Positions 1-64,000 of a DNA stretch of 64,000 nucleotides are shown here, piece by piece; the first letter of the stretch is position 1; each line of letters begins with the position of its first letter. This DNA is from Romanomermis culicivorax (lineage: Eukaryota; Nematoda; Enoplea; Mermithida; Mermithidae): positions 930,001 to 994,000 of the forward strand of contig CAWUHX010000063.1 in NCBI GenBank assembly GCA_963922205.1, written 5' to 3'. The notes under the pieces were generated by a model. That model saw only the letters and a program-made list of their open reading frames with translations, was not told the DNA's origin and searched no databases. A program made the translations under genes and the position numbers.

Positions 1-423
1 TACCGTCTTATTTTCAAGACTTTAAAACTTGCTAAAAAGTGTAAAATGCAGAATAGGAAAAATATTTTCATGCCAATTTATAGAGCCTCGTATTTCATAT
101 CTAATAAAAGCTCAATAATCAAGTTACTTCATGCTTAGGCCGATAAATCTCAAGGCTCGTAAATAGACAGAAAAATTGTAAGAAATGCAAAAATTTCAAA
201 CTCTGGGATACTGCAACTCTATTTTATTTTTCATGAAATTTAGAAATCATCCTGATTTTTAGCATACTAAACTTGTGTGAATGTCCCATTTTCGAAATTA
301 ATCAAGCCTTGATAGTTCCACAATGAAGATAGTAATTAGAAAATGCAATTATAAGATGATGTGTAAACTCCAATTTGTTCGACCCCTAGCCTAACTACCA
401 TAATTTTCCTAATTTTTTGTCAG
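1..423. other. Left edge, intron sequence
   Basis: AT-rich sequence with no open frame carrying a recognisable protein motif and no clear repeat. It is presumably intron of the WDFY3 gene, whose earlier exons lie to the left. Confidence 0.5.
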
Positions 424-496
424 CAAGTAGAAAACATCGTGAACTATCTACTGTATAGGGAAATTTTTGGTGCTTCTGAGCTCAGCAGCACGTATG
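424..496 (+). CDS. WDFY3: WDFY3 exon 1 of window
   Basis: Starts after the pyrimidine-rich acceptor ending in GTCAG and ends at a GTGATT donor. It reads [15 protein letters not shown] and onward, open in phase 0, and ends in phase 1, which fits the next exon. It is short and its donor is weak, so it is the least certain exon of the series. If it is not an exon, the visible coding part starts at 1282. Confidence 0.55.
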
Positions 497-3400
497 GTGA
501 TTTTTGTAGAAAAATGGAAATTTTTGCTTTTCAATTTCGTTGTTTCGAGCACTGCTGTATTCTTACTATGCGCTTTACACTAATAAATCCTATTGTAGCC
601 CAAACATTCGCCTCATATTGGGTAAATTTATATAACGCGATGTCTGATGCACCTCAACCAGCTTAAGTTGGAAGGAGCGTATGTCTAAAATCGGAAAAAT
701 TGAGAATTTTCAACTTTTGTCTTACTGGAGCTATGCGAATTTTGACTTTGAGAAAAAATGAATATCATTTTCGTTCCTAACGCATCAAGTTACACCAAAT
801 ATGTGATTTTTAGGTGGGATTAGTTTTTTACTTATCACAACTCTGTATGAGAAGCTGAATTTCGGTTATGAAATACTGAAATCGGTATCCAACCGATTTG
901 GAGTGCATTCTCGTACATGCACAACGTCTTATACATCCTGCATTCTTTTGAATGAAGTTATTTTGGAATCGCTTCTCGATTAATCATTTTAAATTGCTCC
1001 ACTTTCTATGATATTACCGTTTGGAGTAAGAGGACACTCATCTACAGCATTTTTTGCTTCATTTTCGCTCCAAGGAGTAAACTTCGACGCATTATCCTCT
1101 CTCCACAGGTGCTCTTTTTCTGCTTCGCAACTGCTTCAGTCACTCTGTCTATGGTACCAACAAATTTTTCTTTCCAAAATTGTCCTCTGTTTGCTCAAGC
1201 ATTGCTCCGCGATGGCTCTAAGTTTACTTGGTCTACTTTCTAGGATTTGATTCCAATGCTCTTGATTTTTGTATTTTATAGAATGCAGAACAGATGACGT
1301 TAATCAACTAATGCTGTATCAGGTTTACGTTCGAAATCGTTGTCTGAATATTTTATTGAATATTCTGTTGCATACGAGTGGCCAGTTGAATGCACAGTAA
1401 GTTAAAGCCTGTCGAGTCAAACAAAATGTTTTTGATGCCACTTCTCTAAATTTTCACAATATTAAATATATTTTCTGCTTCTATATAATACACTTGTGGG
1501 ATTACATAGACTGCACGATGATGGAACTCTGTTGTGTTTGGTTTGATCACGCTTTCCGATTCGAAGTTTTTCAATATTAGAATGTTGAAAGTTTTGAAAA
1601 TTAGTTTCTGAAGCTCGTCCGTAAATTCTTAAATTATGCTTTGCAGGGAAACAAGTGTTCTTTTCTTTTTCTACATCAGTGTGATTATTTTTATAGGGTA
1701 TGCGAACAAGTGGCTAAAGTTTTGGGATTCGATTGGATTATCGCTTTGTTAAGCAGTCGTAGTCATTCCGCGACGGTTTGGGCCGCGTTGAAAATTCTTT
1801 TAGCTTTAACCGGCTATCAAACGTTGATGCAAAAGTTTAAGGAAGGCGCCGGTAATGGTGGTTGGCTGAAAGAAGCGGAATGCGTCGTGCAAAATCGGGC
1901 CGGCGTTGTTTTGGGGTTTAGCGTTTCTGCTCGTTGTGGTGCAGTCGGCTCCGCCTGCGATCTCAATCCGGAAATTTGCACGATGCCAGGATTTCTAGGT
2001 TAGAACTTTTTTGGTTATATCCCACGAGATAAATCATTGTGTTCAAATAGGTTTTAAGTTTTTCACTTTCAGGAATGTCCAATTTTCATCGCTATTTTAA
2101 TTAAGTTCTGGCTTTTTTGTGTTACTTAGTCGATTTCATAATTGTAGGTTCAATTTATGTTCGTAACAGCATTTTTTTGCAAAACATTCCATTACGACGT
2201 TTAGTCATCGACCGGAGGTCCAATTTTACCTTCGGCCGGAGACTGAAGCCTGAAACCGGAGAAACTGTTTACCTCCGATGATTTTTTTGGTAATCTTGGC
2301 TACAAAGTACAAAGAGATTTTATCGACATTATCTGGTCAGAAAACGCTTCTTCAGGCTCTAGTATCAGAAAACACAATAAAAATTTCCGGCGCTTCGCGC
2401 AGGAGTTTATTTCATAATTCTTTGCAATGTTCTATCCAGTATTTTTCTACAAATCGTGCTTTCTTATGAAAAAATTTCTGGAAAATGGAAAAAATGTTGG
2501 TGGTCCTGTATGTATGGAAAAGACAACGTCTGGTCCATTTGGTGGGGATCTACTTCTGGTAGCAGTCATTCCACATCTATGCAAAATTGGCGAATTGGGC
2601 AAAGCCGAGTAGCCGACAGCACTGACCAACTTACATAACATTTGTATTCATTAGTATTATTATTATTAACAATATTATTACTCCTGCATTAAGCGGAAGA
2701 GAGCGCCGAATTACTGTACTCCATACCAAGGCAGGTCCCTAGTCTTTCGAGAAATTATTGTAGTGAGTGTTTCTAGTATTTTGTGTTAGCCTGCAGAAAG
2801 CATGTGGGGCAACCCTGGTTGTTTTTCGATTGCAAGCTTGTGTCATTCCAGTTACTTATTAGTGACTGAAGATTGTGATTAGTTCTGCTAGATGCTAGAG
2901 AACTGTTGCACTGTGTTCAGCCTGTTACCTGTACTAAGCTCCTTTGAATAACCTACGGGTAAAAGCCAATAGACTCTTTAGTTATATTGTTGACGTCTTC
3001 TGACCTAAGCAGAGACCTAAACATAGCACATTTCAGAAGGTTGAAATCTATTTTTTTACTTTTTTATAACCATAATTTTAAACACGAAGTCGAGTTTGGA
3101 GGGATTTAGAAGCATCATGGAAGTAATTTTCAGAAATTTCAGGTTTAACCTGAAGTTTTTCAGATTTATGAGAGTATGAGTATATTTTCTTAGTTTGCAA
3201 AATGATTATGAAGGACACGAACTCTAGTGCTATCAGGAAGAAGGTTTGTGCCGAAATACACGAAAGACTGTGGTTTTTTATTGTGCAAAAAAATTTTCTT
3301 CGTACGAAGAGTTTTTAGCCAATCTTCGTACTGGTACGAAGAGGCTGGTACAAAAAAAACACTGGAATGAAGCCGGAGGTATAAGAAAATATAGTTCTAT

Positions 3401-6400
3401 AAATCTTATAGCTGAACTTCAGCTTCATCAGCATTTTATTTTCTCAAGCAAATCACTATTTATAGAAGAGCCCACTTCATCATCACTATTTTCACTTTGA
3501 CTGCTTTCAGCTTCAGCTCTTAAATCAATGTCTGGAGACGAGCTAGCCATGAAGCTACAAAAGGGAGCCGACAGACATTGCGTAGCAACAATGAATATTT
3601 CTTTATTTTATCAATTTGTATCAAGGTCATTGCACAACTCTAGAAATTTATGAATATTCCCTTTCTAAAAATTGGTCAACTTCCTAAAAAATGATGCGCA
3701 TTGCTTTTTGTCATATAACGTGTTTCTTAGTTTTTAGTTTAGTTTCAGGATATTTCATTCATATTTTATAATTTCATGTATTTCATAGTACTCATTGCTG
3801 GGGCAAGGCTGAAGTGTTTATTCGGGAATGATTTCTTCGGAGTTGGGATTCGAGCTTTCTGTTGTAAACTACTATATGATTGTAGACCAATGCTCTTTCA
3901 GCTCAGTTTGGGACAAATGCTTCATCACAAAGTATAATATTACGACGTTAATATCTTCATCAAAATTTTATTTATGCGAGTTGATTGTTAGAAGCTAGAA
4001 ATTTTACCTATCATGCCAAGAATATATTATAGAAGATGACATAGTTCATTGGAATCATGGCCATCTAAACATGATCCTTTCTTGCAGGGCAGACCAAGAA
4101 AAACATGAATTTCTTGCCGCATTTCGCCTTGTAGAAAAATTTTTTCGACTGAAAAAACGTAACTACCATCTACTAAATCTGGCCTAAACACCTCCGGCCT
4201 GCAAGTTTTAATCCTCCCTCCGGTCCGGAGACTGGAAGTCGAAAAATAGATCGGAGTCGGAGCTCCGGTCGATCACTAATGAATAGAGCTTCACACCGGG
4301 TACCCACTCGGATATATTCCGGGGTATAATTAGAGAAACGTTACCCGGTACCTGCGGATAAATTCGGGTAATTACTCTTATTAGAAAAAGCTAAGTAGAT
4401 GGTGTTGAATCTTAAAGATGTATGTGTAAAAACGTGCGTACATATTGAACAATAACGTGCCCATCTCCACGTTTACACTATAAGCAGAAAACAATACCCA
4501 TTAGCTTGTGTGTAGTTGCATACATATACCTATTTTAGAAACCAGACCAGCAACCAAATTTTGGACAGTGCAACCAAATTTTTTTAGCAAGTTGCACAGT
4601 GCAACCGAGAGCCTGACATCCCATTTGATTAGGTTATATTGTTTCCTGTCCGGAGATGCATTTTTATGCGTTTTAAAATGGAAAATGCCGAAAATTTTTC
4701 GACGCATCCCGCCGGTTTTCAAATCATTGATGATTCTTGGTATTATTTGTGTTGCGCGATTAGAAAATCTTGGCCTAGCTTATGCTTATAGCCTTTAAGC
4801 TAGGAATACTCCAGGCACCGGCGCCGGTGTCGTGGTGTCTGCCATCGACCGGTGCGTAAGGTTTTTTCACAGATACTTGAATTTTGGTGGAACGTGTTTC
4901 AATAGCTCCAAAAAACCTTGTCTTCTGCGAACTGGTATAGGCTGTTGATCAAAGCAAATAAAATGGCACGATTTTTGGAGCTAAAACATGTGAACTATCG
5001 TAGTCAATTTCCCGAGTTTTTACGAAACTAGCTTCTGAGATCGTTAGGTTGCCGTTATTTGTATTTTTCCCCTACTTGAACTTAAATTTTTATTTTTTTC
5101 TGCTGCTTTCTACATGGCTAAATATTTCATGTTAGCCGGTGGATGGTTTCTAGCATGTTAGCCAAGTACTGCTTGAAGCTGCTATGCCCAAAGCCGTGTT
5201 TATCTTGAACACCTCGGCTAATTATATTGCCTTAGTTTCGTTGGTTGTCAGAATAGTAAAAAAAAATTTCCCCAAATGGCGGAGTGACTATGGCCCATTT
5301 AATTTATAATGATAGACGCAGCGAAAGCCAAAAAAAATACAGTTTGATACAAAATTTTCACTTGGCGGAAAACTTTATACTATAGAAAAATGCTTAATTT
5401 CTACGTAAGAATGGGAAAATCATCGAAAAACATCATGCTTATTCACTGTCGATTTGGACAGAACTGCATTGATACCCGAATTCTGCTTGAGAAATTTTGA
5501 CCACTCAACTTGGTTATTGAATGAAATTTTCAGATATTCTGTTTGCTGCTCACTGACATTGATCACAGTAATAAGCTTACTTGTTTCTTCAGTATTGAAC
5601 TTACTTTCATGGGAGTATTGCATCCACCATCTCAAAATAAATGGTGTATAGAAGTAGTCATTCTCCAGGATTTACTTTTAAACGATATTAAAGAATTTAA
5701 TCTGTGGAAAACAAAACAGTAAATATTGTATAGGAAATTCACTTATATGAAGATTTGACGACGATAAAAGGACACAAAATTCGTGTGTAATAGGTAATAA
5801 AAAGCATGTAAAGTTAGCACCGGCACCGGCCAAAAAGGTGGCATCGAGACGTCCCTACTTTTAACATCAGCGTGTTATGGATAAATGTTTGATGTTGTAC
5901 TGTTTTTTGACCTATTTGGCAAAAGTCAAAATTTTTCTTGATTATTTTCCTAAAATCGTTTTGCGGTCCTTAAAAATTTTCGGATTTCGTGAACATAAAC
6001 TTTTTGCATTTAGAACATGCTAAAACACCATCAGCATGGGAGAACGGCAGAAGTTCTTGTCGGCTAAAGAATCCAAATTCTTCGCTGCTTGCCCTACTTT
6101 TTGAATTGTAGTTGCAAACTTATTGAATTCTCTGAAAAATTTGACCTTTCATCTAGGAAATCGATATTGAAGAGATAAAAAAGGAGAGAGAAAGAATTTG
6201 AAGGAAATTCATTCATGCATTCCTTAATCCTTTTTTCAGCGTTATATGATATCAAAATCCAAATTTTTTTCCGGCGCATAGCGTCAGGATTAATTACCGA
6301 TATTCATGTCAGAGGTAAAGTACCTATCTCGCTTTTATATGCTTCAGATTATTTGAAAACAATCTCTTTTCATGAATAACTATGATTGGTAAGTTACTGG

Positions 6401-9400
6401 CCCATGCCCAAGCACTGTTTTTTTTGTACTCGACCCATTTGTACCGGTACAAACGACGGTCTAAAATTTGTGCGTACTTCGTTGGTTACATTGTGATTGA
6501 TATATTAAATTGAATTTTAATACCAGAAAATTGTTTGTACTGGTACAAACAAGGCCCAAATTTCTGTTTGTACTCAAGCCAAAAAGTTTGTAAAGTACAA
6601 AAAAACTATGGACCTAAGATATATTAGATCGAAAATGGAGAAAAAATAGCGGAAATATCACGACCAATCATCGATAGTCGCAGAAAGGTATGCTGAAACA
6701 ATGATTTTTCCAACGTTTTAGAGGCCTCGAAATCAAAAGGCGTCGAACAACTTACTTTTGGCAACCTTTCATTTTTCCTCCGGAACTCAGGAAATTTAGT
6801 TTTAAAAGTAACTGACACGAACTGAATGAAATACAAGATAAGTAGCTTTTAATCATTCTTCTGAGGAAATTAAGCGAATTCATAGGGCGAGCAACTGGAA
6901 ATTTATCTGTGCGACTAAATTTTTTCCCAATTTACAAATGCAACCTCCCCTGTGAAAAAAACTAAGGAACAGACCCCAATGAGCTGGGTTGTTAATTTTG
7001 TTGACCTTTATAATGTTTATTCTGATTATTAATCTGGTCATGTATTCAGTTAATTAATGAACATTGGAGTTTTTTTATATTTCAGCCCATAGTATGTGTT
7101 ACTAGGTATTACTGCTTACTATTGAGTGCTCACTTATATGTTGATATTGAAATATATGCCCGGGTAATTCGGGTACCCGAATAACGAACGAAGGTATATT
7201 TTATAGCACTCCAACATGTTTTACCGTATCACGCCACTCTTCCCGATCCTTTCTTGGCTTTGCTGTCCCAACTAGTCGGTCAGCCAGCCAAAGATTTACC
7301 GCACGTTCACGAATTCGATTTGGACGGCATCTGGTCTCTAATCTTTGGCTTACCAACTAATCATTCGGTTGCCGACGCTATTAGCAAAGTAGAATTGTGC
7401 CCCGAAGCTTCGCTACCTTTGCTTAGCTTAGTACGGCGTTGCGTTACTTTGGTAAGTCTCCGTTTATTTAGATTATAACATGAAACTGGAGTAAAAAATG
7501 CGTAGACATGCTTCCAAGATGAAAATTGGTCTTCTGCTTTCTTTCAGATATAACACATATGTAATTGATGAGCAAGTCGCATTTGAACACCCCAAAAATC
7601 GTCAACCAAATGGCTAGCCAAAATATGTGTGACTCCCAAATTTTGCCAATCATATAGTTGAAATAAGCTAGCCTTAAGAACCCCATCCTTTTATTTGAAA
7701 AAATGAGAAATGTCAATTTTTGGTAGAAAATAGTCACTTTTGAAAAAACAAAATGATCAAACATCATTTTTTCTGGTACCTCGCGCCATAAATACATATT
7801 TTTACGTTTCTATAACAACGATGACTATTTTCTTAATTTTTCAGACCCTTTGGGCGGAAAAATTGCAATTTTTTCCCTTCGATGACCTTTCCTTGAAATT
7901 TTGAGCAGCCGATGAGGGAACCCTTTCTTTAGTGGTGTCATCACCGTTGCCTGATCGCCTGACCCTCCAAACCACGAGGCTGCGAACTGTCTTTGATACA
8001 TTGTGAATTGTTTCATGATCGTGCTGATTAGCTCGGTGTTGCAATACTAGTTGCACTTGGTATTTGCCAAGAGTTTCTGAAAGTTTGCGTTACATGCTAC
8101 CGAAAAAATGCGCCAACCGTCCGAGATAACATTATATATACTTTAATATTTTTGACTTTCTGGTTTCTACTCCGTTCGATTTTAAATGTAAATATGTAAT
8201 TTTTATTACTATACAGAACGTCGAAGCCGTTTGGTGCAAACAATATCCGGTGACGTTGATTCAATTTTTAACTTTCCTGTATCATAATGTGATCGAATTT
8301 TCAACATATACGACTAGCGAAGAATTTTTGACCACTTTGACAGCAACTTTGTTTAAAGACTCGGAAGGCGATGAGACACGAGTCAAAAACGACGGTATTG
8401 TTGATTCTACATATGTGTCTGATAAAATGACGTTTGAACTCCTGTTCGGAAACACTTGCTTCTCCGACTTTTTTTTGACAATGTTCTATTTATTCTGTGG
8501 TGCAAATTTGCATACATACCTGTTCAACTGGGCTTGGTTGAGGTTTCAGAGACCTAGCTGAACTTAAAATTTTCTCTGGAATAGGTTTCTGAGATATGCA
8601 TTTCTGTACTAAGCAAAATGATCACAATTTGTTTCTCAGCTCTACCTGATCATCCCGCGGTAAAATACATAATCGATTTGTTGCGCAACATAATCGTAGA
8701 TAGCTTTGCATTTGCGCCAGTTACGAAGGGTGATACGATTATCGATATGATATTGGAGGTTAGTATTTTTGCTCTGCGTACTTTAAGATCTTTTAATAAA
8801 GTAAATCCTGTATTTCAAAACCACGCCTTTTCCAATTTTGAATGATTAAATTTCACGTTTTTCGGTAAGCTGAAATTCTTATTTGTTGAATTTTTGAGGA
8901 TCCATCGAAAACTTTCGGATAGCTTCGGTCTAATTGTACAAAAACATCAAGCCGCTGCCATGAATACTGATGTATTTTTCATTTATCACAGGTGTATATT
9001 CAATGTTCACACGCTTGCTGTCATCCCTCAAACCCTTTCTTCGTCAAATTTAGAATACTTATCTCCTTTGGTTTTCATCATATTAGATTTTTATGCTCAA
9101 ATCCATACCTGTAAGACCTCCGACCAGTTGGGAGGGGGATAGAAAAAAGTCGAAATTTTTCCCAAAAAAGGCCAAAAAACATACACTTTTTTGCAAATTT
9201 TTTTAATTTTTTCCAAACTGGGGCGGGGGTTAGATGATTTTGGGTACAGGGTTGGCCAAGTTGGGGGGGGGTCCCCCCAACCCCCCCCCCGAAGTACAGT
9301 TATGCTCAAATCAAGATTTCATATTAGATTTTTCTTTCCGAAAGGTTAAGTTTCTATTAACAGTTTGTTTTATATTTTAGAACCCTTTTTTAACTTTGAA

Positions 9401-12400
9401 GGTCATTCCGGAAGGATCCAGTCGCACAGAACAGTCTGCGTTTATTACGCATCTATTACGATCAGTTATGGACCATTTAGTTGCCGCCGATGTCCTTTTA
9501 TGCGGTCAAAGCCTATCTCTTCCATTAACTTTATCCGTCACCAGCAATTATAGCGTTCTCGCCGCTAATGTTTTCTATTTCACGGCCAGAACTGTCGATT
9601 GCATTTGGAATGGTGTGTTTTATTGTCGAAAAGCGTATACCTACAAATAAAAATATACCACAATAATGAATTTTCAGGTCTTTACGTTGGAGACGCTCAA
9701 GTTGTGCTGGACTTCATATTGAAACTCTTCAATCAAGTCAAACGTAAGGGCGGAAATAATGTTCTGGCAGATCCTTTGTACTTTCCTTTGAATCGATGTA
9801 CTTTGTTCGTTTTATCAAGATTTATTGACGGGGTCAATGGTAAGTTCTAATTTTTCCAAAATTCGCGGATTGAACCTGAAAGATTTGTAGTTTTTGAAAA
9901 ATAATACATATATCATTTCCTTTCACAGCTTTCCACTCACACGGAGACCATTTGGGATACCTGTTACACTCTGGCCAACAAAAACACGCATTCATGGGAA
10001 AAACGAAAATTCAGAAAATAGCATATTTTACGATATAATCGGGCTGTTTAAAAATTGTTTTTCCAAAAATCTCTGTCGAGATTATTGTTGGAATGACAGA
10101 TATTTTCGTCTTTAGAGATAAGTTGTTCATTTGATTGCTTTCTGCAGGACAATTATCGTTATTAGAATCGCTCAATAAAATAATTGCCGCTAGAAGCATT
10201 ATATTTAGTCAGGTCAACGTCGATCAAGAATTTTTCGGATGCTTATGCCATTTACTGTTTATGCTTACTGATATCAGCAATCAAGAGCTACCACTTAACG
10301 TTGATAACATGAATAAGTAATGTAATTTTACCATGAATACCAGACTAGGTAAAAGCATTGGATTTTAAAATTTTTGTGCTTATTATCATTCAAAGTATCG
10401 TCGATGTTTGTAATCTTGAGATTCAAAGGCTAGAATAGTTCATCTTAACGAATTTAATACGGAAAGTTACCCTCCCAGAGCAGCTTTCTATTCACAAGTT
10501 CGTTTCGCATGTATTTTGTTTACAGAGATCAGAAAGTAATCGACGAAGAACATCGTATTCGCGAAGGTGCCTTACTAATTGCCAACTCGGCCCGCCGTTT
10601 ATGGGAGGAATTATTTTTGAGCAAAAAATCGATGGTCGAAGAGATTTTTCATGTCAGTCTCGTGCCCGAAATTAACGCCGCCCGTGCTTTGGTGGGCGAA
10701 TTAGCCAATCGTTGTTGGCATAGCACGGTGGACGGCGAAACGCGCGGCGTTGTTAGCAGAGATGCTTTTCAAATTCATCTGCAATTGCAGTCGGTATGAT
10801 CTTTATGAACAAAGTTTACTGAACCATTGTTTCTTGATTAATTTTTTGGGAACTCAGGGCAGATTATCCTACACGTATTTACCAAAATATCATATCATTT
10901 TCGAATCGAAAGCTTTAGCGCAAAGACCGATAAGGTCCGCAGTTGTGGTAGGGTAGTACCCTGATCTATTTTCGGTCGTCAGCGTGCATACCTGTAATTT
11001 TAGGGGCTGCGGCCCCCAACTGGGTCGAACCCTATACACAAATGGCGGAATCCCCAAATTTGGTCAATCCTATATCCAACCCCCCAACATAGAAAATTGT
11101 GGAAAAAATAGTTTTCTAACTTTTTTTTGGGGATTTTTTCGACCCCCTCCAAAAAAAAATTTTTGAAATTTTGAGACCCCCATCCCAAATTGTGGGTTTA
11201 TCCCCCCATCTGGCATCTGGTCGAACCCCTGAGGGGTATGTCACCATGCCATACACGAACCTAATGATAATAACCATCTAATATTTGGTAAAAACATTGC
11301 ATCCTGTACATTAAATTGTGTTTGTTATTCATCAATCATTTCTTGACAATCAAAATTGTAGGATACTCCTTAAATTTCAGTGCATTATATGTACAAGAAA
11401 GCAACTTTTCTCATATCATTTTCCCTACCACTTCGACCATACATGTAACGGAGCCCCGAGGTCTGGGGAAAGGCAGGGGTTGGGCGACTTTTTTGGGGCT
11501 GGGGGTCAGTAATTCCCAAAATTTTGGGGCGAGGCGTCTCTCAAGGAAGAAAATTCGATTTTTTCACGAAAAAAGTCCCAAAAATAGTTCCAAAAATAGT
11601 AATTTTTCCCTAAAATGACAGAAAAAATAAATCCATGGCGCGAAGCGTCCAGAAAATCCACGTTTTTTACCATTTTTCGTTCAAAAATTGACATTTTTAA
11701 TCAAAAAATTGACATTTTTCAGTATTTTTCCAACCAAAAGTATGGGGGTCCCAACGGCTGCCATATGGCTAGTCATTGGATTGGAAAATCCTGGGGGGGG
11801 GTGGTCGCCCAATGGCTAGCCATATGGTCGACGATTTCTGGGGGGGGTTCCCATAGCACTTCCCCCAATTACACGTATGACTTCGACCAGCGGTTCACTT
11901 TTTCAAAGGTAGCTAATTTTTTTCAGACCTCTAGTAGGAGTGATATCCCTATACTCCCTTTGTTGTCTGCTTAGTATCGTCCGCCAATATTATACACATG
12001 TTATTTTATCTGCGAATTAAGTCGTTCGAAGGATTTTTATTGTGGTTTCTAACTGGGAAATTGTAAGCTTTATGTTGGAAAATATATTCATTAAACCGAT
12101 GTTTTCATGTAGGGTTCGCCTATTTTTTTTGCTCTATTTTCCCCAATTCATCCTAGTTTCTCATTATTTTTATTTAGAAATTACAAAAAGTTGCCGGTGG
12201 ACTACAACGTTTAGCTAATAGGAAAACGGGGAAACCAACATCGATAGCAAAAAATATGCCAGTTGCAGCCCAGGTCAGTCTTTTGGTCATAGTCAGTTTG
12301 ATCTTCCAAATTTCATGTTCGAGATTGAAATTTCGTCTCGTGGAAATGACCCTCTTCAAATCTCATTGATCCGTTTCAATGATCGTAGAACTCATTGGAC

Positions 12401-15400
12401 GATGATTAACATGCCATTAAATTGCTTCGATATTCAAAGTTATTTTTTAACAGGCTTAAAATCTAAAAGAGTTACTGTCATTGATAGACCTGATTTAGCG
12501 GTTGATTGTTGAAAATACAGCACAGAATCTCTTCTGAATATTTTTATCTATCCCACAATTTTTTTCAGACTCTGGAGTTATGGATGAAAGTGCATATTTC
12601 ATTGATTCGCGAATTAGTTGAATTGATGTACACGCAATATTTGCAGGTATTGTCGACCTAGCGATTTTCTTCTCGCGGCCAACTCGTTTCATCCCTGGTG
12701 TAGAGGATTTATTGACTGGAACTCAGTAGATGAACGTTTTTATGAGCTTTCAAATTTTAGAGAATAAGTGAAATTAATCATATGCCTTCAATTGATTAAA
12801 TTACTCTATATGTTTCCGAGCATTATCTCATCAGGACTTTCTAGGCATTTGCATTGGGCCAGATTTTTGATCCACAGGAACGTCTGATCCCTCAGTATGT
12901 AGATTCCAATGTTTCCTTGACAATAGTAAGCCAACACTGTTAGCTTGAATAGATAGAACATGAACCTTTCATTTTTTGTTTGATATGTTGGTATGTCTTC
13001 AATGTTTTAGTGGCATGAACACACCGAAAAGTGGTGCCTGGGCGAATGGCGAAACCTTGAACAGGAACTGACCCGCGAAAGGGGTCTATGGGGTCCATTT
13101 AATAGTACAAAATTGAGCAAATGGCAGTTAGATAGTACGGAGGGACCTAGTCGTATGCGCAAAAAGTTGATTCCAAATCTTTCGTTTTACGTCAATTATC
13201 CATACAGGCCGAGTTTAGATTTGCCTGAAAATGTAAACAAGTTTAGAGAGCCGTCTGCATTATCCCGACTTTTTCGGTTTTTCAATTTTTTTAGAAAAAT
13301 TTACGATGCAAAGTTGCGATCAGTCATGACAGTAAGGAGTTTTACGAGCGAATGAAATCTACCTGCGAGCGATCTATGGATCAGCGCATAATCGATACCA
13401 GTAGTCTGGCTACGAATACGTTTGAAGACAGGCCGATCGTTCCTTTGCGGGATGTTTTAGGTAATACATGTCCAGTTTGTCATCCTAAAAATTTTACCGT
13501 TAAAGTGGTATTGATTTTCATTGAATATAATGTTTTGTACATATAAATATACGTATCTGATTCTGCACCTCTACAGAAACTTTTAAGGCAGCGAAAAGTA
13601 TTGTCCATTTATCTGAGATGTCAGAAAAATTTTGACTAAACAGTAAACGGGAATTGAAAAGGATTTTGACCAAATTTACAGTAAATCGTCAAGGAAGTTT
13701 GTGTTAACGAGAAAAAGTCCGAAATACATGAATATTTTTTACTTTTCAAGAAATAAACACCACTATGATACGGAAAGCGTCGCGGCAATTTGCTAGTTCC
13801 GACGGCAAAAGTCGTTCGTTAGGCGACGATGATCTCGATGATCAATCGATGTCGATCGATGAAGAAGCTGCAACAAATCCACAACGTGCATCGGAAAATA
13901 CTTATACCGAGAAACGTTTGGAATCGGGTCACACTGAGCTAAGTATGTGAAAATTTATGTAAAATTATGTACATTTTGCATTTTACAGTCGAAAGTAATA
14001 AAAAATATTAATTTCAGAAATTTTCTTTAAAAAATCTTCAAAACTTTCGAAATATAAATATACATCAGGATATGAAATTAGTCATCTTAAAACTTACAAG
14101 TGATGACTCCAAACATCAGAACGTATCTGAAAAATTCCTTAAATTCGTCTTCTGTTCTGTCATTTTATAATCTTATGAAAGTCAGGGCCCGGTACATATA
14201 TTTTTGTGTGTATGAGTTAAGCTACAGCTGGTCTGTGCCTTAACAGCGACGGTATAACATATAACGCTAAGCCCAGGGGCCGGTATTACTATTGCGACCT
14301 AAGCTGGAGCTTAAGATGCAATTCAAGTCTCTACAACGTTATAACCTACAAAAAAAGTTAAGCTTCAGCTGAGCACCAGCTTGGCCGGTATTACTAAAAA
14401 ATTGTTAAGCTGCAGCTGAGCAAGAGACTTAGGATTCAAACTTAAGTCTCGGACTTAAGTCCGTTCGACCGTTAAACTGGAACTTAAGTCGGACCAGTAT
14501 TACGAAAGTTAAGCTAGAGCTTAAGCTGTAACTTAACGTGAAAAGGTTGACTGTGGGGTAGCTGCCTTAGGTTTGTACTTTATGTTGTTATGCGATAATG
14601 GCTGGTCGTTTGGTTTTATTGCTCGATGAAGAAGCTGCAGCTTAACTTCTTAGTAATACGGACTTAAGCTGTAGCTTAGCCAAGTTCCATCTTAACTTTC
14701 CACACAACATATATAAAAATGTAGTTAAGCTGCAGCTTAACTCGTCTCGTTTTTTCAGCACCGGCTTAAGTCATAGTAATACCGACTTAAGCTCCAGCTT
14801 AACCAAGACGGTCTTGAGCTCCAGCTCAAATTTAAGCTCCATTTTTATAGTAATACCGGCTCTAGTTTTTTTATAAACGCAACAGTCGACAGAAACAACG
14901 CCCAGTCATCGATGATCACCCAACAATCGCAAGGAGAAACAGGAGGAGCGGCGTCGACCCTACGCGGTCCGGATAACCAAACTTTATTGAGATTGTTAGA
15001 AGAAGGCGAAGAATTGCAGTCAATGTTTCGATGTGCCCGCATCAATGGTTTAGAAACCAGCGAAGGTTTATTGTTGTTCGGCAAACAGCACTACTATGTT
15101 GTAGACGGCTTTACGCTCTTGAAAACGAAGGAAATTCGCGATCTGGATTTTTTATCCGAGGAGTGAGTCCCATCCCATTATGCATGATTGATTTTTCTTG
15201 CTTAAAGCACAAATTAATCATAAAATCTTGAACAATTGCATGTTTATCTTTATTTCGCTCATGATCAGACTATTTGATCCTATTTTCTATAAGCTATTAG
15301 ATGGCTCAAGCATTAATGAAGTTTAGGTGTCCAATTTTTCGACTTGAATGCAACTTGAATTATGGATTAAATTATTCTCATATTGCAAAATTTTTTGTTT

Positions 15401-18400
15401 TTATGATTGAAGCGAAGTTTTTTAAATATTTCAATTCGAATGTTTGGTTCCTTTACTCTATCTTTCAACTTTGAACCAAAGTGAAGATTCAATCAACTGG
15501 GATACACAGTGTAACTTTTTCCGCCCGTGCAAACCTTTTTCAGATTTTTTTGCACCGTGCAAAAATGTTTATCAAATGTGAGAAAAATTTGGGATTTACA
15601 AATAGAAAAAATTCATTTTGGTGCATTTTAGTAGGTCCAAATCTCAAAATTTTCCGGCGCTTGGCGCCGGTTATATCTTTGATAATCATTATTTATTATC
15701 AAGCACAGGCCCGGCTTTTGGCATGCCTACTTTCAATTATCAATAATTTTTAATAGTTATTTTTAATAGTAATTTCATCATCTTAAACGTGTTATTTCAT
15801 GTTTAATTGGCGATCTTCAATGTTATATCTTTATATTTAATGAAAATCCGCATTTTTTCCTTCATGCATTTTTTGAGAAAGATCAACACGTCAACTTTCT
15901 AAACATTTTAAAGCGTTTGTTCATTTCTTAACATAAATTGAATTTAAAAGCTCCATGGAAGTATTTTTGGAAAATTTTCTACGCTTCTGAATTTTTCGGC
16001 CAAATTTATAAAAGGTTACGAACAAGTTATTGGTTTTAAAATTTTTCAAATGGTGACATTTCTAGAAATTACGATTTATGAACAAAAAATTCAAATCTAA
16101 TTTTTGAGATTTTTTTCCAAAAAATTTTTCACATGTGGAAAAAAATTTGACTTCTTCATTTGCGCAAAAAAAGTTCGTGGAAAAAAAGTGATGTATTTAT
16201 TGATAGTACAAAAAAAAATTTTGGCGTGCAAAACTTTTTTGGTAATTTTTTTGCACTGTGCAAAACAGCTCGTGCAAAAAAACACTGGGCATACAGTACT
16301 TCGTCAAATCAATGAATATTAATTATTATTTCGTATAACACATTATGAAAAACTTAGTTCGTTAGCCCGAATCGAATAAACCTACCGAAAATCATGCTGT
16401 AATAGTATTAATATGTATTTCAAAGCTGGGCTTACTGGTTTTCGCTTCAATTTATAGTTCCAAGATTTCAATTTTGATGAAACCCGGTTTATAGGGGTAA
16501 ACAGCAAGTTGAACTCGGTATTCTAGACTGTGACTAAATTAAAATCTTAGGTAATTACCAGATTTTTTTGATACGTTTTTTGCCGCAGGTTCCCGTTCCA
16601 AATTTTGAGGAAATGTTTCCCTTTCGCTCTAATAGTAGGTGTTGTTTTTATTTGATCTACTAATTTGAAACATAGAGAATAAGTACAGGGTGTTGCGAAT
16701 CTGTCTCCCCCTCTAAAAACCGACTTGATAGAAGAACGTTCCCTACACTTTTCGGTAGAGAATTTAATTCTGCTTTCAGCATTCCGATTTTTATCAAATT
16801 GAAGGGCTAATTTTTTATTACAACAAAACTATGATCAACACATAAAATCGTATATTATTCCATTCTATGCTAGAAATTCGTAGTTTCAGTAAGTCGTTTG
16901 TCCACCAGAACCTTTCTGACTTGTCCGAGGCGATCAGGCGTGGAACCATAACGGACGTTCAACAAGTTATTGATCAAATTCTAAATATGGCTACACACTT
17001 TGAAACTTTTTTATCAAAGTGGCATGTAAATAACGCCCGGATACTTATTCCAAATGCATATTTTTCAACCTTGTTCTTCAAAATTTCGTCCAAATTCTCG
17101 GTCGGATCGAAATCTGGCGAGTTCCCATGCCATAAATCATAACCCCAAAATTTGATATTTTTCCTAATCAGCAGATATTGATTTCGTCGCATATGCGACA
17201 AAGTGTTTAATGTTTTCCAATTTTTCTTTAATTGTCCTGAATTAATTATTCCTATCTTCGTAATCGATTAGCCACTCACTTCTCTCTGGTGAACTCAACT
17301 CAAACTTCTTTAGCTTTTTAAGCCGTGCTTTTTCCGAGTCGAAACTCTTTTTTTTAGCAAAATAATTGATAAATCCGGTGGCAATTTCCAAAAGACAATG
17401 GCTAATACAATACTTTACATGACGCGTTACACCGTTAGACGCAGAATTAAATTCTCTACTAAAGAAATACATCTAGCTTACTATAAGTGGGTTTTCGAAG
17501 TGAGCAGATAGATTCGCTGTGCCTTATGTTATACAGCTGCATCTGTTCTCAATTCTCGTTTCTACCGAATCGGATCAAAAAAGTTCAACTCGTTGTCACA
17601 GGTAAAGTTTCAGTTGCCAGTCTCATGAAATAATTTGAATTCCGCAATTACTATCAGATTGAAAATGACCTGACTCACTCTCTCTGCCTTCTATTTTGTT
17701 GATAATACTTACATCGTGGAAATAAGTAACTCTAGCGTGTAAAGACGCTTTTGACATGATTAATTCCGAGGATGCTTGTTGGCGATTCTTGAAACACTCA
17801 TGTAAAATCATTGTCCATCTTTTTCAGTTTACATGATCCAATCGTTCCTTACATCGCCAATGGTCCGCAAAGGCAAGTTGGCGTCAAACGTTTGTGCTCA
17901 AAATTCCCGTACGAAGATATCCGGGAGGTTCACAAACGCCGTTATCTTCTGCAGCCCATAGCTTTGGAAGTTTTCTCGAACGACGGTCGCAATTACTTAC
18001 TGGCGTTCCCGAAACGCGTCCGTAATAAAGTCTATTCAAAATTTTTGGCCGTTGCTCGAAGATTAATCGACACCGCCGATCAGAGCGTCTCGGGACAACG
18101 AACGAGCGTCAATTTAGAAGCCGGAGCCAGCCTGTTCGGCGCTTTGATGGGCGAAATGTCTGTTACGCAACGATGGGCGCGTGGGGAATTAACTAATTTT
18201 CAGTATTTGATGCACTTGAATACGCTGGCCGGACGATCGTACAACGATTTGTCGCAGTATCCGATTTTTCCGTGGATTTTGAGCGATTATGATTCAGAAG
18301 TAACATGAGAGCATAAAATGTCTTAAAGACTCGATTAGGTAACGGAACACAGCTCTTTTCTTTATTTGAAAGTCCGACATCGAATTGACCTACAGTAGTC

Positions 18401-21400
18401 ATTTTATTAACTTTAATTCCTTTTCTTTCGAATAATTCAGATACGTCCAATGAGTTCAGACGGGGAAAATAGATCGAGTAGACCAAATCATTCCCAGTAG
18501 TGAGTACTGTAAAAAGTCCCAGTTCTTGAAAATAAGGATTGCTGATTTTCTGGCCATAATCATGAGGTTATTTTTGCACGGAATTCGTATTCGCCTTACT
18601 TCATAATTTACAGATTACATTAAAGAAAAGAAAATTCAGAACTATTGATCTCGTAATTCTGGTATTACATTAAATCCTGTTTCAATAATGCTCGCAATAG
18701 CTTGCTTTTCCAATTTGTCACTGTGAGAATAATTCTTTTATGAAAAATGTAATTACTGCCGAATCATACATACATGTAATTAGGAGAAGTATTCTCTCCA
18801 GAAATTGTCGGCTGTATGGCTAGCGATTGAGTAATCACTCATCACAGGATTTGCCAATCTTATGGCTAGCCGCCATATGATATTCATAGGGACCTCCTAC
18901 TTTTGGTCGCAAAAATACCGAAATGTCAATTTTTGAACAAAAAATGGCCAAAAATGTTAATTTTCTCTGCGCTTTGCACCATCAATACATTTTTTACGTT
19001 CTTTAAGGCGATAATTTTGATTTTTTGACAGTTTGTTGACCTTTTTGATGAAAAAACTTTTTTTTTCTACTTTTCCTGTTTTTTCTTCTTCTTTCCTTTC
19101 CCTTATTATGTTTTTCTTTTTTTCTTTCAATACAATTTTTCCTTCAGTGACCCTCACCATAATTTTGGGAATCAGTGACCTTCGGCCCCAAAAAAAGTCG
19201 CCTGACTTCCCCTCCAGATCTCAGGGCTACGTTACGTGTATGTGCCGAATATGTTACATATAATCGAACACAGTGTCATAGAGATCCCCATAAACCGCCC
19301 AATGGCCAGGCTATCACATGGCTACACCCAAGATTTGACAATCATATGGCCGGCTATCTTAGAGGCACCGATAACGGGACTCTATCCTTTGGATTGAAAA
19401 AGTTTAGTTTAGACTATCCATTCATAGTTTTTATGTCGAGTGGTTACTTCACTGAGTTTTGAATCCAGACTTTTTTTAGTCTTTTTATGGGTCTGGGCCC
19501 CTTAAAGTTTGGAAATTGCTCCTAAAATTTTAGGTCTAGGGGAGGGGCCATTTTGGGTCCTAAAATTTTAACTTATTTTTTTATATTTTAGTGAATTATG
19601 GTTATTTTCATTCAATTTTAGATTTAAAGTATGTGTTTTACAGGTTCTAAAATTATTAACAACGAAAATTTTTCGGCGCTTCGCGCCGGATCTCTTTCTT
19701 TAACTTTTCAGAGTGGTCTATTCACTGTTTTACAACAAATCAAACTTTCTGGCGAAAAAATTTTTGAAGAAGGGGAAAAATATGAGGGCTCGACAAGGAA
19801 AGAAAATTGTTGCAGTTATGATGTCAAAATCTCAATTTTTCGATTCTTTTGCAACTATTATTTTTAATATGGAGCCGAGTTTGAATTCATAATCATAATG
19901 GAGGTAATTTTCATAAGTTTCAAACTTTATTTGAATTTCTTCAAACTCATGAAAGCATAAACATATTTTTTAAATTTGCAAAATGATATATGTATACATG
20001 TTTGCGAGCCTTATGTTCATTGAATAAGTTACATAATACTTAAATTGATTTTCCAGCATTTTAGAGTGTCAGAATCTAAAAAAAATTTTCATTGCGTGGC
20101 GCCGGAAAGATATACGAAACAACAGAACAATAAGAACTGAAGCTGCATTTTTAAAACCCCATACTTTTGTGCTAGAAAGAAATAAACTCAAGTGCTTTCT
20201 TGGAAATATCGTGTTTTTTGCATAAAAAATTTTTTTTGCACAAAGATTTCTCGGCTGACCTTTGTACATGTCGGAAGACGCCTGTATAGAAAAACACTGG
20301 TTGGAAATAAAATTTTGAATGATAATTTAATTATATATATCTGATTGAATATCCATATAATTTAATTATATATATAAGTTCCACAGTGTGTTACAAGCCC
20401 ATTTTTGGATATTTTATATTTAAAATTTTTGGCTCCCGAAAATTTCAATTTAGCTCCTAAAAATTTAGGCCTAGGAGCCATTTGGCTCCTGGTTTTCAAA
20501 CCAAAAAAGCCTGTTTTAATCAGAACAAGAAGTTGTAGAACGACTATTGAATAAATGCTATAAAACCCCCTTTTTTGCGCGGGCTCTTTTGCACTTCAAA
20601 AAGTGAGCCAGAAAGAAATGTTTGCGTCGAAAAAAGTTTTGTACCTCCGAAATTGAAATAAACAATAAAAGCTTTTTTGAGTTGTTGAAAGCCAAGCATT
20701 AACGAACAAATTATTTGCCTACATTAAGTTCGAACAATACCAAGGAAAACCCAAGTTATGACTGAAGTCAACAAAATCTGTTCCAAATTTCCATACACGT
20801 AGCATAGCTATGGTGATTTGGGGCGTCAGGCGGCTTTTTTTCTCAAAACTCAGGGAAAGGAATAATTGGAGAAAAAACTTTTTTTTAAAAAAGCCCGAAA
20901 ATTGTTTTAAAAATAATATTCAGAATTATCTTCTGAAAACAACAAAACTGTATTTATGGCGCGTAACGCCGATAGGATTGACATTTTTCGTCCATGAGGA
21001 TGGAGTTGCTATATATTTTTTCGTCCAAGAGGATAGAGTTGCTATGGCCAGTCCTAAGTTAACCTATATTATTCTAAAATATCTAGGGGCAACCAAATGA
21101 CTAGCCATATGGCCGACAGTCCCATGGCAGTCCCCCAATTTCATTTATGACTGCTCCATATTTTTCACTCTTGGACGCCTTCAGCAAAAGTTGCAGTCGA
21201 ATCTTGACACCGTACAAAAATCGGTACACTCATTTTTTACGCTGCCAAAATTGTTGCCCTGATCAATATGGCAATGGTACAAATAAGAAACGTTTTTAGG
21301 AATTGGACCTAACGGACCCCGCATCTTTTCGGGATTTATCTAAACCGATGGGAGCTCAAACACCCGAACGTTTGGAACAATTCATGAAACGTTACCGAGA

Positions 21401-24400
21401 ATGGGACGACCCTTCCGGTAACAAATGGATTATGGATAATCACATGTTATTTATTTTTTTCGTGGAACTTTTTTCCAGGTGAAACATTACCTTACATGTA
21501 TGGGACGCATTATTCATCGGCTATGATTGTAGTCTCGTATTTGGTACGCTTGGAACCCTTTACGCAACAGTTTTTGAAATTACAAGGCGGTCATTTCGAT
21601 TTGGCTGATCGAATGTTCCACAGCGTTCGCGAAGCATGGTATTCCGCGTCGAAGAATAACATGGCCGACGTCAAGGAATTGATACCCGAATTTTTCTATT
21701 TGCCGGAATTTTTGTTGAATAGTAAGTTCTGGCTTGACTTCTATTTCTTGCATGTTTTCTTTGTCCCTGAACAGCGCGTGTCGTAGTATCATCTTGATAT
21801 TTTCCACTTGAAAGGTTATGTAGCTGAAATTTGGGGTTGTCTTGCCTTTTTTATCTAAATTTTGCGTAGCAAACGTCAAAATTTTGTCGTTTTATCATTA
21901 TGATAGATTAGCTTATACCTGTAAGAGGTCCGATCAGTTGGGGGGGGGGGGTCGGAAAAAGTCGAAATTTTTCCCAAAAAAGGCACTTTTTGCCCTTTTT
22001 TCAAGTCTGGTGGGGTTGGGTATATGGTTGGTCAAGTTGGGGGGGGGGTCCCCCCAATGCTCCCAATTATAAGTATGTTAGCTTAGACTGGGATAGGGTC
22101 CGACCTATATACAGATCTCGATCCCGACCGAGATTGGCCAACTCTGATCCCAAGAAAAGTGGTCTTGATTGAGATTTTTTGGCACATGTTTATGAATGTA
22201 GGTATAGAAAGTTATAATGTGCTTCGTTTCAACATTTGTGAATCTTTTCTGAAGCATTTCAATAGGAAATTGCCGATTATATGTATGTGATGAAGTGATA
22301 ATGAACTAACGGAATCAGATGTTGATTTTAGAATGAGAACACATCACTTGATGAAAAATTTCCATTTTTATCTGAATACTATAGTGTTATAAGTTCACCG
22401 AATCTAATTCAAGAGCTGTAAATCCTAAAGCATATACTTCGGAAATACTTTTTATTGAATCAGCATAGTGGAATCTAATGCAAGCTAGATCTCGGCACGG
22501 CTATCTAGAAATTAATCTGGTAAAACCTGATTTAAGGAGAATTTTACCAAAACAGACGCTTATTTAGGTTCTCAGGTGAAATATTTTGTTCATAAAGTTC
22601 AAGGGACATACGTTTAAACTACCTTGTAGTCAATCTACTCTAAAAATTTATATTTTTTCTAAATAGAAGATATGCTAAGACTCTGGACAACCTTGTGATA
22701 TTAAGAACTTTATGGGTATGGGCGTACGGTGAAACATACATGCAGGCCTGTAGGCAGGGGGAGGGTTGGGGGGCCATGGCTTCGCCAAAATGTTCGAAGT
22801 GTTAGAAAAAGACAAAGTCAAGTCAGAAAAAAGAAAGTCGTCAGAAATGCCAATTTTATGGTCACTTGTGTGAAAAAATGTGTGACCCCCCCACAAAAAA
22901 AAATTTCTGGCTACAGGCTTGCATACATCTAACGGAATCCCGAGGTCTGGGGGGTCCGTCGACCTTTTTGGGGCCGGGCGTCACCAATTCCGCAAAAGTT
23001 TAGAGGAGAGGTCCCTCAACAAAAACAATTCGAATGTTTTCGCCAAAAAAGTTCAAAAACGGTTCAAAAAACAGTAAAAAAATGTATTCGTGCCGCGAAG
23101 CTCCGAGAAAATTGACATTTTGGACCATTTTTTCTTCAAAAATTGGCATTTTAAATCAAAAAGTTCAGATTCTTTTCTGACCTAAAGTTTACGGTTCCCT
23201 ATGGCTACCATATGGCTAGCCATAGGATTGGTAAATCCTGTGGGGATTGCCCAAAGGCTAGCCATATGGCCGTTATGGGGGGTTCTTATGGCACTCCGCC
23301 CATTACATGTATATGTCGTGAAACATAGCTTGTGCACTGGTAACGTCTACCTAGAGATACTGTCCTTTATTGTCGAGGAAGTTGGGCAAGAACATCTCTA
23401 CAACACCAAAATTTTGTTGCTGGTCAGCAGGGTTTTTTTCCCGCACCGGTCGTTCCGCATCTTGCGGAGATCGGCCTGAAAAATTTCCGCACCACCATTA
23501 TAAGCCACAAAAACATTAAAAAATTTCCGTTCCGTCGGAAAGCTCTCAAAAAGTTTTCCGCACGACCTCAAAAAAATCCGAATCTAATAAAGATTAAAGT
23601 AAAGATATAATAATATAATAAAATTATTATATCTTTACTGTAATAAATAAAGATCTTCAGAAATCTAATAAAGATTATGCGCGACTACAAAATATCACAT
23701 ATGAGGTTGCTAGGCTGCTGTGGGTGTTGAATGATGAGACTCGCCTCTGGTTTAATACAAAGAAATTCGCAACATTTCTACCACAGACTAACACACAACA
23801 AACACTTTATCATTCTCACCGGACCCTCAGGTACCTCACCAGAAAACTCTCTGCCTCAGGCAGAACACCATGACTCCTGATAAAGAAGTTCCTACCTTTG
23901 TCTCCAATTCCTAATCTTATTGAACCTCCTCTACGCTCACAAAACAATTCAAGTTACCGTGTTGATCTTGTATTGGGTTGCCAATAAACGATGCCAATAC
24001 AATTAATATAAATTAACAACGATTGGGCGCGACGCATAGAATATCAACCAAAAATACATAATGAAAAAGTTATCAAAAACACGCGAACAGTGACAACATA
24101 AATCTATGTAAATTTGTCACTTCCGCCACTTTCGCTGCGTCCACACCGCCTTCGCACCGACGCCGGAAGTCGAACACGTGCACCTACAGTAACCCCAACA
24201 AGGTGTTTTCTATGATTTTTTCGAGAATTAAAATTTTTTCCTATGTTATTGGAGTCAAGTTAAGATTCGATGCCTTCATATAAAGCCTTTTCTACCAGAC
24301 GGTGAATATCACACACAAACAGAACTCAGTCTCACACATTCAAATCAATTTATGAACTCGAATGTAAAAGAGGGAACTAATTCGATATATTCATTGTCGC

Positions 24401-27400
24401 TGTGCCAATGTACACGCTTGCGTCATGTAAGTGCATATATCCCTATTACAGTGTGTGCATTTTGGAATTGAAGTTGAAGAATTTAATTTGACTTAGATGC
24501 ACAACAAGACTATCAATTTTTTTTTATTGATCGCTGAGAATCCGTATAAATGTCTCTGGCAGGAGTATCTAACTACTACTTCAGTTCAAAGTCGATCCTT
24601 GTCTGTCAGGTTTTCTTAGGCCCAAATTACAGAAGGCGGGTGAAATGAAAGTAAGTTAACGTAAAATCTGGGATGAGGTAACCCATGTTCAACTCACCAT
24701 TCTACCCGCCATTTACCTAAAACTTTACCCATGATTCTACCTGTTTTAACCTCAAGTTCTACTCGTGATTCTATATGACATTACCCTTCTTTTATCAACG
24801 ATTTTACCCGCGTTTATCTACAAAGTTTACTCGACTTTTTCAGCTTTCGTGTTACAGAACGTAGGTAACTTGCGGGCGGTCTATTCCCAAAAGGGCGACT
24901 TCCAATTGAGCGATTCCCAAGTGAGCGATTCTCAAATGAGCGATTCCCTTGTGAGCGACTCCTAAGTGAGCAAATTCCCAACTGAGCGAATTCCCAATTT
25001 AGCGATTCCAAATTGAGCGAATTCCCAAATGAGCGATAGAAAATGAAATAACACCTTTTTATTCTCCTTCCGCATCCTATATTTTTCTTGGTGTATTTTA
25101 TTCATTCGTTTTCTCTGTATGTTGCTTATATTTTTGTTTATGTATGTTTTTACGTTCTCATCTTTTGTCTCTGCTTTCTTTCATTTTGTTTTTTCTTCTC
25201 ATCTACTTTTTTCTTTTTTGCTTATTAAAGAATACATTACAAGATGTCATTTTTAATAAGCATAACCTCCAGTTCGGCATGCTCTCTTTCCTATTTAATT
25301 TTCTCCTTTGTGATTTTTCCATCATTCTTACTTACTTTTCATCTTAGTTTTATGATTATATTTCTTTATCTTGTTCTTTTTCTATTCTCCTGGTCCTTTC
25401 GTGTTCCCGTTCTTCTTCACATCATTTTCATTCTTTCTTTCTATGTGTTGCTTTTTTCTTTCATGTCACTTTTCTTCATATGCCTTCATTTTTGTTGACG
25501 TTTTCTTTATCTTGATCTTTTGTTTCTTCCAGCGTTTTATGTTTTTTATAAATATTTTGACACCTACAACAATGAACCGAACTGTATAAGAATTATATGG
25601 GAGAATACGGTTATTTAAAATGATAACTTGTAGTGTATTGTATCATGAGGAAAAAAGTAGGTATCAAGAAAAAAGAAAATGAAAGAAAGCAGAGCCAAAA
25701 AATGAAAACGTGAAAACATATATAAACAAAAACATAAGCAACACACAGAGAAAACGAAAAAAGGAAATACATACAAAAAAATCGCTCATTTGAGAATCGC
25801 CCTATTGGAAATTCGCTCAATTGAGAATCGCTCGCATTGGAATCGCTCAATTGGGAATTCGCTCACTTGGCAATCCGCTCACTTAGGGATCACTCGCATG
25901 GGAATCGCTCACTTGGAAATCGTTCACTTGGGAATCGTTCTCTTGGGAATCGGTCACACGAGAATATCCTCTTGTGGGTTACCCATCCTACCATTGTTAT
26001 GTATGTTTTGCATGGTGAGTGTCGTTTTTGGCCATATGAACATTGTGTCCCAAAAATACAATGCCAATATCTATCAATAGAAGTTTGCTTACAGTTCAAA
26101 GCAATAGCTTATCTCATGATCATGTGTTAATCCCTCGATGAGTCGTGCCACTGTAACTTCAGTTATCCTGTAATGCAATAGTTCTCACGTCTTACTGTAG
26201 TGCATATATGAATGAAATGCAATTTTCTGACAGCGGATTACCTCAAGCATAATAGGATATTCGCTTGCTTATAATTATTCGCCAAGCTTATGAACTAGCT
26301 GTGTTTTTTGGTAATGTCGAATGCCATGAGACAAGCCATCAGCCGCTCAGTAAACTGTCACTTGTGATTTTTCTAAGAAATTCTTAATTATTCATTTTCA
26401 AACTAGTAATGATTATTCTCATCCAGTCATTGTTATTCTACTTTCTCATTTGAATCTCGGCGCTTCGCGCCCTAAGTACATATTTTATCATTTTTTAGAC
26501 AAAAATTACTACTTTTTAAACCGTTTTTCGGACATTTTTCATGGAAAAAATCGAATTTTTTTCCCTTCAGGGACCCCTCCCCCCAAAATTTTGGGAATTA
26601 CTGACCCCCGGCCCCAAAAATGTGCTCCAACCCCCCTCCAGACCTCGGAGCTCCGTTACATGTATGATTTTAAGATGTCTAAAAATGCATTTTTGTTGAC
26701 AGGTGCTTCATTTACGTCTTTTGTGTTTTTTACATTCCAATACATCTGGAGCAAGTAATTTACAAGTCATAATTATACATCAATCAAAAGAGACTGTTTT
26801 TAAATGTTCATTCATTCAAATATCACTATTTCCGGCGCGGAGCACCGGACAATTTCAGCATTTTGATATTTTAGAATGCTAGAAAATGAATCTTTTCAAC
26901 ATTTATTCTCTAGATGAAAGGTCTAAATTTTAGATGAATTCGAAAATAATTTCCAGCCGACCAAACTCTAAAATTCGAAAATTAGGCAAGCAATCAAAAA
27001 TTTGGAATCTTCAACCAACAAGAACTTCTGCTATTGTCATATGCTGAAAAAATTTTCAGCTTCTTGTTTAAAATTATAGTTACAAAAAGATAGAAGAAAA
27101 CAGATTTTGACCTCTAAAATGCACCAAATTCATCTTTTTCATGTCAAAACCAACCCACAATCAGGTTTTTTTTGAACAGGCTAGGTTGCAATGTGCAACT
27201 TGGGGAAAATTTTTGGTTGCACAGATAAATTTTTGGTTGCTCACTCTAAAATTAATAAATTTGCTTAATTTTATCGGAAAAACCACCGTGAACTAGCTTT
27301 CTTATATTTCATTCGATGCGCGTCGGTTTTAGGCTCTATGACTAGACTAGAGTAATTTGTTTGGGAAATTATGAAGATCACAAAAATACCGAGAAAAATG

Positions 27401-30400
27401 TTAGTTTTCACCAAATTCGTCAAAAAACAATACAGGATCAAATATTTATCCATAATATGTTGATAATTAGAACATATAAGCACCAACTAGAATAAAATTT
27501 TTAACCGAGCTCTAAAATAATATAAAAAATTATGAAGGGATTGAAACCCGGCGCGAAGCGCCGGAAAATTTTCACTTTTTCCTCATTTTAGAACGCATAA
27601 AAATGCATTTCCGGACAGAAAACCCTATAACCGAATCAAAAGGGCACTCAGGCCTCAAGTTGCACTGTGCAACTTGGCAGAAAAAATTTGGTTGCACAGC
27701 CCGAATTTTGGTTGCTGTGTGCAAAAAAACCCTGCCCACAATTTTTCACTTTTCCAAAATCCTCTTCCCTCAAAAAGTTTTATTTGTGGAAAAACAGTGG
27801 ACCGATCAATCCGAAGAATTATACAATGAAATTTGGTGCGAAGCGCCGATAAGTTTTCGGTGTTTCCTGATTTTAGAGCCCGCAAAACACTTCAAATCAA
27901 AAATTGAATGAAATTAACTATAATTGACTGAGGTAGGAACAAAAATGGCTCCTAGACATAAAACTTCACGAGCCATTTTAAATTTTTAGGGGACCAGGCC
28001 CCTAACATGACTAAAAAAGCCTAAATAAAAATGTATATGTTTAGGAAAGTCGGGATCACGAAAAGATTCAGGAGAAATAATCGCGAAAAATCTCGATTTT
28101 CGTCTAATACATAAAAGCAATACAAGAAGATCAAACATTTATCCATAATATGTTGACACTTGAAAGATATAAGCATAAGTTAGAATGATACTTTCTAACC
28201 ATGCGCTAGAAATAATATCAAAAGAATTATAAATCATTTTAGAGCCGGTGCGTAGTGCCATAAAATTTTTAGAATTTCATATTTTAAAACGCATAAGAAT
28301 GCACTTCACCGTAAATGAGGTGTCCTGCCGCAAATTTCTGACATTGCAAAGACCTTGCACACAACTTCATGTTTCATCTTGATGGGGTCCATTGACCCCT
28401 GGACCCTCCTCGTGGCTACGCGCCTGCGGTTAGCTCAGTTGGTTAGGGCGTGCGGACGGTAGCCGCAAGGTCCTGGGTTCAAGTCCCAGACTGAGCCTAA
28501 CTTTTACTACAGCCCCGAGTAACGGGAAAAGGTTGCCTCAACACTGGTGGCTCCTGACTGTCCGTCAAACTCGACGGCGGAGGAATGTTGAGAGTGGCCA
28601 AAGCAGCCACCTCAACTACGTATTGTTGCAAAAAGAGAGCGCCTTTCCCGTTGCTCGGTTAGCTCAGTTGGTTAGGGCGTGCGGTCGGTAGCCGCGAGGT
28701 CCTGGGTTTAAGTCCCAGACCAAGCCTAACTTTTACTGAAGCCCCGAGTAGCGGGAAAAGGTTGCCTCAACACTAGGTAGCGGATCTGGCACCGATCCTC
28801 GGGAAAATGGGGAAACAAAATTTGACTCCTTCCCCCTTTAGGGGAGAAGGCCCGGGGGAAAAACAGTGGTAACTGGAGAAAACCGCGGTAACTGGAGAAA
28901 ACCGCAGTGCAGAATCTTTTTTTGGCTTTTTTGCACTATGCAGAAAGCCCGGTGCAAAAAAACACTGATCGGATAATCCCTAAATTTTCCGACTTATCCT
29001 CATTGCCATCGCTAGCATCAGATTCAGTTTGTCCTGTAACACATCGACGGCATTTAAAGAATCAATCAAAATCGAGCTTTACATAAAAAAATATATACTT
29101 CTTGTCAAAATAATCCTGCTAGTAACAGGGTTAAATCGCAGGTTATTTTCACGTCATTTTCACCAGCTTTTTACCCAACTTTTACCTTGCCCCTGTAATC
29201 TAGATATGGGTAAAACCACACTTATTTTTTCTACCGAAGATGTTTTCCGCATGTTACCCACGATCTCACCTGCGATTTTACCCGAATATTAATGGGCCAA
29301 AACCCTTCTTTCCAGGCAACCTTTTTGATCTCGGTATTAAACAAAGCGGCGTGCAATTGAACGATGCCATTCTACCTAAGTGGGCGAGAAATGATCCACG
29401 AGAATTCATCCGTTTACACCGCGAAGCTTTAGAATCGGACTTCGTTTCTTTGCACTTAAATGAATGGATCGACCTAATTTTTGGCTACAAACAACAAGGC
29501 CAATCAGCCATCGAATCGTGCAATTTATTCCATCATTTATTCTACGAAGGAAACGTGGACTTCGAATCGATAGAGGATCCGTTGACAAGAAATGCAACGA
29601 TCGGTTTTATAAATAATTTCGGCCAAATTCCAACCCAGTTATTCAAAAAGCCGCATCCCCAAAAAAAGATAAGAGGTGATACTTTCAGGAATCATTTATG
29701 TCATTGACTAATATCAAATGAAAGTATAATTAAGCGTACAGTAAATCAAACATATTTTCAAACCATTTTATGATATGTGTAGCATTTCTTGAATTTGATG
29801 CAGTTGACGTTAATTGCTCTAAATATGACGTTAGAATATTCCCGAAAATCTTTCCGCGTCTTGAATAAAATCCTGGATTTTGAGTTATAAAAACTCATTT
29901 TTTGTAGTTCTGGATTCGTCATTACCAACGCAGGGCGTTACAACCGAAAAATTATTCTTCCATTGCTTGGAACATTTGAAACCACCGATGATGACCGCTA
30001 AAGAACTAAGAGGACCTGTCGGTTCTATTACTCAAAACGACAAGGGCAATCTATGTTGCGTCGAGCAAAATAAAGCTCTAATGCCGCCAAATAATTCCAA
30101 ATATTTTTCGTGGGGGTACGCTGATAATTCCGTTCGCATGGGGAGTTTAGAAAACGAAAAGGTTAGTGTACACTACACATACTGGAAATTTTATAAAAGA
30201 TAAATAATGTTTTATGACGAAAATTTTACATATAAACGAGAAGGTACGAAGAGCGGTCAGAAATAACTGAAGTACAGCTTTTTACAAAATTATTAATTTA
30301 ATATGTGCCAAGGTTTTTTTGTGCACTGCGTTGTGCACGTTGCACAAATAGTGTCAGAATGTTTGTGCACTGTGAGAAAAAAACTGAACATGAAATCATG

Positions 30401-33400
30401 TGATGCTACATCACTGTCGCTGACGTTTGAGTTAAAGGCTACGAAAATGGAAACTACCAACGTCTGCAGATTTAAAGTAGCTAAACAGATCTCTCTGTGA
30501 CATCTGAAAATATATCAAATTTACAGCTGCAATATAGTATCATCTACAATCCACAGCTACAAAATATTAAATATACAAAAATACAAAAAAATCATTACCA
30601 ACAATGAGTTCGTGTAAGGATGCAAAAAATGGTGAACATGCGACAGAAGAAAGACCAGTGTTGCCAACTTTCGACTGCGTAAAACCCCAATTTAGGAATA
30701 AAACCCAAATTTTCAGATCACAAAATATGTATAGAATACTAACAAAAAACTATTTTACTAAATTCAAATGAGGTTCAAACACTGGTTTTTTTCGTGCAGA
30801 TGTTCTTGTCATTAAGCGAAAGCGATCAAAATTTCTTCCACTATTTTCGGCAAATTATTTTTTCGCTGAAATAGCATTTCACATGCCCTATTTATGCTCT
30901 TTTGGGCTTACTGAAGCATCATCACACCAGTTTCCCAAAGATGAAGAATACAATTTTGGAATTTTAGGTCAGATAATGATAACAATATAGTTGAATTAAT
31001 TGCAGAAAACCAAGCAAAAAGTTGAGCGAAAAATCCTCGGTTTCCTAAAATTTCTAATTTCGACATTTTCGTGATCAGCCAAAATAAAAGCTATGGACTG
31101 CATTTGATATATCCTTCCTTCCGGTCGCGAAGCGCTGGAAATTTTTTTGGATTTTTATACACTAGGACGCTGATAGATGAATGTTTCTATGACTTGACGT
31201 TTAATTTTTCAGTCTGGAATGATGTTCACACTTGAGCAATGAGATGATAGTTCGATAGTTCCAATCAGCTATCCTGCAAGAAGATCAGCTTGAAGTCAAT
31301 GATGTTAAATAAATTCGGGCAAAACAGCAAGAAGGCTAAAAAAGTTCAGGCGCGAAGCGCCAAAAATTTCTATGGATTTTCATACTAGAACGTTGAACAA
31401 CGAATTTTCTAAACGTGTACTTTCAGAATAAGTGGTCTAATTTTCTAGTCCAATAAATTAAACCATGTTCCATACAAGAACAAAATGTAAAAATCATATT
31501 GAAAGCATTCAACTTGAAAACTCGCATGATATAAAAGTCGACTTCTGCAGCACGCACAAGACGCCCTAAAAAATTTGTGCACGAGCTCCAAAAACTGTGC
31601 TCAGTTCACAAAAAAAACTTCAACATAAACAACTAAATAAAAAGGAATCATAATAGAGGACCAAAGGTCAGAGTAATTGACCCTCTGACACCTTGGATGT
31701 ACACTGACTGTCAGTTTATTTTGTAATGACAGATGCAGCGAACCGATGAAAATAAGTTCGGTTCAGAAAAATATCATAAGCTTAATCGTTGTTATCAATG
31801 AGAAAAGTTTTTTTATCCATCAGTGACAATTTTCTCCAAAAATCTGATTGAATGCACTTGGGTATCTTTACAGTTCTTTCCTTTTCAAAAATGGGTAAGC
31901 ATGATTTTCTTCCTTTGATTTTGGACTTCCACTTTGTCCTGAAGAATTTCGTATTTTTTTCTACAGGCTTCCCATCCAATCAAAATTGTGTCTCAGTTAA
32001 ACCCTAAACTTTTTTGTTGTCGCAGAATCTGCTATTTCAAAGTAAATGGTCTATAGACTATGTTTTACAAAATTGCCGTTTTAAGAGCAAGATGATAATT
32101 TTTCTAAAATTGCCGAATCTTGTTTTTATCATTTAATTAGGAAATTTGTTCTTCTTGGCTTTTAAAGCACAGAAAAATGCATTCGGCCCCGAATTTTTCA
32201 TTGTTGTAGTATAGACGAGCTCAATTTCCTCCTTCAATTTTGCAGAGCTCTTTTTTCTTTCCATAGTCATCAAATTTCTATCATTTGTTCTTCGTTCAGT
32301 AATTGTTGCGTATTCTTCATTATGATTTTTATCCTTCAAATTTTTTTACTTACTCCAACTCATGTCGCATGTGTTTTCTTTCATTTATTTATTTGCACAT
32401 CGCCGTCGGAATGGCCCTCTTTTTTGTCTTTTCAAGGTTGTGATCTGATCACGTTAGGTTTTCTCTTTCATGTCTACTGAAAATATGAAGATTTTATATA
32501 CTACGATTTAACACATCTTAATGTTATCATTTGATTCTGAAAAAACAGCGTGTGATTCTGGTTTCTGAGAATCCCGAATTCTATTTCCTGAAATTTTTCA
32601 GTCTCTTTGCGTTTACGAAATGACCGGATGCGGTGAAGTTGCATGTGCTTTCTGTCCCAGCAGTCGAACGATCATTACCGGAAGCACTAGCACCGTGAGT
32701 GTATCCGCCGTTTTGTAAAGCTTCTTCACGTTTAAAATTCCGTCTGTTTTACTGTAGGTTGTTGTAGTCTGGGAAATTATACCTAATCCCATCAAAGCAA
32801 CTTCGTGGACATTTAAATTTCGCAAGGCTTTATATGGTCATACAGAACAAATTTCTTGTGTTTACGCTTCGGCAAATTATGGGTAAGAATTGAAATGTTC
32901 AACTGTCAGGCTCTCGGGTAAAAAATTAGGGATCAAAACTATGAACGTTGAAGATCTAAACTACTCATTTTAAAAATTTCATTCTAACGCCCAGAGTCTA
33001 ATCTCCTCTTTCATTTATAGAATCTTGATAAGTGGAAGTCGTGATGCCACCTGTATTGTATGGGATCTCTCGAATTTGCAATTTATACGCCAGTTATGCC
33101 CTGATCAAGGTCCGATCTCAGCCGTTTGTATAAGTGAGGCGACAGTAAGTTGATTATTTTTGTTGAATTGTTGTAAAAATAGGCATCACGGTTAAAATAT
33201 ATTTTATATTATTGTTATTCTTGTCATCTTCTAGGGTGACATCGCCGTGGCTTGTAGCACTTATTTATTTATCTATTCTATCAACGGCACGCTCCTCGCT
33301 TCGGTTAATACTGCGTCATCGCCCAAAGTCGATGGAAAGCAAAACATATTATGTATAGCATTCTCTACAGTGAGCTTTTTGCTTTACTAAAATAACCAAA

Positions 33401-36400
33401 TAAAGATAATCTTTCGTTTTCATAGCTTAACGAGTGGGATCCCCAGCACGTTATTTTGACCGGATCTAATGACGGTGTCGTTCGAGTGAGTGAATCGGGT
33501 TTAGCTTTTTTGCATGTTTCCAGTAGGGAAGTATGTAAAAGTCTAAAAATCTGGCATTTTGTCAGTCTGGTGTGATAAAAATATAGGAAATAATTAAGTT
33601 TGAAAATTGGGTGCAGTCAGATAGTGAACTCCATGGTTAGTTTAAAACTCGATTCCTGACAGGATATTCAACAAATTTCAATTGCAATTCTGTTGGATGG
33701 AACCCGAACATACGCTTCAAAATGTCTGTATTCTGCTTGTGACAGGTTTCGTTTCTATCTTGTGGAAAAACTTATATTTGGTTACAGATGTGGTCGTTAG
33801 ATTTTGTACAAGTTCCGGCTGATGCTGAAGCGCTTGATGTCAACGGCACTAGTAGTTCTCGGAAAGATTCTCCACTCTTCAAAAGAGCCCCAACGCAAAT
33901 GTCGAATGTGTCAACAGCCGCTGGTGACCTAGTTCCCATGGTCGATCCTTTGAAGTCGTTGGACGACGAGTTTTACGAAGGATGTCCAGTATGTTAGCTC
34001 GAACGTTTTCTGTATACTAACTATTTGTTTTATTTTTTTCTGCGAAGCACATTTTACATATACTATCAGCTCAAATTCACATTCAAATATGAAATTTCTC
34101 AGAATGACACAGTATTTTTTCTAAATATCGATTTTGTTTAGCTTGCCTAAAATTATTTCGTCAGATAATGTCACAGAACACAATGGGATTTTGACCAGCG
34201 CCTCTTTACTCACCTAATATCCATAAAATAAGTACCTTCAAATGCTTATTCATGTGTAGGATTCAAAACTACTCCCTACTGACAAAGAAATCGACGTTGA
34301 CGACTTAAGACGACGATTAGCCGACGAAAATTTGATCGGTAGCAGCGACGATGAACGTCCAAGATCGACGACGGACCATGATCGACCAACGCCGAAATTT
34401 TGTGTCGGTAGCGTGTCCAATTCTTCCGCCGGACCGGACAGCGGTTTAGGTGGGTTAAGCACCAATTTTTTAAGAAATTAGTTCTGTTTGAAGACTACTT
34501 GGATCCTTCTAGCCATTTTTTGATCTTGCTCTTTTTATTAAAATAATCGCATTTTAAACTTCTTTGACTCACTGAACGTTCAAGTCATTTTTTGGAGTAT
34601 AATTTAGAAATAATGCGTTTATGCTCAAAATTAATTTTTTCCCATGTTTTCCATTAATCGTAATTTTGGGCAAATTTTAGGAACCCCGCATGCTCGGATT
34701 GAGTCCGAAATCAACGAAACGGTGCCAAAAGACTCATTTTACACCGGCATTAGCCCGCTGACGCCCACTTTTGAATCTCGATTCACCGATCTATCGAATC
34801 TGATCAATAATGAATCTTCATCCTCGTGTACAATTTCGGCGAGAAGTGAACAATTAGCCAAACGAGGTATGTTTTTTGGTCGAAAGAATGCACCAAAGCA
34901 TGTAAGTTCGAGTTTTTCATTTCAAACTCATAATAATAATTTTGCTAAAAACTCAAAAGCTGTCTGATTTGGTCAAAGTTAGGGAGATTGTGAACTTTTC
35001 ATTATGAAAAGAAAGACGATGAAACAAACGAAGCAAATTAGGAAAATGAACGAGCGACCGCAAAAACTACGGCATCGCGTGATATAAGGAAATATGAAAA
35101 CGATCTTTTCTGAACTCTCTTAAAATTAAAATTAGGGACGAGTAAATGCCCCACACTCAAAATTTTTATGATTTTTACTCGAAAATTGTACGATCGGAAA
35201 GAATTAATGTGGAAGAGCTAGAACAACAGATAACGCGATCAATTTTTGGCTGCAGAAGACGGTTTCCTGCTGATATGGGCACTGTTGTCTACGCCCGTAA
35301 TGCTATAATGTTCTATTTCATTTTATGTACGATGTTTTAAGTAATCGAGGTTTACGCCACTACATACATCCTCGAAAAATAAATTGAAAATTGTAACCAC
35401 GAGCTTACAGTATATCAGTCAAGGGCATTTTTGCAGTAACCCTTTACCACCGGCCATTTTCCCATAATTTATGTTAGATGTCAGTGATATGAGAAGTTAA
35501 TGCCTTGCCCTATTGAAATTAAACTGAAAGTTAAGTTTTTTGATGCTAGCAAAGTGTCTACAGCATGGCAATTGAAATTTGCCTCAAGTCATACTTTGTT
35601 CCGCTATACTTCTGTCAAAAATTGTGAATGACGCGCAAGATTTTTTTTTGGTTTTTTCTCGATAGGCCATTTGGCTCCTAAGGTCAAAATTTTACGGGCC
35701 AATAGGAATTTCAACAAGCCAAAACTAAAAAGTTTGTAAATATGTAAACGTGATAGTAAAAGGAATGTTTTTTTCAACTAGTCAAAAACACTCTTCAGAA
35801 TGTGAGTAGAAATCCACATAACAGATCAATCATTTTGAATACATTTTTAATCACACACAGAATGATAAGGCTCACAAATTAGATCAGTCATTATTCAAAT
35901 CAATCATCAGGTTTTTTTCGCACAAGCCAGGTTGACCTGTAACTTGGGGAAAAATTTGGTTGCACAGATTCATTTTTAGTTGCTCACTCTAAAATTGATA
36001 AATTCGCTTAATTTCATCAGAAAAATGATTAAAAGTTACTTCCCATCCACTTCATTCACTTCGCGACAGTTCCTGTCTTTTAAAATTGAATTTCTTGAGT
36101 TTTAGGTTAGAAATCAAAAGTCAGGCTAAAGTACCTTGTTCGGTGCTTAGCGCCGAAAAATTTTTATCTCAGGGCCTATAAAAAGCCGGAAAACGCATTT
36201 TTTCAGCACATTCTACTGCAACTGCCGATGACCGATCTTTTCACCATTTGATTGGCGGAAGAGATCAAACATTTTACCTCCATTTTGGATCTTATATATC
36301 CAGAGCCAGTAATTTAGCAATCACAATTATTTATCAAAAGCGATTGTTTTCACATGATTTCACTTCAGACTTGAATACCTTCGGCGCTTACCACTGAAAG

Positions 36401-39400
36401 AAAATTTTAGCTTATGATATTCCATAGCATTGTAAACTTTTAATATCTTTTTCCTGCATGGTCTATTTTTTTAGTGGATTCAATGTGTTTTCAGTGGGGC
36501 GAACTAAAATTCCAAAATTAGGCAAGCAACAATGACTCTCGATGGCTTCTTCAGATAGCAAGAATCTCTGCCATTTTCCCACGCTCATGATGTTTTAATC
36601 ATTTTCCAAACGCAAAAAGTTATGTTCATCAAAGTCAAAAATTCCAAAACGCCGCAGAACAATTTTGTTAAATCATCTATATCTTTGTCAAACACGTAGA
36701 AAAAAACAATACAAGGTCAAACATTCATCCATAACATGCTGGTTTCCGAATGATGACATTTTCTAACTGCACAACAGAAATGATACCAAGAATCATAAAT
36801 GAATTGAAATCCGGCGCCAAGCGCCGGAAAATTTTGGGTGTTTTTCATTTCAAAATGCATAAAAATGCATCTCCGCACAGGAAACCTTATAGCCTAATCA
36901 AAAAGGGTGGTTAGGCTCTCATTTTTACTAGCCAGTTTGGCTTGTGCCCCTAAATTTTTAGGAGCCATGGCTCCAAATTGACCTAAAAACCCCTGATGAT
37001 GTGTTAAATTAATGTTTTTAGATAAGTCTCAACGAGATGGATCGATTGACGTCTGATTTTTCGCCTTCACGATGTGTTATAAAGCTACATAATCTGATCG
37101 AGTTAGCTTTTGTTTCGGCTCCTCCTCACTAATTTATTTCATGCCTTCATGGTTTTTAACGACAGAAACTGCACAAAATATCAAGTTTTGATACTTATTT
37201 TTTGAGTTTTATGAAAGAAGGTCGATCTTCTCATAAAGGTAATTGCTTTTTAAACAACAAAAAGGATAATTATTTCGATTATAGTTTTCACGATGACCGG
37301 ATTATTTTGACGCTTCTAATGTTAGTGGAAAATTAATTTTACATTACGTTGCTTTATAGATTCATCGGAGTCATTCGTTCTGTCGAATAAAGACGGTTTA
37401 ACGACAGTCAAAACGCCCAATAAACTTCGCAAAGGGTTTAAATGGCAGCGTCAATTAGTATTTCGTTATAAACTGACGATGTACACGTCTTTTGAACGGA
37501 AAGATAACAATGCTCCGGCAGCCGTAACGGCCTTGGCCGTCTCGAAGTACGAGACCTCTATGACTTTGTTCTATGAGGACAGTTTTTAAAGAACGTCAAA
37601 TATACAGTGTCCTCCAAAAAACGAACTGCCCTAAAGGCATATAGTCCCTCAAACTGTAGAGCGAGAGTGTTTGGACTTTTTTCGTATCTACTCTAGTTTA
37701 CATCTGTAAGGATTTTGGTAACGGGTTTGTAGTACATAGGTTACAGGTTACTGTAGCAGAACTGATGTGATCGAATGTTTACATAGTGCGGGGCTGTTTG
37801 AAACGAGAAATTTACCTACGGTTCCTATTCTGTGGCAAAATGACAGGACGATTTCAGAATGTGCAGTATTAGCGGGACTAGAATGGAGCAGAGTCCATAC
37901 TCGAAACTTTAAAATCGTAGAGCTGAAAACGATAGGGATTTTGACTTTGGTTTGTTCAATGTAGTTGACACGATCGGATATTCTATAAACGATGAGAATG
38001 TTGGATATCGGTTGGGATGGATGGTTCTTCATTTCCCACAAACCTAAAAGACGATTAGACGGATTTGTGGTTTCTAATTTATTGAGGACGGGAATATGCA
38101 GAATAGTTTCAATTTGCAGAAATATAAAAAGACGATAAAATACGCAAAGTAGTAATGACCTTAAACGAATAGAAAATATTCGAAAGAACGAAATTATAGG
38201 CGGACAGATGGGATAGGGAAAGGGGAGGGCAATGGTCGGTCGGAGAAACGGGAAGGGAACAAAAACCGACTGAGAAATGAACAAGACACCCATTTATATA
38301 TCCAAAAAGATACATAACAACTATCATAGAAACTATACTCCATCCATTTCGAAATGATCGATGCGGCGGACGGAGTTTAGGCAAACGCAGCTTTACTATA
38401 GATCAAAATAGGTAATTCCGATAATCCTGGAATGATTGAAAAGAGAGTGATCGTCAAGGACTCTCTATCACGAAGGACAAATTTATTGAATAGAATCAAC
38501 GAGCCTTCCAAAATTTTGAATAAAAGTTTGGCTGCGACCTATAGTCCGTTTTTTAAATGCTTGCAACGCTAAAATGCTGAAAGTAAGTACGCATGCAGAA
38601 TTTCGTGATCATTGTTGACTATGTTATTAATCGATTAACCGGCTGCAGTAAACTGTGACTAAACTCTTGGCTAAACTCGATAAATCTTTGAACAATAATT
38701 TCCGTCTGGTGCGAGAAATGCCAAAAAAAAATTTCGCACGGCTAAAAAAATATTCTGCGCAGAAAAAGCTAAGCAAATGACCAGCGCTGCGGTGCGACGC
38801 GCCCGGATTTTGAGATTTCAACTTTGCAAGGCACACCAATTGTATCACGATCTTAACTCCCAATTTTTTCATTATATGAGAACCATGTCCAAAAATTTTT
38901 TTCTCATTTCCAAGTTTTTTCCTAACAAATAGTTTTTTATTCCGTCAAATGTCGACTGTCGCTTTATCCCCCAATGCAGTATATTGTGCGCACGCGCGGT
39001 AATTGAAGAAGCAATGTATACTTTATTTCATCTTTTTTCGGTTACAAGCATTTAAAAGGACAGACTATAGCAGCATCGATCATTGCAAAATGAATAGGTA
39101 TAGTCACGTGATCCAATGCAAGCTAGTGACTTTTAGCGGAGGCGGCTAGAGAGAACTGTGAAAGAACGAAGTTAGACGATGATGGTTAAGGAAATATTTA
39201 TTGATGAAAAAGTAGAATGGAGAAGAAAGAAAGTTTCAAGAAATTTTAGGCATGATTTGGCAGTTCTTATGTGAATTTGAAGAGAAAAGGATGAAAAGAA
39301 ATGATAAGAAGGCAGAGGAAATGTATGATAAAAAGAATAGAAATAACAAGAAAAGAATGAAAAAATGGTCGAAGAACTGAGACTTCAAATGAGATTTTTA

Positions 39401-42400
39401 AGTAGAACCAGCGAAACAACACTAATGGCCAGTTACATCAATAACAAGATTCTCACATGTCCCCGATATTTCATATCTTTTGCTACGAAAACCACTGCTT
39501 TTTGGTGTCGTCTTATGCATCATTTCTTATTGATTAAATAATAAGCAGTGTTTGACTACTGCGAAGTAAGCTTACTGTAAAAATACTTTAACGTCAATGA
39601 AAACTGAAACGAATAAACAAAATATTGTAAGCCTGATTTCTCAGTTACAATGACTATAATTGATAATCGTGAGGAAAAGTACTGCTCTTCCAGGAAAATT
39701 TGCAGTTTTCTAAAAATTTCATTACTGCTTTAACTGTAGCTTCAGGGAAAAAAATTACATTAAACTAATTAGACATTTTTAAAAATTCCGAGCCAATAGT
39801 GCCTTCTTATGGTCTGTTTTTCTTGAAATGCCTCTAAATAATGAAAGTGGAAAGCAAGTAGTGTTTCATATTTTCACGATTTTCTGATAAACAATATCAT
39901 ATAAGAATGGAAATTGGTGAGCATACTGACCTAACCTTTAACAATTTTTCGAGTGAAAAATTTTACAATGAGAGCTCTATGTAAACGATTTTTATGACGA
40001 GACTAATTTGTGTCACTTTTCTATTTGGAAGCATTTTATAAAAAACAGACTATAGTCTACTGTATTATATCGATCGTACACGTCTCTCTTGCTTTTCCTG
40101 AAATCGTCATTTGTCCCCCAAAAAAATACTTTTTGGTAAGACAAACCTAAGCCGGGCGTCCATTTTAATGGGCCTTGAACACACAAAATTTTTCGATTTC
40201 TTAGAGACCACAAATCCGTATTCGTGGGTGATTCGCGAGGTCGCGTATGGACGTGGACGATCGGCGAAGGTAACACGGGTGGCCGGGCCGATCACTGGTT
40301 CCAAGATCCGTCGCGCAATTCCTGCGCCCAGTGTCACCAAAAATTTTCTCTTACGGAAAGGCGCCATCATTGTCGAAATTGCGGACAAATCTTTTGTTCA
40401 AGGTAAAATTGGTTGTAAAATTGTTTTTCGTGATTGAAAATTGATGTTACAGTAACTATTCAATATAAATTTTTCTCTTGCGCAATTGAAACATCGTCTT
40501 TATTATAATTTTTGGCGAACATTCAAAACATGAGCGACCCTGATGTATGCGTCAAAAACCAAGGTATTGGAATTTCTTGTTCGTATTAGAAGATCAGGAA
40601 AACGAATTCGGCCAATGTGTTAGTTCGAAAGTGTGTATACTTATTGCATTAACATCTAATCAGTCTTGTTTTCTTTGAATAAATGCTTGCAAATTAAAAA
40701 ATCACAAATGACTTCAAAATTGTCCACTTGGATTTTCAGTAGAAGTCGGCCTCCGTATTATGAGCTGTGGTTTCGCAGAAAATTAAAAAATATTGTACAT
40801 ACATATACAATTTTATCAAGCTATGATTACAGGGTTTCAATTTTTTTCTCTGTAAATGTTAATTCGGTACCGCGAAAACTCTGGCATGGCTTGAACAGCA
40901 CTTATTTCTTATAAAATCCTCATCTAACGGTAGAGCTTCACACGACAAAAATTTCGTACCCGGGTACCCGAATTATCCGGGTACATGTTAAAATGAGTTG
41001 TAATGTTTACATGTATAATATTCGACAGATAAAACCAAAAAATCCCAAATTTGATGATTAAAATCCAAAAAACTCAAAGCCCTAAAAACCCATCTTTTCC
41101 AACCCTGACCCTCTTACTCTTGATCATTATCATCAAACTCAGCCGAGAATTCACCTTGGGATTGAAGTCTACGTCTTAGCTTTCAACTAAGCAGACTTAT
41201 TATAAGTATGGACAGTGTTTTTTTCTACACAATGCAGACTTTCTAGGCTTTGTGCAAATTTTTTTTTGTGATTTCTGCACTGGTGCAGAATTGTTTGAGT
41301 CCTGTGTTTGATCACATATATTCTATAATGTGTCAGCCATTGATTCTGAACCTTTAAAATCAATCATCTTTCTTATTTTAAGATTTTAAAATGCCTAGTA
41401 AAAAACTATAAATTCGTTCAAATTTAACATTTAATTTGCATTTTCACTATATTCACTATTATTCTATTGTAGCAGGCGGTGTTTTTTCCCCCAAATCGTT
41501 TTTTTGGAAAAAATTTCAGAAAAGGAAACAAAATTTGGGCTCTTCCCCCATGTGGGGACAAAATTTTTGGTTTCTGATACGGAAAAATGCATTTTGGTGC
41601 ATTTTAGAAGGTCATAATCTCAAAATTTTCCGGCGCTTCGCGCCAGTTATAACTTCCATAAACATTATCATGTATTAGATCAGGCGCGGCTTTTAGCATG
41701 TCTACCTTCACTTATCACTTTATCTATATAACAGTTTTCATCAAACCTATATTATCTTATGTTTGATTCAATTGGTAATCTTCGATATTTTATCTTGAAA
41801 TTTAATGAAGATTCGCATTTTTCCTTGACACATTTTTTGACAAAGATTAATACGTCAAGTCTCTAAACTTCTTGAAGCGACTATTCCTTTCTTAATGTGA
41901 AATCAATTCAAAAGCTTCATAGAAGTAGTTTTCGGAATTTTCTGCTCTTCTTACTCATTTCTTTTCAGTCAAGTTCACGAGAGTTTACGAATAAATTACT
42001 GGCTTTGAAATTTTTCAAATAATAAAATTCTAGAAATTACAAATTTTGAACACAAAATCCGAATCTAATTCTTGAAATAAATGTTCGGAAAATTGATTTT
42101 CCAACATCGCAGAATGTCAATACCCAAAAAATTTTTCTGGCGCTCGATGCTGGAAAGACCAATATCTTTTTTGGGCTCTCACTTGACATCATAAAGGACT
42201 TAAGCATCGATTTCTCATGTAATTCAAAGTCAGTATGCTCCTAGATAGTTTGCTGGAAAATTTGTTCCACATTCTTGTATGTAGATTAGACCTGGATGAA
42301 ATTCGAAAATTTAACTTTTTCCCTCAATTTTGATAAATTAACGGCTCTAAAAACACCCGAAGGTTTGAAAAAGTTCAAAAATACACAAATAAAGAATCTA

Positions 42401-43314
42401 TAAGCATTTTCAAGTGGAAAAAAACGACTTCAGGAAATATGGGAAAAATTTTGCTCGGCGCAGAAAAAATCACTGAGTATGGATTAGAATTAGGAGGCTT
42501 ATAAGTTAGAGATTTTATGTTGTATTTGTGCAAGCACTGCAAGCTGAGTCTTAGGCTTCATTTAAGAAGCTTCTAACTAAATTTGTGAATCTTTCCAAAG
42601 TTAAAACATACATGTTTAATCTAGTTTGATCTTTGAAGTTTGAAACCCGCAATTTTCTGACGGTGTTGTTGGACAGCATTCTATGTGTGCGATATGGCTT
42701 GGCTTTAAGGAATGAAAGTTGCAAATTTTTTACTGTAACAAAACCTATGTTGAAAAAATTTACGTCGGGCATGTATGATCATTTAAACAGTTCGGTGCAG
42801 CAATCAGCTGAATGTGATGATGAAGATGAAATTCTACAGCTAGCGGCTGAATAAAGTTGTTGATTCTTAATAAACCTATGTTTGATTTATTTTTTTACCT
42901 CTGAATTAAATTTATTCTATAATTTCAAAAATTGGGGTTTTTCTAGGGATTTTCAAAATAACGACTTCCGGAAATATGGTTTTCTGGGTTTTTTTTGGAA
43001 CGATTGAGGTTTTTTGGCGGAAAAATTGGGGTTTTTGAAGGCGACCACTTGGCAACACTGGCTGGAAATCAATGGCGAAAACTGAGAATATGTATTTCTT
43101 GGCAAACTAATATTTCACATCCTAGTGACACCAGTGGGATCCCAGTTACTTTGTACCTTCTGTTTTTTTCAATAACAAATTCGTCAATTATTTTCTTTTC
43201 AGATGTAGTCGCTACGAATCGGATATTCGTCACTTGAAAATCACGAAACCGGTACGTGTATGTCAAAATTGCTACATTCGATTAAAAGTTCTCGAAGCTG
43301 GAAATGGCCCCTAA
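424..43314 (+). CDS. WDFY3: WDFY3/Alfy (blue cheese) orthologue, 3' part, 32 exons
   Basis: Known role of the family: a very large cytoplasmic scaffold that links ubiquitinated aggregates and PI3P-rich membranes to the autophagy machinery. Seen here: 32 exons whose donor and acceptor phases agree at every junction. Joined, they give 5,952 nt, an exact multiple of three, so 1,983 residues plus TAA. In visible numbering: armadillo/DUF-type region about 1-870, PH-like BEACH about 905-1050, BEACH about 1065-1362, WD40 blades about 1400-1693 and again 1819-1895, acidic/serine-rich linker 1694-1818, FYVE about 1900-1970. BEACH plus WD40 plus a complete FYVE separates this from neurobeachin, LYST, NSMAF and WDFY4-like proteins. 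Human WDFY3 is about 3,500 residues, so roughly the first 40 percent lies left of the window. Introns range from 61 bp to 7.6 kb. Splice sites were called by eye; individual edges may be a few bases off. Confidence 0.93.
497..1281. other. Intron with possible minus-strand protein remnant
   Basis: Mostly featureless. On the minus strand between about 1250 and 1000, one frame reads about 85 codons with one internal TGA, including [20 protein letters not shown]. The composition looks protein-like, but I do not recognise the family; it may be a decayed transposon gene. Confidence 0.3.
1282..1396 (+). CDS. WDFY3: WDFY3 exon 2 of window
   Basis: Acceptor TTTTATAG, donor GTAAGT. The frame reads [20 protein letters not shown] and then a leucine-rich helix, as in the helical repeat region of blue cheese. 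It enters in phase 1 and leaves in phase 2, matching its neighbours. Confidence 0.8.
1697..1998 (+). CDS. WDFY3: WDFY3 exon 3 of window
   Basis: Acceptor TTTTTATAG, donor GTTAGA. Contains the family motif around [10 protein letters not shown] and, later, [15 protein letters not shown] followed by VVLGFSV and [11 protein letters not shown]. These match the conserved REG-S-GGWL, LGFNV and MPGF blocks of WDFY3/blue cheese. Higher GC than the flanking introns supports coding. Confidence 0.92.
2203..4284. mobile_element. Candidate DNA element with TCGACCGGAG ends
   Basis: The left end reads TTAGTCATCGACCGGAG and the right end CTCCGGTCGATCACTAA, an imperfect inverted repeat of about 17 bp, 2.08 kb apart. 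Further CCGGAG-rich inverted pieces lie just inside both ends (2230-2280 and 4185-4260). No intact gene is visible inside. A smaller repeat ending AAAACACTG sits inside at about 3240-3364. No clear target duplication was found, so the class is unknown. Confidence 0.4.
4480..4804. repeat. Fragment of TGCACAGTGCAACC repeat family
   Basis: Contains the recurring phrase of the CAGGT-ended hAT family: CAACCAAATTTTG and TTGCACAGTGCAACC near 4550-4610, then AAATGCATTTT and AAAATTTTTCGACGC. The same phrases occur near 27180, 27660, 35925 and 57290. No ends are resolved here. Confidence 0.4.
4805..5865. repeat. Stretch bounded by CACCGGCGCCGG-like sequence
   Basis: Starts GGCACCGGCGCCGGTG, with GTCTGCCATCGACC close by, and ends near GCACCGGCACCGGCC and GGTGGCATCGAGACG. 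These GC-rich blocks stand out in an AT-rich intron about 1 kb apart and may be the ends of one element. I see no coding content and no target duplication. Confidence 0.3.
5866..7206. other. Rest of WDFY3 intron 3
   Basis: Mostly unremarkable AT-rich sequence. A 200-bp block at about 6412-6612 has opposed GTTTTTTTTGTAC and GTACAAAAAAAC ends plus TTTGTAC-GGTACAAA repeats, so it resembles a small MITE. Near 7158-7184 there is a palindromic CCCGGGTAA/GGGTACCCG block also seen near 4300 and 40960. Confidence 0.35.
7207..7451 (+). CDS. WDFY3: WDFY3 exon 4 of window
   Basis: Acceptor TTTATAG, donor GTAAGT. Continues directly from exon 3 (phase 1): [20 protein letters not shown], then VGQPAKDLP and [14 protein letters not shown]. 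The VGQP-LP block is characteristic of the family. It ends in phase 0 after RRCVTL. The preceding intron is 5.2 kb. Confidence 0.9.
7452..8216. repeat. Intron with degraded CATAC-family element
   Basis: From about 7590 to 7930, minus orientation, it carries the ATGGCTAGCCA motif, the TGTCAATTTTTGG phrase, a CGCGCCATAAATACAT phrase and TTTTTTCCCTTC, in the same order as the CATAC elements at 11438 and 61923. Both ends are too decayed to fix. Confidence 0.45.
8217..8394 (+). CDS. WDFY3: WDFY3 exon 5 of window
   Basis: Acceptor CTATACAG; reads [20 protein letters not shown] and then LYHNVIEF, a well conserved WDFY3 block. The donor used is GTATTG after GACG, leaving phase 1. The frame stays open past the donor, but the phase of the next exon requires this end. 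Confidence 0.85.
8640..8758 (+). CDS. WDFY3: WDFY3 exon 6 of window
   Basis: Acceptor TTTCTCAG, donor GTTAGT. Reads [20 protein letters not shown] and then DTIIDMILE, matching the conserved HPA-K-VIDF and VIDLILD blocks. Phase 1 in, phase 0 out. Confidence 0.9.
9104..9304. mobile_element. CATACCTG-type MITE, 201 bp, perfect 8-bp duplication
   Basis: Begins CATACCTGTAAGACC and ends GTACAGTTATG; flanked on both sides by CTCAAATC (9096-9103 and 9305-9312). Inside are a G run, the phrase AAAAAGTCGAAATTTTTCCC, then G runs and opposing C runs near the right end. The 8-bp duplication points to the hAT superfamily. No coding capacity. It lies in WDFY3 intron 6. Confidence 0.85.
9381..9612 (+). CDS. 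WDFY3: WDFY3 exon 7 of window
   Basis: Acceptor TATTTTAG, donor GTGTGT. Reads [12 protein letters not shown], then [18 protein letters not shown] and [15 protein letters not shown]. The DHL-AADVL and V-YLT-R-VD-LW motifs are conserved in WDFY3. Phase 0 in, phase 1 out. Confidence 0.92.
9678..9839 (+). CDS. WDFY3: WDFY3 exon 8 of window
   Basis: Follows an intron of only 65 bp (acceptor ATTTTCAG; donor GTAAGT). Reads [20 protein letters not shown] and [17 protein letters not shown], continuing the helical domain. Phase 1 in and out. Confidence 0.88.
10148..10316 (+). CDS. WDFY3: WDFY3 exon 9 of window
   Basis: Acceptor TTTCTGCAG, donor GTAATG. Reads [20 protein letters not shown], then [15 protein letters not shown], the RSLIF and FLGCL-Y-LL-LT block of the family. 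Phase 1 in, phase 2 out. Confidence 0.88.
10526..10793 (+). CDS. WDFY3: WDFY3 exon 10 of window
   Basis: Acceptor TTTACAG, donor GTATGA. Reads [20 protein letters not shown] and then [20 protein letters not shown], ending FQIHLQLQS. The WEELY-CKKP-IEEVF block is characteristic. GC content is clearly above that of the surrounding introns. Phase 2 in, phase 0 out. Confidence 0.92.
10987..11240. mobile_element. CATACCTG-type MITE, 254 bp
   Basis: Begins CATACCTGTAATTTTAGGGG and ends CCTGAGGGGTATG. The flanks TCAGCGTG and TCACCATG match at 6 of 8. The interior has the AAATTTTTTTT block and G/C runs shared with the 9104 copy. Older or more diverged than its relatives. Confidence 0.6.
11438..11879. 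mobile_element. CATACATG-type MITE, 442 bp, perfect 8-bp duplication
   Basis: Begins CATACATGTAACGGAGCCCC and ends CCCAATTACACGTATG; both flanks are ACTTCGAC. The interior holds GGGCGACTTTTTTGGGG, a GGCGCGAAGCG block, TTGACATTTTT repeats and two CATATGGCTAGTCA/ATGGCTAGCCATATGG palindromic blocks. It is the best preserved copy of a family also seen at 18765, 22735-23315 and 61923. Confidence 0.88.
12178..12273 (+). CDS. WDFY3: WDFY3 exon 11 of window
   Basis: A 32-codon exon (acceptor TTTATTTAG, donor GTCAGT). Reads [20 protein letters not shown], matching the KIQKV-GGLTRLASR block of blue cheese proteins. Phase 0 both sides. Confidence 0.85.
12569..12646 (+). CDS. WDFY3: WDFY3 exon 12 of window
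   Basis: A 26-codon exon (acceptor TTTTTTTCAG, donor GTATTG). Reads [20 protein letters not shown] and YTQYLQ, a single amphipathic helix in phase 0. Short, so its assignment rests mainly on splice signals and phase. Confidence 0.75.
13011..13232 (+). CDS. WDFY3: WDFY3 exon 13 of window
   Basis: Acceptor ATGTTTTAG, donor GTAAAC. Reads [13 protein letters not shown], then [11 protein letters not shown] and [17 protein letters not shown], then [25 protein letters not shown] and EGP-RMRKK are hallmark motifs shared by BEACH proteins upstream of the PH-like domain. Phase 0 both sides. Confidence 0.95.
13295..13460 (+). CDS. WDFY3: WDFY3 exon 14 of window
   Basis: Follows a 62-bp intron. Reads [20 protein letters not shown], which continues PEN into the family's PEN-K-LRYK-AISHDSK motif, so the mini-intron is well supported. 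A strong GTAATA donor after DVL gives phase 1, which the next exon requires. Confidence 0.9.
13751..13942 (+). CDS. WDFY3: WDFY3 exon 15 of window
   Basis: Acceptor CTTTTCAAG; only the phase-1 frame is open. Reads [20 protein letters not shown] then a hydrophilic acidic stretch ([15 protein letters not shown]) and ESGHTELS. This low-complexity linker before the PH-like domain is variable in the family. Donor GTATGT, phase 1. Confidence 0.8.
13943..14885. mobile_element. GCCGGTATTACTAT-ended element full of palindromes
   Basis: Within WDFY3 intron 15. The element spans about 14277-14863: left end GGGCCGGTATTACTAT, right end ATAGTAATACCGGCTC, a 14-bp perfect inverted repeat. Inside are about ten variants of the palindrome TTAAGCTCCAGCTTAA. 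A related GGGCCCGGTACATATAT start at about 14185 may be an older copy it landed in. No target duplication is certain; the ends recall PIF/Harbinger-like MITEs. Confidence 0.6.
14886..15162 (+). CDS. WDFY3: WDFY3 exon 16: PH-like BEACH domain, first half
   Basis: Acceptor CGCAACAG, donor GTGAGT. After a Gln/Gly-rich lead it reads [20 protein letters not shown], then [20 protein letters not shown] and [13 protein letters not shown]. This is the start of the PH-like domain that packs against BEACH. Phase 1 in, phase 2 out. Confidence 0.95.
15163..15506. other. Start of WDFY3 intron 16
   Basis: AT-rich sequence in which I see nothing beyond the splice donor. Confidence 0.5.
15507..16287. mobile_element. 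CAGTG-ended hAT MITE, 781 bp
   Basis: Begins CAGTGTAACTTTTTCC and ends GTGCAAAAAAACACTG. The flanks GGGATACA and GGCATACA match at 7 of 8. Carries the hairpin CCGGCGCTTGGCGCCGG at 15654-15670 and a right part rich in TGCAAAA. CAGTG ends with 8-bp duplication are typical of hAT. The same layout occurs at 41213-42475. Confidence 0.85.
16288..17827. other. Rest of WDFY3 intron 16
   Basis: About 1.5 kb of AT-rich sequence. Short open frames on both strands show no family motif and overlap each other. No inverted repeat or duplicated flank was found. Confidence 0.4.
17828..18299 (+). CDS. WDFY3: WDFY3 exon 17: PH-like end and BEACH start
   Basis: The longest exon (472 bp; acceptor TTTTTTCAG, donor GTAACA). 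PH-like part: [20 protein letters not shown] and [23 protein letters not shown] begins with [20 protein letters not shown] and [20 protein letters not shown]. These are among the most conserved residues of the BEACH fold. Confidence 0.97.
18300..18764. other. Start of WDFY3 intron 17
   Basis: No element boundaries or protein motifs seen. Confidence 0.4.
18765..19242. mobile_element. CATAC-type MITE, 478 bp, perfect 8-bp duplication
   Basis: Begins CATACATACATGTAATT and ends GTTACGTGTATG; both flanks are TGCCGAAT. Orientation is opposite to the 11438 copy: GGCTAGC palindromes come first, then TTTTGGTCGCAAAAATACC, and the GGCCCCAAAAAAAGTCGCC block near the right end. A TTTTTCTTCTTTCC pyrimidine tract in the middle is private to this copy. 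Confidence 0.87.
19466..20513. mobile_element. CAGGC-type hAT element, 1,048 bp, copy A
   Basis: Begins CAGACTTTTTTTAGTC and ends ACCAAAAAAGCCTG; flanks TTTGAATC and TTTTAATC match at 7 of 8. It is collinear over its whole length with 62551-63594. Shared marks: the hairpin TCGGCGCTTCGCGCCGGA at 19674, TTTTTAATATGGAGCCGAG, TTGATTTTCCAGCATTTTAG and GGAGCCATTTGGCTCCTGG. No transposase is encoded, so it is non-autonomous. Confidence 0.88.
20792..21148. mobile_element. Diverged CATAC-type MITE
   Basis: Begins CATACACGTAGC and ends CCCAATTTCATTTATG. The interior keeps the family order: TGGGGCGTCAGG, AAAGAATAATTGG-like A-rich part, TGGCGCGTAACGCC, ATGGCCAG, GACTAGCCATATGGCC and CATGGCAGTCCCCCAA. 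No matching duplication is found, so ends are approximate. Confidence 0.55.
21300..21417 (+). CDS. WDFY3: WDFY3 exon 18: BEACH domain
   Basis: Acceptor CGTTTTTAG, donor GTAACA. Reads [20 protein letters not shown] and [17 protein letters not shown], continuing SDYDSE of exon 17 exactly. The preceding 3-kb intron holds three transposons. Confidence 0.96.
21479..21721 (+). CDS. WDFY3: WDFY3 exon 19: BEACH domain core
   Basis: Follows a 61-bp intron. Reads [20 protein letters not shown], then [18 protein letters not shown], then [34 protein letters not shown] and [11 protein letters not shown] are the BEACH signature blocks. A phase-1 GTAAGT donor opens the 7.6-kb intron. Confidence 0.97.
21916..22077. 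mobile_element. CATACCTG-type MITE, 162 bp, perfect 8-bp duplication
   Basis: Starts TACCTGTAAGAGGTCC (the usual first two bases CA are missing) and ends AATTATAAGTATG; both flanks are TTAGCTTA. Contains G runs of 11 and 10, GTCGAAATTTTTCCC, and TCCCCCCAATG. It is a short version of the 9104 family. Confidence 0.82.
22078..22726. other. WDFY3 intron 19, no features
   Basis: AT-rich, no recognisable repeat ends or coding motif. Confidence 0.4.
22735..23315. mobile_element. CATAC-type MITE split by a second element
   Basis: The outer copy starts CATACAT at 22735 and resumes at 22928 with CTAACGGAATCCCGAGG, ending TTACATGTATATG at 23315. Its flanks CGGTGAAA and TCGTGAAA match at 6 of 8. Inner order matches the 11438 element (GACCTTTTTGGGGCCGGGCG, then GTGCCGCGAAGC, then GGCTAGCC palindromes). 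Confidence 0.72.
22742..22927. mobile_element. GCAGGCCTGTAG-ended element nested in a CATAC MITE
   Basis: Reads GCAGGCCTGTAGGCAGG at the left and CTGGCTACAGGCTTGC at the right, an imperfect inverted repeat. CATACAT is present on both sides of it (the second copy is 22921-22927), consistent with duplication of host sequence on insertion. About 180 bp, with G runs and no coding. Confidence 0.6.
23316..24626. other. WDFY3 intron 19, AT-rich stretch
   Basis: Contains a near-perfect AT hairpin at about 23603-23640 (AAAGATATAATAATATAATA against its complement) and a run of TTTCCG/TTCCGCAC phrases at 23430-23580. No element ends or protein motif seen. Confidence 0.35.
24630..24835. repeat. Degenerate TTCTACCCG tandem block
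   Basis: Irregular repeats of about 15-20 bp such as CATTCTACCCGCC, GATTCTACCTG and GATTTTACCCGCG, starting with GGCGGGTGAAATGA in reverse sense. It may be a further foldback-like arm. A related short block lies at 29122-29285. Confidence 0.4.
24864..25984. mobile_element. Foldback element 1, arms of 15-16-bp tandem repeats
   Basis: Left arm 24880-25035: about ten tandem copies of a 15-16-bp unit like GCGATTCCCAATTGA. Right arm about 25780-25960: the same unit in reverse orientation, about 12 copies. Inside the tandem blocks the arms continue as unique inverted sequence: 25105-25250 against 25610-25760, for example CGTTTTCTCTGTATGTTGC against its complement. A loop of about 350 bp remains. 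Outer ends read GGTAACTTGCGGG and GTGGGTTACCC. No target duplication was found. The structure is that of Foldback-type elements, in which tandem repeats form long terminal inverted repeats. Confidence 0.8.
25985..26447. other. WDFY3 intron 19, no features
   Basis: No repeats or coding motifs seen. Confidence 0.4.
26448..26665. mobile_element. Truncated CATAC-type MITE
   Basis: Minus orientation. Starts inside the element at CTCGGCGCTTCGCGCC and runs through GGGAATTACTGACCCCCGGC to GAGCTCCGTTACATGTATG at 26665, the family terminus. The half with GCTAGC palindromes is missing. Confidence 0.6.
26700..28030. mobile_element. Decayed CAGGT/GGCTCCT-type hAT relatives around a younger insertion
   Basis: The sequence outside 27162-27734 resembles the elements at 35908 and 49260 (CAAGTAATTTACAAGTCAT..., CCGGCGCGGAGCACCGG near 26832). 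At 27940-28030 it resembles the left end of the 1.05-kb CAGGC family in reverse: GGGACCAGGCCCCTAACATG and ACTAAAAAAGCCT. Borders are unclear. Confidence 0.5.
27162..27734. mobile_element. CAGGT-ended hAT MITE, 573 bp, perfect 8-bp duplication
   Basis: Begins CAGGTTTTTTTTGAACAGG and ends GTGCAAAAAAACCCTG; both flanks are CCCACAAT. Carries TTGCAATGTGCAACTTGG near the left, TTGCACTGTGCAACTTGG near the right, and the hairpin CCGGCGCGAAGCGCCGG at 27548-27564. No coding. Confidence 0.87.
28031..28420. repeat. Further hAT-like remnant
   Basis: Holds phrases found in the CAGGT family (CAATACAAGAAGATCAAACATTTATCCATAATATG-like text near 28115-28150 and GCCGGTGCGTAGTGCC near 28245) but no ends. Confidence 0.35.
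28421..28545 (+). repeat. tRNA-derived SINE, copy 1
   Basis: The head folds like a tRNA: A box TAGCTCAGTTGG at 28431, anticodon stem TGCGG/CCGCA, B box GGTTCAAGTCC at 28476 and the T stem CTGGG/CCCAG. The acceptor stem is poorly paired, so it is not a working tRNA gene. The tail reads CTAACTTTTACTACAGCCCC, CGGGAAAAGGTTGCCTCAAC, and is shared with copies 2 and 3. Confidence 0.8.
28651..28860 (+). repeat. tRNA-derived SINE, copy 2
   Basis: Same structure 230 bp downstream of copy 1: A box TAGCTCAGTTGG at 28660, B box GGTTTAAGTCC at 28705, tail CTAACTTTTACTGAAGCCCC then GGTTGCCTCAACAC. The 100 bp between copies 1 and 2 (GGTGGCTCCTGACTGTCC...) may belong to a longer tail. The acceptor stem pairs better here (GCTCGGT against ACCAAGC, one mismatch). 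Confidence 0.8.
29122..29285. repeat. Short inverted-repeat element, 164 bp
   Basis: GGGTTAAATCGCAGGT at the left opposes ACCTGCGATTTTACCC at the right (15 of 16 positions). It lies just before exon 20 of WDFY3. No duplicated flank is evident. Confidence 0.5.
29316..29675 (+). CDS. WDFY3: WDFY3 exon 20: BEACH domain end
   Basis: Acceptor TTTCCAG, donor GTGATA. Reads [51 protein letters not shown] and [15 protein letters not shown], ending [27 protein letters not shown] and WIDLIFG-KQ are diagnostic BEACH motifs. Confidence 0.97.
29908..30161 (+). CDS. WDFY3: WDFY3 exon 21: BEACH to WD40 junction
   Basis: Acceptor TTTTTGTAG, donor GTTAGT. Reads [43 protein letters not shown] and [17 protein letters not shown]. 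The FAWGYAD-S-R block is the first WD40 strand set of WDFY3. Phase 1 in, phase 0 out. Confidence 0.94.
30162..32601. other. WDFY3 intron 21 with repeat debris
   Basis: Pieces with GTGCACTGTG and GTGCACGTTGCAC (30310-30385, 31560-31610), GGTCGCGAAGCGC (31120), GGCGCGAAGCGCC (31350) and ACACTGG (30770) indicate decayed CAGTG/CAGGT hAT elements. I cannot fix any pair of ends. From 31650 to 32600 nothing is recognisable. Confidence 0.4.
32602..32694 (+). CDS. WDFY3: WDFY3 exon 22: WD40 blade
   Basis: A 31-codon exon (acceptor ATTTTTCAG, donor GTGAGT). Reads [20 protein letters not shown] and [10 protein letters not shown], equivalent to the family's VYE-GQILCA-CP and VITGGTST strands. Confidence 0.93.
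32758..32882 (+). CDS. WDFY3: WDFY3 exon 23: WD40 blade
   Basis: Acceptor TACTGTAG, donor GTAAGA. Reads [13 protein letters not shown], then [20 protein letters not shown]. The VVVWE and L-GHT-V-C elements are WD40 strands. The preceding intron is only 63 bp. Confidence 0.94.
33021..33144 (+). CDS. WDFY3: WDFY3 exon 24: WD40 blade
   Basis: Acceptor ATTTATAG, donor GTAAGT. Reads [20 protein letters not shown] and [19 protein letters not shown]. The ISGSRD-TCIVWDL motif is a textbook WD repeat and matches WDFY3 closely. Phase 2 in, phase 0 out. Confidence 0.95.
33235..33369 (+). CDS. WDFY3: WDFY3 exon 25: WD40 blade
   Basis: Acceptor TCTTCTAG, donor GTGAGC. Reads [20 protein letters not shown] and [10 protein letters not shown], then ILCIAFST. 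The TGDI-CA-TY-SING-L-SVNT block is a WDFY3 WD40 signature. Phase 0 both sides. Confidence 0.94.
33426..33485 (+). CDS. WDFY3: WDFY3 exon 26: WD40 blade
   Basis: A 20-codon exon (acceptor TTTTCATAG, donor GTGAGT) reading [20 protein letters not shown]. It matches the NEWD-QNVI-TG-SDGVVR repeat and is flanked by a 56-bp intron upstream and a 302-bp intron downstream. Confidence 0.94.
33788..33988 (+). CDS. WDFY3: WDFY3 exon 27: last strand of blade and linker
   Basis: Acceptor TGGTTACAG, donor GTATGT. Begins [10 protein letters not shown], the WDFY3 FW-MEFLQVP strand. It then changes to a low-complexity Ser/Asp-rich linker ending DDEFYEGCP, as expected for the disordered insert between WD40 blades. 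Confidence 0.9.
34260..34449 (+). CDS. WDFY3: WDFY3 exon 28: disordered linker
   Basis: Acceptor CATGTGTAG, donor GTGGGT. Charged, disordered sequence: [42 protein letters not shown]. Conservation is not expected here; it is supported by phase 0 in, phase 1 out and by local GC richness. Confidence 0.85.
34681..34866 (+). CDS. WDFY3: WDFY3 exon 29: disordered linker with possible LIR
   Basis: Acceptor AAATTTTAG, donor GTATGT. Ser/Thr-rich linker containing [17 protein letters not shown] and a serine run near its end. A stronger-looking GTAAGT lies 35 bp downstream, but the next exon is open only if this exon ends in phase 1, which selects the GTATGT donor. In human WDFY3 this linker carries the LC3/GABARAP-interacting motif. 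Confidence 0.82.
34867..35640. other. Start of WDFY3 intron 29
   Basis: No repeat ends seen. A 64-codon plus-strand frame at 35146 has no family motif. Confidence 0.35.
35908..36995. mobile_element. CAGGT-ended hAT element, 1,088 bp
   Basis: Begins CAGGTTTTTTTCGCACAAGCC and ends CTAAAAACCCCTG. The interior holds GACCTGTAACTTGGGG, TCGGTGCTTAGCGCCG (36150), the perfect hairpin CCGGCGCCAAGCGCCGG at 36811 and GGAGCCATGGCTCC. The immediate flanks (TCAATCAT and ATGATGTG) do not match as a duplication but are partly inverted. The body is collinear with 49260-50218. Confidence 0.65.
37360..37546 (+). CDS. WDFY3: WDFY3 exon 30: final WD40 strands
   Basis: Acceptor CTTTATAG, donor GTACGA. Reads [20 protein letters not shown], then [20 protein letters not shown]. 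It corresponds to L-PGY-W-RQLVFRSKLTMHTAFDRKDN-HPAEVTALGIS of WDFY3. Phase 1 in, phase 2 out. Confidence 0.95.
37547..40204. other. WDFY3 intron 30
   Basis: 2.66 kb without recognised repeats. The longest frame (37748-38293, minus, 181 codons) is rich in Ile/Leu/Phe/Pro with no motif and overlaps an open plus-strand frame; I do not call it a gene. Confidence 0.4.
40205..40402 (+). CDS. WDFY3: WDFY3 exon 31: last blade and first half of FYVE
   Basis: Acceptor TTTCTTAG, donor GTAAAA. Completes [19 protein letters not shown] and then enters FYVE: DHWFQD (the WxxD motif), [13 protein letters not shown] (the basic PI3P-binding motif) and IFCS. All three conserved FYVE lipid-binding elements in this half are intact. 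Confidence 0.97.
40403..41212. other. Start of WDFY3 intron 31
   Basis: Near 40930-40990 it holds TAGAGCTTCACAC and then TACCCGGGTACCCG with ATCCGGGTAC, the same GC-rich palindromic phrases seen near 4290 and 7160. Otherwise nothing. Confidence 0.4.
41213..42475. mobile_element. CAGTG-ended hAT element, 1,263 bp, perfect 8-bp duplication
   Basis: Begins CAGTGTTTTTTTCTACAC and ends GCAGAAAAAATCACTG; both flanks are AGTATGGA. Carries CCGGCGCTTCGCGCCA at 41630-41645 and internal text collinear with 15507-16287 (ATTTAATGAAGATTCGCATTTTT). No coding. It is the longest CAGTG copy here. Confidence 0.88.
42476..43202. other. End of WDFY3 intron 31
   Basis: A 73-codon plus frame (42633-42854) ends with a short acidic DDEDE run but shows no family motif. 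Nothing else recognised. Confidence 0.35.
43203..43314 (+). CDS. WDFY3: WDFY3 exon 32: end of FYVE and stop
   Basis: Acceptor CTTTTCAG after a 2.8-kb intron. Reads [20 protein letters not shown] then [17 protein letters not shown] and TAA at 43312-43314. The RVC motif and the last zinc-ligand cysteine pairs are present, so the FYVE finger has all eight cysteines. Confidence 0.97.
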
Positions 43315-45670
43315 GTTTTGATCGGCTGTTCTTCATGACAATTTTGTTTGTGTGATATAGATTATATATTTTCCTCCCAAAGGCCCGTTTTTACGATTTA
43401 CACACTTCGAGCTGCTGCTTATTTTTCTAATTCTACGAGTTTTTTTAAAATCAATTACTATTTTAAATCATTCCTGTGCTGCGAATATCGTTACGCTGGC
43501 TGCAAATAAAAACTAAAGAACGAACTTTACGCGCATATTTTTCTGGATGAACAAAGAACTTTAGCTTCAATATGAGTTGTGCGATAAAAATACCCACGTA
43601 GGAGAATAGAAAATCACAGAATATGAGGTATACAATGACAAAAAAATAATCTATATAAAATAATATACTCGTAATAAAAAATGAGAATAGTTCACAGGAA
43701 AGATGAGGTAAGCTTTGACCGGAGATTTTTGAACTTGAAAATCAATTCTTTACCCGACGATCATTATTCGTGATTGTCTAAAAATCTATTCACCGATTCC
43801 ATTATATCGTTTTTAATGACTGAAATTTTATTAATTTCGTCCATTTTCTTTTCCAATCTATAAAGAGAAGGCGGCGCGGTTTATGAGCCATTAAGTATAA
43901 CTATCATTCTCAGCTGTAATTCATGTACAAAAATAACGTGCAGCAGGAGTTCCCGCTCGACACACTTTTTGTACAATATTCAACAGAAAGAATGCGAAAG
44001 CAGAACAAATAATTCATGAAGATCCGAAGAGGTAAAACGAAGACCATTGAAGCGCACAAGGAAAAACTGCACGACTTCTGGTTTCGACTTCTTTCACAAA
44101 ATATCAACGCTATCTTTTCAAATCGTGCATTAGATAGCGCGATTCTGGATTTCATTCACAAGCAAGCTCTACAATATAATTCCAATCTTTGACTTTTTAA
44201 TGCTAAAGTTACGGTATCATCTGAGAAAAAATCGTGTTTCATTTCAATCAAAATGCAAAATTACTCGAATGAACATGTTTTGAAAATAGAAGTCACGTAG
44301 CTGAAAATTAGGAACTGAATTTTTCAAAATAACCAGACATCGAGATTATAAGTAAAAAACTTGCATTTCAACGGCGTTAATGAACGTCGGTGTCTTTTCC
44401 GTAACTTCGACGCTATGCGTTATATTATGTTCATCTGGGTCAGTTTTGAACATACGAGAAGTGGAAGTATCCGCATTAGTCATCGTGGCAAGAAATCCGT
44501 CGTCAATTTGGCTAGAAACAGGGAAAGTTTATTTTATTTTTCGTAAGTTCATTAAGAATATGACATGCACATCGCTCGCATTTGAAGTGGAAATTATTCT
44601 GTTAGTTTAATTTCATATCAACAGTTGGTCAAGGGGCTCAACGTAGAATCACTTTTTTCTTATTCATTGTCTCATTTAATTTAATTGATGTAATGCATTC
44701 CTACTCTAAAATATGTTCAACATCAGCTGCATAGTGTTCGCAATTTTTCGCGAAGTGGAAAACTTTGTGTTGTGAAAAACGGAAGCCAAAATCATCGGAT
44801 TTTCGGATATTCCGATACGAAAAAATATTCGGGATATCTACAGATGTTTTTGATGACTTAGACACAAATGACGAATAAAAACACCTAAGTCAGGGCACAA
44901 AATAGATTCGTTGAATAGGCGTCTGGAGTCAAATCAAATCAATTTTAAAAGGACAAAAATGCGAAGTAATAAAGAGGAAAAGTTGGGAGCTGACGATAAA
45001 CATGTGTTTTTATTGACGTTTGTTTTATTTTATGTTATTCTATTTATTTCTGTCCTTATTTTTAGTTCATGCTCTCCTATGATAGACAGTTTCTGCTTGT
45101 TTGTAGATTTTTTATTCTGGTTTTCCCCATCGGACTGCTTTTGTATATAATCATTAACAGCACAGTTCCTTAGCTGGAATGAATTACACGAAGAATTTGT
45201 ATTGGTAAATTTTTCAATGTCTGTCTTTGCAGACTCTTTGGAATTTGAATCCAATCACACTGGAAAAACAGTTTGTTGTAGCTTACAAATTTTAGAACAT
45301 CTAGTTAAAAATGTTAACTTCCTATTATGTTGTCTCGTACAAACTGTTCCGAACTCTAGTTCAACAACAAACTGATCTACAAACTGATTGTACCCAAAAG
45401 TTGTCGATAAGAGAATGAAGGATCAGTGATTTCAGGCTGAAGTTTGTCCATCACAGAATAAAATTTAGCGTATATTTTCTGTGTACTCTGATAAATTATT
45501 GACAGGTTTTCTGAAAACTTTGTTCAACTCTATTTTTCCTTTTTCTATCGATCTAGCCACGGAATGTACGTGACGGACACCAAGTTGTGATACAATCCAC
45601 TAGGCCTAACAAACACCACTGTTTTTACTCATTTATATTTGTCGAAAAAGACTTGAGCTCTCTCTACAGG
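43315..45670. other. 3' flank of WDFY3 and spacer
   Basis: Contains the presumed 3' untranslated region up to about 43700. Beyond that it is AT-rich with no clear gene. Near 44790-44845 there are ATCGGATTTTCGGATATTCC phrases akin to the 45680 element. Confidence 0.4.
43505..43510 (+). other. Candidate polyadenylation signal of WDFY3 gene
   Basis: AATAAA about 190 nt after the stop codon. A second AATAAA lies at about 43673. Either could set the 3' end; sequence alone does not decide. Confidence 0.4.
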
Positions 45671-45679
45671 TATATATGG

Positions 45680-46937
45680 AGTGATGCATCGGATATCCAG
45701 ACGGATATTTTGAAAAACGCATATCCGGATGTGAAAAAATATCCGAATATATCCGGATATTTTCACTGTTCAAAAAAGATGTAAAGGTTACTGAAAAGTT
45801 AGGTGCCACATTATTACACAAAGTTACGACAACAAAACAGCAAAATGTTCAAATTACTATTCACTGTAGGTATTTTGAGTCCCATTAGCATTCGTGCTAA
45901 TGGAAAAATATTTCATTAGCACAGTTAGCACTGTTTACAAATGTTACTTCGTTGGTGTCAAACTAATTTTCGAGTCTGTCAATTCTGATAACATACTTTT
46001 ATTGTATTGACTCGTGAAATTATGCTTGATATTGGTACTTTTAAAAGGAATAAGACTCTCATCTGATTCTAATTAAAGTAAACATTCAGAAGTTAGTTTG
46101 ATGGTAATACTCTTAGGAATGGCTAAATTCGGATTCTGCTTCGATAAACGTTTACATCTTTTCATTGCATCTGGAACTATTAGTGGAAACGGCGATTTTT
46201 GATTTTTCACCACAATTTTGTGATATTCTTAACTTTTTCGAAAATTTTTCACTTTCACTCATTGGCACCGTGTTAAAAAACTCTGCTATATGTGTTACAT
46301 CAAATTTGGCATACTAAACCAATCTTAAACAGAGCGAGAATCCTATTGTAAAAGCGTTCTGCAAACGACTCCAACAGTGATTAATTCAGTCCGTCTTTAA
46401 GAAGCAAAAAAGATAATATAAAATTCTGTTTACTTTGAAATGCAAGGGACATTGGACAATTGAAGTCCAAAATGTGATTTAAAAGTAACTTCCTGAATAG
46501 TCGCTAAGTTCTTAGAAGTCAGATTTTACCAGAGCTGTCGAACCCAACGATTCCAGAGTAAAATCCAGACCGAACAAATACAGGATTCTGAAATTCAAAA
46601 GAGACGAAGCAAAAGTAGGTCAATTCTTTGAATCTATTTTCACTATAAACAAGAAGAAGAAATATAAAAAGGCTATACTTTTCCTACTGCACTTCCTGCG
46701 ATATTGCAGCTTAAAAAACTAACATATTTTTATAAGAATCACGGTTAACGTAAATATAAAACGAAAATTTATTGCACATATTGAATATTATTATGTAGTA
46801 TTGTAGTTGACCTAGTGTATTATTACTTGTGGGACTTCTTTTTATCTATGTGCAAGCAATGTTAAAGATATCCGGATATCCGAAGGTGCAAAAAACACGG
46901 ATATCCGGATAAGAAAATTTTTCCGGCGCACATCACT
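45680..46937. mobile_element. Candidate element with AGTGATG ends and ATATCCGGATAT palindromes
   Basis: Left end AGTGATGCATCGGATATCC; right end GGCGCACATCACT, with ATATCCGGATATCCG just inside the right end (46868-46910) and similar repeats just inside the left end (45690-45765). A shorter relative lies at about 47310-47385, ending AACATCACTAG. No target duplication is clear. Confidence 0.5.
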
Positions 46938-47680
46938 AGTACGGATGAAAAATTTGGCCGTCAATATCAAGAAAGCGCATTCTGTTGCGTTTTGAAAAAT
47001 CAAAATCTCAAAATTTTAAAGCGCTGCGTGCTGGTTTTAGACGAAGTTATAATTATTAATTTGAATTTGGCTGAAGCGCGACTCTTGGAAAGTCTAGTAT
47101 CATTTCTCAATCAATATTTAACTGTTTTAATGCATCTCTAATGCTCACTAGCCATAGATATTCAACGTTTATGATTGCAACCTGCTAGATTTTGACCGGT
47201 GTTCATCCCCGTCTGCTTTTAATCAATTCTATCTTAATGAAATTATACATTCTTTCCAACAACCATTGAACATATTTTCGCCAATGCCATTTTGAAAAAC
47301 AGGGAAGTCTATACGACCAGATATCCAGATTTTCCGAAAACTCGGGTATACGGATATCGAAAAATGTCTGAGGAACATCACTAGTTATGTTTATCCAATT
47401 TTGATTTGGATAGAAGTAAGTCGATACCGACTTGCATTAATCGAAAAATTTCGACGATTTGATTAAGTTTATAGAAGACAATTTTCAGTGATGTTATTAC
47501 GAGAAAACTTTTCTCACTGACTAAAATAATGAGCTCCGTCTTAATTTTATTTTCATTAGTTCACTGCGTCTGCCATTTCAAAGTAACTAAACTACAGTTT
47601 TTAAGCTCATCATTAAAATTCATAGAAAAATATCAAAGAAGAGTTATTTTTGCGGCAGCTTACCGTATTAAGTCACAAAA
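46938..47680. repeat. Spacer with partial repeat copies
   Basis: Starts with hAT-like phrases (AAAATCTCAAAATTTTAAAGCG near 47000) and contains the short ATATCC/CGGATATCG relative at 47310-47385. Nothing coding. Confidence 0.35.
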
Positions 47681-48184
47681 TTAAAACTCGTGAATCTTAT
47701 ACCTAGTAGGATTCTCCAGCACATCTTGATATCTGTTGAGATCTATCGTGGCGCTAGATGAAACCACTTCGATCAGGGGGGTCAAACCGGTATTGACCTT
47801 CGAGTCCAACGCCAGCTGAAAACAACGAATATTATAAACATTATCTGATATGATGTCACTGTTTAAGCTGGATCTATACTTCATCCGACTAGAGTTCGGA
47901 ACAGGACACATAAAATCTGCGTGCTGATAAGGGTTCCGAATGAAAAATTCATTTTTCTTTCGGTTCTTCAAAGGGTGGAGTGCCTCGAACGAAATACTCT
48001 CCGAATTGTCATCCATACTGTTTTCGGAATGAAAGGCAGCTAATGCTATAAATCGTACATGAAATGCATAAAAATGGAACTTCGTACAGTAAGCGTCAAA
48101 TCGCTCGGGTACCAGAACAATAGTCGGCAGACGTGGAACCAGGTTTTTTGTGCACTGAACACAGTATTTGGAGCTCGTGCACAA
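47681..48184 (-). CDS. Unrecognised 167-codon reading frame
   Basis: The longest uninterrupted frame in the spacer between the two main genes. Its last 60 residues look protein-like (SDNVYNIRCFQLALDSKVNT, TPLIEVVSSSATIDLNRYQD), and the middle is hydrophilic (HPLKNRKKNEFFIRNPYQHA). The start is uncertain because the first residues overlap a GTGCAC-rich repeat at 48140-48220, so an upstream exon or none is possible. I recognise no domain. It could be a 3' exon of an unseen gene, a transposon-derived frame, or chance. Confidence 0.3.
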   Translation of the reverse strand: MCTSSKYCVQCTKNLVPRLPTIVLVPERFDAYCTKFHFYAFHVRFIALAAFHSENSMDDNSESISFEALHPLKNRKKNEFFIRNPYQHADFMCPVPNSSRMKYRSSLNSDIISDNVYNIRCFQLALDSKVNTGLTPLIEVVSSSATIDLNRYQDVLENPTRYKIHEF

Positions 48185-48369
48185 ATTCTTTAGCGCGTAC
48201 TGTGCACGGTGCAGAGGTCGATTTCGATTTCCATATCATGCGCATACCTGGACAATAGGTTCAACTGGATGAAACTCGGTACCGGTTGAGGCAACTTTTT
48301 TATCAGACGACTTGATTCTCAGCACCAGCTAGTGTGTAAAACGATTTTAATCGTAAAAATGGGATTAAG

Positions 48370-48960
48370 GACTCAGGGAAGGACCATCAACTGCTAAAAA
48401 CTAGATGATCAAGCAACTGGCTATCAGGAAACAACCCATCAATCAACGAAGTAGTGAGGGAGTCAATAAATCGACTAATCAGTGAATTAACCAAACAGGG
48501 AACTAACCAGTAAACCAGGGAGTTAACTAATCATTGGTTGCTTAATCGAATCAACCAGGAAATCAAATAACCAGCTAATCAGAAAATCAAGATATCAACA
48601 GAATAACCAGGGGATCAACCAACCAATCACTAATCAGGTAATCAATACCAACCATTGAATCAGGGAATCAATCAACCAACCTAGGAATTAACTGACCGAT
48701 CAGGAAATTAACCGATCATTGAACCAGGTAATAGAGCAATCAATGAACAAGGAAATCAACCAACAGCCTTTGAATAAATGAACGAACCAACCAATCAGGG
48801 AATCAACGAATCAACCTACCAGGAAATCAATCAACCATCCAACCAAACAAGGGAATCAACCATCCAACCAAACAAGGGAATCAACCATCCAACCAAACAA
48901 GGGAATCAACCAACTGATCACAAAATCAACCAACATTCTTCGACTTTTCCGGGTTTTCCA
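48370..48960. repeat. AATCAACCAACCAGG minisatellite
   Basis: About 590 bp of degenerate tandem units of about 13-16 bp (variants of AATCAACCAACCAGG). Within it, a 25-bp higher-order unit (GGGAATCAACCATCCAACCA plus AACAA) is repeated three times almost perfectly at 48850-48925. The strand is strongly A/C biased. Confidence 0.85.
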
Positions 48961-49095
48961 GATACAATTCTTCTCCCGACTTTTCATGTTTTACAGAACA
49001 TTCTCTGGATAGTCATAAAAAGTGTGTAGACTCTGAATTAAGTTTGAAAATCAACTTCAATTGCACTACGTCAACTTTCTACAAAATAAATGTAC

Positions 49096-50630
49096 CAGGG
49101 TTCATACAAAGTTGGGGAAAAAAATTCCCTGTGATTTCCAGGTTTTCCAGGTTGACAAATGAAATTTTTCCAGGTTTTTATAATGATGAAATATACTATC
49201 CCGAAGGAAAATACTGAATAATACAAACATGTATGAGCTAAAGTATCATCATAAATAGAGTACTAAATCAAAAAATTTATTTCAAATTATTGCGCAATCT
49301 AGTGCCGAAAAATTTTGATTCTGAGGCCTCTGAAACGTCGGAAAATTAATTTTTTAGCACATTCTTGTGCAGCTACCGATGATCAATCGTGATCTTTTCA
49401 CCATTAGATTGGCGAAAGCGTTAAAACATTTTTCCAATATTTTCGTATATCAAGAGCCAGTAGTTTACCAATCATAATTATTTATGATTGTTTTCAGACG
49501 TATGAACCATAAAAAAGTGTGATAGATATTTTACTTCGTACTCGGATATCGGTAATTAATGCCGGTGCTGAGCATCGGAAAAAATTTGAATTTTGATATT
49601 CTATAGCGTTGTAAAATGAATATTTTTAATATCTATTTCCTGCCTGAAAAGTCTAATTTTTCAGTGAATTCAACATGTTTTCAGTAAGCAAACTAAAATT
49701 CAAAAATTAGGCAAGCAGCAATGAATTGAATGACTTTTCCAGACAGAAGAACCTCTGCTATTGTCCCACGCTTAATCATTTTCCAAAAGCAAAAAGTTAT
49801 CTTCACGAAAGTCGAAAATTCTAAAGAACCACAGAACGATTTTGTGCAAATAATCTAGAAAAATCTAGCTTTTAGTCAAATTTGTGAAAAAACAATACAA
49901 GGTCAAACATTCATCCATAACATGCTGATGTTTAAAAGCTATAAGCCAGCGTAAGCTAGGCCGACATTTTCCAGCCGCACAACAGAAATGATAACAAGAA
50001 TCATAAGTGATTTGAAATCCGGCGCGAAGCGCCGGAAAATTTTCGATATGTTTTCTTAAAAACGCATAAGAATGCACCTCCGGACAGGAAACTCACCCAA
50101 TCAAAAGGGTCGTTAGGCTCTAATTTTTATAAGCCATGTTGGCTGGTGCCCCTAAATTTTTAGGAGTCAATCAGAATTTTTAGAAGCCATGGCTCCTAAT
50201 TGACCTAAAAAAACCCTGACCAGACTCGATTTTTTTTCGCTCGCAAATATGAATGCTCTATATAGCCGAAAACATTTTGTTGATTAATCTCCAATTTTCT
50301 GGCATAAATGAGGAGTTTGAATGTTTTCTCGAATATTACCCTTACAATCCAATTGAAACGTTGACTGACATAATAATTTAAAGGCTAAATTACAAGTTGA
50401 AGTTGAAAAACTAAAAAAAAGATCTCAAATACTCGATGATTTTAAGCAATTTCACTTTCAATGCGCATAGTCGAATAAGAAAACTCGCCGCAGCGCGGCG
50501 AAAAAATTCGACGATTTTCCTCTACTTTTCAACACAAAATATTTATTTGTCCACAAAATTCCCTGTGCTTTCCAAGTTTTCCAGATCTGAAAAAAATTCC
50601 CTGTGTTTTCCAGGCTGTGTATGAACCCTG
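49096..50630. mobile_element. CAGGGTTCATACA-ended hAT element, 1,535 bp, composite
   Basis: Ends are CAGGGTTCATACA and TGTATGAACCCTG, a 13-bp perfect inverted repeat. Subterminal TTCCCTGTG and TTTCCAGG repeats occur at both sides. The middle (about 49260-50218) is collinear with the 35908 CAGGT element, including CCGGCGCGAAGCGCCGG at 50019, so one element probably sits inside another. The flanks do not match as a duplication. Confidence 0.7.
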
Positions 50631-50846
50631 GTTGTTGTTACAGCTTTTTGTCGCTGAATAAAAATCTTTTAGAGTAGCCTTTTGTGTTTGCGAAATACAA
50701 ATGACTGCTTTCGTAGATAATTTTCTCGCATGGAAAATGAAACTTGTCAGCTAGTCTCCATTCTGCTGAATATGAAATAGGTCCGACTCCATGCAATGAC
50801 CCACTAAAAAATTTTCAGCATTTTAAAAACTATACATACATAACAG

Positions 50847-51189
50847 CAGTGTTTTCCCTACACAGTGCAAACTTTTTAAGCTTCGTGCAGAATTTTTTTT
50901 TCATTTCTGCACTGGTGCAGAATTTTTTGAGTCATGTGTTTGATCACATATATTCATCTATAATGTTTCAGTCATTGATTCTGAACTTTTAAAATCAATT
51001 ATTTTTCTTATTTTGATGATATGTGTGAATTACATATTTAATTTGCTTTTTTATATCAATATATCATTGAATTACATATTGATATCAATGAATTACATAC
51101 TTAATTTACTTTTTTCCTATATTCACTATTATTGTATTGTAACAGGAGAAAACAGCGGTGCAGAAAGCCGGGTGCAGAAAAAAACACTG
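50847..51189. mobile_element. Minimal CAGTG hAT MITE, 343 bp, perfect 8-bp duplication
   Basis: Begins CAGTGTTTTCCCTACAC and ends GCAGAAAAAAACACTG; both flanks are CATAACAG. Shares its left 150 bp with the 41213 element (TTTCTGCACTGGTGCAGAAT, GTGTTTGATCACATATATTC). It lacks the CCGGCGC hairpin, so it is an internally deleted form. Confidence 0.9.
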
Positions 51190-51512
51190 CATAACAGGCA
51201 CACATACATGGTCTTTCCAAAATATTCAACCAGTCTGTGCCCCCACCCATGGGCAGTGGTTGACCCGAGGGTCGAGCAGAGCTTTCACTCACCATATGGA
51301 AAGACTTATCATATCAGATTGCATTCTCATCCTTTATTCATACAATCTGAATTTTTTGAGGCAGCAGTGCTGAAGTCGAAAACAGGCGGCTAAAAAGCAA
51401 GTATCACTTTCCAGTTTTTAACACGACGAATGCCAGAACATCGTATACGTATTGCTGAATGAATTTTCGTTCGTTTTTCTTCCACCGAATATGAAATTCA
51501 GTTATGTACGTC

Positions 51513-52646
51513 ATACGTGTAAAATTTCCAGTCGGTTGGGGGAGGATAAAATCTGGATTCGAGGAGTGGGGCACCGATCTTTACCAACATCTTGGAGTAT
51601 CCCCAACAAATCGAAAAAGAAACAAATTTCGAACATATTTCCAGAAAAATAAGCAAATGTATTTTTTGCCCAATTTTTTCGAGTTGAGGGGAGGCTCCCT
51701 CCAACGGGGTGTAACCAATTGCGCTTTTTTCATATGCGCTTTTGCCAATTGCGCCGATCCAAATGCGCCACATGTCATATGCGCTATTAGAAAATGCGCC
51801 GTTTGCAAATGCGCATTGTTCATTCGCGCCATAATTCTAATTGGACACTGAAAAGATAGTATCAAATGAGAAATGTAATCATTATTGAAGACAACACAAA
51901 CTAGGCAAAAACAGCATTGTAAATTATTGTACAATCATACAGGACCACACAGCTAGTCACATAGCCACAGGGTTGTAAATTATCAGAAAGAAATTATGTC
52001 GCATTTGGAACTTCAGAATTTTTTACACTCAAGCTACAGTATGATCAGGGTGAAATTAGTGCTATTGATTTTATGAGCGGCATAGCTCATAATTTGGCTG
52101 ATCCTTTGGCGTATTAAATAATGTAACTATACATTTATGTCTTGCTTATTTTGACTTTCGAACTCAGGTGGTAAGATCTGGAGCAAATGTTTACTTTTGC
52201 TGCTTCTGAACAAATTCGAATTATGAAGGTGCTGGTCACAGGATTATCTGATCATAGAATCATGATCAGATCATAAAATCATTTACATTAGATAAACTCT
52301 GATATAGATTAACTACATAAGTCTGAGAAGAATAAACATACTGCAAAAATTTTGGATCGGAAAAATTCTGTACAAAAAATGCTTCCTAAACAATTTCTGG
52401 AGACAATAGCCATCTTTGTCACTTTTTTTACTACCGGTTTATTCATTGCCTTTTCTATGATGAATGGAAACACCAAGGCGCATTTGCAAGAAGCGCATCA
52501 TACACATGGCGCAAATGCATAGGGCGCATATAAAAATGGCGCACTTAAAAATCGGCGAAATTGGCTAGGGCGCAAATGGGAAAGCGCAATTGACATTGGC
52601 GCACATGGCTACAAACCCCCTTCAACCTCGCGAAGTTACAGGTATG
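51513..52646. mobile_element. CATAC-type MITE hosting a foldback element
   Basis: Left part 51513-51705 starts CATACGTGTAAAATTTCC; right part resumes at 52618 and ends GTTACAGGTATG at 52646. Outer flanks ATGTACGT and ATGTATGT match at 7 of 8. The host portion is about 220 bp without the insert, like its relatives. Confidence 0.75.
51706..52617. mobile_element. Foldback element 2, arms of ATGCGCC repeats
   Basis: Left arm 51717-51835 has units like CCAAATGCGCC; right arm 52490-52612 has the reverse (GGCGCAAATG). The loop between is about 650 bp. Outer ends GGGGTGTAACC and GGCTACAAACC are imperfectly inverted. Host sequence CCCTCCAAC (51697-51705) recurs as CCCTTCAAC (52618-52626), a 9-bp duplication with one mismatch. 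Nine-base duplications fit Mutator-like/Foldback elements rather than hAT. Confidence 0.78.
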
Positions 52647-53311
52647 ATGTATGTAGTATGTACATGTTTAAACATCTAAACTATAGATTGGAGGGTAACA
52701 AGAGCACCAATTCAGTTCCTATTTTAGTGTCTTGCAATTTTCATATTAGCAGGCATTACTTTACATAACTTATTTACCTACACTTACTGAAAATCAAACT
52801 ACTAAATATCCTATTCATTCGTCATGATATCTGCTTCTCAAATTCACAGTTCATTTTAGTAAATTTTGTCCAGAAAAATTAGAAACAGCCGTCAACCACT
52901 ATATATTCAAACGTGTGAGCAAGACTGCCATTCGGGATTGTGTTTGTTTCAACTTTAATTTTTTAGTTGATTTAAAGTTAAATAATTGACCCAGTGCTAT
53001 TGCAATGAGTTTTTTTCTGTGATACAAAGGTGCACTGTGCTGATATTGAACGTTGAGAAATATGGAAAAATTACACTGATTTGCACCTCACTGACTCGTG
53101 CGCGTGCCTATATTGAGTAACTCATCAGGTAAACAGTTCTTTTTCATTATATTCTATTCCAGGCTTCAACGTGTACCTGAAACTGTTTTTTGCTAATCTT
53201 ATTTATCATAGTTATAGTCAATGAATTATTAGCCCGGTAGTGACCGGCCAAAGTCCGGCGTTTCAGACCCGGTCGATCACTGCCTAGGTCCGTGCACCCC
53301 CAGCGGAAACA
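52647..53311. other. Spacer downstream of the bHLH-PAS gene
   Basis: Presumed 3' untranslated region and flank of the minus-strand gene. At 53235-53280 there is a short GC-rich inverted block (TAGTGACCGG against CCGGTCGATCAC). No canonical polyadenylation hexamer close to the stop was found. Confidence 0.35.
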
Positions 53312-53816
53312 TTAGACGTATACAGAAAAAATGTCGCTTACTGGCGCCACTTCGGAACAAAGTTCGAGAAAATCGGCAGTTTTCAATTGCAAGGACTGTT
53401 CGGGAATGACAGCGGTCGCCGCCGTGACGGGCGAATATTTCGCATCGGTAAGCAAAGCATCTTTTTGTTGATGCTGTGCTTTAGTTGCGACGGCGGAAGT
53501 CAAATGTTTTTTCTCTTGTTTGCAGCAAATTTTCGGCAAAACTAATTTTGCTATAGGCCGTTTATGAATGAATGAAGCAGACGGACCTGGTTTGCGGGCG
53601 GGTGGATGATAATTATAATGACGATGGTGATAAACATGATTGTGGTGGTGGTTTTGATAATGAAAGACTTTATTACGTTGATTGTGCACTGACGGTTGTG
53701 GCGGTGGTGCAGCCGGATCCGATTGTTTAGATTTCAATTTTCTGTGCAACGTCGATTTGAGTAAATTTTTCAGGTCACCTTTTCGTAATTTGGTGATTAA
53801 TTTATCGTTTTGAGGG
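53312..53816 (-). CDS. bHLH-PAS exon 7: basic and His-rich tail
   Basis: Acceptor TTGTTTTTAG. 168 residues: a basic stretch (KLITKLRKGDLKNLLKS), a proline run, a His/Tyr-rich tract (HHHNHVYHHRHYNYH, about residues 400-414), then an unremarkable C-terminus ending FSVYV. The tail matches no family I know. Confidence 0.85.
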
Positions 53817-56739
53817 CTAAAAACAAGGTAATTTGTAAACTAAATAAAAAAAGATTGATTTGTACAATATTTGTGTCGAAGAAATGACTCAATCTCATAC
53901 TAGCTAACTGTCTAATACAATTTTGAAGTGATAATTTTGATATTTTAAGGCGGTAATACTCACCCTAGCACATGACTATAGCATAATACATAATTGGTTG
54001 ATAGTCCTTTAATTGTATGTTTTTGTAATGAGGCATCAGTTTGAACCCATAAATAGCCTTCGAAATTTCGGATCAATCGATAATATTTCGTCGAACAATA
54101 ACCCGATTGGTACACTAAGATTCGCAGAGAAACTGTTCTAATCATTACAAAACATCAAGACTTATGGACATAACTCGAGAAAAAACTTACTTTGCTTGAA
54201 TGACGCTTGAACGAACGGCAAATCATCTGGATGGATCAAACTATAGTAAGATATACCCACTAAGCTTTTGGAACCCGCAGCGTACTTGAGTAAATGAGCC
54301 AAGCTAAAAAATGAGCTTTGTACGCCATGGAACGGAGAACAATATATTAAAGAGGTTTGTTTTTTGGATTGACGTGATTCGTTTTTTCTAACAAATATAT
54401 AGAAACGACGCAAAAAATAGACAACTGAAGAGGTTAATCAAAACGACGTCAATGTAGTTCGTAAACTAAGAATAAAAATCCAAAATCTCAAAAGTAATAT
54501 CGTTTGTTGCCCTTTAACCTTTCATCTAGGCAGCGAATTTTCATATCAACTTCATGCTTCGTGATGATCGGTTTTCCATAGCCAAAAGTTCTATAGGACA
54601 AATGACTCGTAATTACCGGTTCGCAATACAAAAATGCATAGTTATGTCCATCGAATTTCAAATATTTCACGCATGACATTGCCAGCTAAATAAAATTGGA
54701 ATTAAAATTAACAATTCCCGGGAATAGAAGTCACCGCTTTGAAAAGCCATTGTTTTGGCGTGACCACAAGGAGAATCATTCACTATATGACAACATACCT
54801 GTACTTGGGGGGGGGTTGGGGGGGGGACCCCCCCAACTCGGCCAACCCTATACCCAAAATCATTCCCCCCCCCAACCCCCCCTCCAGTTTGGAAAAAATT
54901 AAAAAAATTTTCAAAAAAGTGTATGTTTTTTGGCCTTTTTTGGGAAAAATTTCGACTTTTTCCTTCCCCCCCCCAAAATTTCGGATTTACCCCCCCCCCC
55001 CCAACTGGTCGGAGGTCTTACAGGTATGTATGACAACTGTACCTGAATGAACGACATGGCCACCTTTTTGCAACGATCACTTTTGGTTGTTAAAGCTGTA
55101 TTCATCCGAAAATGAACTTTCTGGAAGGTTGTGGGTAATGAAGGCGCTTGAAGAACATTCCTTAACTGAAACCAGTCGCCTTCGAGAATAAATTCTTTAA
55201 AAGGCATTCCAATAGTGTCAATCTGAACAAAAAATATTACGTCGTTTACCATCCGAATCCTCATGACTGACAGGATTATTTAAAAAACTAACGATGCTTG
55301 CTTAGAAACCAAAAAATTTATCGGGGTAGGATTAGGAGTGAGCTTTTCTGTTCGGCATTTCTCAGATCAACTCATTATGCTATTCAAGCGACATGAGATG
55401 AAGCAATAAGCTAATACCTGCGTATATCCAAGGAAGTTAGAAATGTTCGATGAGGAATATAGAATCCTCGTGTCTTGACAATCGACAGCAACAACAAAAC
55501 CCGTGAGGCACGCATTAAAGGCTTCCTCGACACCCGCATTAGAGGTGATACCGTCAAAAATAACACAGGAATCGTTAAATACTGGTTTGGTGTCGACGTT
55601 TTCCTCAACGGAGTTGAGAACTGCATAAAAATCAACTCATGAATAATCTTAAAAAACACTGCATATCCCATAAAAGTCATTTTAATAAGCAAGAAGTGCG
55701 GCTAAATTCTTTCTAAAAACATTAACTGCTGAAAATTTACTCAATTTCTCAAAGTAAACATATAGGAGACTCCAGAACACCAAAACTTTCACAATAATTG
55801 ACCTTGATCAAACTTTGACATAGTGAGGTATGTCTTGGTTCCGAGAATTCAAGTTACTGAATACAGGACCTATGTTTTTGATCAGAATAAACAGCAAACC
55901 CATAGATGGTTAATTAAATAAAACAGTAAGAATAACACTGTTGATATCATTATTGCTATCGGAAAAACGTTCAATGTTAATACTTCGAAATGAAATATAA
56001 CCCTATATGCACATAGGTGGAACTCTCCTATCTGACACCCAGGCACCTCCTGACCAGAAAAAAAATCGTCAAACACCCCCTGAACTTTTCTAAGACAGTT
56101 TTTTCGATGATTTTTATGCATATTTTGTTTGAAAAACATGCTTGCGGAACTTTTTTCGTTCTTTTTGCTAACTCAACCCCCGCCACCCGCGATAATAAGC
56201 CCGAAGACCCTACCCCTGAAAAATTCTTACCCTACATGTCTGGCTATAACATTAATGAAATTTCAATCAGGAAACAATAATTGAACTCCAAGGAAACGCC
56301 CTTGAGCCAAATTTAGAAGAGTAATGTTAATCGCACTTGAAAACAGCACAAAGCGCCGAGAACTTTCGAGATTTTTACATTCTAAAACGCACCAGAATTC
56401 ACTTGTCTAATCGTAACAGCTAAATTTTTCAATATTTTGATTTTTGATTTTTTAAACTCCCACATTTCAGTGAAAATGTGAAAAAACAAAGGTTCAAGGT
56501 AGGAAATACGTAAAATCCCGAAATATAAAAACAAACTTACTTTTCGAAGCAAACCTTCTCAATTTATAATATGAGGTAGCCAATCGAAGAAATGCGACCC
56601 TGTCCGGCTTGATAACATCTTGATCAGTCAGTTTAATCGGTAAAGCTTGCTTCAATTGGCTATACAATTCGGCTTCGATAACCCGTCGATTGTGGGCCGA
56701 TCTTCGACTTTGTTCTCTCCTTTTGGCAGTTCTCGCCAT
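53312..56739 (-). CDS. Divergent bHLH-PAS transcription factor, 7 exons, complete
   Basis: Seven minus-strand exons splice in phase to 1,536 nt: 511 residues plus stop. The ATG at 56739 is the first after an in-frame TAG upstream. bHLH at residues about 4-62: basic region KRREQSRRSAHNRR, helices RVIEAELYSQLKQALP and RVAFLRLATSYYKLRRF. PAS-A about 95-195 (GFVVAVDCQDTRILYSSSN, FLGYTQIDTIGMPFKEFI). PAS-B about 233-343 (ITKHEVDMKIRCLDE, YYSLIHPDDLP, EGYLWVQTDASL, NYVLCYSH). The tail has a His-rich tract. Such proteins dimerise through bHLH-PAS and bind E-box-like sites. The layout is closest to the HIF/Sim/Trachealess class with hints of NPAS4/Dysfusion in PAS-B, so I leave the gene unnamed. No oxygen-degradation LxxLAP motif is visible. 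Confidence 0.88.
53964..54132 (-). CDS. bHLH-PAS exon 6: PAS-B end
   Basis: The acceptor is AACAG, chosen over a nearby ATTAG because only it keeps the frame; its pyrimidine tract is poor. Reads SLRILVYQSGYCSTKYYRLI, FEGYLWVQTDASLQ and NYVLCYSHVLG, the last PAS-B strands. Donor GTGAGT, phase 2. Confidence 0.8.
54191..54303 (-). CDS. bHLH-PAS exon 5: PAS-B
   Basis: Acceptor TTTTTTAG, donor GTAAGT. SLAHLLKYAAGSKSLVGISY then YSLIHPDDLPFVQASFKQ, the PAS helix and the Y-HP-DL motif. Phase 2 in, phase 1 out. Confidence 0.88.
54519..54685 (-). CDS. bHLH-PAS exon 4: inter-PAS and PAS-B start
   Basis: Acceptor TTTTATTTAG, donor GTTAAA. LAMSCVKYLKFDGHNYAFLY, then PIITKHEVDMKIRCLDE, the entry strand of PAS-B (compare F-SRH-LDMKF-YCDER). 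Ends in phase 2. Confidence 0.88.
54794..55028. mobile_element. CATACCTG-type MITE, 235 bp, perfect 8-bp duplication
   Basis: Begins CATACCTGTACTTGGGG and ends GGTCTTACAGGTATG; both flanks are TATGACAA. Long G and C runs (up to about 14 C) fill it. It lies in the intron between bHLH-PAS exons 3 and 4, its right end 14 bp from the exon 3 donor. Confidence 0.9.
55043..55222 (-). CDS. bHLH-PAS exon 3: PAS-A end
   Basis: Acceptor TTTTGTTCAG, donor GTACAG; 60 codons in phase 0. IDTIGMPFKEFILEGDWFQL, then VHFRMNTALTTKSDRCK, equivalent to the FRMKC-LT-RG strand of HIF/Sim PAS-A. Confidence 0.9.
55418..55620 (-). CDS. bHLH-PAS exon 2: PAS-A start
   Basis: Acceptor TTTTATGCAG, donor GTATTA. Reads a linker then GVEEAFNACLTGFVVAVDCQ and RILYSSSNISNFLGYTQ, the first strands of PAS-A. 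Phase 1 in, phase 0 out. Confidence 0.9.
55621..56540. other. bHLH-PAS intron 1
   Basis: 920 bp of AT-rich sequence; no repeat ends or additional exon recognised. Confidence 0.4.
56541..56739 (-). CDS. bHLH-PAS exon 1: start and bHLH
   Basis: ATG in a good context (GACAATGG). Encodes MARTAKRREQSRRSAHNRRV then the two helices. Donor GTAAGT; ends in phase 1 after FASK. The bHLH lies at the extreme N-terminus, as in Single-minded. Confidence 0.9.
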
Positions 56740-56741
56740 TG

Positions 56742-57752
56742 TCTTAAAAACATTTCTCTAATGTTTGTCAGACAGAAGATTAAATCTATTTAAAATTGAT
56801 GGGACAACAAATCTTCTGTCATCGATTATTTGTCCGACATACTATGGATAGTTGTCCTTTTATATGACGAAAGAAACAAGATGCGGAAAAGTTGGAATTA
56901 TCGATTATTTTTTATAACGTCACATAACATAGTAGACCTCGGCAGCGCGCTACATTGCTACCTCCGTGAGCCAGCTTGCGTTATCGAAAGTAATTTTCAT
57001 TCTACTCACCATTTTTGTGTCTGACGTAGAGAATGACGTTTAGGCGTTGCATATGCAATGCTAAAAGGTGCAGTAGTTGTCAATTGATGATGACGTAATC
57101 AGAGAAAACTTCCTATCACAGTTCGCGAGTCAATCGTACAGGTGACGGTCTAATAAAGAATTCAGAACTATAAAATAAGATTGATTAGCTTCATGAACAA
57201 GATCAAAACTAGATAAATGACTGAAACTGAATTATAAAAAAACAACAGACTAGCAGGCCTCTTTGGCACACGCAGAGGCCGCACTGCATTGTGCAACTTG
57301 GAGAGAAAATTTTGTTAGTCATTTATGGTTGCTTGTATTATTTTTTCGTTTCAGACAATCGGCAACATAAGAAATGGCTGGAACATGGCGGTCCACGAAC
57401 GACATACAAATTATCTTTACCAAAAGAGACCAAATAATTAAATAATATTACTATTCAGTATTCACACATCAACTTTGGATTTTCAATCAAGAAATTCAAT
57501 TTCTTTCTCAAATAAATAAAAATAAAAAATTGGGACAAGAAAATGTACAAATAAGGATAAACTACAGTAAGTGTTGTTTTTGAACATCATCTGGCGCGAT
57601 TAAATTAATCAACTAACAAAATCAATATTTTAACCAAACGGCCTATAGATTTGGTATTATCTTATATAGGTGCCTACATTTCTTGCAAATCTTATTTTTC
57701 AAAAAGAAAGATTCAAAAGTTTAGTGGTTTTAAATTTCAGATTGCCTCATAA
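56742..57752. other. Upstream region of bHLH-PAS gene
   Basis: Would hold the promoter. I see no convincing TATA or initiator. A remnant of the TGCATTGTGCAACTTGG repeat phrase lies at about 57285-57305. Confidence 0.35.
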
Positions 57753-57962
57753 TCAATACTTCAAATTTTTCATAAAAATTTCCCATAGATCTTTCAATTC
57801 ATTTTTCTTTTCATAAAACATTCTTGACCGCCAAGTCATTTTTTGAGCAGTACAAATGATCAAGTTTAACATAACAATTTTATCACGGCTAGCAGATCTA
57901 AACTTCACGCCAAAAACTAAATTTTCAATATCCAAATTTAGATCTTCGTCTATGCTCTTAGG
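57753..57962 (-). CDS. Putative last exon of the Myb/SANT-like gene
   Basis: Open from a GCTTTAG acceptor to TGA, 69 codons in phase 0: PKSIDEDLNLDIENLVFGVK, then SRDKIVMLNLIICTAQKMTW and a charged helix (YEKKNELKDLWEIF). The helical, charged end resembles the C-termini of Myb/SANT-like proteins. It joins in phase to the donor at 59086. It could instead be an unrelated frame; a faint resemblance to eIF4E (GVKFRSASRDKI) was noted but not trusted. Confidence 0.35.
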   Translation of the reverse strand, partial: PKSIDEDLNLDIENLVFGVKFRSASRDKIVMLNLIICTAQKMTWRSRMFYEKKNELKDLWEIFMKNLKY

Positions 57963-59085
57963 CTAAAGCAATTTTGATCCAATCTGTTATTCTTGTACGT
58001 AGGGCAAAAATTTGCATCAAACTTGGGATCCATGCGATTTATTTTTGATCTGGAGCCTGTTGCACAATTCGTTAGGAATTCGGAAGTTAGGACTAAAGGA
58101 GTGAATCGGCTTGCACAATCTAAGAGTTAGGAGTAAGAGTGTAGGAGCGTTTTTAGGAGTAAAAGCGGGGCGTGTATAAGTATTTTTAGGAACAATTTTT
58201 AAACTCAGTTGCACAATATTTTAGGAGTAATTTATTCCTAGAACACTGAACACATTTTAGGATGTCGTTCCTAGTTGTTATTTTTATTTAACACGACCAT
58301 AATTACTCGGATTCATTGACAGATACAGTGATGAAGAGGACGTTCACGATGGCATCATGCAGGTTCGGAAGGCCCCCTCTATAAATAAAGAATTAATTTT
58401 AATGCAATTCATTTTCGTGGATGTTATCGGTGATCTCAACAAGTCGTCGAGGAATTATGCAACGTTATTGGACTATATTTGGAGCCTAAATCTTATATGA
58501 ATGCTGCATTATTAATGAGGAGTGGGGCGACCGCAGCCAAAAAACGCATTTAAGAATGGATTATTTTTATATTACCTCCAAGTACGGAAGCGAGGCACAT
58601 CTAACAACAATTTTTTGAAGTTTGAAATAGCATTAATGTGCTTGGGGTCCAGGGGCATGCTCAAGCGCACCTCAGTTAGGTTCGGGGTGAAGCCTTATTA
58701 GAGAAACTCAACTCGTTTTTACTAACTTTTATACCGTTTTTGTTTTAAAAATGAAGCATTTTTGCCTGTGACCTCAAAATAGGAAGAGAGGACATTGAAC
58801 GATATATTATTTCTTGTAAAAACTTCGCCTAGCACAAAAAATACAGTGAAAAATTGATCCTCAGAATGGGAAACGGCCACTGGTTGGCAAAAAATTATCC
58901 ATTTCCAAATTATTTTTCGACTCGGCTGCCCTCCCCAGACTTGATCCTGTTGAGCAAAACCCTCACCCCCCACTAATCTGTGCCTGCAACTAAATTTTTT
59001 CAGAATACTCTTGAGGGTCTTTAAAAAGCAACTGCATCATAATCTTCTTGAATACAATTTTTATTTCATTTAATGAACTTGCTAC
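57963..59085. other. Putative intron with TTGCACAAT repeats
   Basis: 58050-58265 holds three TTGCACAAT blocks, each followed by TTAGGAGTAA-type text, a possible small element. A 59-codon plus-strand frame at 58320-58498 (YSDEEDVHDG..., QFIFVDVIGD) is of unknown nature. Confidence 0.35.
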
Positions 59086-59414
59086 CTGCAATTCTGACGA
59101 GTCTTTTCCAAGTACATCGATAATAAACAAATCAATATCTGTCATTTCGGTGTTTGAATTACTAGCACCAGTCTGTTCCTTTTATCCAGTTTCTTCTTCG
59201 TTTCGCATTTTAAATTTCCGTTAACCTTACCCCTCAAATATTGCTTCTCTTTTCCTTCAGAAATGGGATCGAATCCAACGGAAAGACACGAAATGTTATT
59301 CCAAACATCCCGTTTCTTATCACGTGTAATAATATTAATATAGAATTTGCCGATTAACTGATCTTTGTTTTCCAGCATAAGTTTCAATAAAACAATCTTC
59401 TCTTTCCTCAGCAT
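58990..59414 (-). pseudogene. Myb/SANT-like (zeste-type) domain gene, frameshifted
   Basis: Reads LRKEKIVLLKLMLENKDQLI, then DKKRDVWNNISC, then KQYLRGKVNGNLKCETKKKL. This is the pattern of the Myb/SANT-like DNA-binding domain of zeste and Harbinger-helper proteins (E-K--LL-LV--+K-II; AW--I; +QL+--W-NLK-+-KK). At about 59170 the frame shifts by one base and continues as GASNSNTEMTDIDLFIIDVL and onward to a TAG at 58990-58992. A GTAGCA donor at 59085 would join it in phase to 57753-57962. The shift suggests a decayed gene, or an assembly error. Its role, if any, would be DNA binding. Confidence 0.55.
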
Positions 59415-59466
59415 TATTTAGCGTAGAATAGCTAAACATGCAGTTTTATTAGACCTAAAAATTATG

Positions 59467-59557
59467 TTGAGGCAACCTATTCCCGTTGCTCGGGTCTTCA
59501 GTAAAAGCTAAGTTCGGTCCGGGATTTGAACCCAGGACCTTGCGGCTACCGTCCGCT
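59467..59557 (-). repeat. tRNA-derived SINE, copy 3, 5' truncated
   Basis: On the minus strand: GCGGACGGTAGCCGCAAGG (anticodon arm), B box GGTTCAAATCC, then CTTTTACTGAAGACCCGAG and AGGTTGCCTCAAC. The A box is missing, so it is a truncated copy of the 28421 family. Confidence 0.8.
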
Positions 59558-60449
59558 AGGGACATGGGGTGCATGGGATGCACGTGCACCCTATTCGGAA
59601 AATTGAAATTTTTGTGTACTGACTTACTGATCTTCGATTATGATGTGTTCTGCATGTATCTTCTTAAATAATATATCTTACATGAGTATGTGTGATTCCT
59701 TTATTCGTCACTTGTGAGTTTTCATTACTTATCAAATGTTTATTATATTATAAATTTATTCAGATTTTAAATAAATCTAGAATAAATGTCAAGTAAAAGG
59801 CTATTGACGGCCAACATATCTATCACCAAATTTTTCAAATGGTCGCAACAGATTTCTGAATTCAGTCGGCCGCAAGAGGATTTTTATAACAATTAAACAA
59901 ATTTGCTATATAGTCTGGAAGAAATATCAATAAACACAGATCAGTCAATTTCAAGAATTTCTTGCCAGGATGCGCTATTGAAACCAGAGACACTTTCACA
60001 ATAATTTAAAGTTCAGCCGCATAGTGATTTTGATATAGCACTGACCGAGACAGTTATTATTTTTAGAGTCATTATATACGCCGGACCGTTTTTATGAATA
60101 TTATCCAGTATTCATCACTGATAAAAGACGGTTAGTGTTTTAACCATTATGTTAGATAAATTGTAGTTCCTTAAAATTATCACTTGCAGTTTCCCTCGAG
60201 CAGAATGGTTTCAAAAGCAATGGATCGCTTTTAGTCACATTGAAGACGGTATTTTCCGCGTTTCATGTGTTGTTTTTTCTAAATCGACTACTAATGTGGG
60301 CCGAGGTGGTGGAAAAAGCGAAATCAGATTTGCAACATCTCCGTTTAGAAAATTCAACAAATATATAGTGAAATTATAAATTATTTTTTGGTTGCACTAT
60401 TATTCTCATGTTCGTTGTTCACATTCATTTTTATCATTAAACATTGCAG
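59558..60449. other. Spacer before the hAT relic
   Basis: AT-rich. A short hydrophobic frame runs into the acceptor at 60449 (about 60388) but lacks an ATG, so it is not taken as a signal peptide. Confidence 0.35.
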
Positions 60450-61281
60450 TTCTGACCAGCATGATTGGGCGAAAACGCAGGCCGAAGCCTTTCTGAGCCA
60501 GTCAATGTTAGGTCTAGATTATGTTGTAGACAAATTAGACAAGAGAAAGAAGGACGAAATAGAACAGAATCGGTTAAAATTGTCTTCGATAATCAAATGT
60601 ATGTGTGTGTCATTATTTGCATTTTTAAAACTGACTAGAATACGAATTTGAAATTTTAGGTCTGTTGTTAATTGGACGATATGATTTGCCACTCCGTGAT
60701 CATGAAGACTAAGGAAGTCTCACTATACCTGGAATTGGACGGGGTTGGGGGAGACCCCCCCCCCAACTGGGCCAACCCTATACTCAATTCGCCCCCCACC
60801 CAAACTTGGAAAAATTTGAAGAAATTGGCAAAAAAGTGCCTTTTTTGGAAAAATTTTCGACTTTTTTTGACCCACTCCAACTTCGAGTCCCACATTGGAA
60901 GAATCTGATCACAATGACGGCATATTTAGATCAATTTTGAAGCTGATTGGTAGAGCTGGTAAAGCTGCGGTCAAGGTAAAGGCATTTATGATTCTACATA
61001 ACTAGTTGTGAATCTACGTTTAAAGATTTTTCTTGCAGTTGATCAGTGAAGCTCCAAGGTATGTGACGTATTTGGGTCTAGAACTTAAAAATGGACTAAT
61101 TTCTTGCATTTCTAAGGTGTTGCTCAATCGTGTGATCTCAAATATTCGAAAATCTATGACTACAAAACGAGTTTCTGATTTTGGTGTAACTTCTTACCAT
61201 TTCAACGAAGCCAGTAAGATTGACGTTTCTGACGTACTTGATATTTTTACTGAGATGAATGGTCGCATTAAACTAAAATAA
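60450..61281 (+). pseudogene. hAT-transposase (DUF4371-type) relic with introns
   Basis: Four pieces in phase: 60450-60598 (WAKTQAEAFLSQSMLGL, KRKKDEIEQNRLKLSSIIK), 60660-60708 (CLLLIGRYDLPLRD, matching LLLCGRQ-I-LRGH of DUF4371), 60901-60975 (ESDHNDGIFRSILKLIGRAG), and 61039-61281 (EAPRYVTYLGLELKNGLI, CISKVLLNRVISNIR, then a changed end and TAA). The order is that of hAT-related DUF4371 proteins. Expected next would be the acidic catalytic block (VMADEATD-type); instead the frame reads VSDFGVTSYHF and stops, so the nuclease is lost. A TAA and a GC-rich CATACCTG-type insert (60726-60900) break the middle. Confidence 0.65.
60726..60900. mobile_element. Decayed CATACCTG-type MITE inside the hAT relic
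   Basis: Starts TATACCTGGAATTGGACGG and contains GAGACCCCCCCCCCAACTGG, CCAAACTTGGAAAAATTTG and AAATTTTCGACTTTTTTTG in family order. The right end is eroded (GAGTCCCACATTGG). Flanks GGAAGTCTCA and GGAAGAATCTGA are similar but not clean. Confidence 0.6.
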
Positions 61282-61420
61282 AACTTTTTCTGCCGCATTT
61301 TGCTATGTTTATTGTGAACATGATCTACAGAAAGTTTACTTTTTCTGGTTTTTTTGCTTCAAGGGATCAATGAATGACCCAACCGGATCCGGATCTTATA
61401 TGATAGCATATATACATAGT

Positions 61421-61715
61421 CATGGCCGTACCCAGGGGGCGGGTGGGGCGGCGAAGCAGCAGGCACACAGTTATCGCGTAAAATCAACATTTTCTGGGGC
61501 TATTCAGTAAGAAAAAATTTAGTCCGCTCCCATGAAAAAATCCCGCGCACGGCCCTATCAGGGCCGTGCACAAGGGGGGCGGGGGGCGGCCACCCCCCCC
61601 CCATTGAGGCAGCATGTACACAGTGTATCGCGTGAAATCGACATTTTTTGGGGCAATTCAATAAAAAAATGTAGTCCGCCCCCCCCCCCATGAAAAAATT
61701 ATGCGCACGGCCCTG
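61421..61715. repeat. Two tandem copies of a GGGCCGTGCGCAC repeat
   Basis: Copy 1, about 61422-61556, begins GGCCGTACCCAGGGGGCGGG and ends GCGCACGGCCCT. Copy 2, 61559-61715, begins CAGGGCCGTGCACAAGG and ends TGCGCACGGCCCTG. Both share ATCGCGTRAAATC, TTTTGGGGC, TAGTCCGC and CCATGAAAAAA. Copy 2 has 10-bp inverted ends. Confidence 0.75.
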
Positions 61716-61922
61716 ATATATATACACACATACTGATCGCTGAAAATTCTTACACAATATTTGCTGATAGATAAATATACATCTGTTACAGTTGTAAAAG
61801 ATGATCTGATGATCTGTATAAAATTCTTCATTTAGTTAAATTTCAGGACTTAGTACGCTACGTAAAATGATACTTTAAAAATTTTTTGAAAATCTGCCCC
61901 CTTGAACAAATCCTGGGTACGG

Positions 61923-62349
61923 CATACATGTAAGGGGGGTGGAGTGCTATGGGAACCCCCCCCCAGAAATCGTCGACCATATGGCTAGCCATTGGGCGAC
62001 CGCCCCTCCAGGATTTTCCAATCCAATGGCTAGCTATATGGTAGCCCTAGGGACCCTCATACTTTTGGTCGGAAAAATACTGAAAAATGTCAATTTTTTG
62101 ATGAAAAATATCAATTTTTGAACAAAAAATGATAAGAAACGTGAATTTTCTAGGCGCTTCGGGCCATGAACACATTTTTTCAGTCTTTATAGAAAAAAAT
62201 CGCTATTTTTTTGAACTATTTTTCGTGAAAAAATCGAATTTCCTTCCTTTGAGAGATTCCTCTCCCCAAAATTTTGGAAATTACTGACCCCCGGCCCCAA
62301 AAAAGTCGCCCAACCTCCCCCCAGACTTTGGTACCCCGTTACATATATG
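61923..62349. mobile_element. CATACATG-type MITE, 427 bp
   Basis: Begins CATACATGTAAGGGGGG and ends CCCCGTTACATATATG; flanks GGGTACGG and GGGTATGG match at 7 of 8. Reverse orientation relative to 11438: GGCTAGCCA palindromes, AAAAATGTCAATTTTTTG, GGCGCTTCGGGCC, then GGCCCCAAAAAAGTCGCC. Confidence 0.85.
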
Positions 62350-62419
62350 GGGTATGGTACTGTATATAGAGTACATGCCGATGAATAATTATGTATAATT
62401 ATTATGTTTAACTATTCTA

Positions 62420-63835
62420 AAATTAAGCTCCACGAATTTATATTTCTTCGATGTCAAATTTACGCTCAGAAATTTAGACAGTAGAAGAATCAGTTCATTT
62501 GTTGAAGCTTTACAGGTGAACATTGATCTCAGATTTGGAAATGTCGAAACCAGGCTTTTTTTTTAGTCATTTTAGGGGCCTGGGCCCCTAAGATTTTGGA
62601 AATGGCTCCTAAAATTTTGACATATTCATTTATATTATAGTGAATTGTAGCTGTTTTCATTCAATTTTAGATTTGAAGTGTTTTACAGGCTCTAAAATCA
62701 TAGAACATCGAAAATTTTCCGGCGCTTCGCGCCGGATCTTATTATATAATTTTTTAAATTAGTCTATTGACTGTTTCTCTACAAATCAAACTTTCTGGAA
62801 AAAAAATTCTCGACGAAGGGAAAAAACATGGAGGTTCGACATGGAAAAGATGAATTTTGGTGCATTTGGTGCAAAAGAATTCTGGTGATCAAAATCTCAA
62901 TTTTTCCTTTTTTGTTACTATTATTTTTAATATGGAGCCGAGTTTGAATCCATGATTATAATTGAGATGATTTTCATTAATTTCAAGTTTAATATGAGCT
63001 TGTCAAACTTATGAAAGTATGAACATATTTTTAAGTTTGTAAAATGATATAATACCTGTTTTCGAACCTTGTATTTTTATCGAATAAGTTATCCCTGAAT
63101 TGATTTTCCAGCATTTAGAGTGTCAAAATCTAAAAAAAATCGTTGCATAGCGCCCGAAAGATATAGGAAACAACAGAACAATGAGAACAGAAGCTGCAAT
63201 TTCAAAACCCTATACTTTTGAGTCGAAAGGAAATGAACTCAAGTGCAATCTTGCATGAAGATTTGTGCAAAATTAAACGAAATATCGCGTTTTTTGCATA
63301 AAAAATTTTCTTTGTACAAAGATTTCTCGGCCGATGTTTGTACGTGTGGAAAGATGCCTGTAACTGAAAACGCTGGGTGGAAATCAAATTTTGAACAGTG
63401 ATTTTTTAAAACTCGTATCAACTGATTGAATATCTACATAATTTAATTATATAGTACATTCTACAGTGTGTTACAAGCACGTTTTTCAATATTCTTCAAT
63501 TAAAAATTTTTGGCTCCCAAAATTTCAATTTGGCCCCTAAAAATTTAGGCCTAGGAGCCATTTGGCTCCTGGTTTTCAAACCAAAAAAAGCCTGGTCGAA
63601 ACGATAGAGTAATTAAAAAATTAATACAATACCATATAATCAGAGAATATATTTTTAATTTTAATAGAGAATTTATGATCGCTACTTTTATTGATCTCAG
63701 GTACAAAGACAAATTTTTCGAAAAACCTGGAACAATGTCGGATATAGTTGAAACATTGAAAACCTTAGTTGATAACCTCAAAGATCAAAGCCAGATAATA
63801 GTTTCAACGCCAGCTAAAAAAGCAGCGAACCAGAG
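62420..63835 (+). pseudogene. hAT transposase relic split by a MITE
   Basis: The first piece, ending at 62550, reads DVKFTLRNLDSRRISSF, then EALQVNIDLRFGNVET. The MITE at 62551-63594 plus one 8-bp duplication interrupts it. After it the frame resumes ACGATAGA, then a GTAATT donor and TTTTAATAG acceptor (intron about 63609-63652), then EEFMIATFIDLRYKDKFFEK. The order L---RF followed by ATFLDPR-KDKFF is that of ZBED/hobo-type hAT transposases, just before the C-terminal dimerisation region. The frame stops at about 63841; the rest to the window edge is not recognised. Confidence 0.6.
62551..63594. mobile_element. CAGGC-type hAT element, 1,044 bp, copy B, perfect 8-bp duplication
   Basis: Begins CAGGCTTTTTTTTTAGTC and ends ACCAAAAAAAGCCTG; both flanks are GTCGAAAC. 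Perfect hairpin CCGGCGCTTCGCGCCGG at 62719-62735. Collinear with 19466-20513 throughout. It sits in the exon of a hAT transposase relic. Non-autonomous. Confidence 0.92.
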
Positions 63836-63841
63836 GATATA

Positions 63842-64000
63842 AATATGGTCAGCAGAGTATTTTTAGAATTGCCTACTCGTCAAGAATTGACAGGAAATCG
63901 AAATATATATCAAGAAAGCGAAAAGAATTTCACCACTAAATTAACCATCGCTGCCGAACTTGCCATTGATAGCCAAAAATTTTTTGTCCGATTATCACCT
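63842..64000. other. Right edge
   Basis: An open plus-strand frame (MVSRVFLELPTRQELTGNRN...) runs to the window end. It may be a frameshifted continuation of the hAT relic; I cannot confirm it. Confidence 0.3.

Follow-up and report, generated by a model that had tools for sequence, protein, structure and literature searches.

Non-autonomous (MITE-like) elements of the hAT superfamily are the closest described counterparts of the elements analysed here, with which they share 8-bp target duplications, CAnnG-like ends, subterminal repeats, a high copy number and the lack of any transposase found inside. In the P-element, which belongs to another superfamily, internal 11-bp inverted repeats comparably far from the end act as transpositional enhancers, and Helitrons make no target duplication and carry a hairpin just before the CTRR 3' end. 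As described in excerpts of PMC10368747, the hAT element Tol2 requires the terminal 200 bp on the left and 150 bp on the right, and the BED domains of Hermes bind quasi-palindromic subterminal repeats; on these excerpts, hAT ends are alike in needing sequence well past the terminal inverted repeat (TIR). The highly conserved domains of SINEs are similar in another way, being internal domains common to elements with different ends, and excerpts of PMC6887750 place one of them, the V domain, in MER6, a DNA-transposon MITE, as well.

The window, a stretch of 64,000 nucleotides from the nematode Romanomermis culicivorax, contains elements of a group that differs from the described hAT MITE-like elements in two respects: a conserved 17-nt palindrome preceded by AAAATTTT lies ~165 bp from one end and is common to 13 end types, and 11 of the 20 bounded copies measure 1,026–1,093 bp. 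Unlike the Hermes and Tol2 repeats, as far as the excerpts describe them, this one recurs with many end types and is situated further from the ends than the family-specific palindromes; unlike the SINE domains of the other excerpts, it consists of a short GC palindrome carried by DNA elements. A Helitron 3' hairpin was rejected on the basis of the 8-bp duplications and the internal position. Literature searches that covered few subscription papers returned one unrelated sub-string match for the hairpin core sequences and, by title or abstract start, no comparable element. We propose, with a probability of roughly 0.45, that the hairpin serves a large, old and radiated hAT-like non-autonomous group as an internal cis-acting site. 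The anatomy of the elements, the position of the hairpin, its extra conservation, the covariation at pair 1 and the occurrence of one core with different ends were observed directly; the role itself is inferred.

Occurrence and anatomy of the hairpin elements

The pattern CCGGCGC-N3-GCGCCGG has 8,092 exact sites in the whole 359-Mb genome, and the reversed control pattern has none. In the window, 17 hairpins with at most three mismatches were found against 0.07 expected, a number attained in 0 of 100 shuffles. All of the hairpins listed by the first-pass annotation were recovered, with one start corrected from 19674 to 19673 (the first base being T) and the partial form placed at 26457 (Table 1); further copies with one to three mismatches start at 2387, 4699, 6271, 26832, 31122, 31347, 36140, 38789 and 49562. 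The annotation had most hairpins joined to a common sequence, and AAAATTTT indeed adjoins seven of the seven main copies and is absent beside the copy at 26457. A general habit of GC hairpins lying beside AAAATTTT was rejected: 75 of the 138 GC-hairpin records in the loci contain CGGCGC, and many of those without it are G/C runs. A variant with pair 4 reversed has only six genome-wide matches in the AATTTT context; the window copy of this variant, at 50485, whose T run is longer, is not covered by the search pattern. The hairpin had no match in a viral contig collection, and three single matches in a bacterial and archaeal collection were judged to be chance.

We read the hosts as hAT-like, with target duplications of 8 bp and 13 kinds of ends, CAnnGTTTTTTTT among them; the copies are short, probably non-coding, and number thousands in the genome. 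From 40 module anchors 20 bounded copies were retained, and no bounded element was found for 14 of the anchors. A perfect 8-bp duplication together with a TIR matching at at least 11 of 16 positions was present for 17 of the 40 (15 distinct elements), and for 0 of 142 mismatched left/right control pairs. Short TIRs of the CAnnG kind are present (CAGTG, CAGGG, CACTG, CACCG, CATAG and others) in a search that itself demanded CA...TG; the N family has CAGGC/CAGAC instead. The elements end in CAnnG or CAnnC; most have a T run, and most a palindrome specific to the family close to the ends. One module, M1, lies inward of the left end, and additional modules (a second or third) often follow deeper in the element with the same orientation. 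Across many end types, 17 of the 20 bounded copies have the start of the M1 hairpin 148–181 bp inward of the left end. The offset is 166 in a copy of the R family whose pair 1 is T-A (and whose target duplication has one mismatch). The same hairpin is thus held at a nearly fixed distance despite differing ends and sequence, and is therefore probably useful to the element.

Table 1. Hairpin modules and host elements in the window (TSD, target duplication)
Position	Strand	Feature	Remarks
2387..2403	+	Module assigned to S family	One stem mismatch; poor flank fit to family
4699..4715	+	Decayed X-type module	Three mismatches
15507..16287	+	hAT-like element, A-core (by homology), CAGTG...CACTG ends with GTGCAAAA repeats	TSD GGGATACA/GGCATACA, one mismatch; recovered in first boundary search, missed under stricter TIR limit
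15654..15670	+	M1 hairpin CCGGCGC-TTG-GCGCCGG, perfect 7-bp arms	AAAATTTT directly before
19466..20513	+	hAT-like element, N family, CAGAC/CAGGC ends	1048 bp; hairpin offset 208; TSD TTTGAATC/TTTTAATC, one mismatch
19673..19689	+	M1 hairpin TCGGCGC-TTC-GCGCCGG	
26457..26473	+	Partial hairpin, core GGCGC-TTC-GCGCC	Shortened stem; different, CATAC-ended repeat family
26832..26848	-	Decayed second-type module	
27162..27734	-	hAT-like element, X1 family, shortened (573 bp)	TSD CCCACAAT, perfect; left-end palindrome GTTGCACAGTGCAAC
27548..27564	-	M1 hairpin, perfect 7-bp arms	Start 171 bp from left end in module orientation
36140..36156	-	Second hairpin module, decayed	Same orientation; assigned to X2 element of 36811
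36811..36827	-	M1 hairpin of X2 element, perfect 7-bp arms	End palindrome AGGAGCCATGGCTCCT
41213..42475	+	hAT-like element, A-core, outer CAGTG...CACTG ends	TSD AGTATGGA, perfect
41630..41646	+	M1 hairpin CCGGCGC-TTC-GCGCCAG, one mismatch	Offset 418
42137..42153	+	M2 hairpin CTGGCGC-TCG-ATGCTGG	Decayed
49562..49578	-	Second module of X2 element near 50019	Decayed; pair 5 is T-A
50019..50035	-	M1 hairpin, X2 family, perfect 7-bp arms	
62551..63594	+	hAT-like element, N family, CAGGC...GCCTG ends	1044 bp; TSD GTCGAAAC, perfect; end palindrome AGGGGCCTGGGCCCCT
62719..62735	+	M1 hairpin, perfect 7-bp arms	Start 169 bp from left end
63140..63156	+	Second-module remnant TCGTTGC-ATA-GCGCCCG	Weak module match 63088-63136, E 0.0055

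Of the terminus classes proposed earlier, CAGTG holds for the elements at 15507–16287 and 41213–42475, CAGGC for 62551–63594 and CAGGT/CAGGG for 27162–27734, each of the four being flanked by an 8-bp target duplication (with one mismatch at 15507), and the CATAC repeat is a separate family. The search for a bounded, target-duplicated element around the hairpins at 36811 and 50019 was negative. A larger repeat, with best copies 95–97% identical over the part searched, surrounds the element at 41213–42475; the hairpin offset of this element is large because of extra sequence on the left.

Conservation and covariation of the module

The hairpin terminates a module of ~60 bp, GCRTTYTARAA - ~16 nt - AAAATTTT - CCGGCGC-N3-GCGCCGG, and no sequence common to all copies directly follows it. 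Stem conservation is inflated in the module-class, bounded-copy and A-core comparisons by the selection of loci L009–L028 for exact hairpins; with this bias, the consensuses of 12 module classes are identical at 0.957 in the stem and 0.919 in AAAATTTT (the latter also inflated, the strands having been set by likeness to AAAATTTT), compared with 0.635 upstream (0.586 when shuffled) and 0.615 downstream (0.591 when shuffled), which is near background; in six A-core elements the 57-bp segment at M1 has a mean of 0.937 against 0.806 overall, ranking third of 643 overlapping segments, and the stem has 0.952 against 0.73–0.74 at other G/C positions. M2 in the A-core is no more conserved than its surroundings, and a broken M2 is common to three A copies. 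The window was not selected by hairpin, and its nine copies mismatch at 6 of 126 stem positions against 221 of 819 flank positions (5% in the stem against 24–30% in the flanks). Hairpins sampled by their flanks only have 117/1400 substituted stem sites in A1, 121/1316 in X and 59/1400 in C2 (stem figures only).

Compensatory change in the stem, suggested earlier as a check, is visible in the genome-wide counts at pair 1 (C-G 8,092, T-A 2,537, one-sided 2,001; odds ratio 20.5) and weakly at pair 5 (8,092, 37 and 619, respectively; odds ratio 3.1), counts that are inflated by kinship among the copies. No compensatory excess was found within families of dead copies (3, 3 and 0 observed against 4.4, 3.0 and 0.65 in shuffles) or among the window's 16 copies (13 distinct rows). 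A methylated-CpG hot spot was rejected as a confounder, the observed/expected ratio of CpG in the window being 1.04. The idea of a functional module in the first-pass annotation gains from the conservation of the stem and AAAATTTT over near-background flanks, from the near-fixed offset in 17 of 20 copies and from the A-core peak; its more specific suggestion of transposase or RNA recognition stays conjectural, as compensation appears genome-wide only and the one intact hAT element examined, L035, is without the hairpin.

Descent, RNA and DNA structure as possible explanations

The sharing of the hairpin could also result from common descent alone, an explanation that we consider rather unlikely, in which one ancestral MITE had the hairpin and the conservation is only apparent, stemming from hairpin-based finding and from cores handed intact to new ends. 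One core, the A-core, is found with six end types and is 72–85% identical in pairwise matches over hundreds of bases, and the hairpin common to these copies is therefore a matter of simple inheritance. The selection of L009–L028 by exact hairpins also favours this explanation, as does some similarity between A1 and C1 downstream of the hairpin, seen by eye. However, M1 sits at a conservation peak inside the alignable A-core, stems are 96% identical between module classes with flanks near background, and the window copies diverge less in the stem than in the flanks; the flank-only sample adds figures for the stem alone. Flanks alignable throughout with no extra stem conservation would have indicated simple descent; this was not what was observed, although cores passed on by inheritance account for some of the sharing. 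In the two cases compared the old right end is kept inside the new one, and the core apparently passed between end types by nesting with loss of the old left end. Together with the six end types of the A-core, this agrees with the recombination between families that had been suggested from the first reading.

Two further explanations appear improbable, to a similar degree. The module minus strand might be transcribed in coding relatives, the hairpin, with its GAA/GNA loop and then AAAAUUUU, being an RNA signal near the 3' end and a passenger in the non-autonomous copies. S-type elements contain a BED exon, and its zinc-finger frame runs antisense to the module in the direction of the hairpin, with ~720–790 bp between the two (in the three of six contig-1 cases where the hairpin was seen nearby). 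In addition, none of 200 shuffles folds as well as the minus strand of the N-family module (z of -3.3, against -1.9 for the plus strand), an advantage that comes mostly from the hairpin itself. Stem decay nevertheless has no strand bias (C>T 113 and G>A 104 over three families), and Rfam covariance models gave tRNA alone at gathering score in the window and, for the hairpin of 62551–63594, nothing at an E of 5 or below. Alternatively, the minus strand might extrude a mini-hairpin of the d(GCGAAGC) type, and this form might be recognised or might favour replication or inter-family recombination. GC pairs close the minus-strand loop, which reads GAA (of the GNA type), and excerpts of PMC4686876 describe GNA loops with two or more G-C pairs as exceptionally stable (Tm of 78 °C for GCGAAGC). 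Among 100 C2 copies the middle loop base is variable in 43 and the two bases beside it in 2 and 13, the pattern expected of an unconstrained N in GNA, but in A1 (14/100) and X (21/94) it is the third loop base that varies most. Moreover, a dimer-binding palindrome predicts identical stem covariation, and DNA folding parameters yield equal energy for both strands. Less probable still is that the mini-hairpin, at its fixed distance from the left end, is a DNA-structure code read in folded form by one common factor across the whole radiation; families would then change their end palindromes, and cores would swap transposase simply by acquiring new ends.

A possible role and candidate transposases

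If the hairpin is a cis-acting site, as we prefer, the family-specific end palindrome may be the binding site of a BED-type transposase domain, and M1 may be read as a two-fold symmetric site (a dimer-bound palindrome) or as a hairpin of DNA or RNA. Ends and spacers diverge fast and cores move between end types as the M1 palindrome and AAAATTTT persist, and M1 could raise the chance of an element being copied through transpososome assembly or a shared host factor. This DNA-transposon radiation would have two layers, with fast-changing ends that presumably choose the transposase set against a nearly frozen internal palindrome. Were the palindrome needed for mobility, it would be a hAT cis-element not bound to one transposase and would explain how non-autonomous elements outlive their original partner. 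Thousands of natural hairpin variants make the idea testable.

In the genome, the hAT dimerisation domain was found at 150 scored places of 1837 candidates. A comparison by eye of the hAT-domain list with the hairpin and BED lists, with one element (L035) examined, gave no autonomous partner for the T-run ends. L035, the single element of its kind examined, is an intact hAT element with an 864-codon frame and a perfect target duplication; it has no hairpin at three or fewer mismatches, and one string with four mismatches at 214. Its transposase, which represents one lineage, had no tblastn match at E up to 1 in the window and L009–L028 (264 kb). L035 does have a weak match to the module profile at 3873–3940 (E 0.0022, the hairpin not included), and its CAGGGCCGTGCC end resembles one C-core end type (the CAKGGCCGTGC type).

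Abundance and conservation of the hairpin

The hosts of the 17-bp GC hairpin (CCGGCGC-N3-GCGCCGG) are hAT-like non-autonomous elements with interchangeable ends and an unusual internal palindrome that mostly keeps its position, is conserved above its surroundings and covaries at its outermost pair between lineages. The first-pass annotation had described the hairpin as conserved while the ends diverge, and both the feature and its conservation are confirmed. With up to three mismatches it has 17 matches in the 64-kb window at G000:C63:930001-994000 versus 0.07 in shuffled sequence, and the exact form has 8,092 sites in the 359-Mb genome, across which a reversed control pattern has 0. Copies aligned on the hairpin (strands assigned by resemblance to AAAATTTT) share an upstream stretch of approximately GCRTTYTARAA, about 16 nt and then AAAATTTT; directly downstream, no sequence is common to all aligned copies. 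A profile of this module retrieved additional copies; by eye, elements often hold two or three of them in identical orientation.

Across 12 module classes (with M1, the module nearest the left end, and inner modules counted separately; one class is a single copy), consensus sequences have a mean pairwise identity of 0.957 in the stem and 0.919 in AAAATTTT, with 0.635 in the upstream 47 nt (shuffled 0.586) and 0.615 in the downstream 47 nt (shuffled 0.591). In an alignment of six elements sharing the internal A-core, the M1 window has a mean of 0.937 versus 0.806 (rank 3 of 643 overlapping windows) and M2, the inner second module, is ordinary (0.807, rank 390). Measured against family consensuses, nine copies in the window have differences at 6 of 126 sites in the stem, 97 of 409 upstream and 124 of 410 downstream; the window was not selected by hairpins, yet these copies were recognised through them, a residual bias.

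Compensatory changes in the stem, also raised at first pass, are present between lineages and not in excess within families or among the window's 16 copies (13 distinct). Genome-wide counts, which cover pairs 1 (outermost) and 5 and are not independent events because copies are related, give 8,092 C-G, 2,537 T-A and 2,001 one-sided cases at pair 1 (odds ratio 20.5), and 37 T-A versus 11.8 expected at pair 5, with 619 one-sided. The T-A pair also stands in the consensus of two module classes, XM2 with two copies and R with four; in one such R copy the hairpin lies at offset 166, and the duplication has one mismatch. The within-family sample was picked by 18 flanking bases only, taking the first 100 places on each list, out of 1,191 + 1,202, 139 + 150 and 362 + 369. 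Among its 294 usable 17-mers, paired changes number 3, 3 and 0 versus shuffle means of 4.4, 3.0 and 0.65, which is no excess; stem substitutions show no strand bias (C>T 113, G>A 104), and dead copies seem to decay neutrally.

Host elements and their ends

Boundaries were sought as CA...TG ends with an 8-bp target duplication around 40 module anchors, giving 26 pairs and leaving 14 anchors without one. Four spurious-looking pairs (L023, L028X, R_L016 and R_L016b) and two duplicates of elements counted before (L013S and R_L027) were dropped. The 20 retained copies have 15 perfect duplications and five with one mismatch. A perfect duplication with a terminal inverted repeat (TIR) of at least 11/16 was found at 17 of 40 true anchors (15 distinct elements) versus 0 of 142 mismatched left/right controls; one-mismatch duplications are weaker, since allowing them gives 24 of 40 versus 10 of 142. 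L027b is doubtful (C-rich surroundings, right end common to L027c); L027c lies in C-rich sequence too and is a weaker case than the remaining copies. Two more elements (window 15507-16287 and L014:3913-4773) fall below the TIR limit of the search.

Eleven of the 20 copies measure 1,026-1,093 bp. In 17 of the 20 the M1 hairpin begins 148-181 bp in from the left end; the other three have offsets of 418 (window 41213-42475, where there is additional left sequence), 208 and 120. Because the anchors in L009-L028, loci elsewhere in the genome, came from exact hairpins, intact hairpins are over-represented in the counts; we see no reason for this sampling to bias the M1 offset.

Thirteen left-end types starting with CA were told apart by eye. 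Most read CAnnG, with the N family having CAGGC/CAGAC instead; a T run is present in nearly all, and most have their own palindrome, e.g. TTTGTACATGTACAAA, CCGCACAGTGCGG, AGGAGCCATGGCTCCT, AGGGGCCTGGGCCCCT and GTTGCACAGTGCAAC. Ten have a perfect duplication for at least one copy (one of these is C-rich), two are backed by one-mismatch duplications only, and the boundary search found none for the type at 36811 and 50019. Beyond these are a GGATCC-rich type (S) and a CATAC family, both without verified duplications. The latter is a separate repeat family (window 26455-26680, 11438-11653 and 62149-62349) with the core GGCGC-TTC-GCGCC, in other copies mostly preceded by AATTTTC, and is perhaps an independent carrier of the same signal.

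Core exchange and coding relatives

The A-core (72-85% identity in pairwise matches up to ~940 bp) occurs with six of the 13 end types. The C-core occurs with CACCGTTTTTTTTCCTC ends in L011, L015, L027 and probably L023, and with CAKGGCCGTGC ends in L009, L021 and L028. The first-pass view of one hairpin with different termini is therefore partly explained by simple inheritance of a core; between core types, hairpin conservation exceeds such inheritance. In L009 and L021 the former CACCG right end is visible within the new one and the former left end is lost; an A-core element in L013 retains an E8-type right end within a GTGCAAAA-type end. Nesting of one element in another, followed by mobilisation via the outer ends, apparently gave these cores their new ends. 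At L010:4796-4877 an X2 core almost abuts a CAGGGTTCATACA end, with M1 far nearer the end than usual, an apparent further end change. A larger young repeat (window approximately 41030-42990), compared with copies L029-L031, encloses the element with the 418-bp offset. A search with 971 bp of this repeat gave 6,115 candidates, of which 40 were scored with 41 matches, and the best copies reach 95-97% identity; the repeat ends in ...GGCAACACTG and has a reading frame whose last residues are [11 protein letters not shown].

hAT dimerisation domains are numerous in the genome (150 scored of 1,837 candidates). One intact hAT element, L035, has an 864-codon frame (DUF4371 and Dimer_Tnp_hAT), the target duplication CTATTGGC and ends (CAGAGCCGTGCC/CAGGGCCGTGCC) resembling one C-core end type. 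It lacks the hairpin at up to three mismatches; its interior has one four-mismatch string (214) and a weak module-profile match without the hairpin portion (E = 0.0022).

In GGATCC-ended S-type hairpin elements there is a short frame of ~70 residues that encodes a BED zinc finger (zf-BED, E = 7.7e-8); it is open in most of 150 scored copies (of 607 candidates) and has a stop in 14. On contig 1 a hairpin lies 719-786 bp off in the reading direction at three of six frames; near two others no exact hairpin is among the matches listed, and one further frame is beyond the listed stretch. By eye, one BED place is within ~2.3 kb of a scored hAT-domain place (C3, opposite strand) and another ~6 kb away (C431).

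BED frames in S-type hairpin elements
Feature	Location	Strand
BED frame in S-type element	L013:5543-5731	-
BED frame in S-type element	G000:C1:652893-653081	+

Possible role of the palindrome

Because the host elements are apparently non-coding, selection would act only via their own copying, and the palindrome would most simply be a site acting in cis, serving either transpososome assembly or a shared host factor. Among hAT elements, Tol2 is reported to require its outer 200 and 150 bp, and the quasi-palindromic subterminal repeats of Hermes are bound by its BED domains (PMC10368747); M1 lies within a zone of the size required at Tol2 ends. Whether such a site would work as a folded hairpin or as a palindrome bound by a dimer is a distinction that covariation is unable to make. 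The minus-strand loop is of the GNA type, for which exceptional stability is reported (PMC4686876), and the middle loop base is free in C2 modules, both of which favour a hairpin; against it, variation in the A1 and X classes is higher at the third base of the loop.

Large open frames in the window resemble exons of a BEACH-domain gene, and the genome is accordingly treated as animal-like. Among other repeats, a diverged GAGCGATTCCCAA-type unit forms a long inverted repeat at window 24883-25956, with no relation to the hairpin seen. A 119-bp unit present twice contains two tRNA-Thr(GGT) genes (window 28425-28497 and 28653-28726) and recurs at L026:80-425 with ~92-95% identity.
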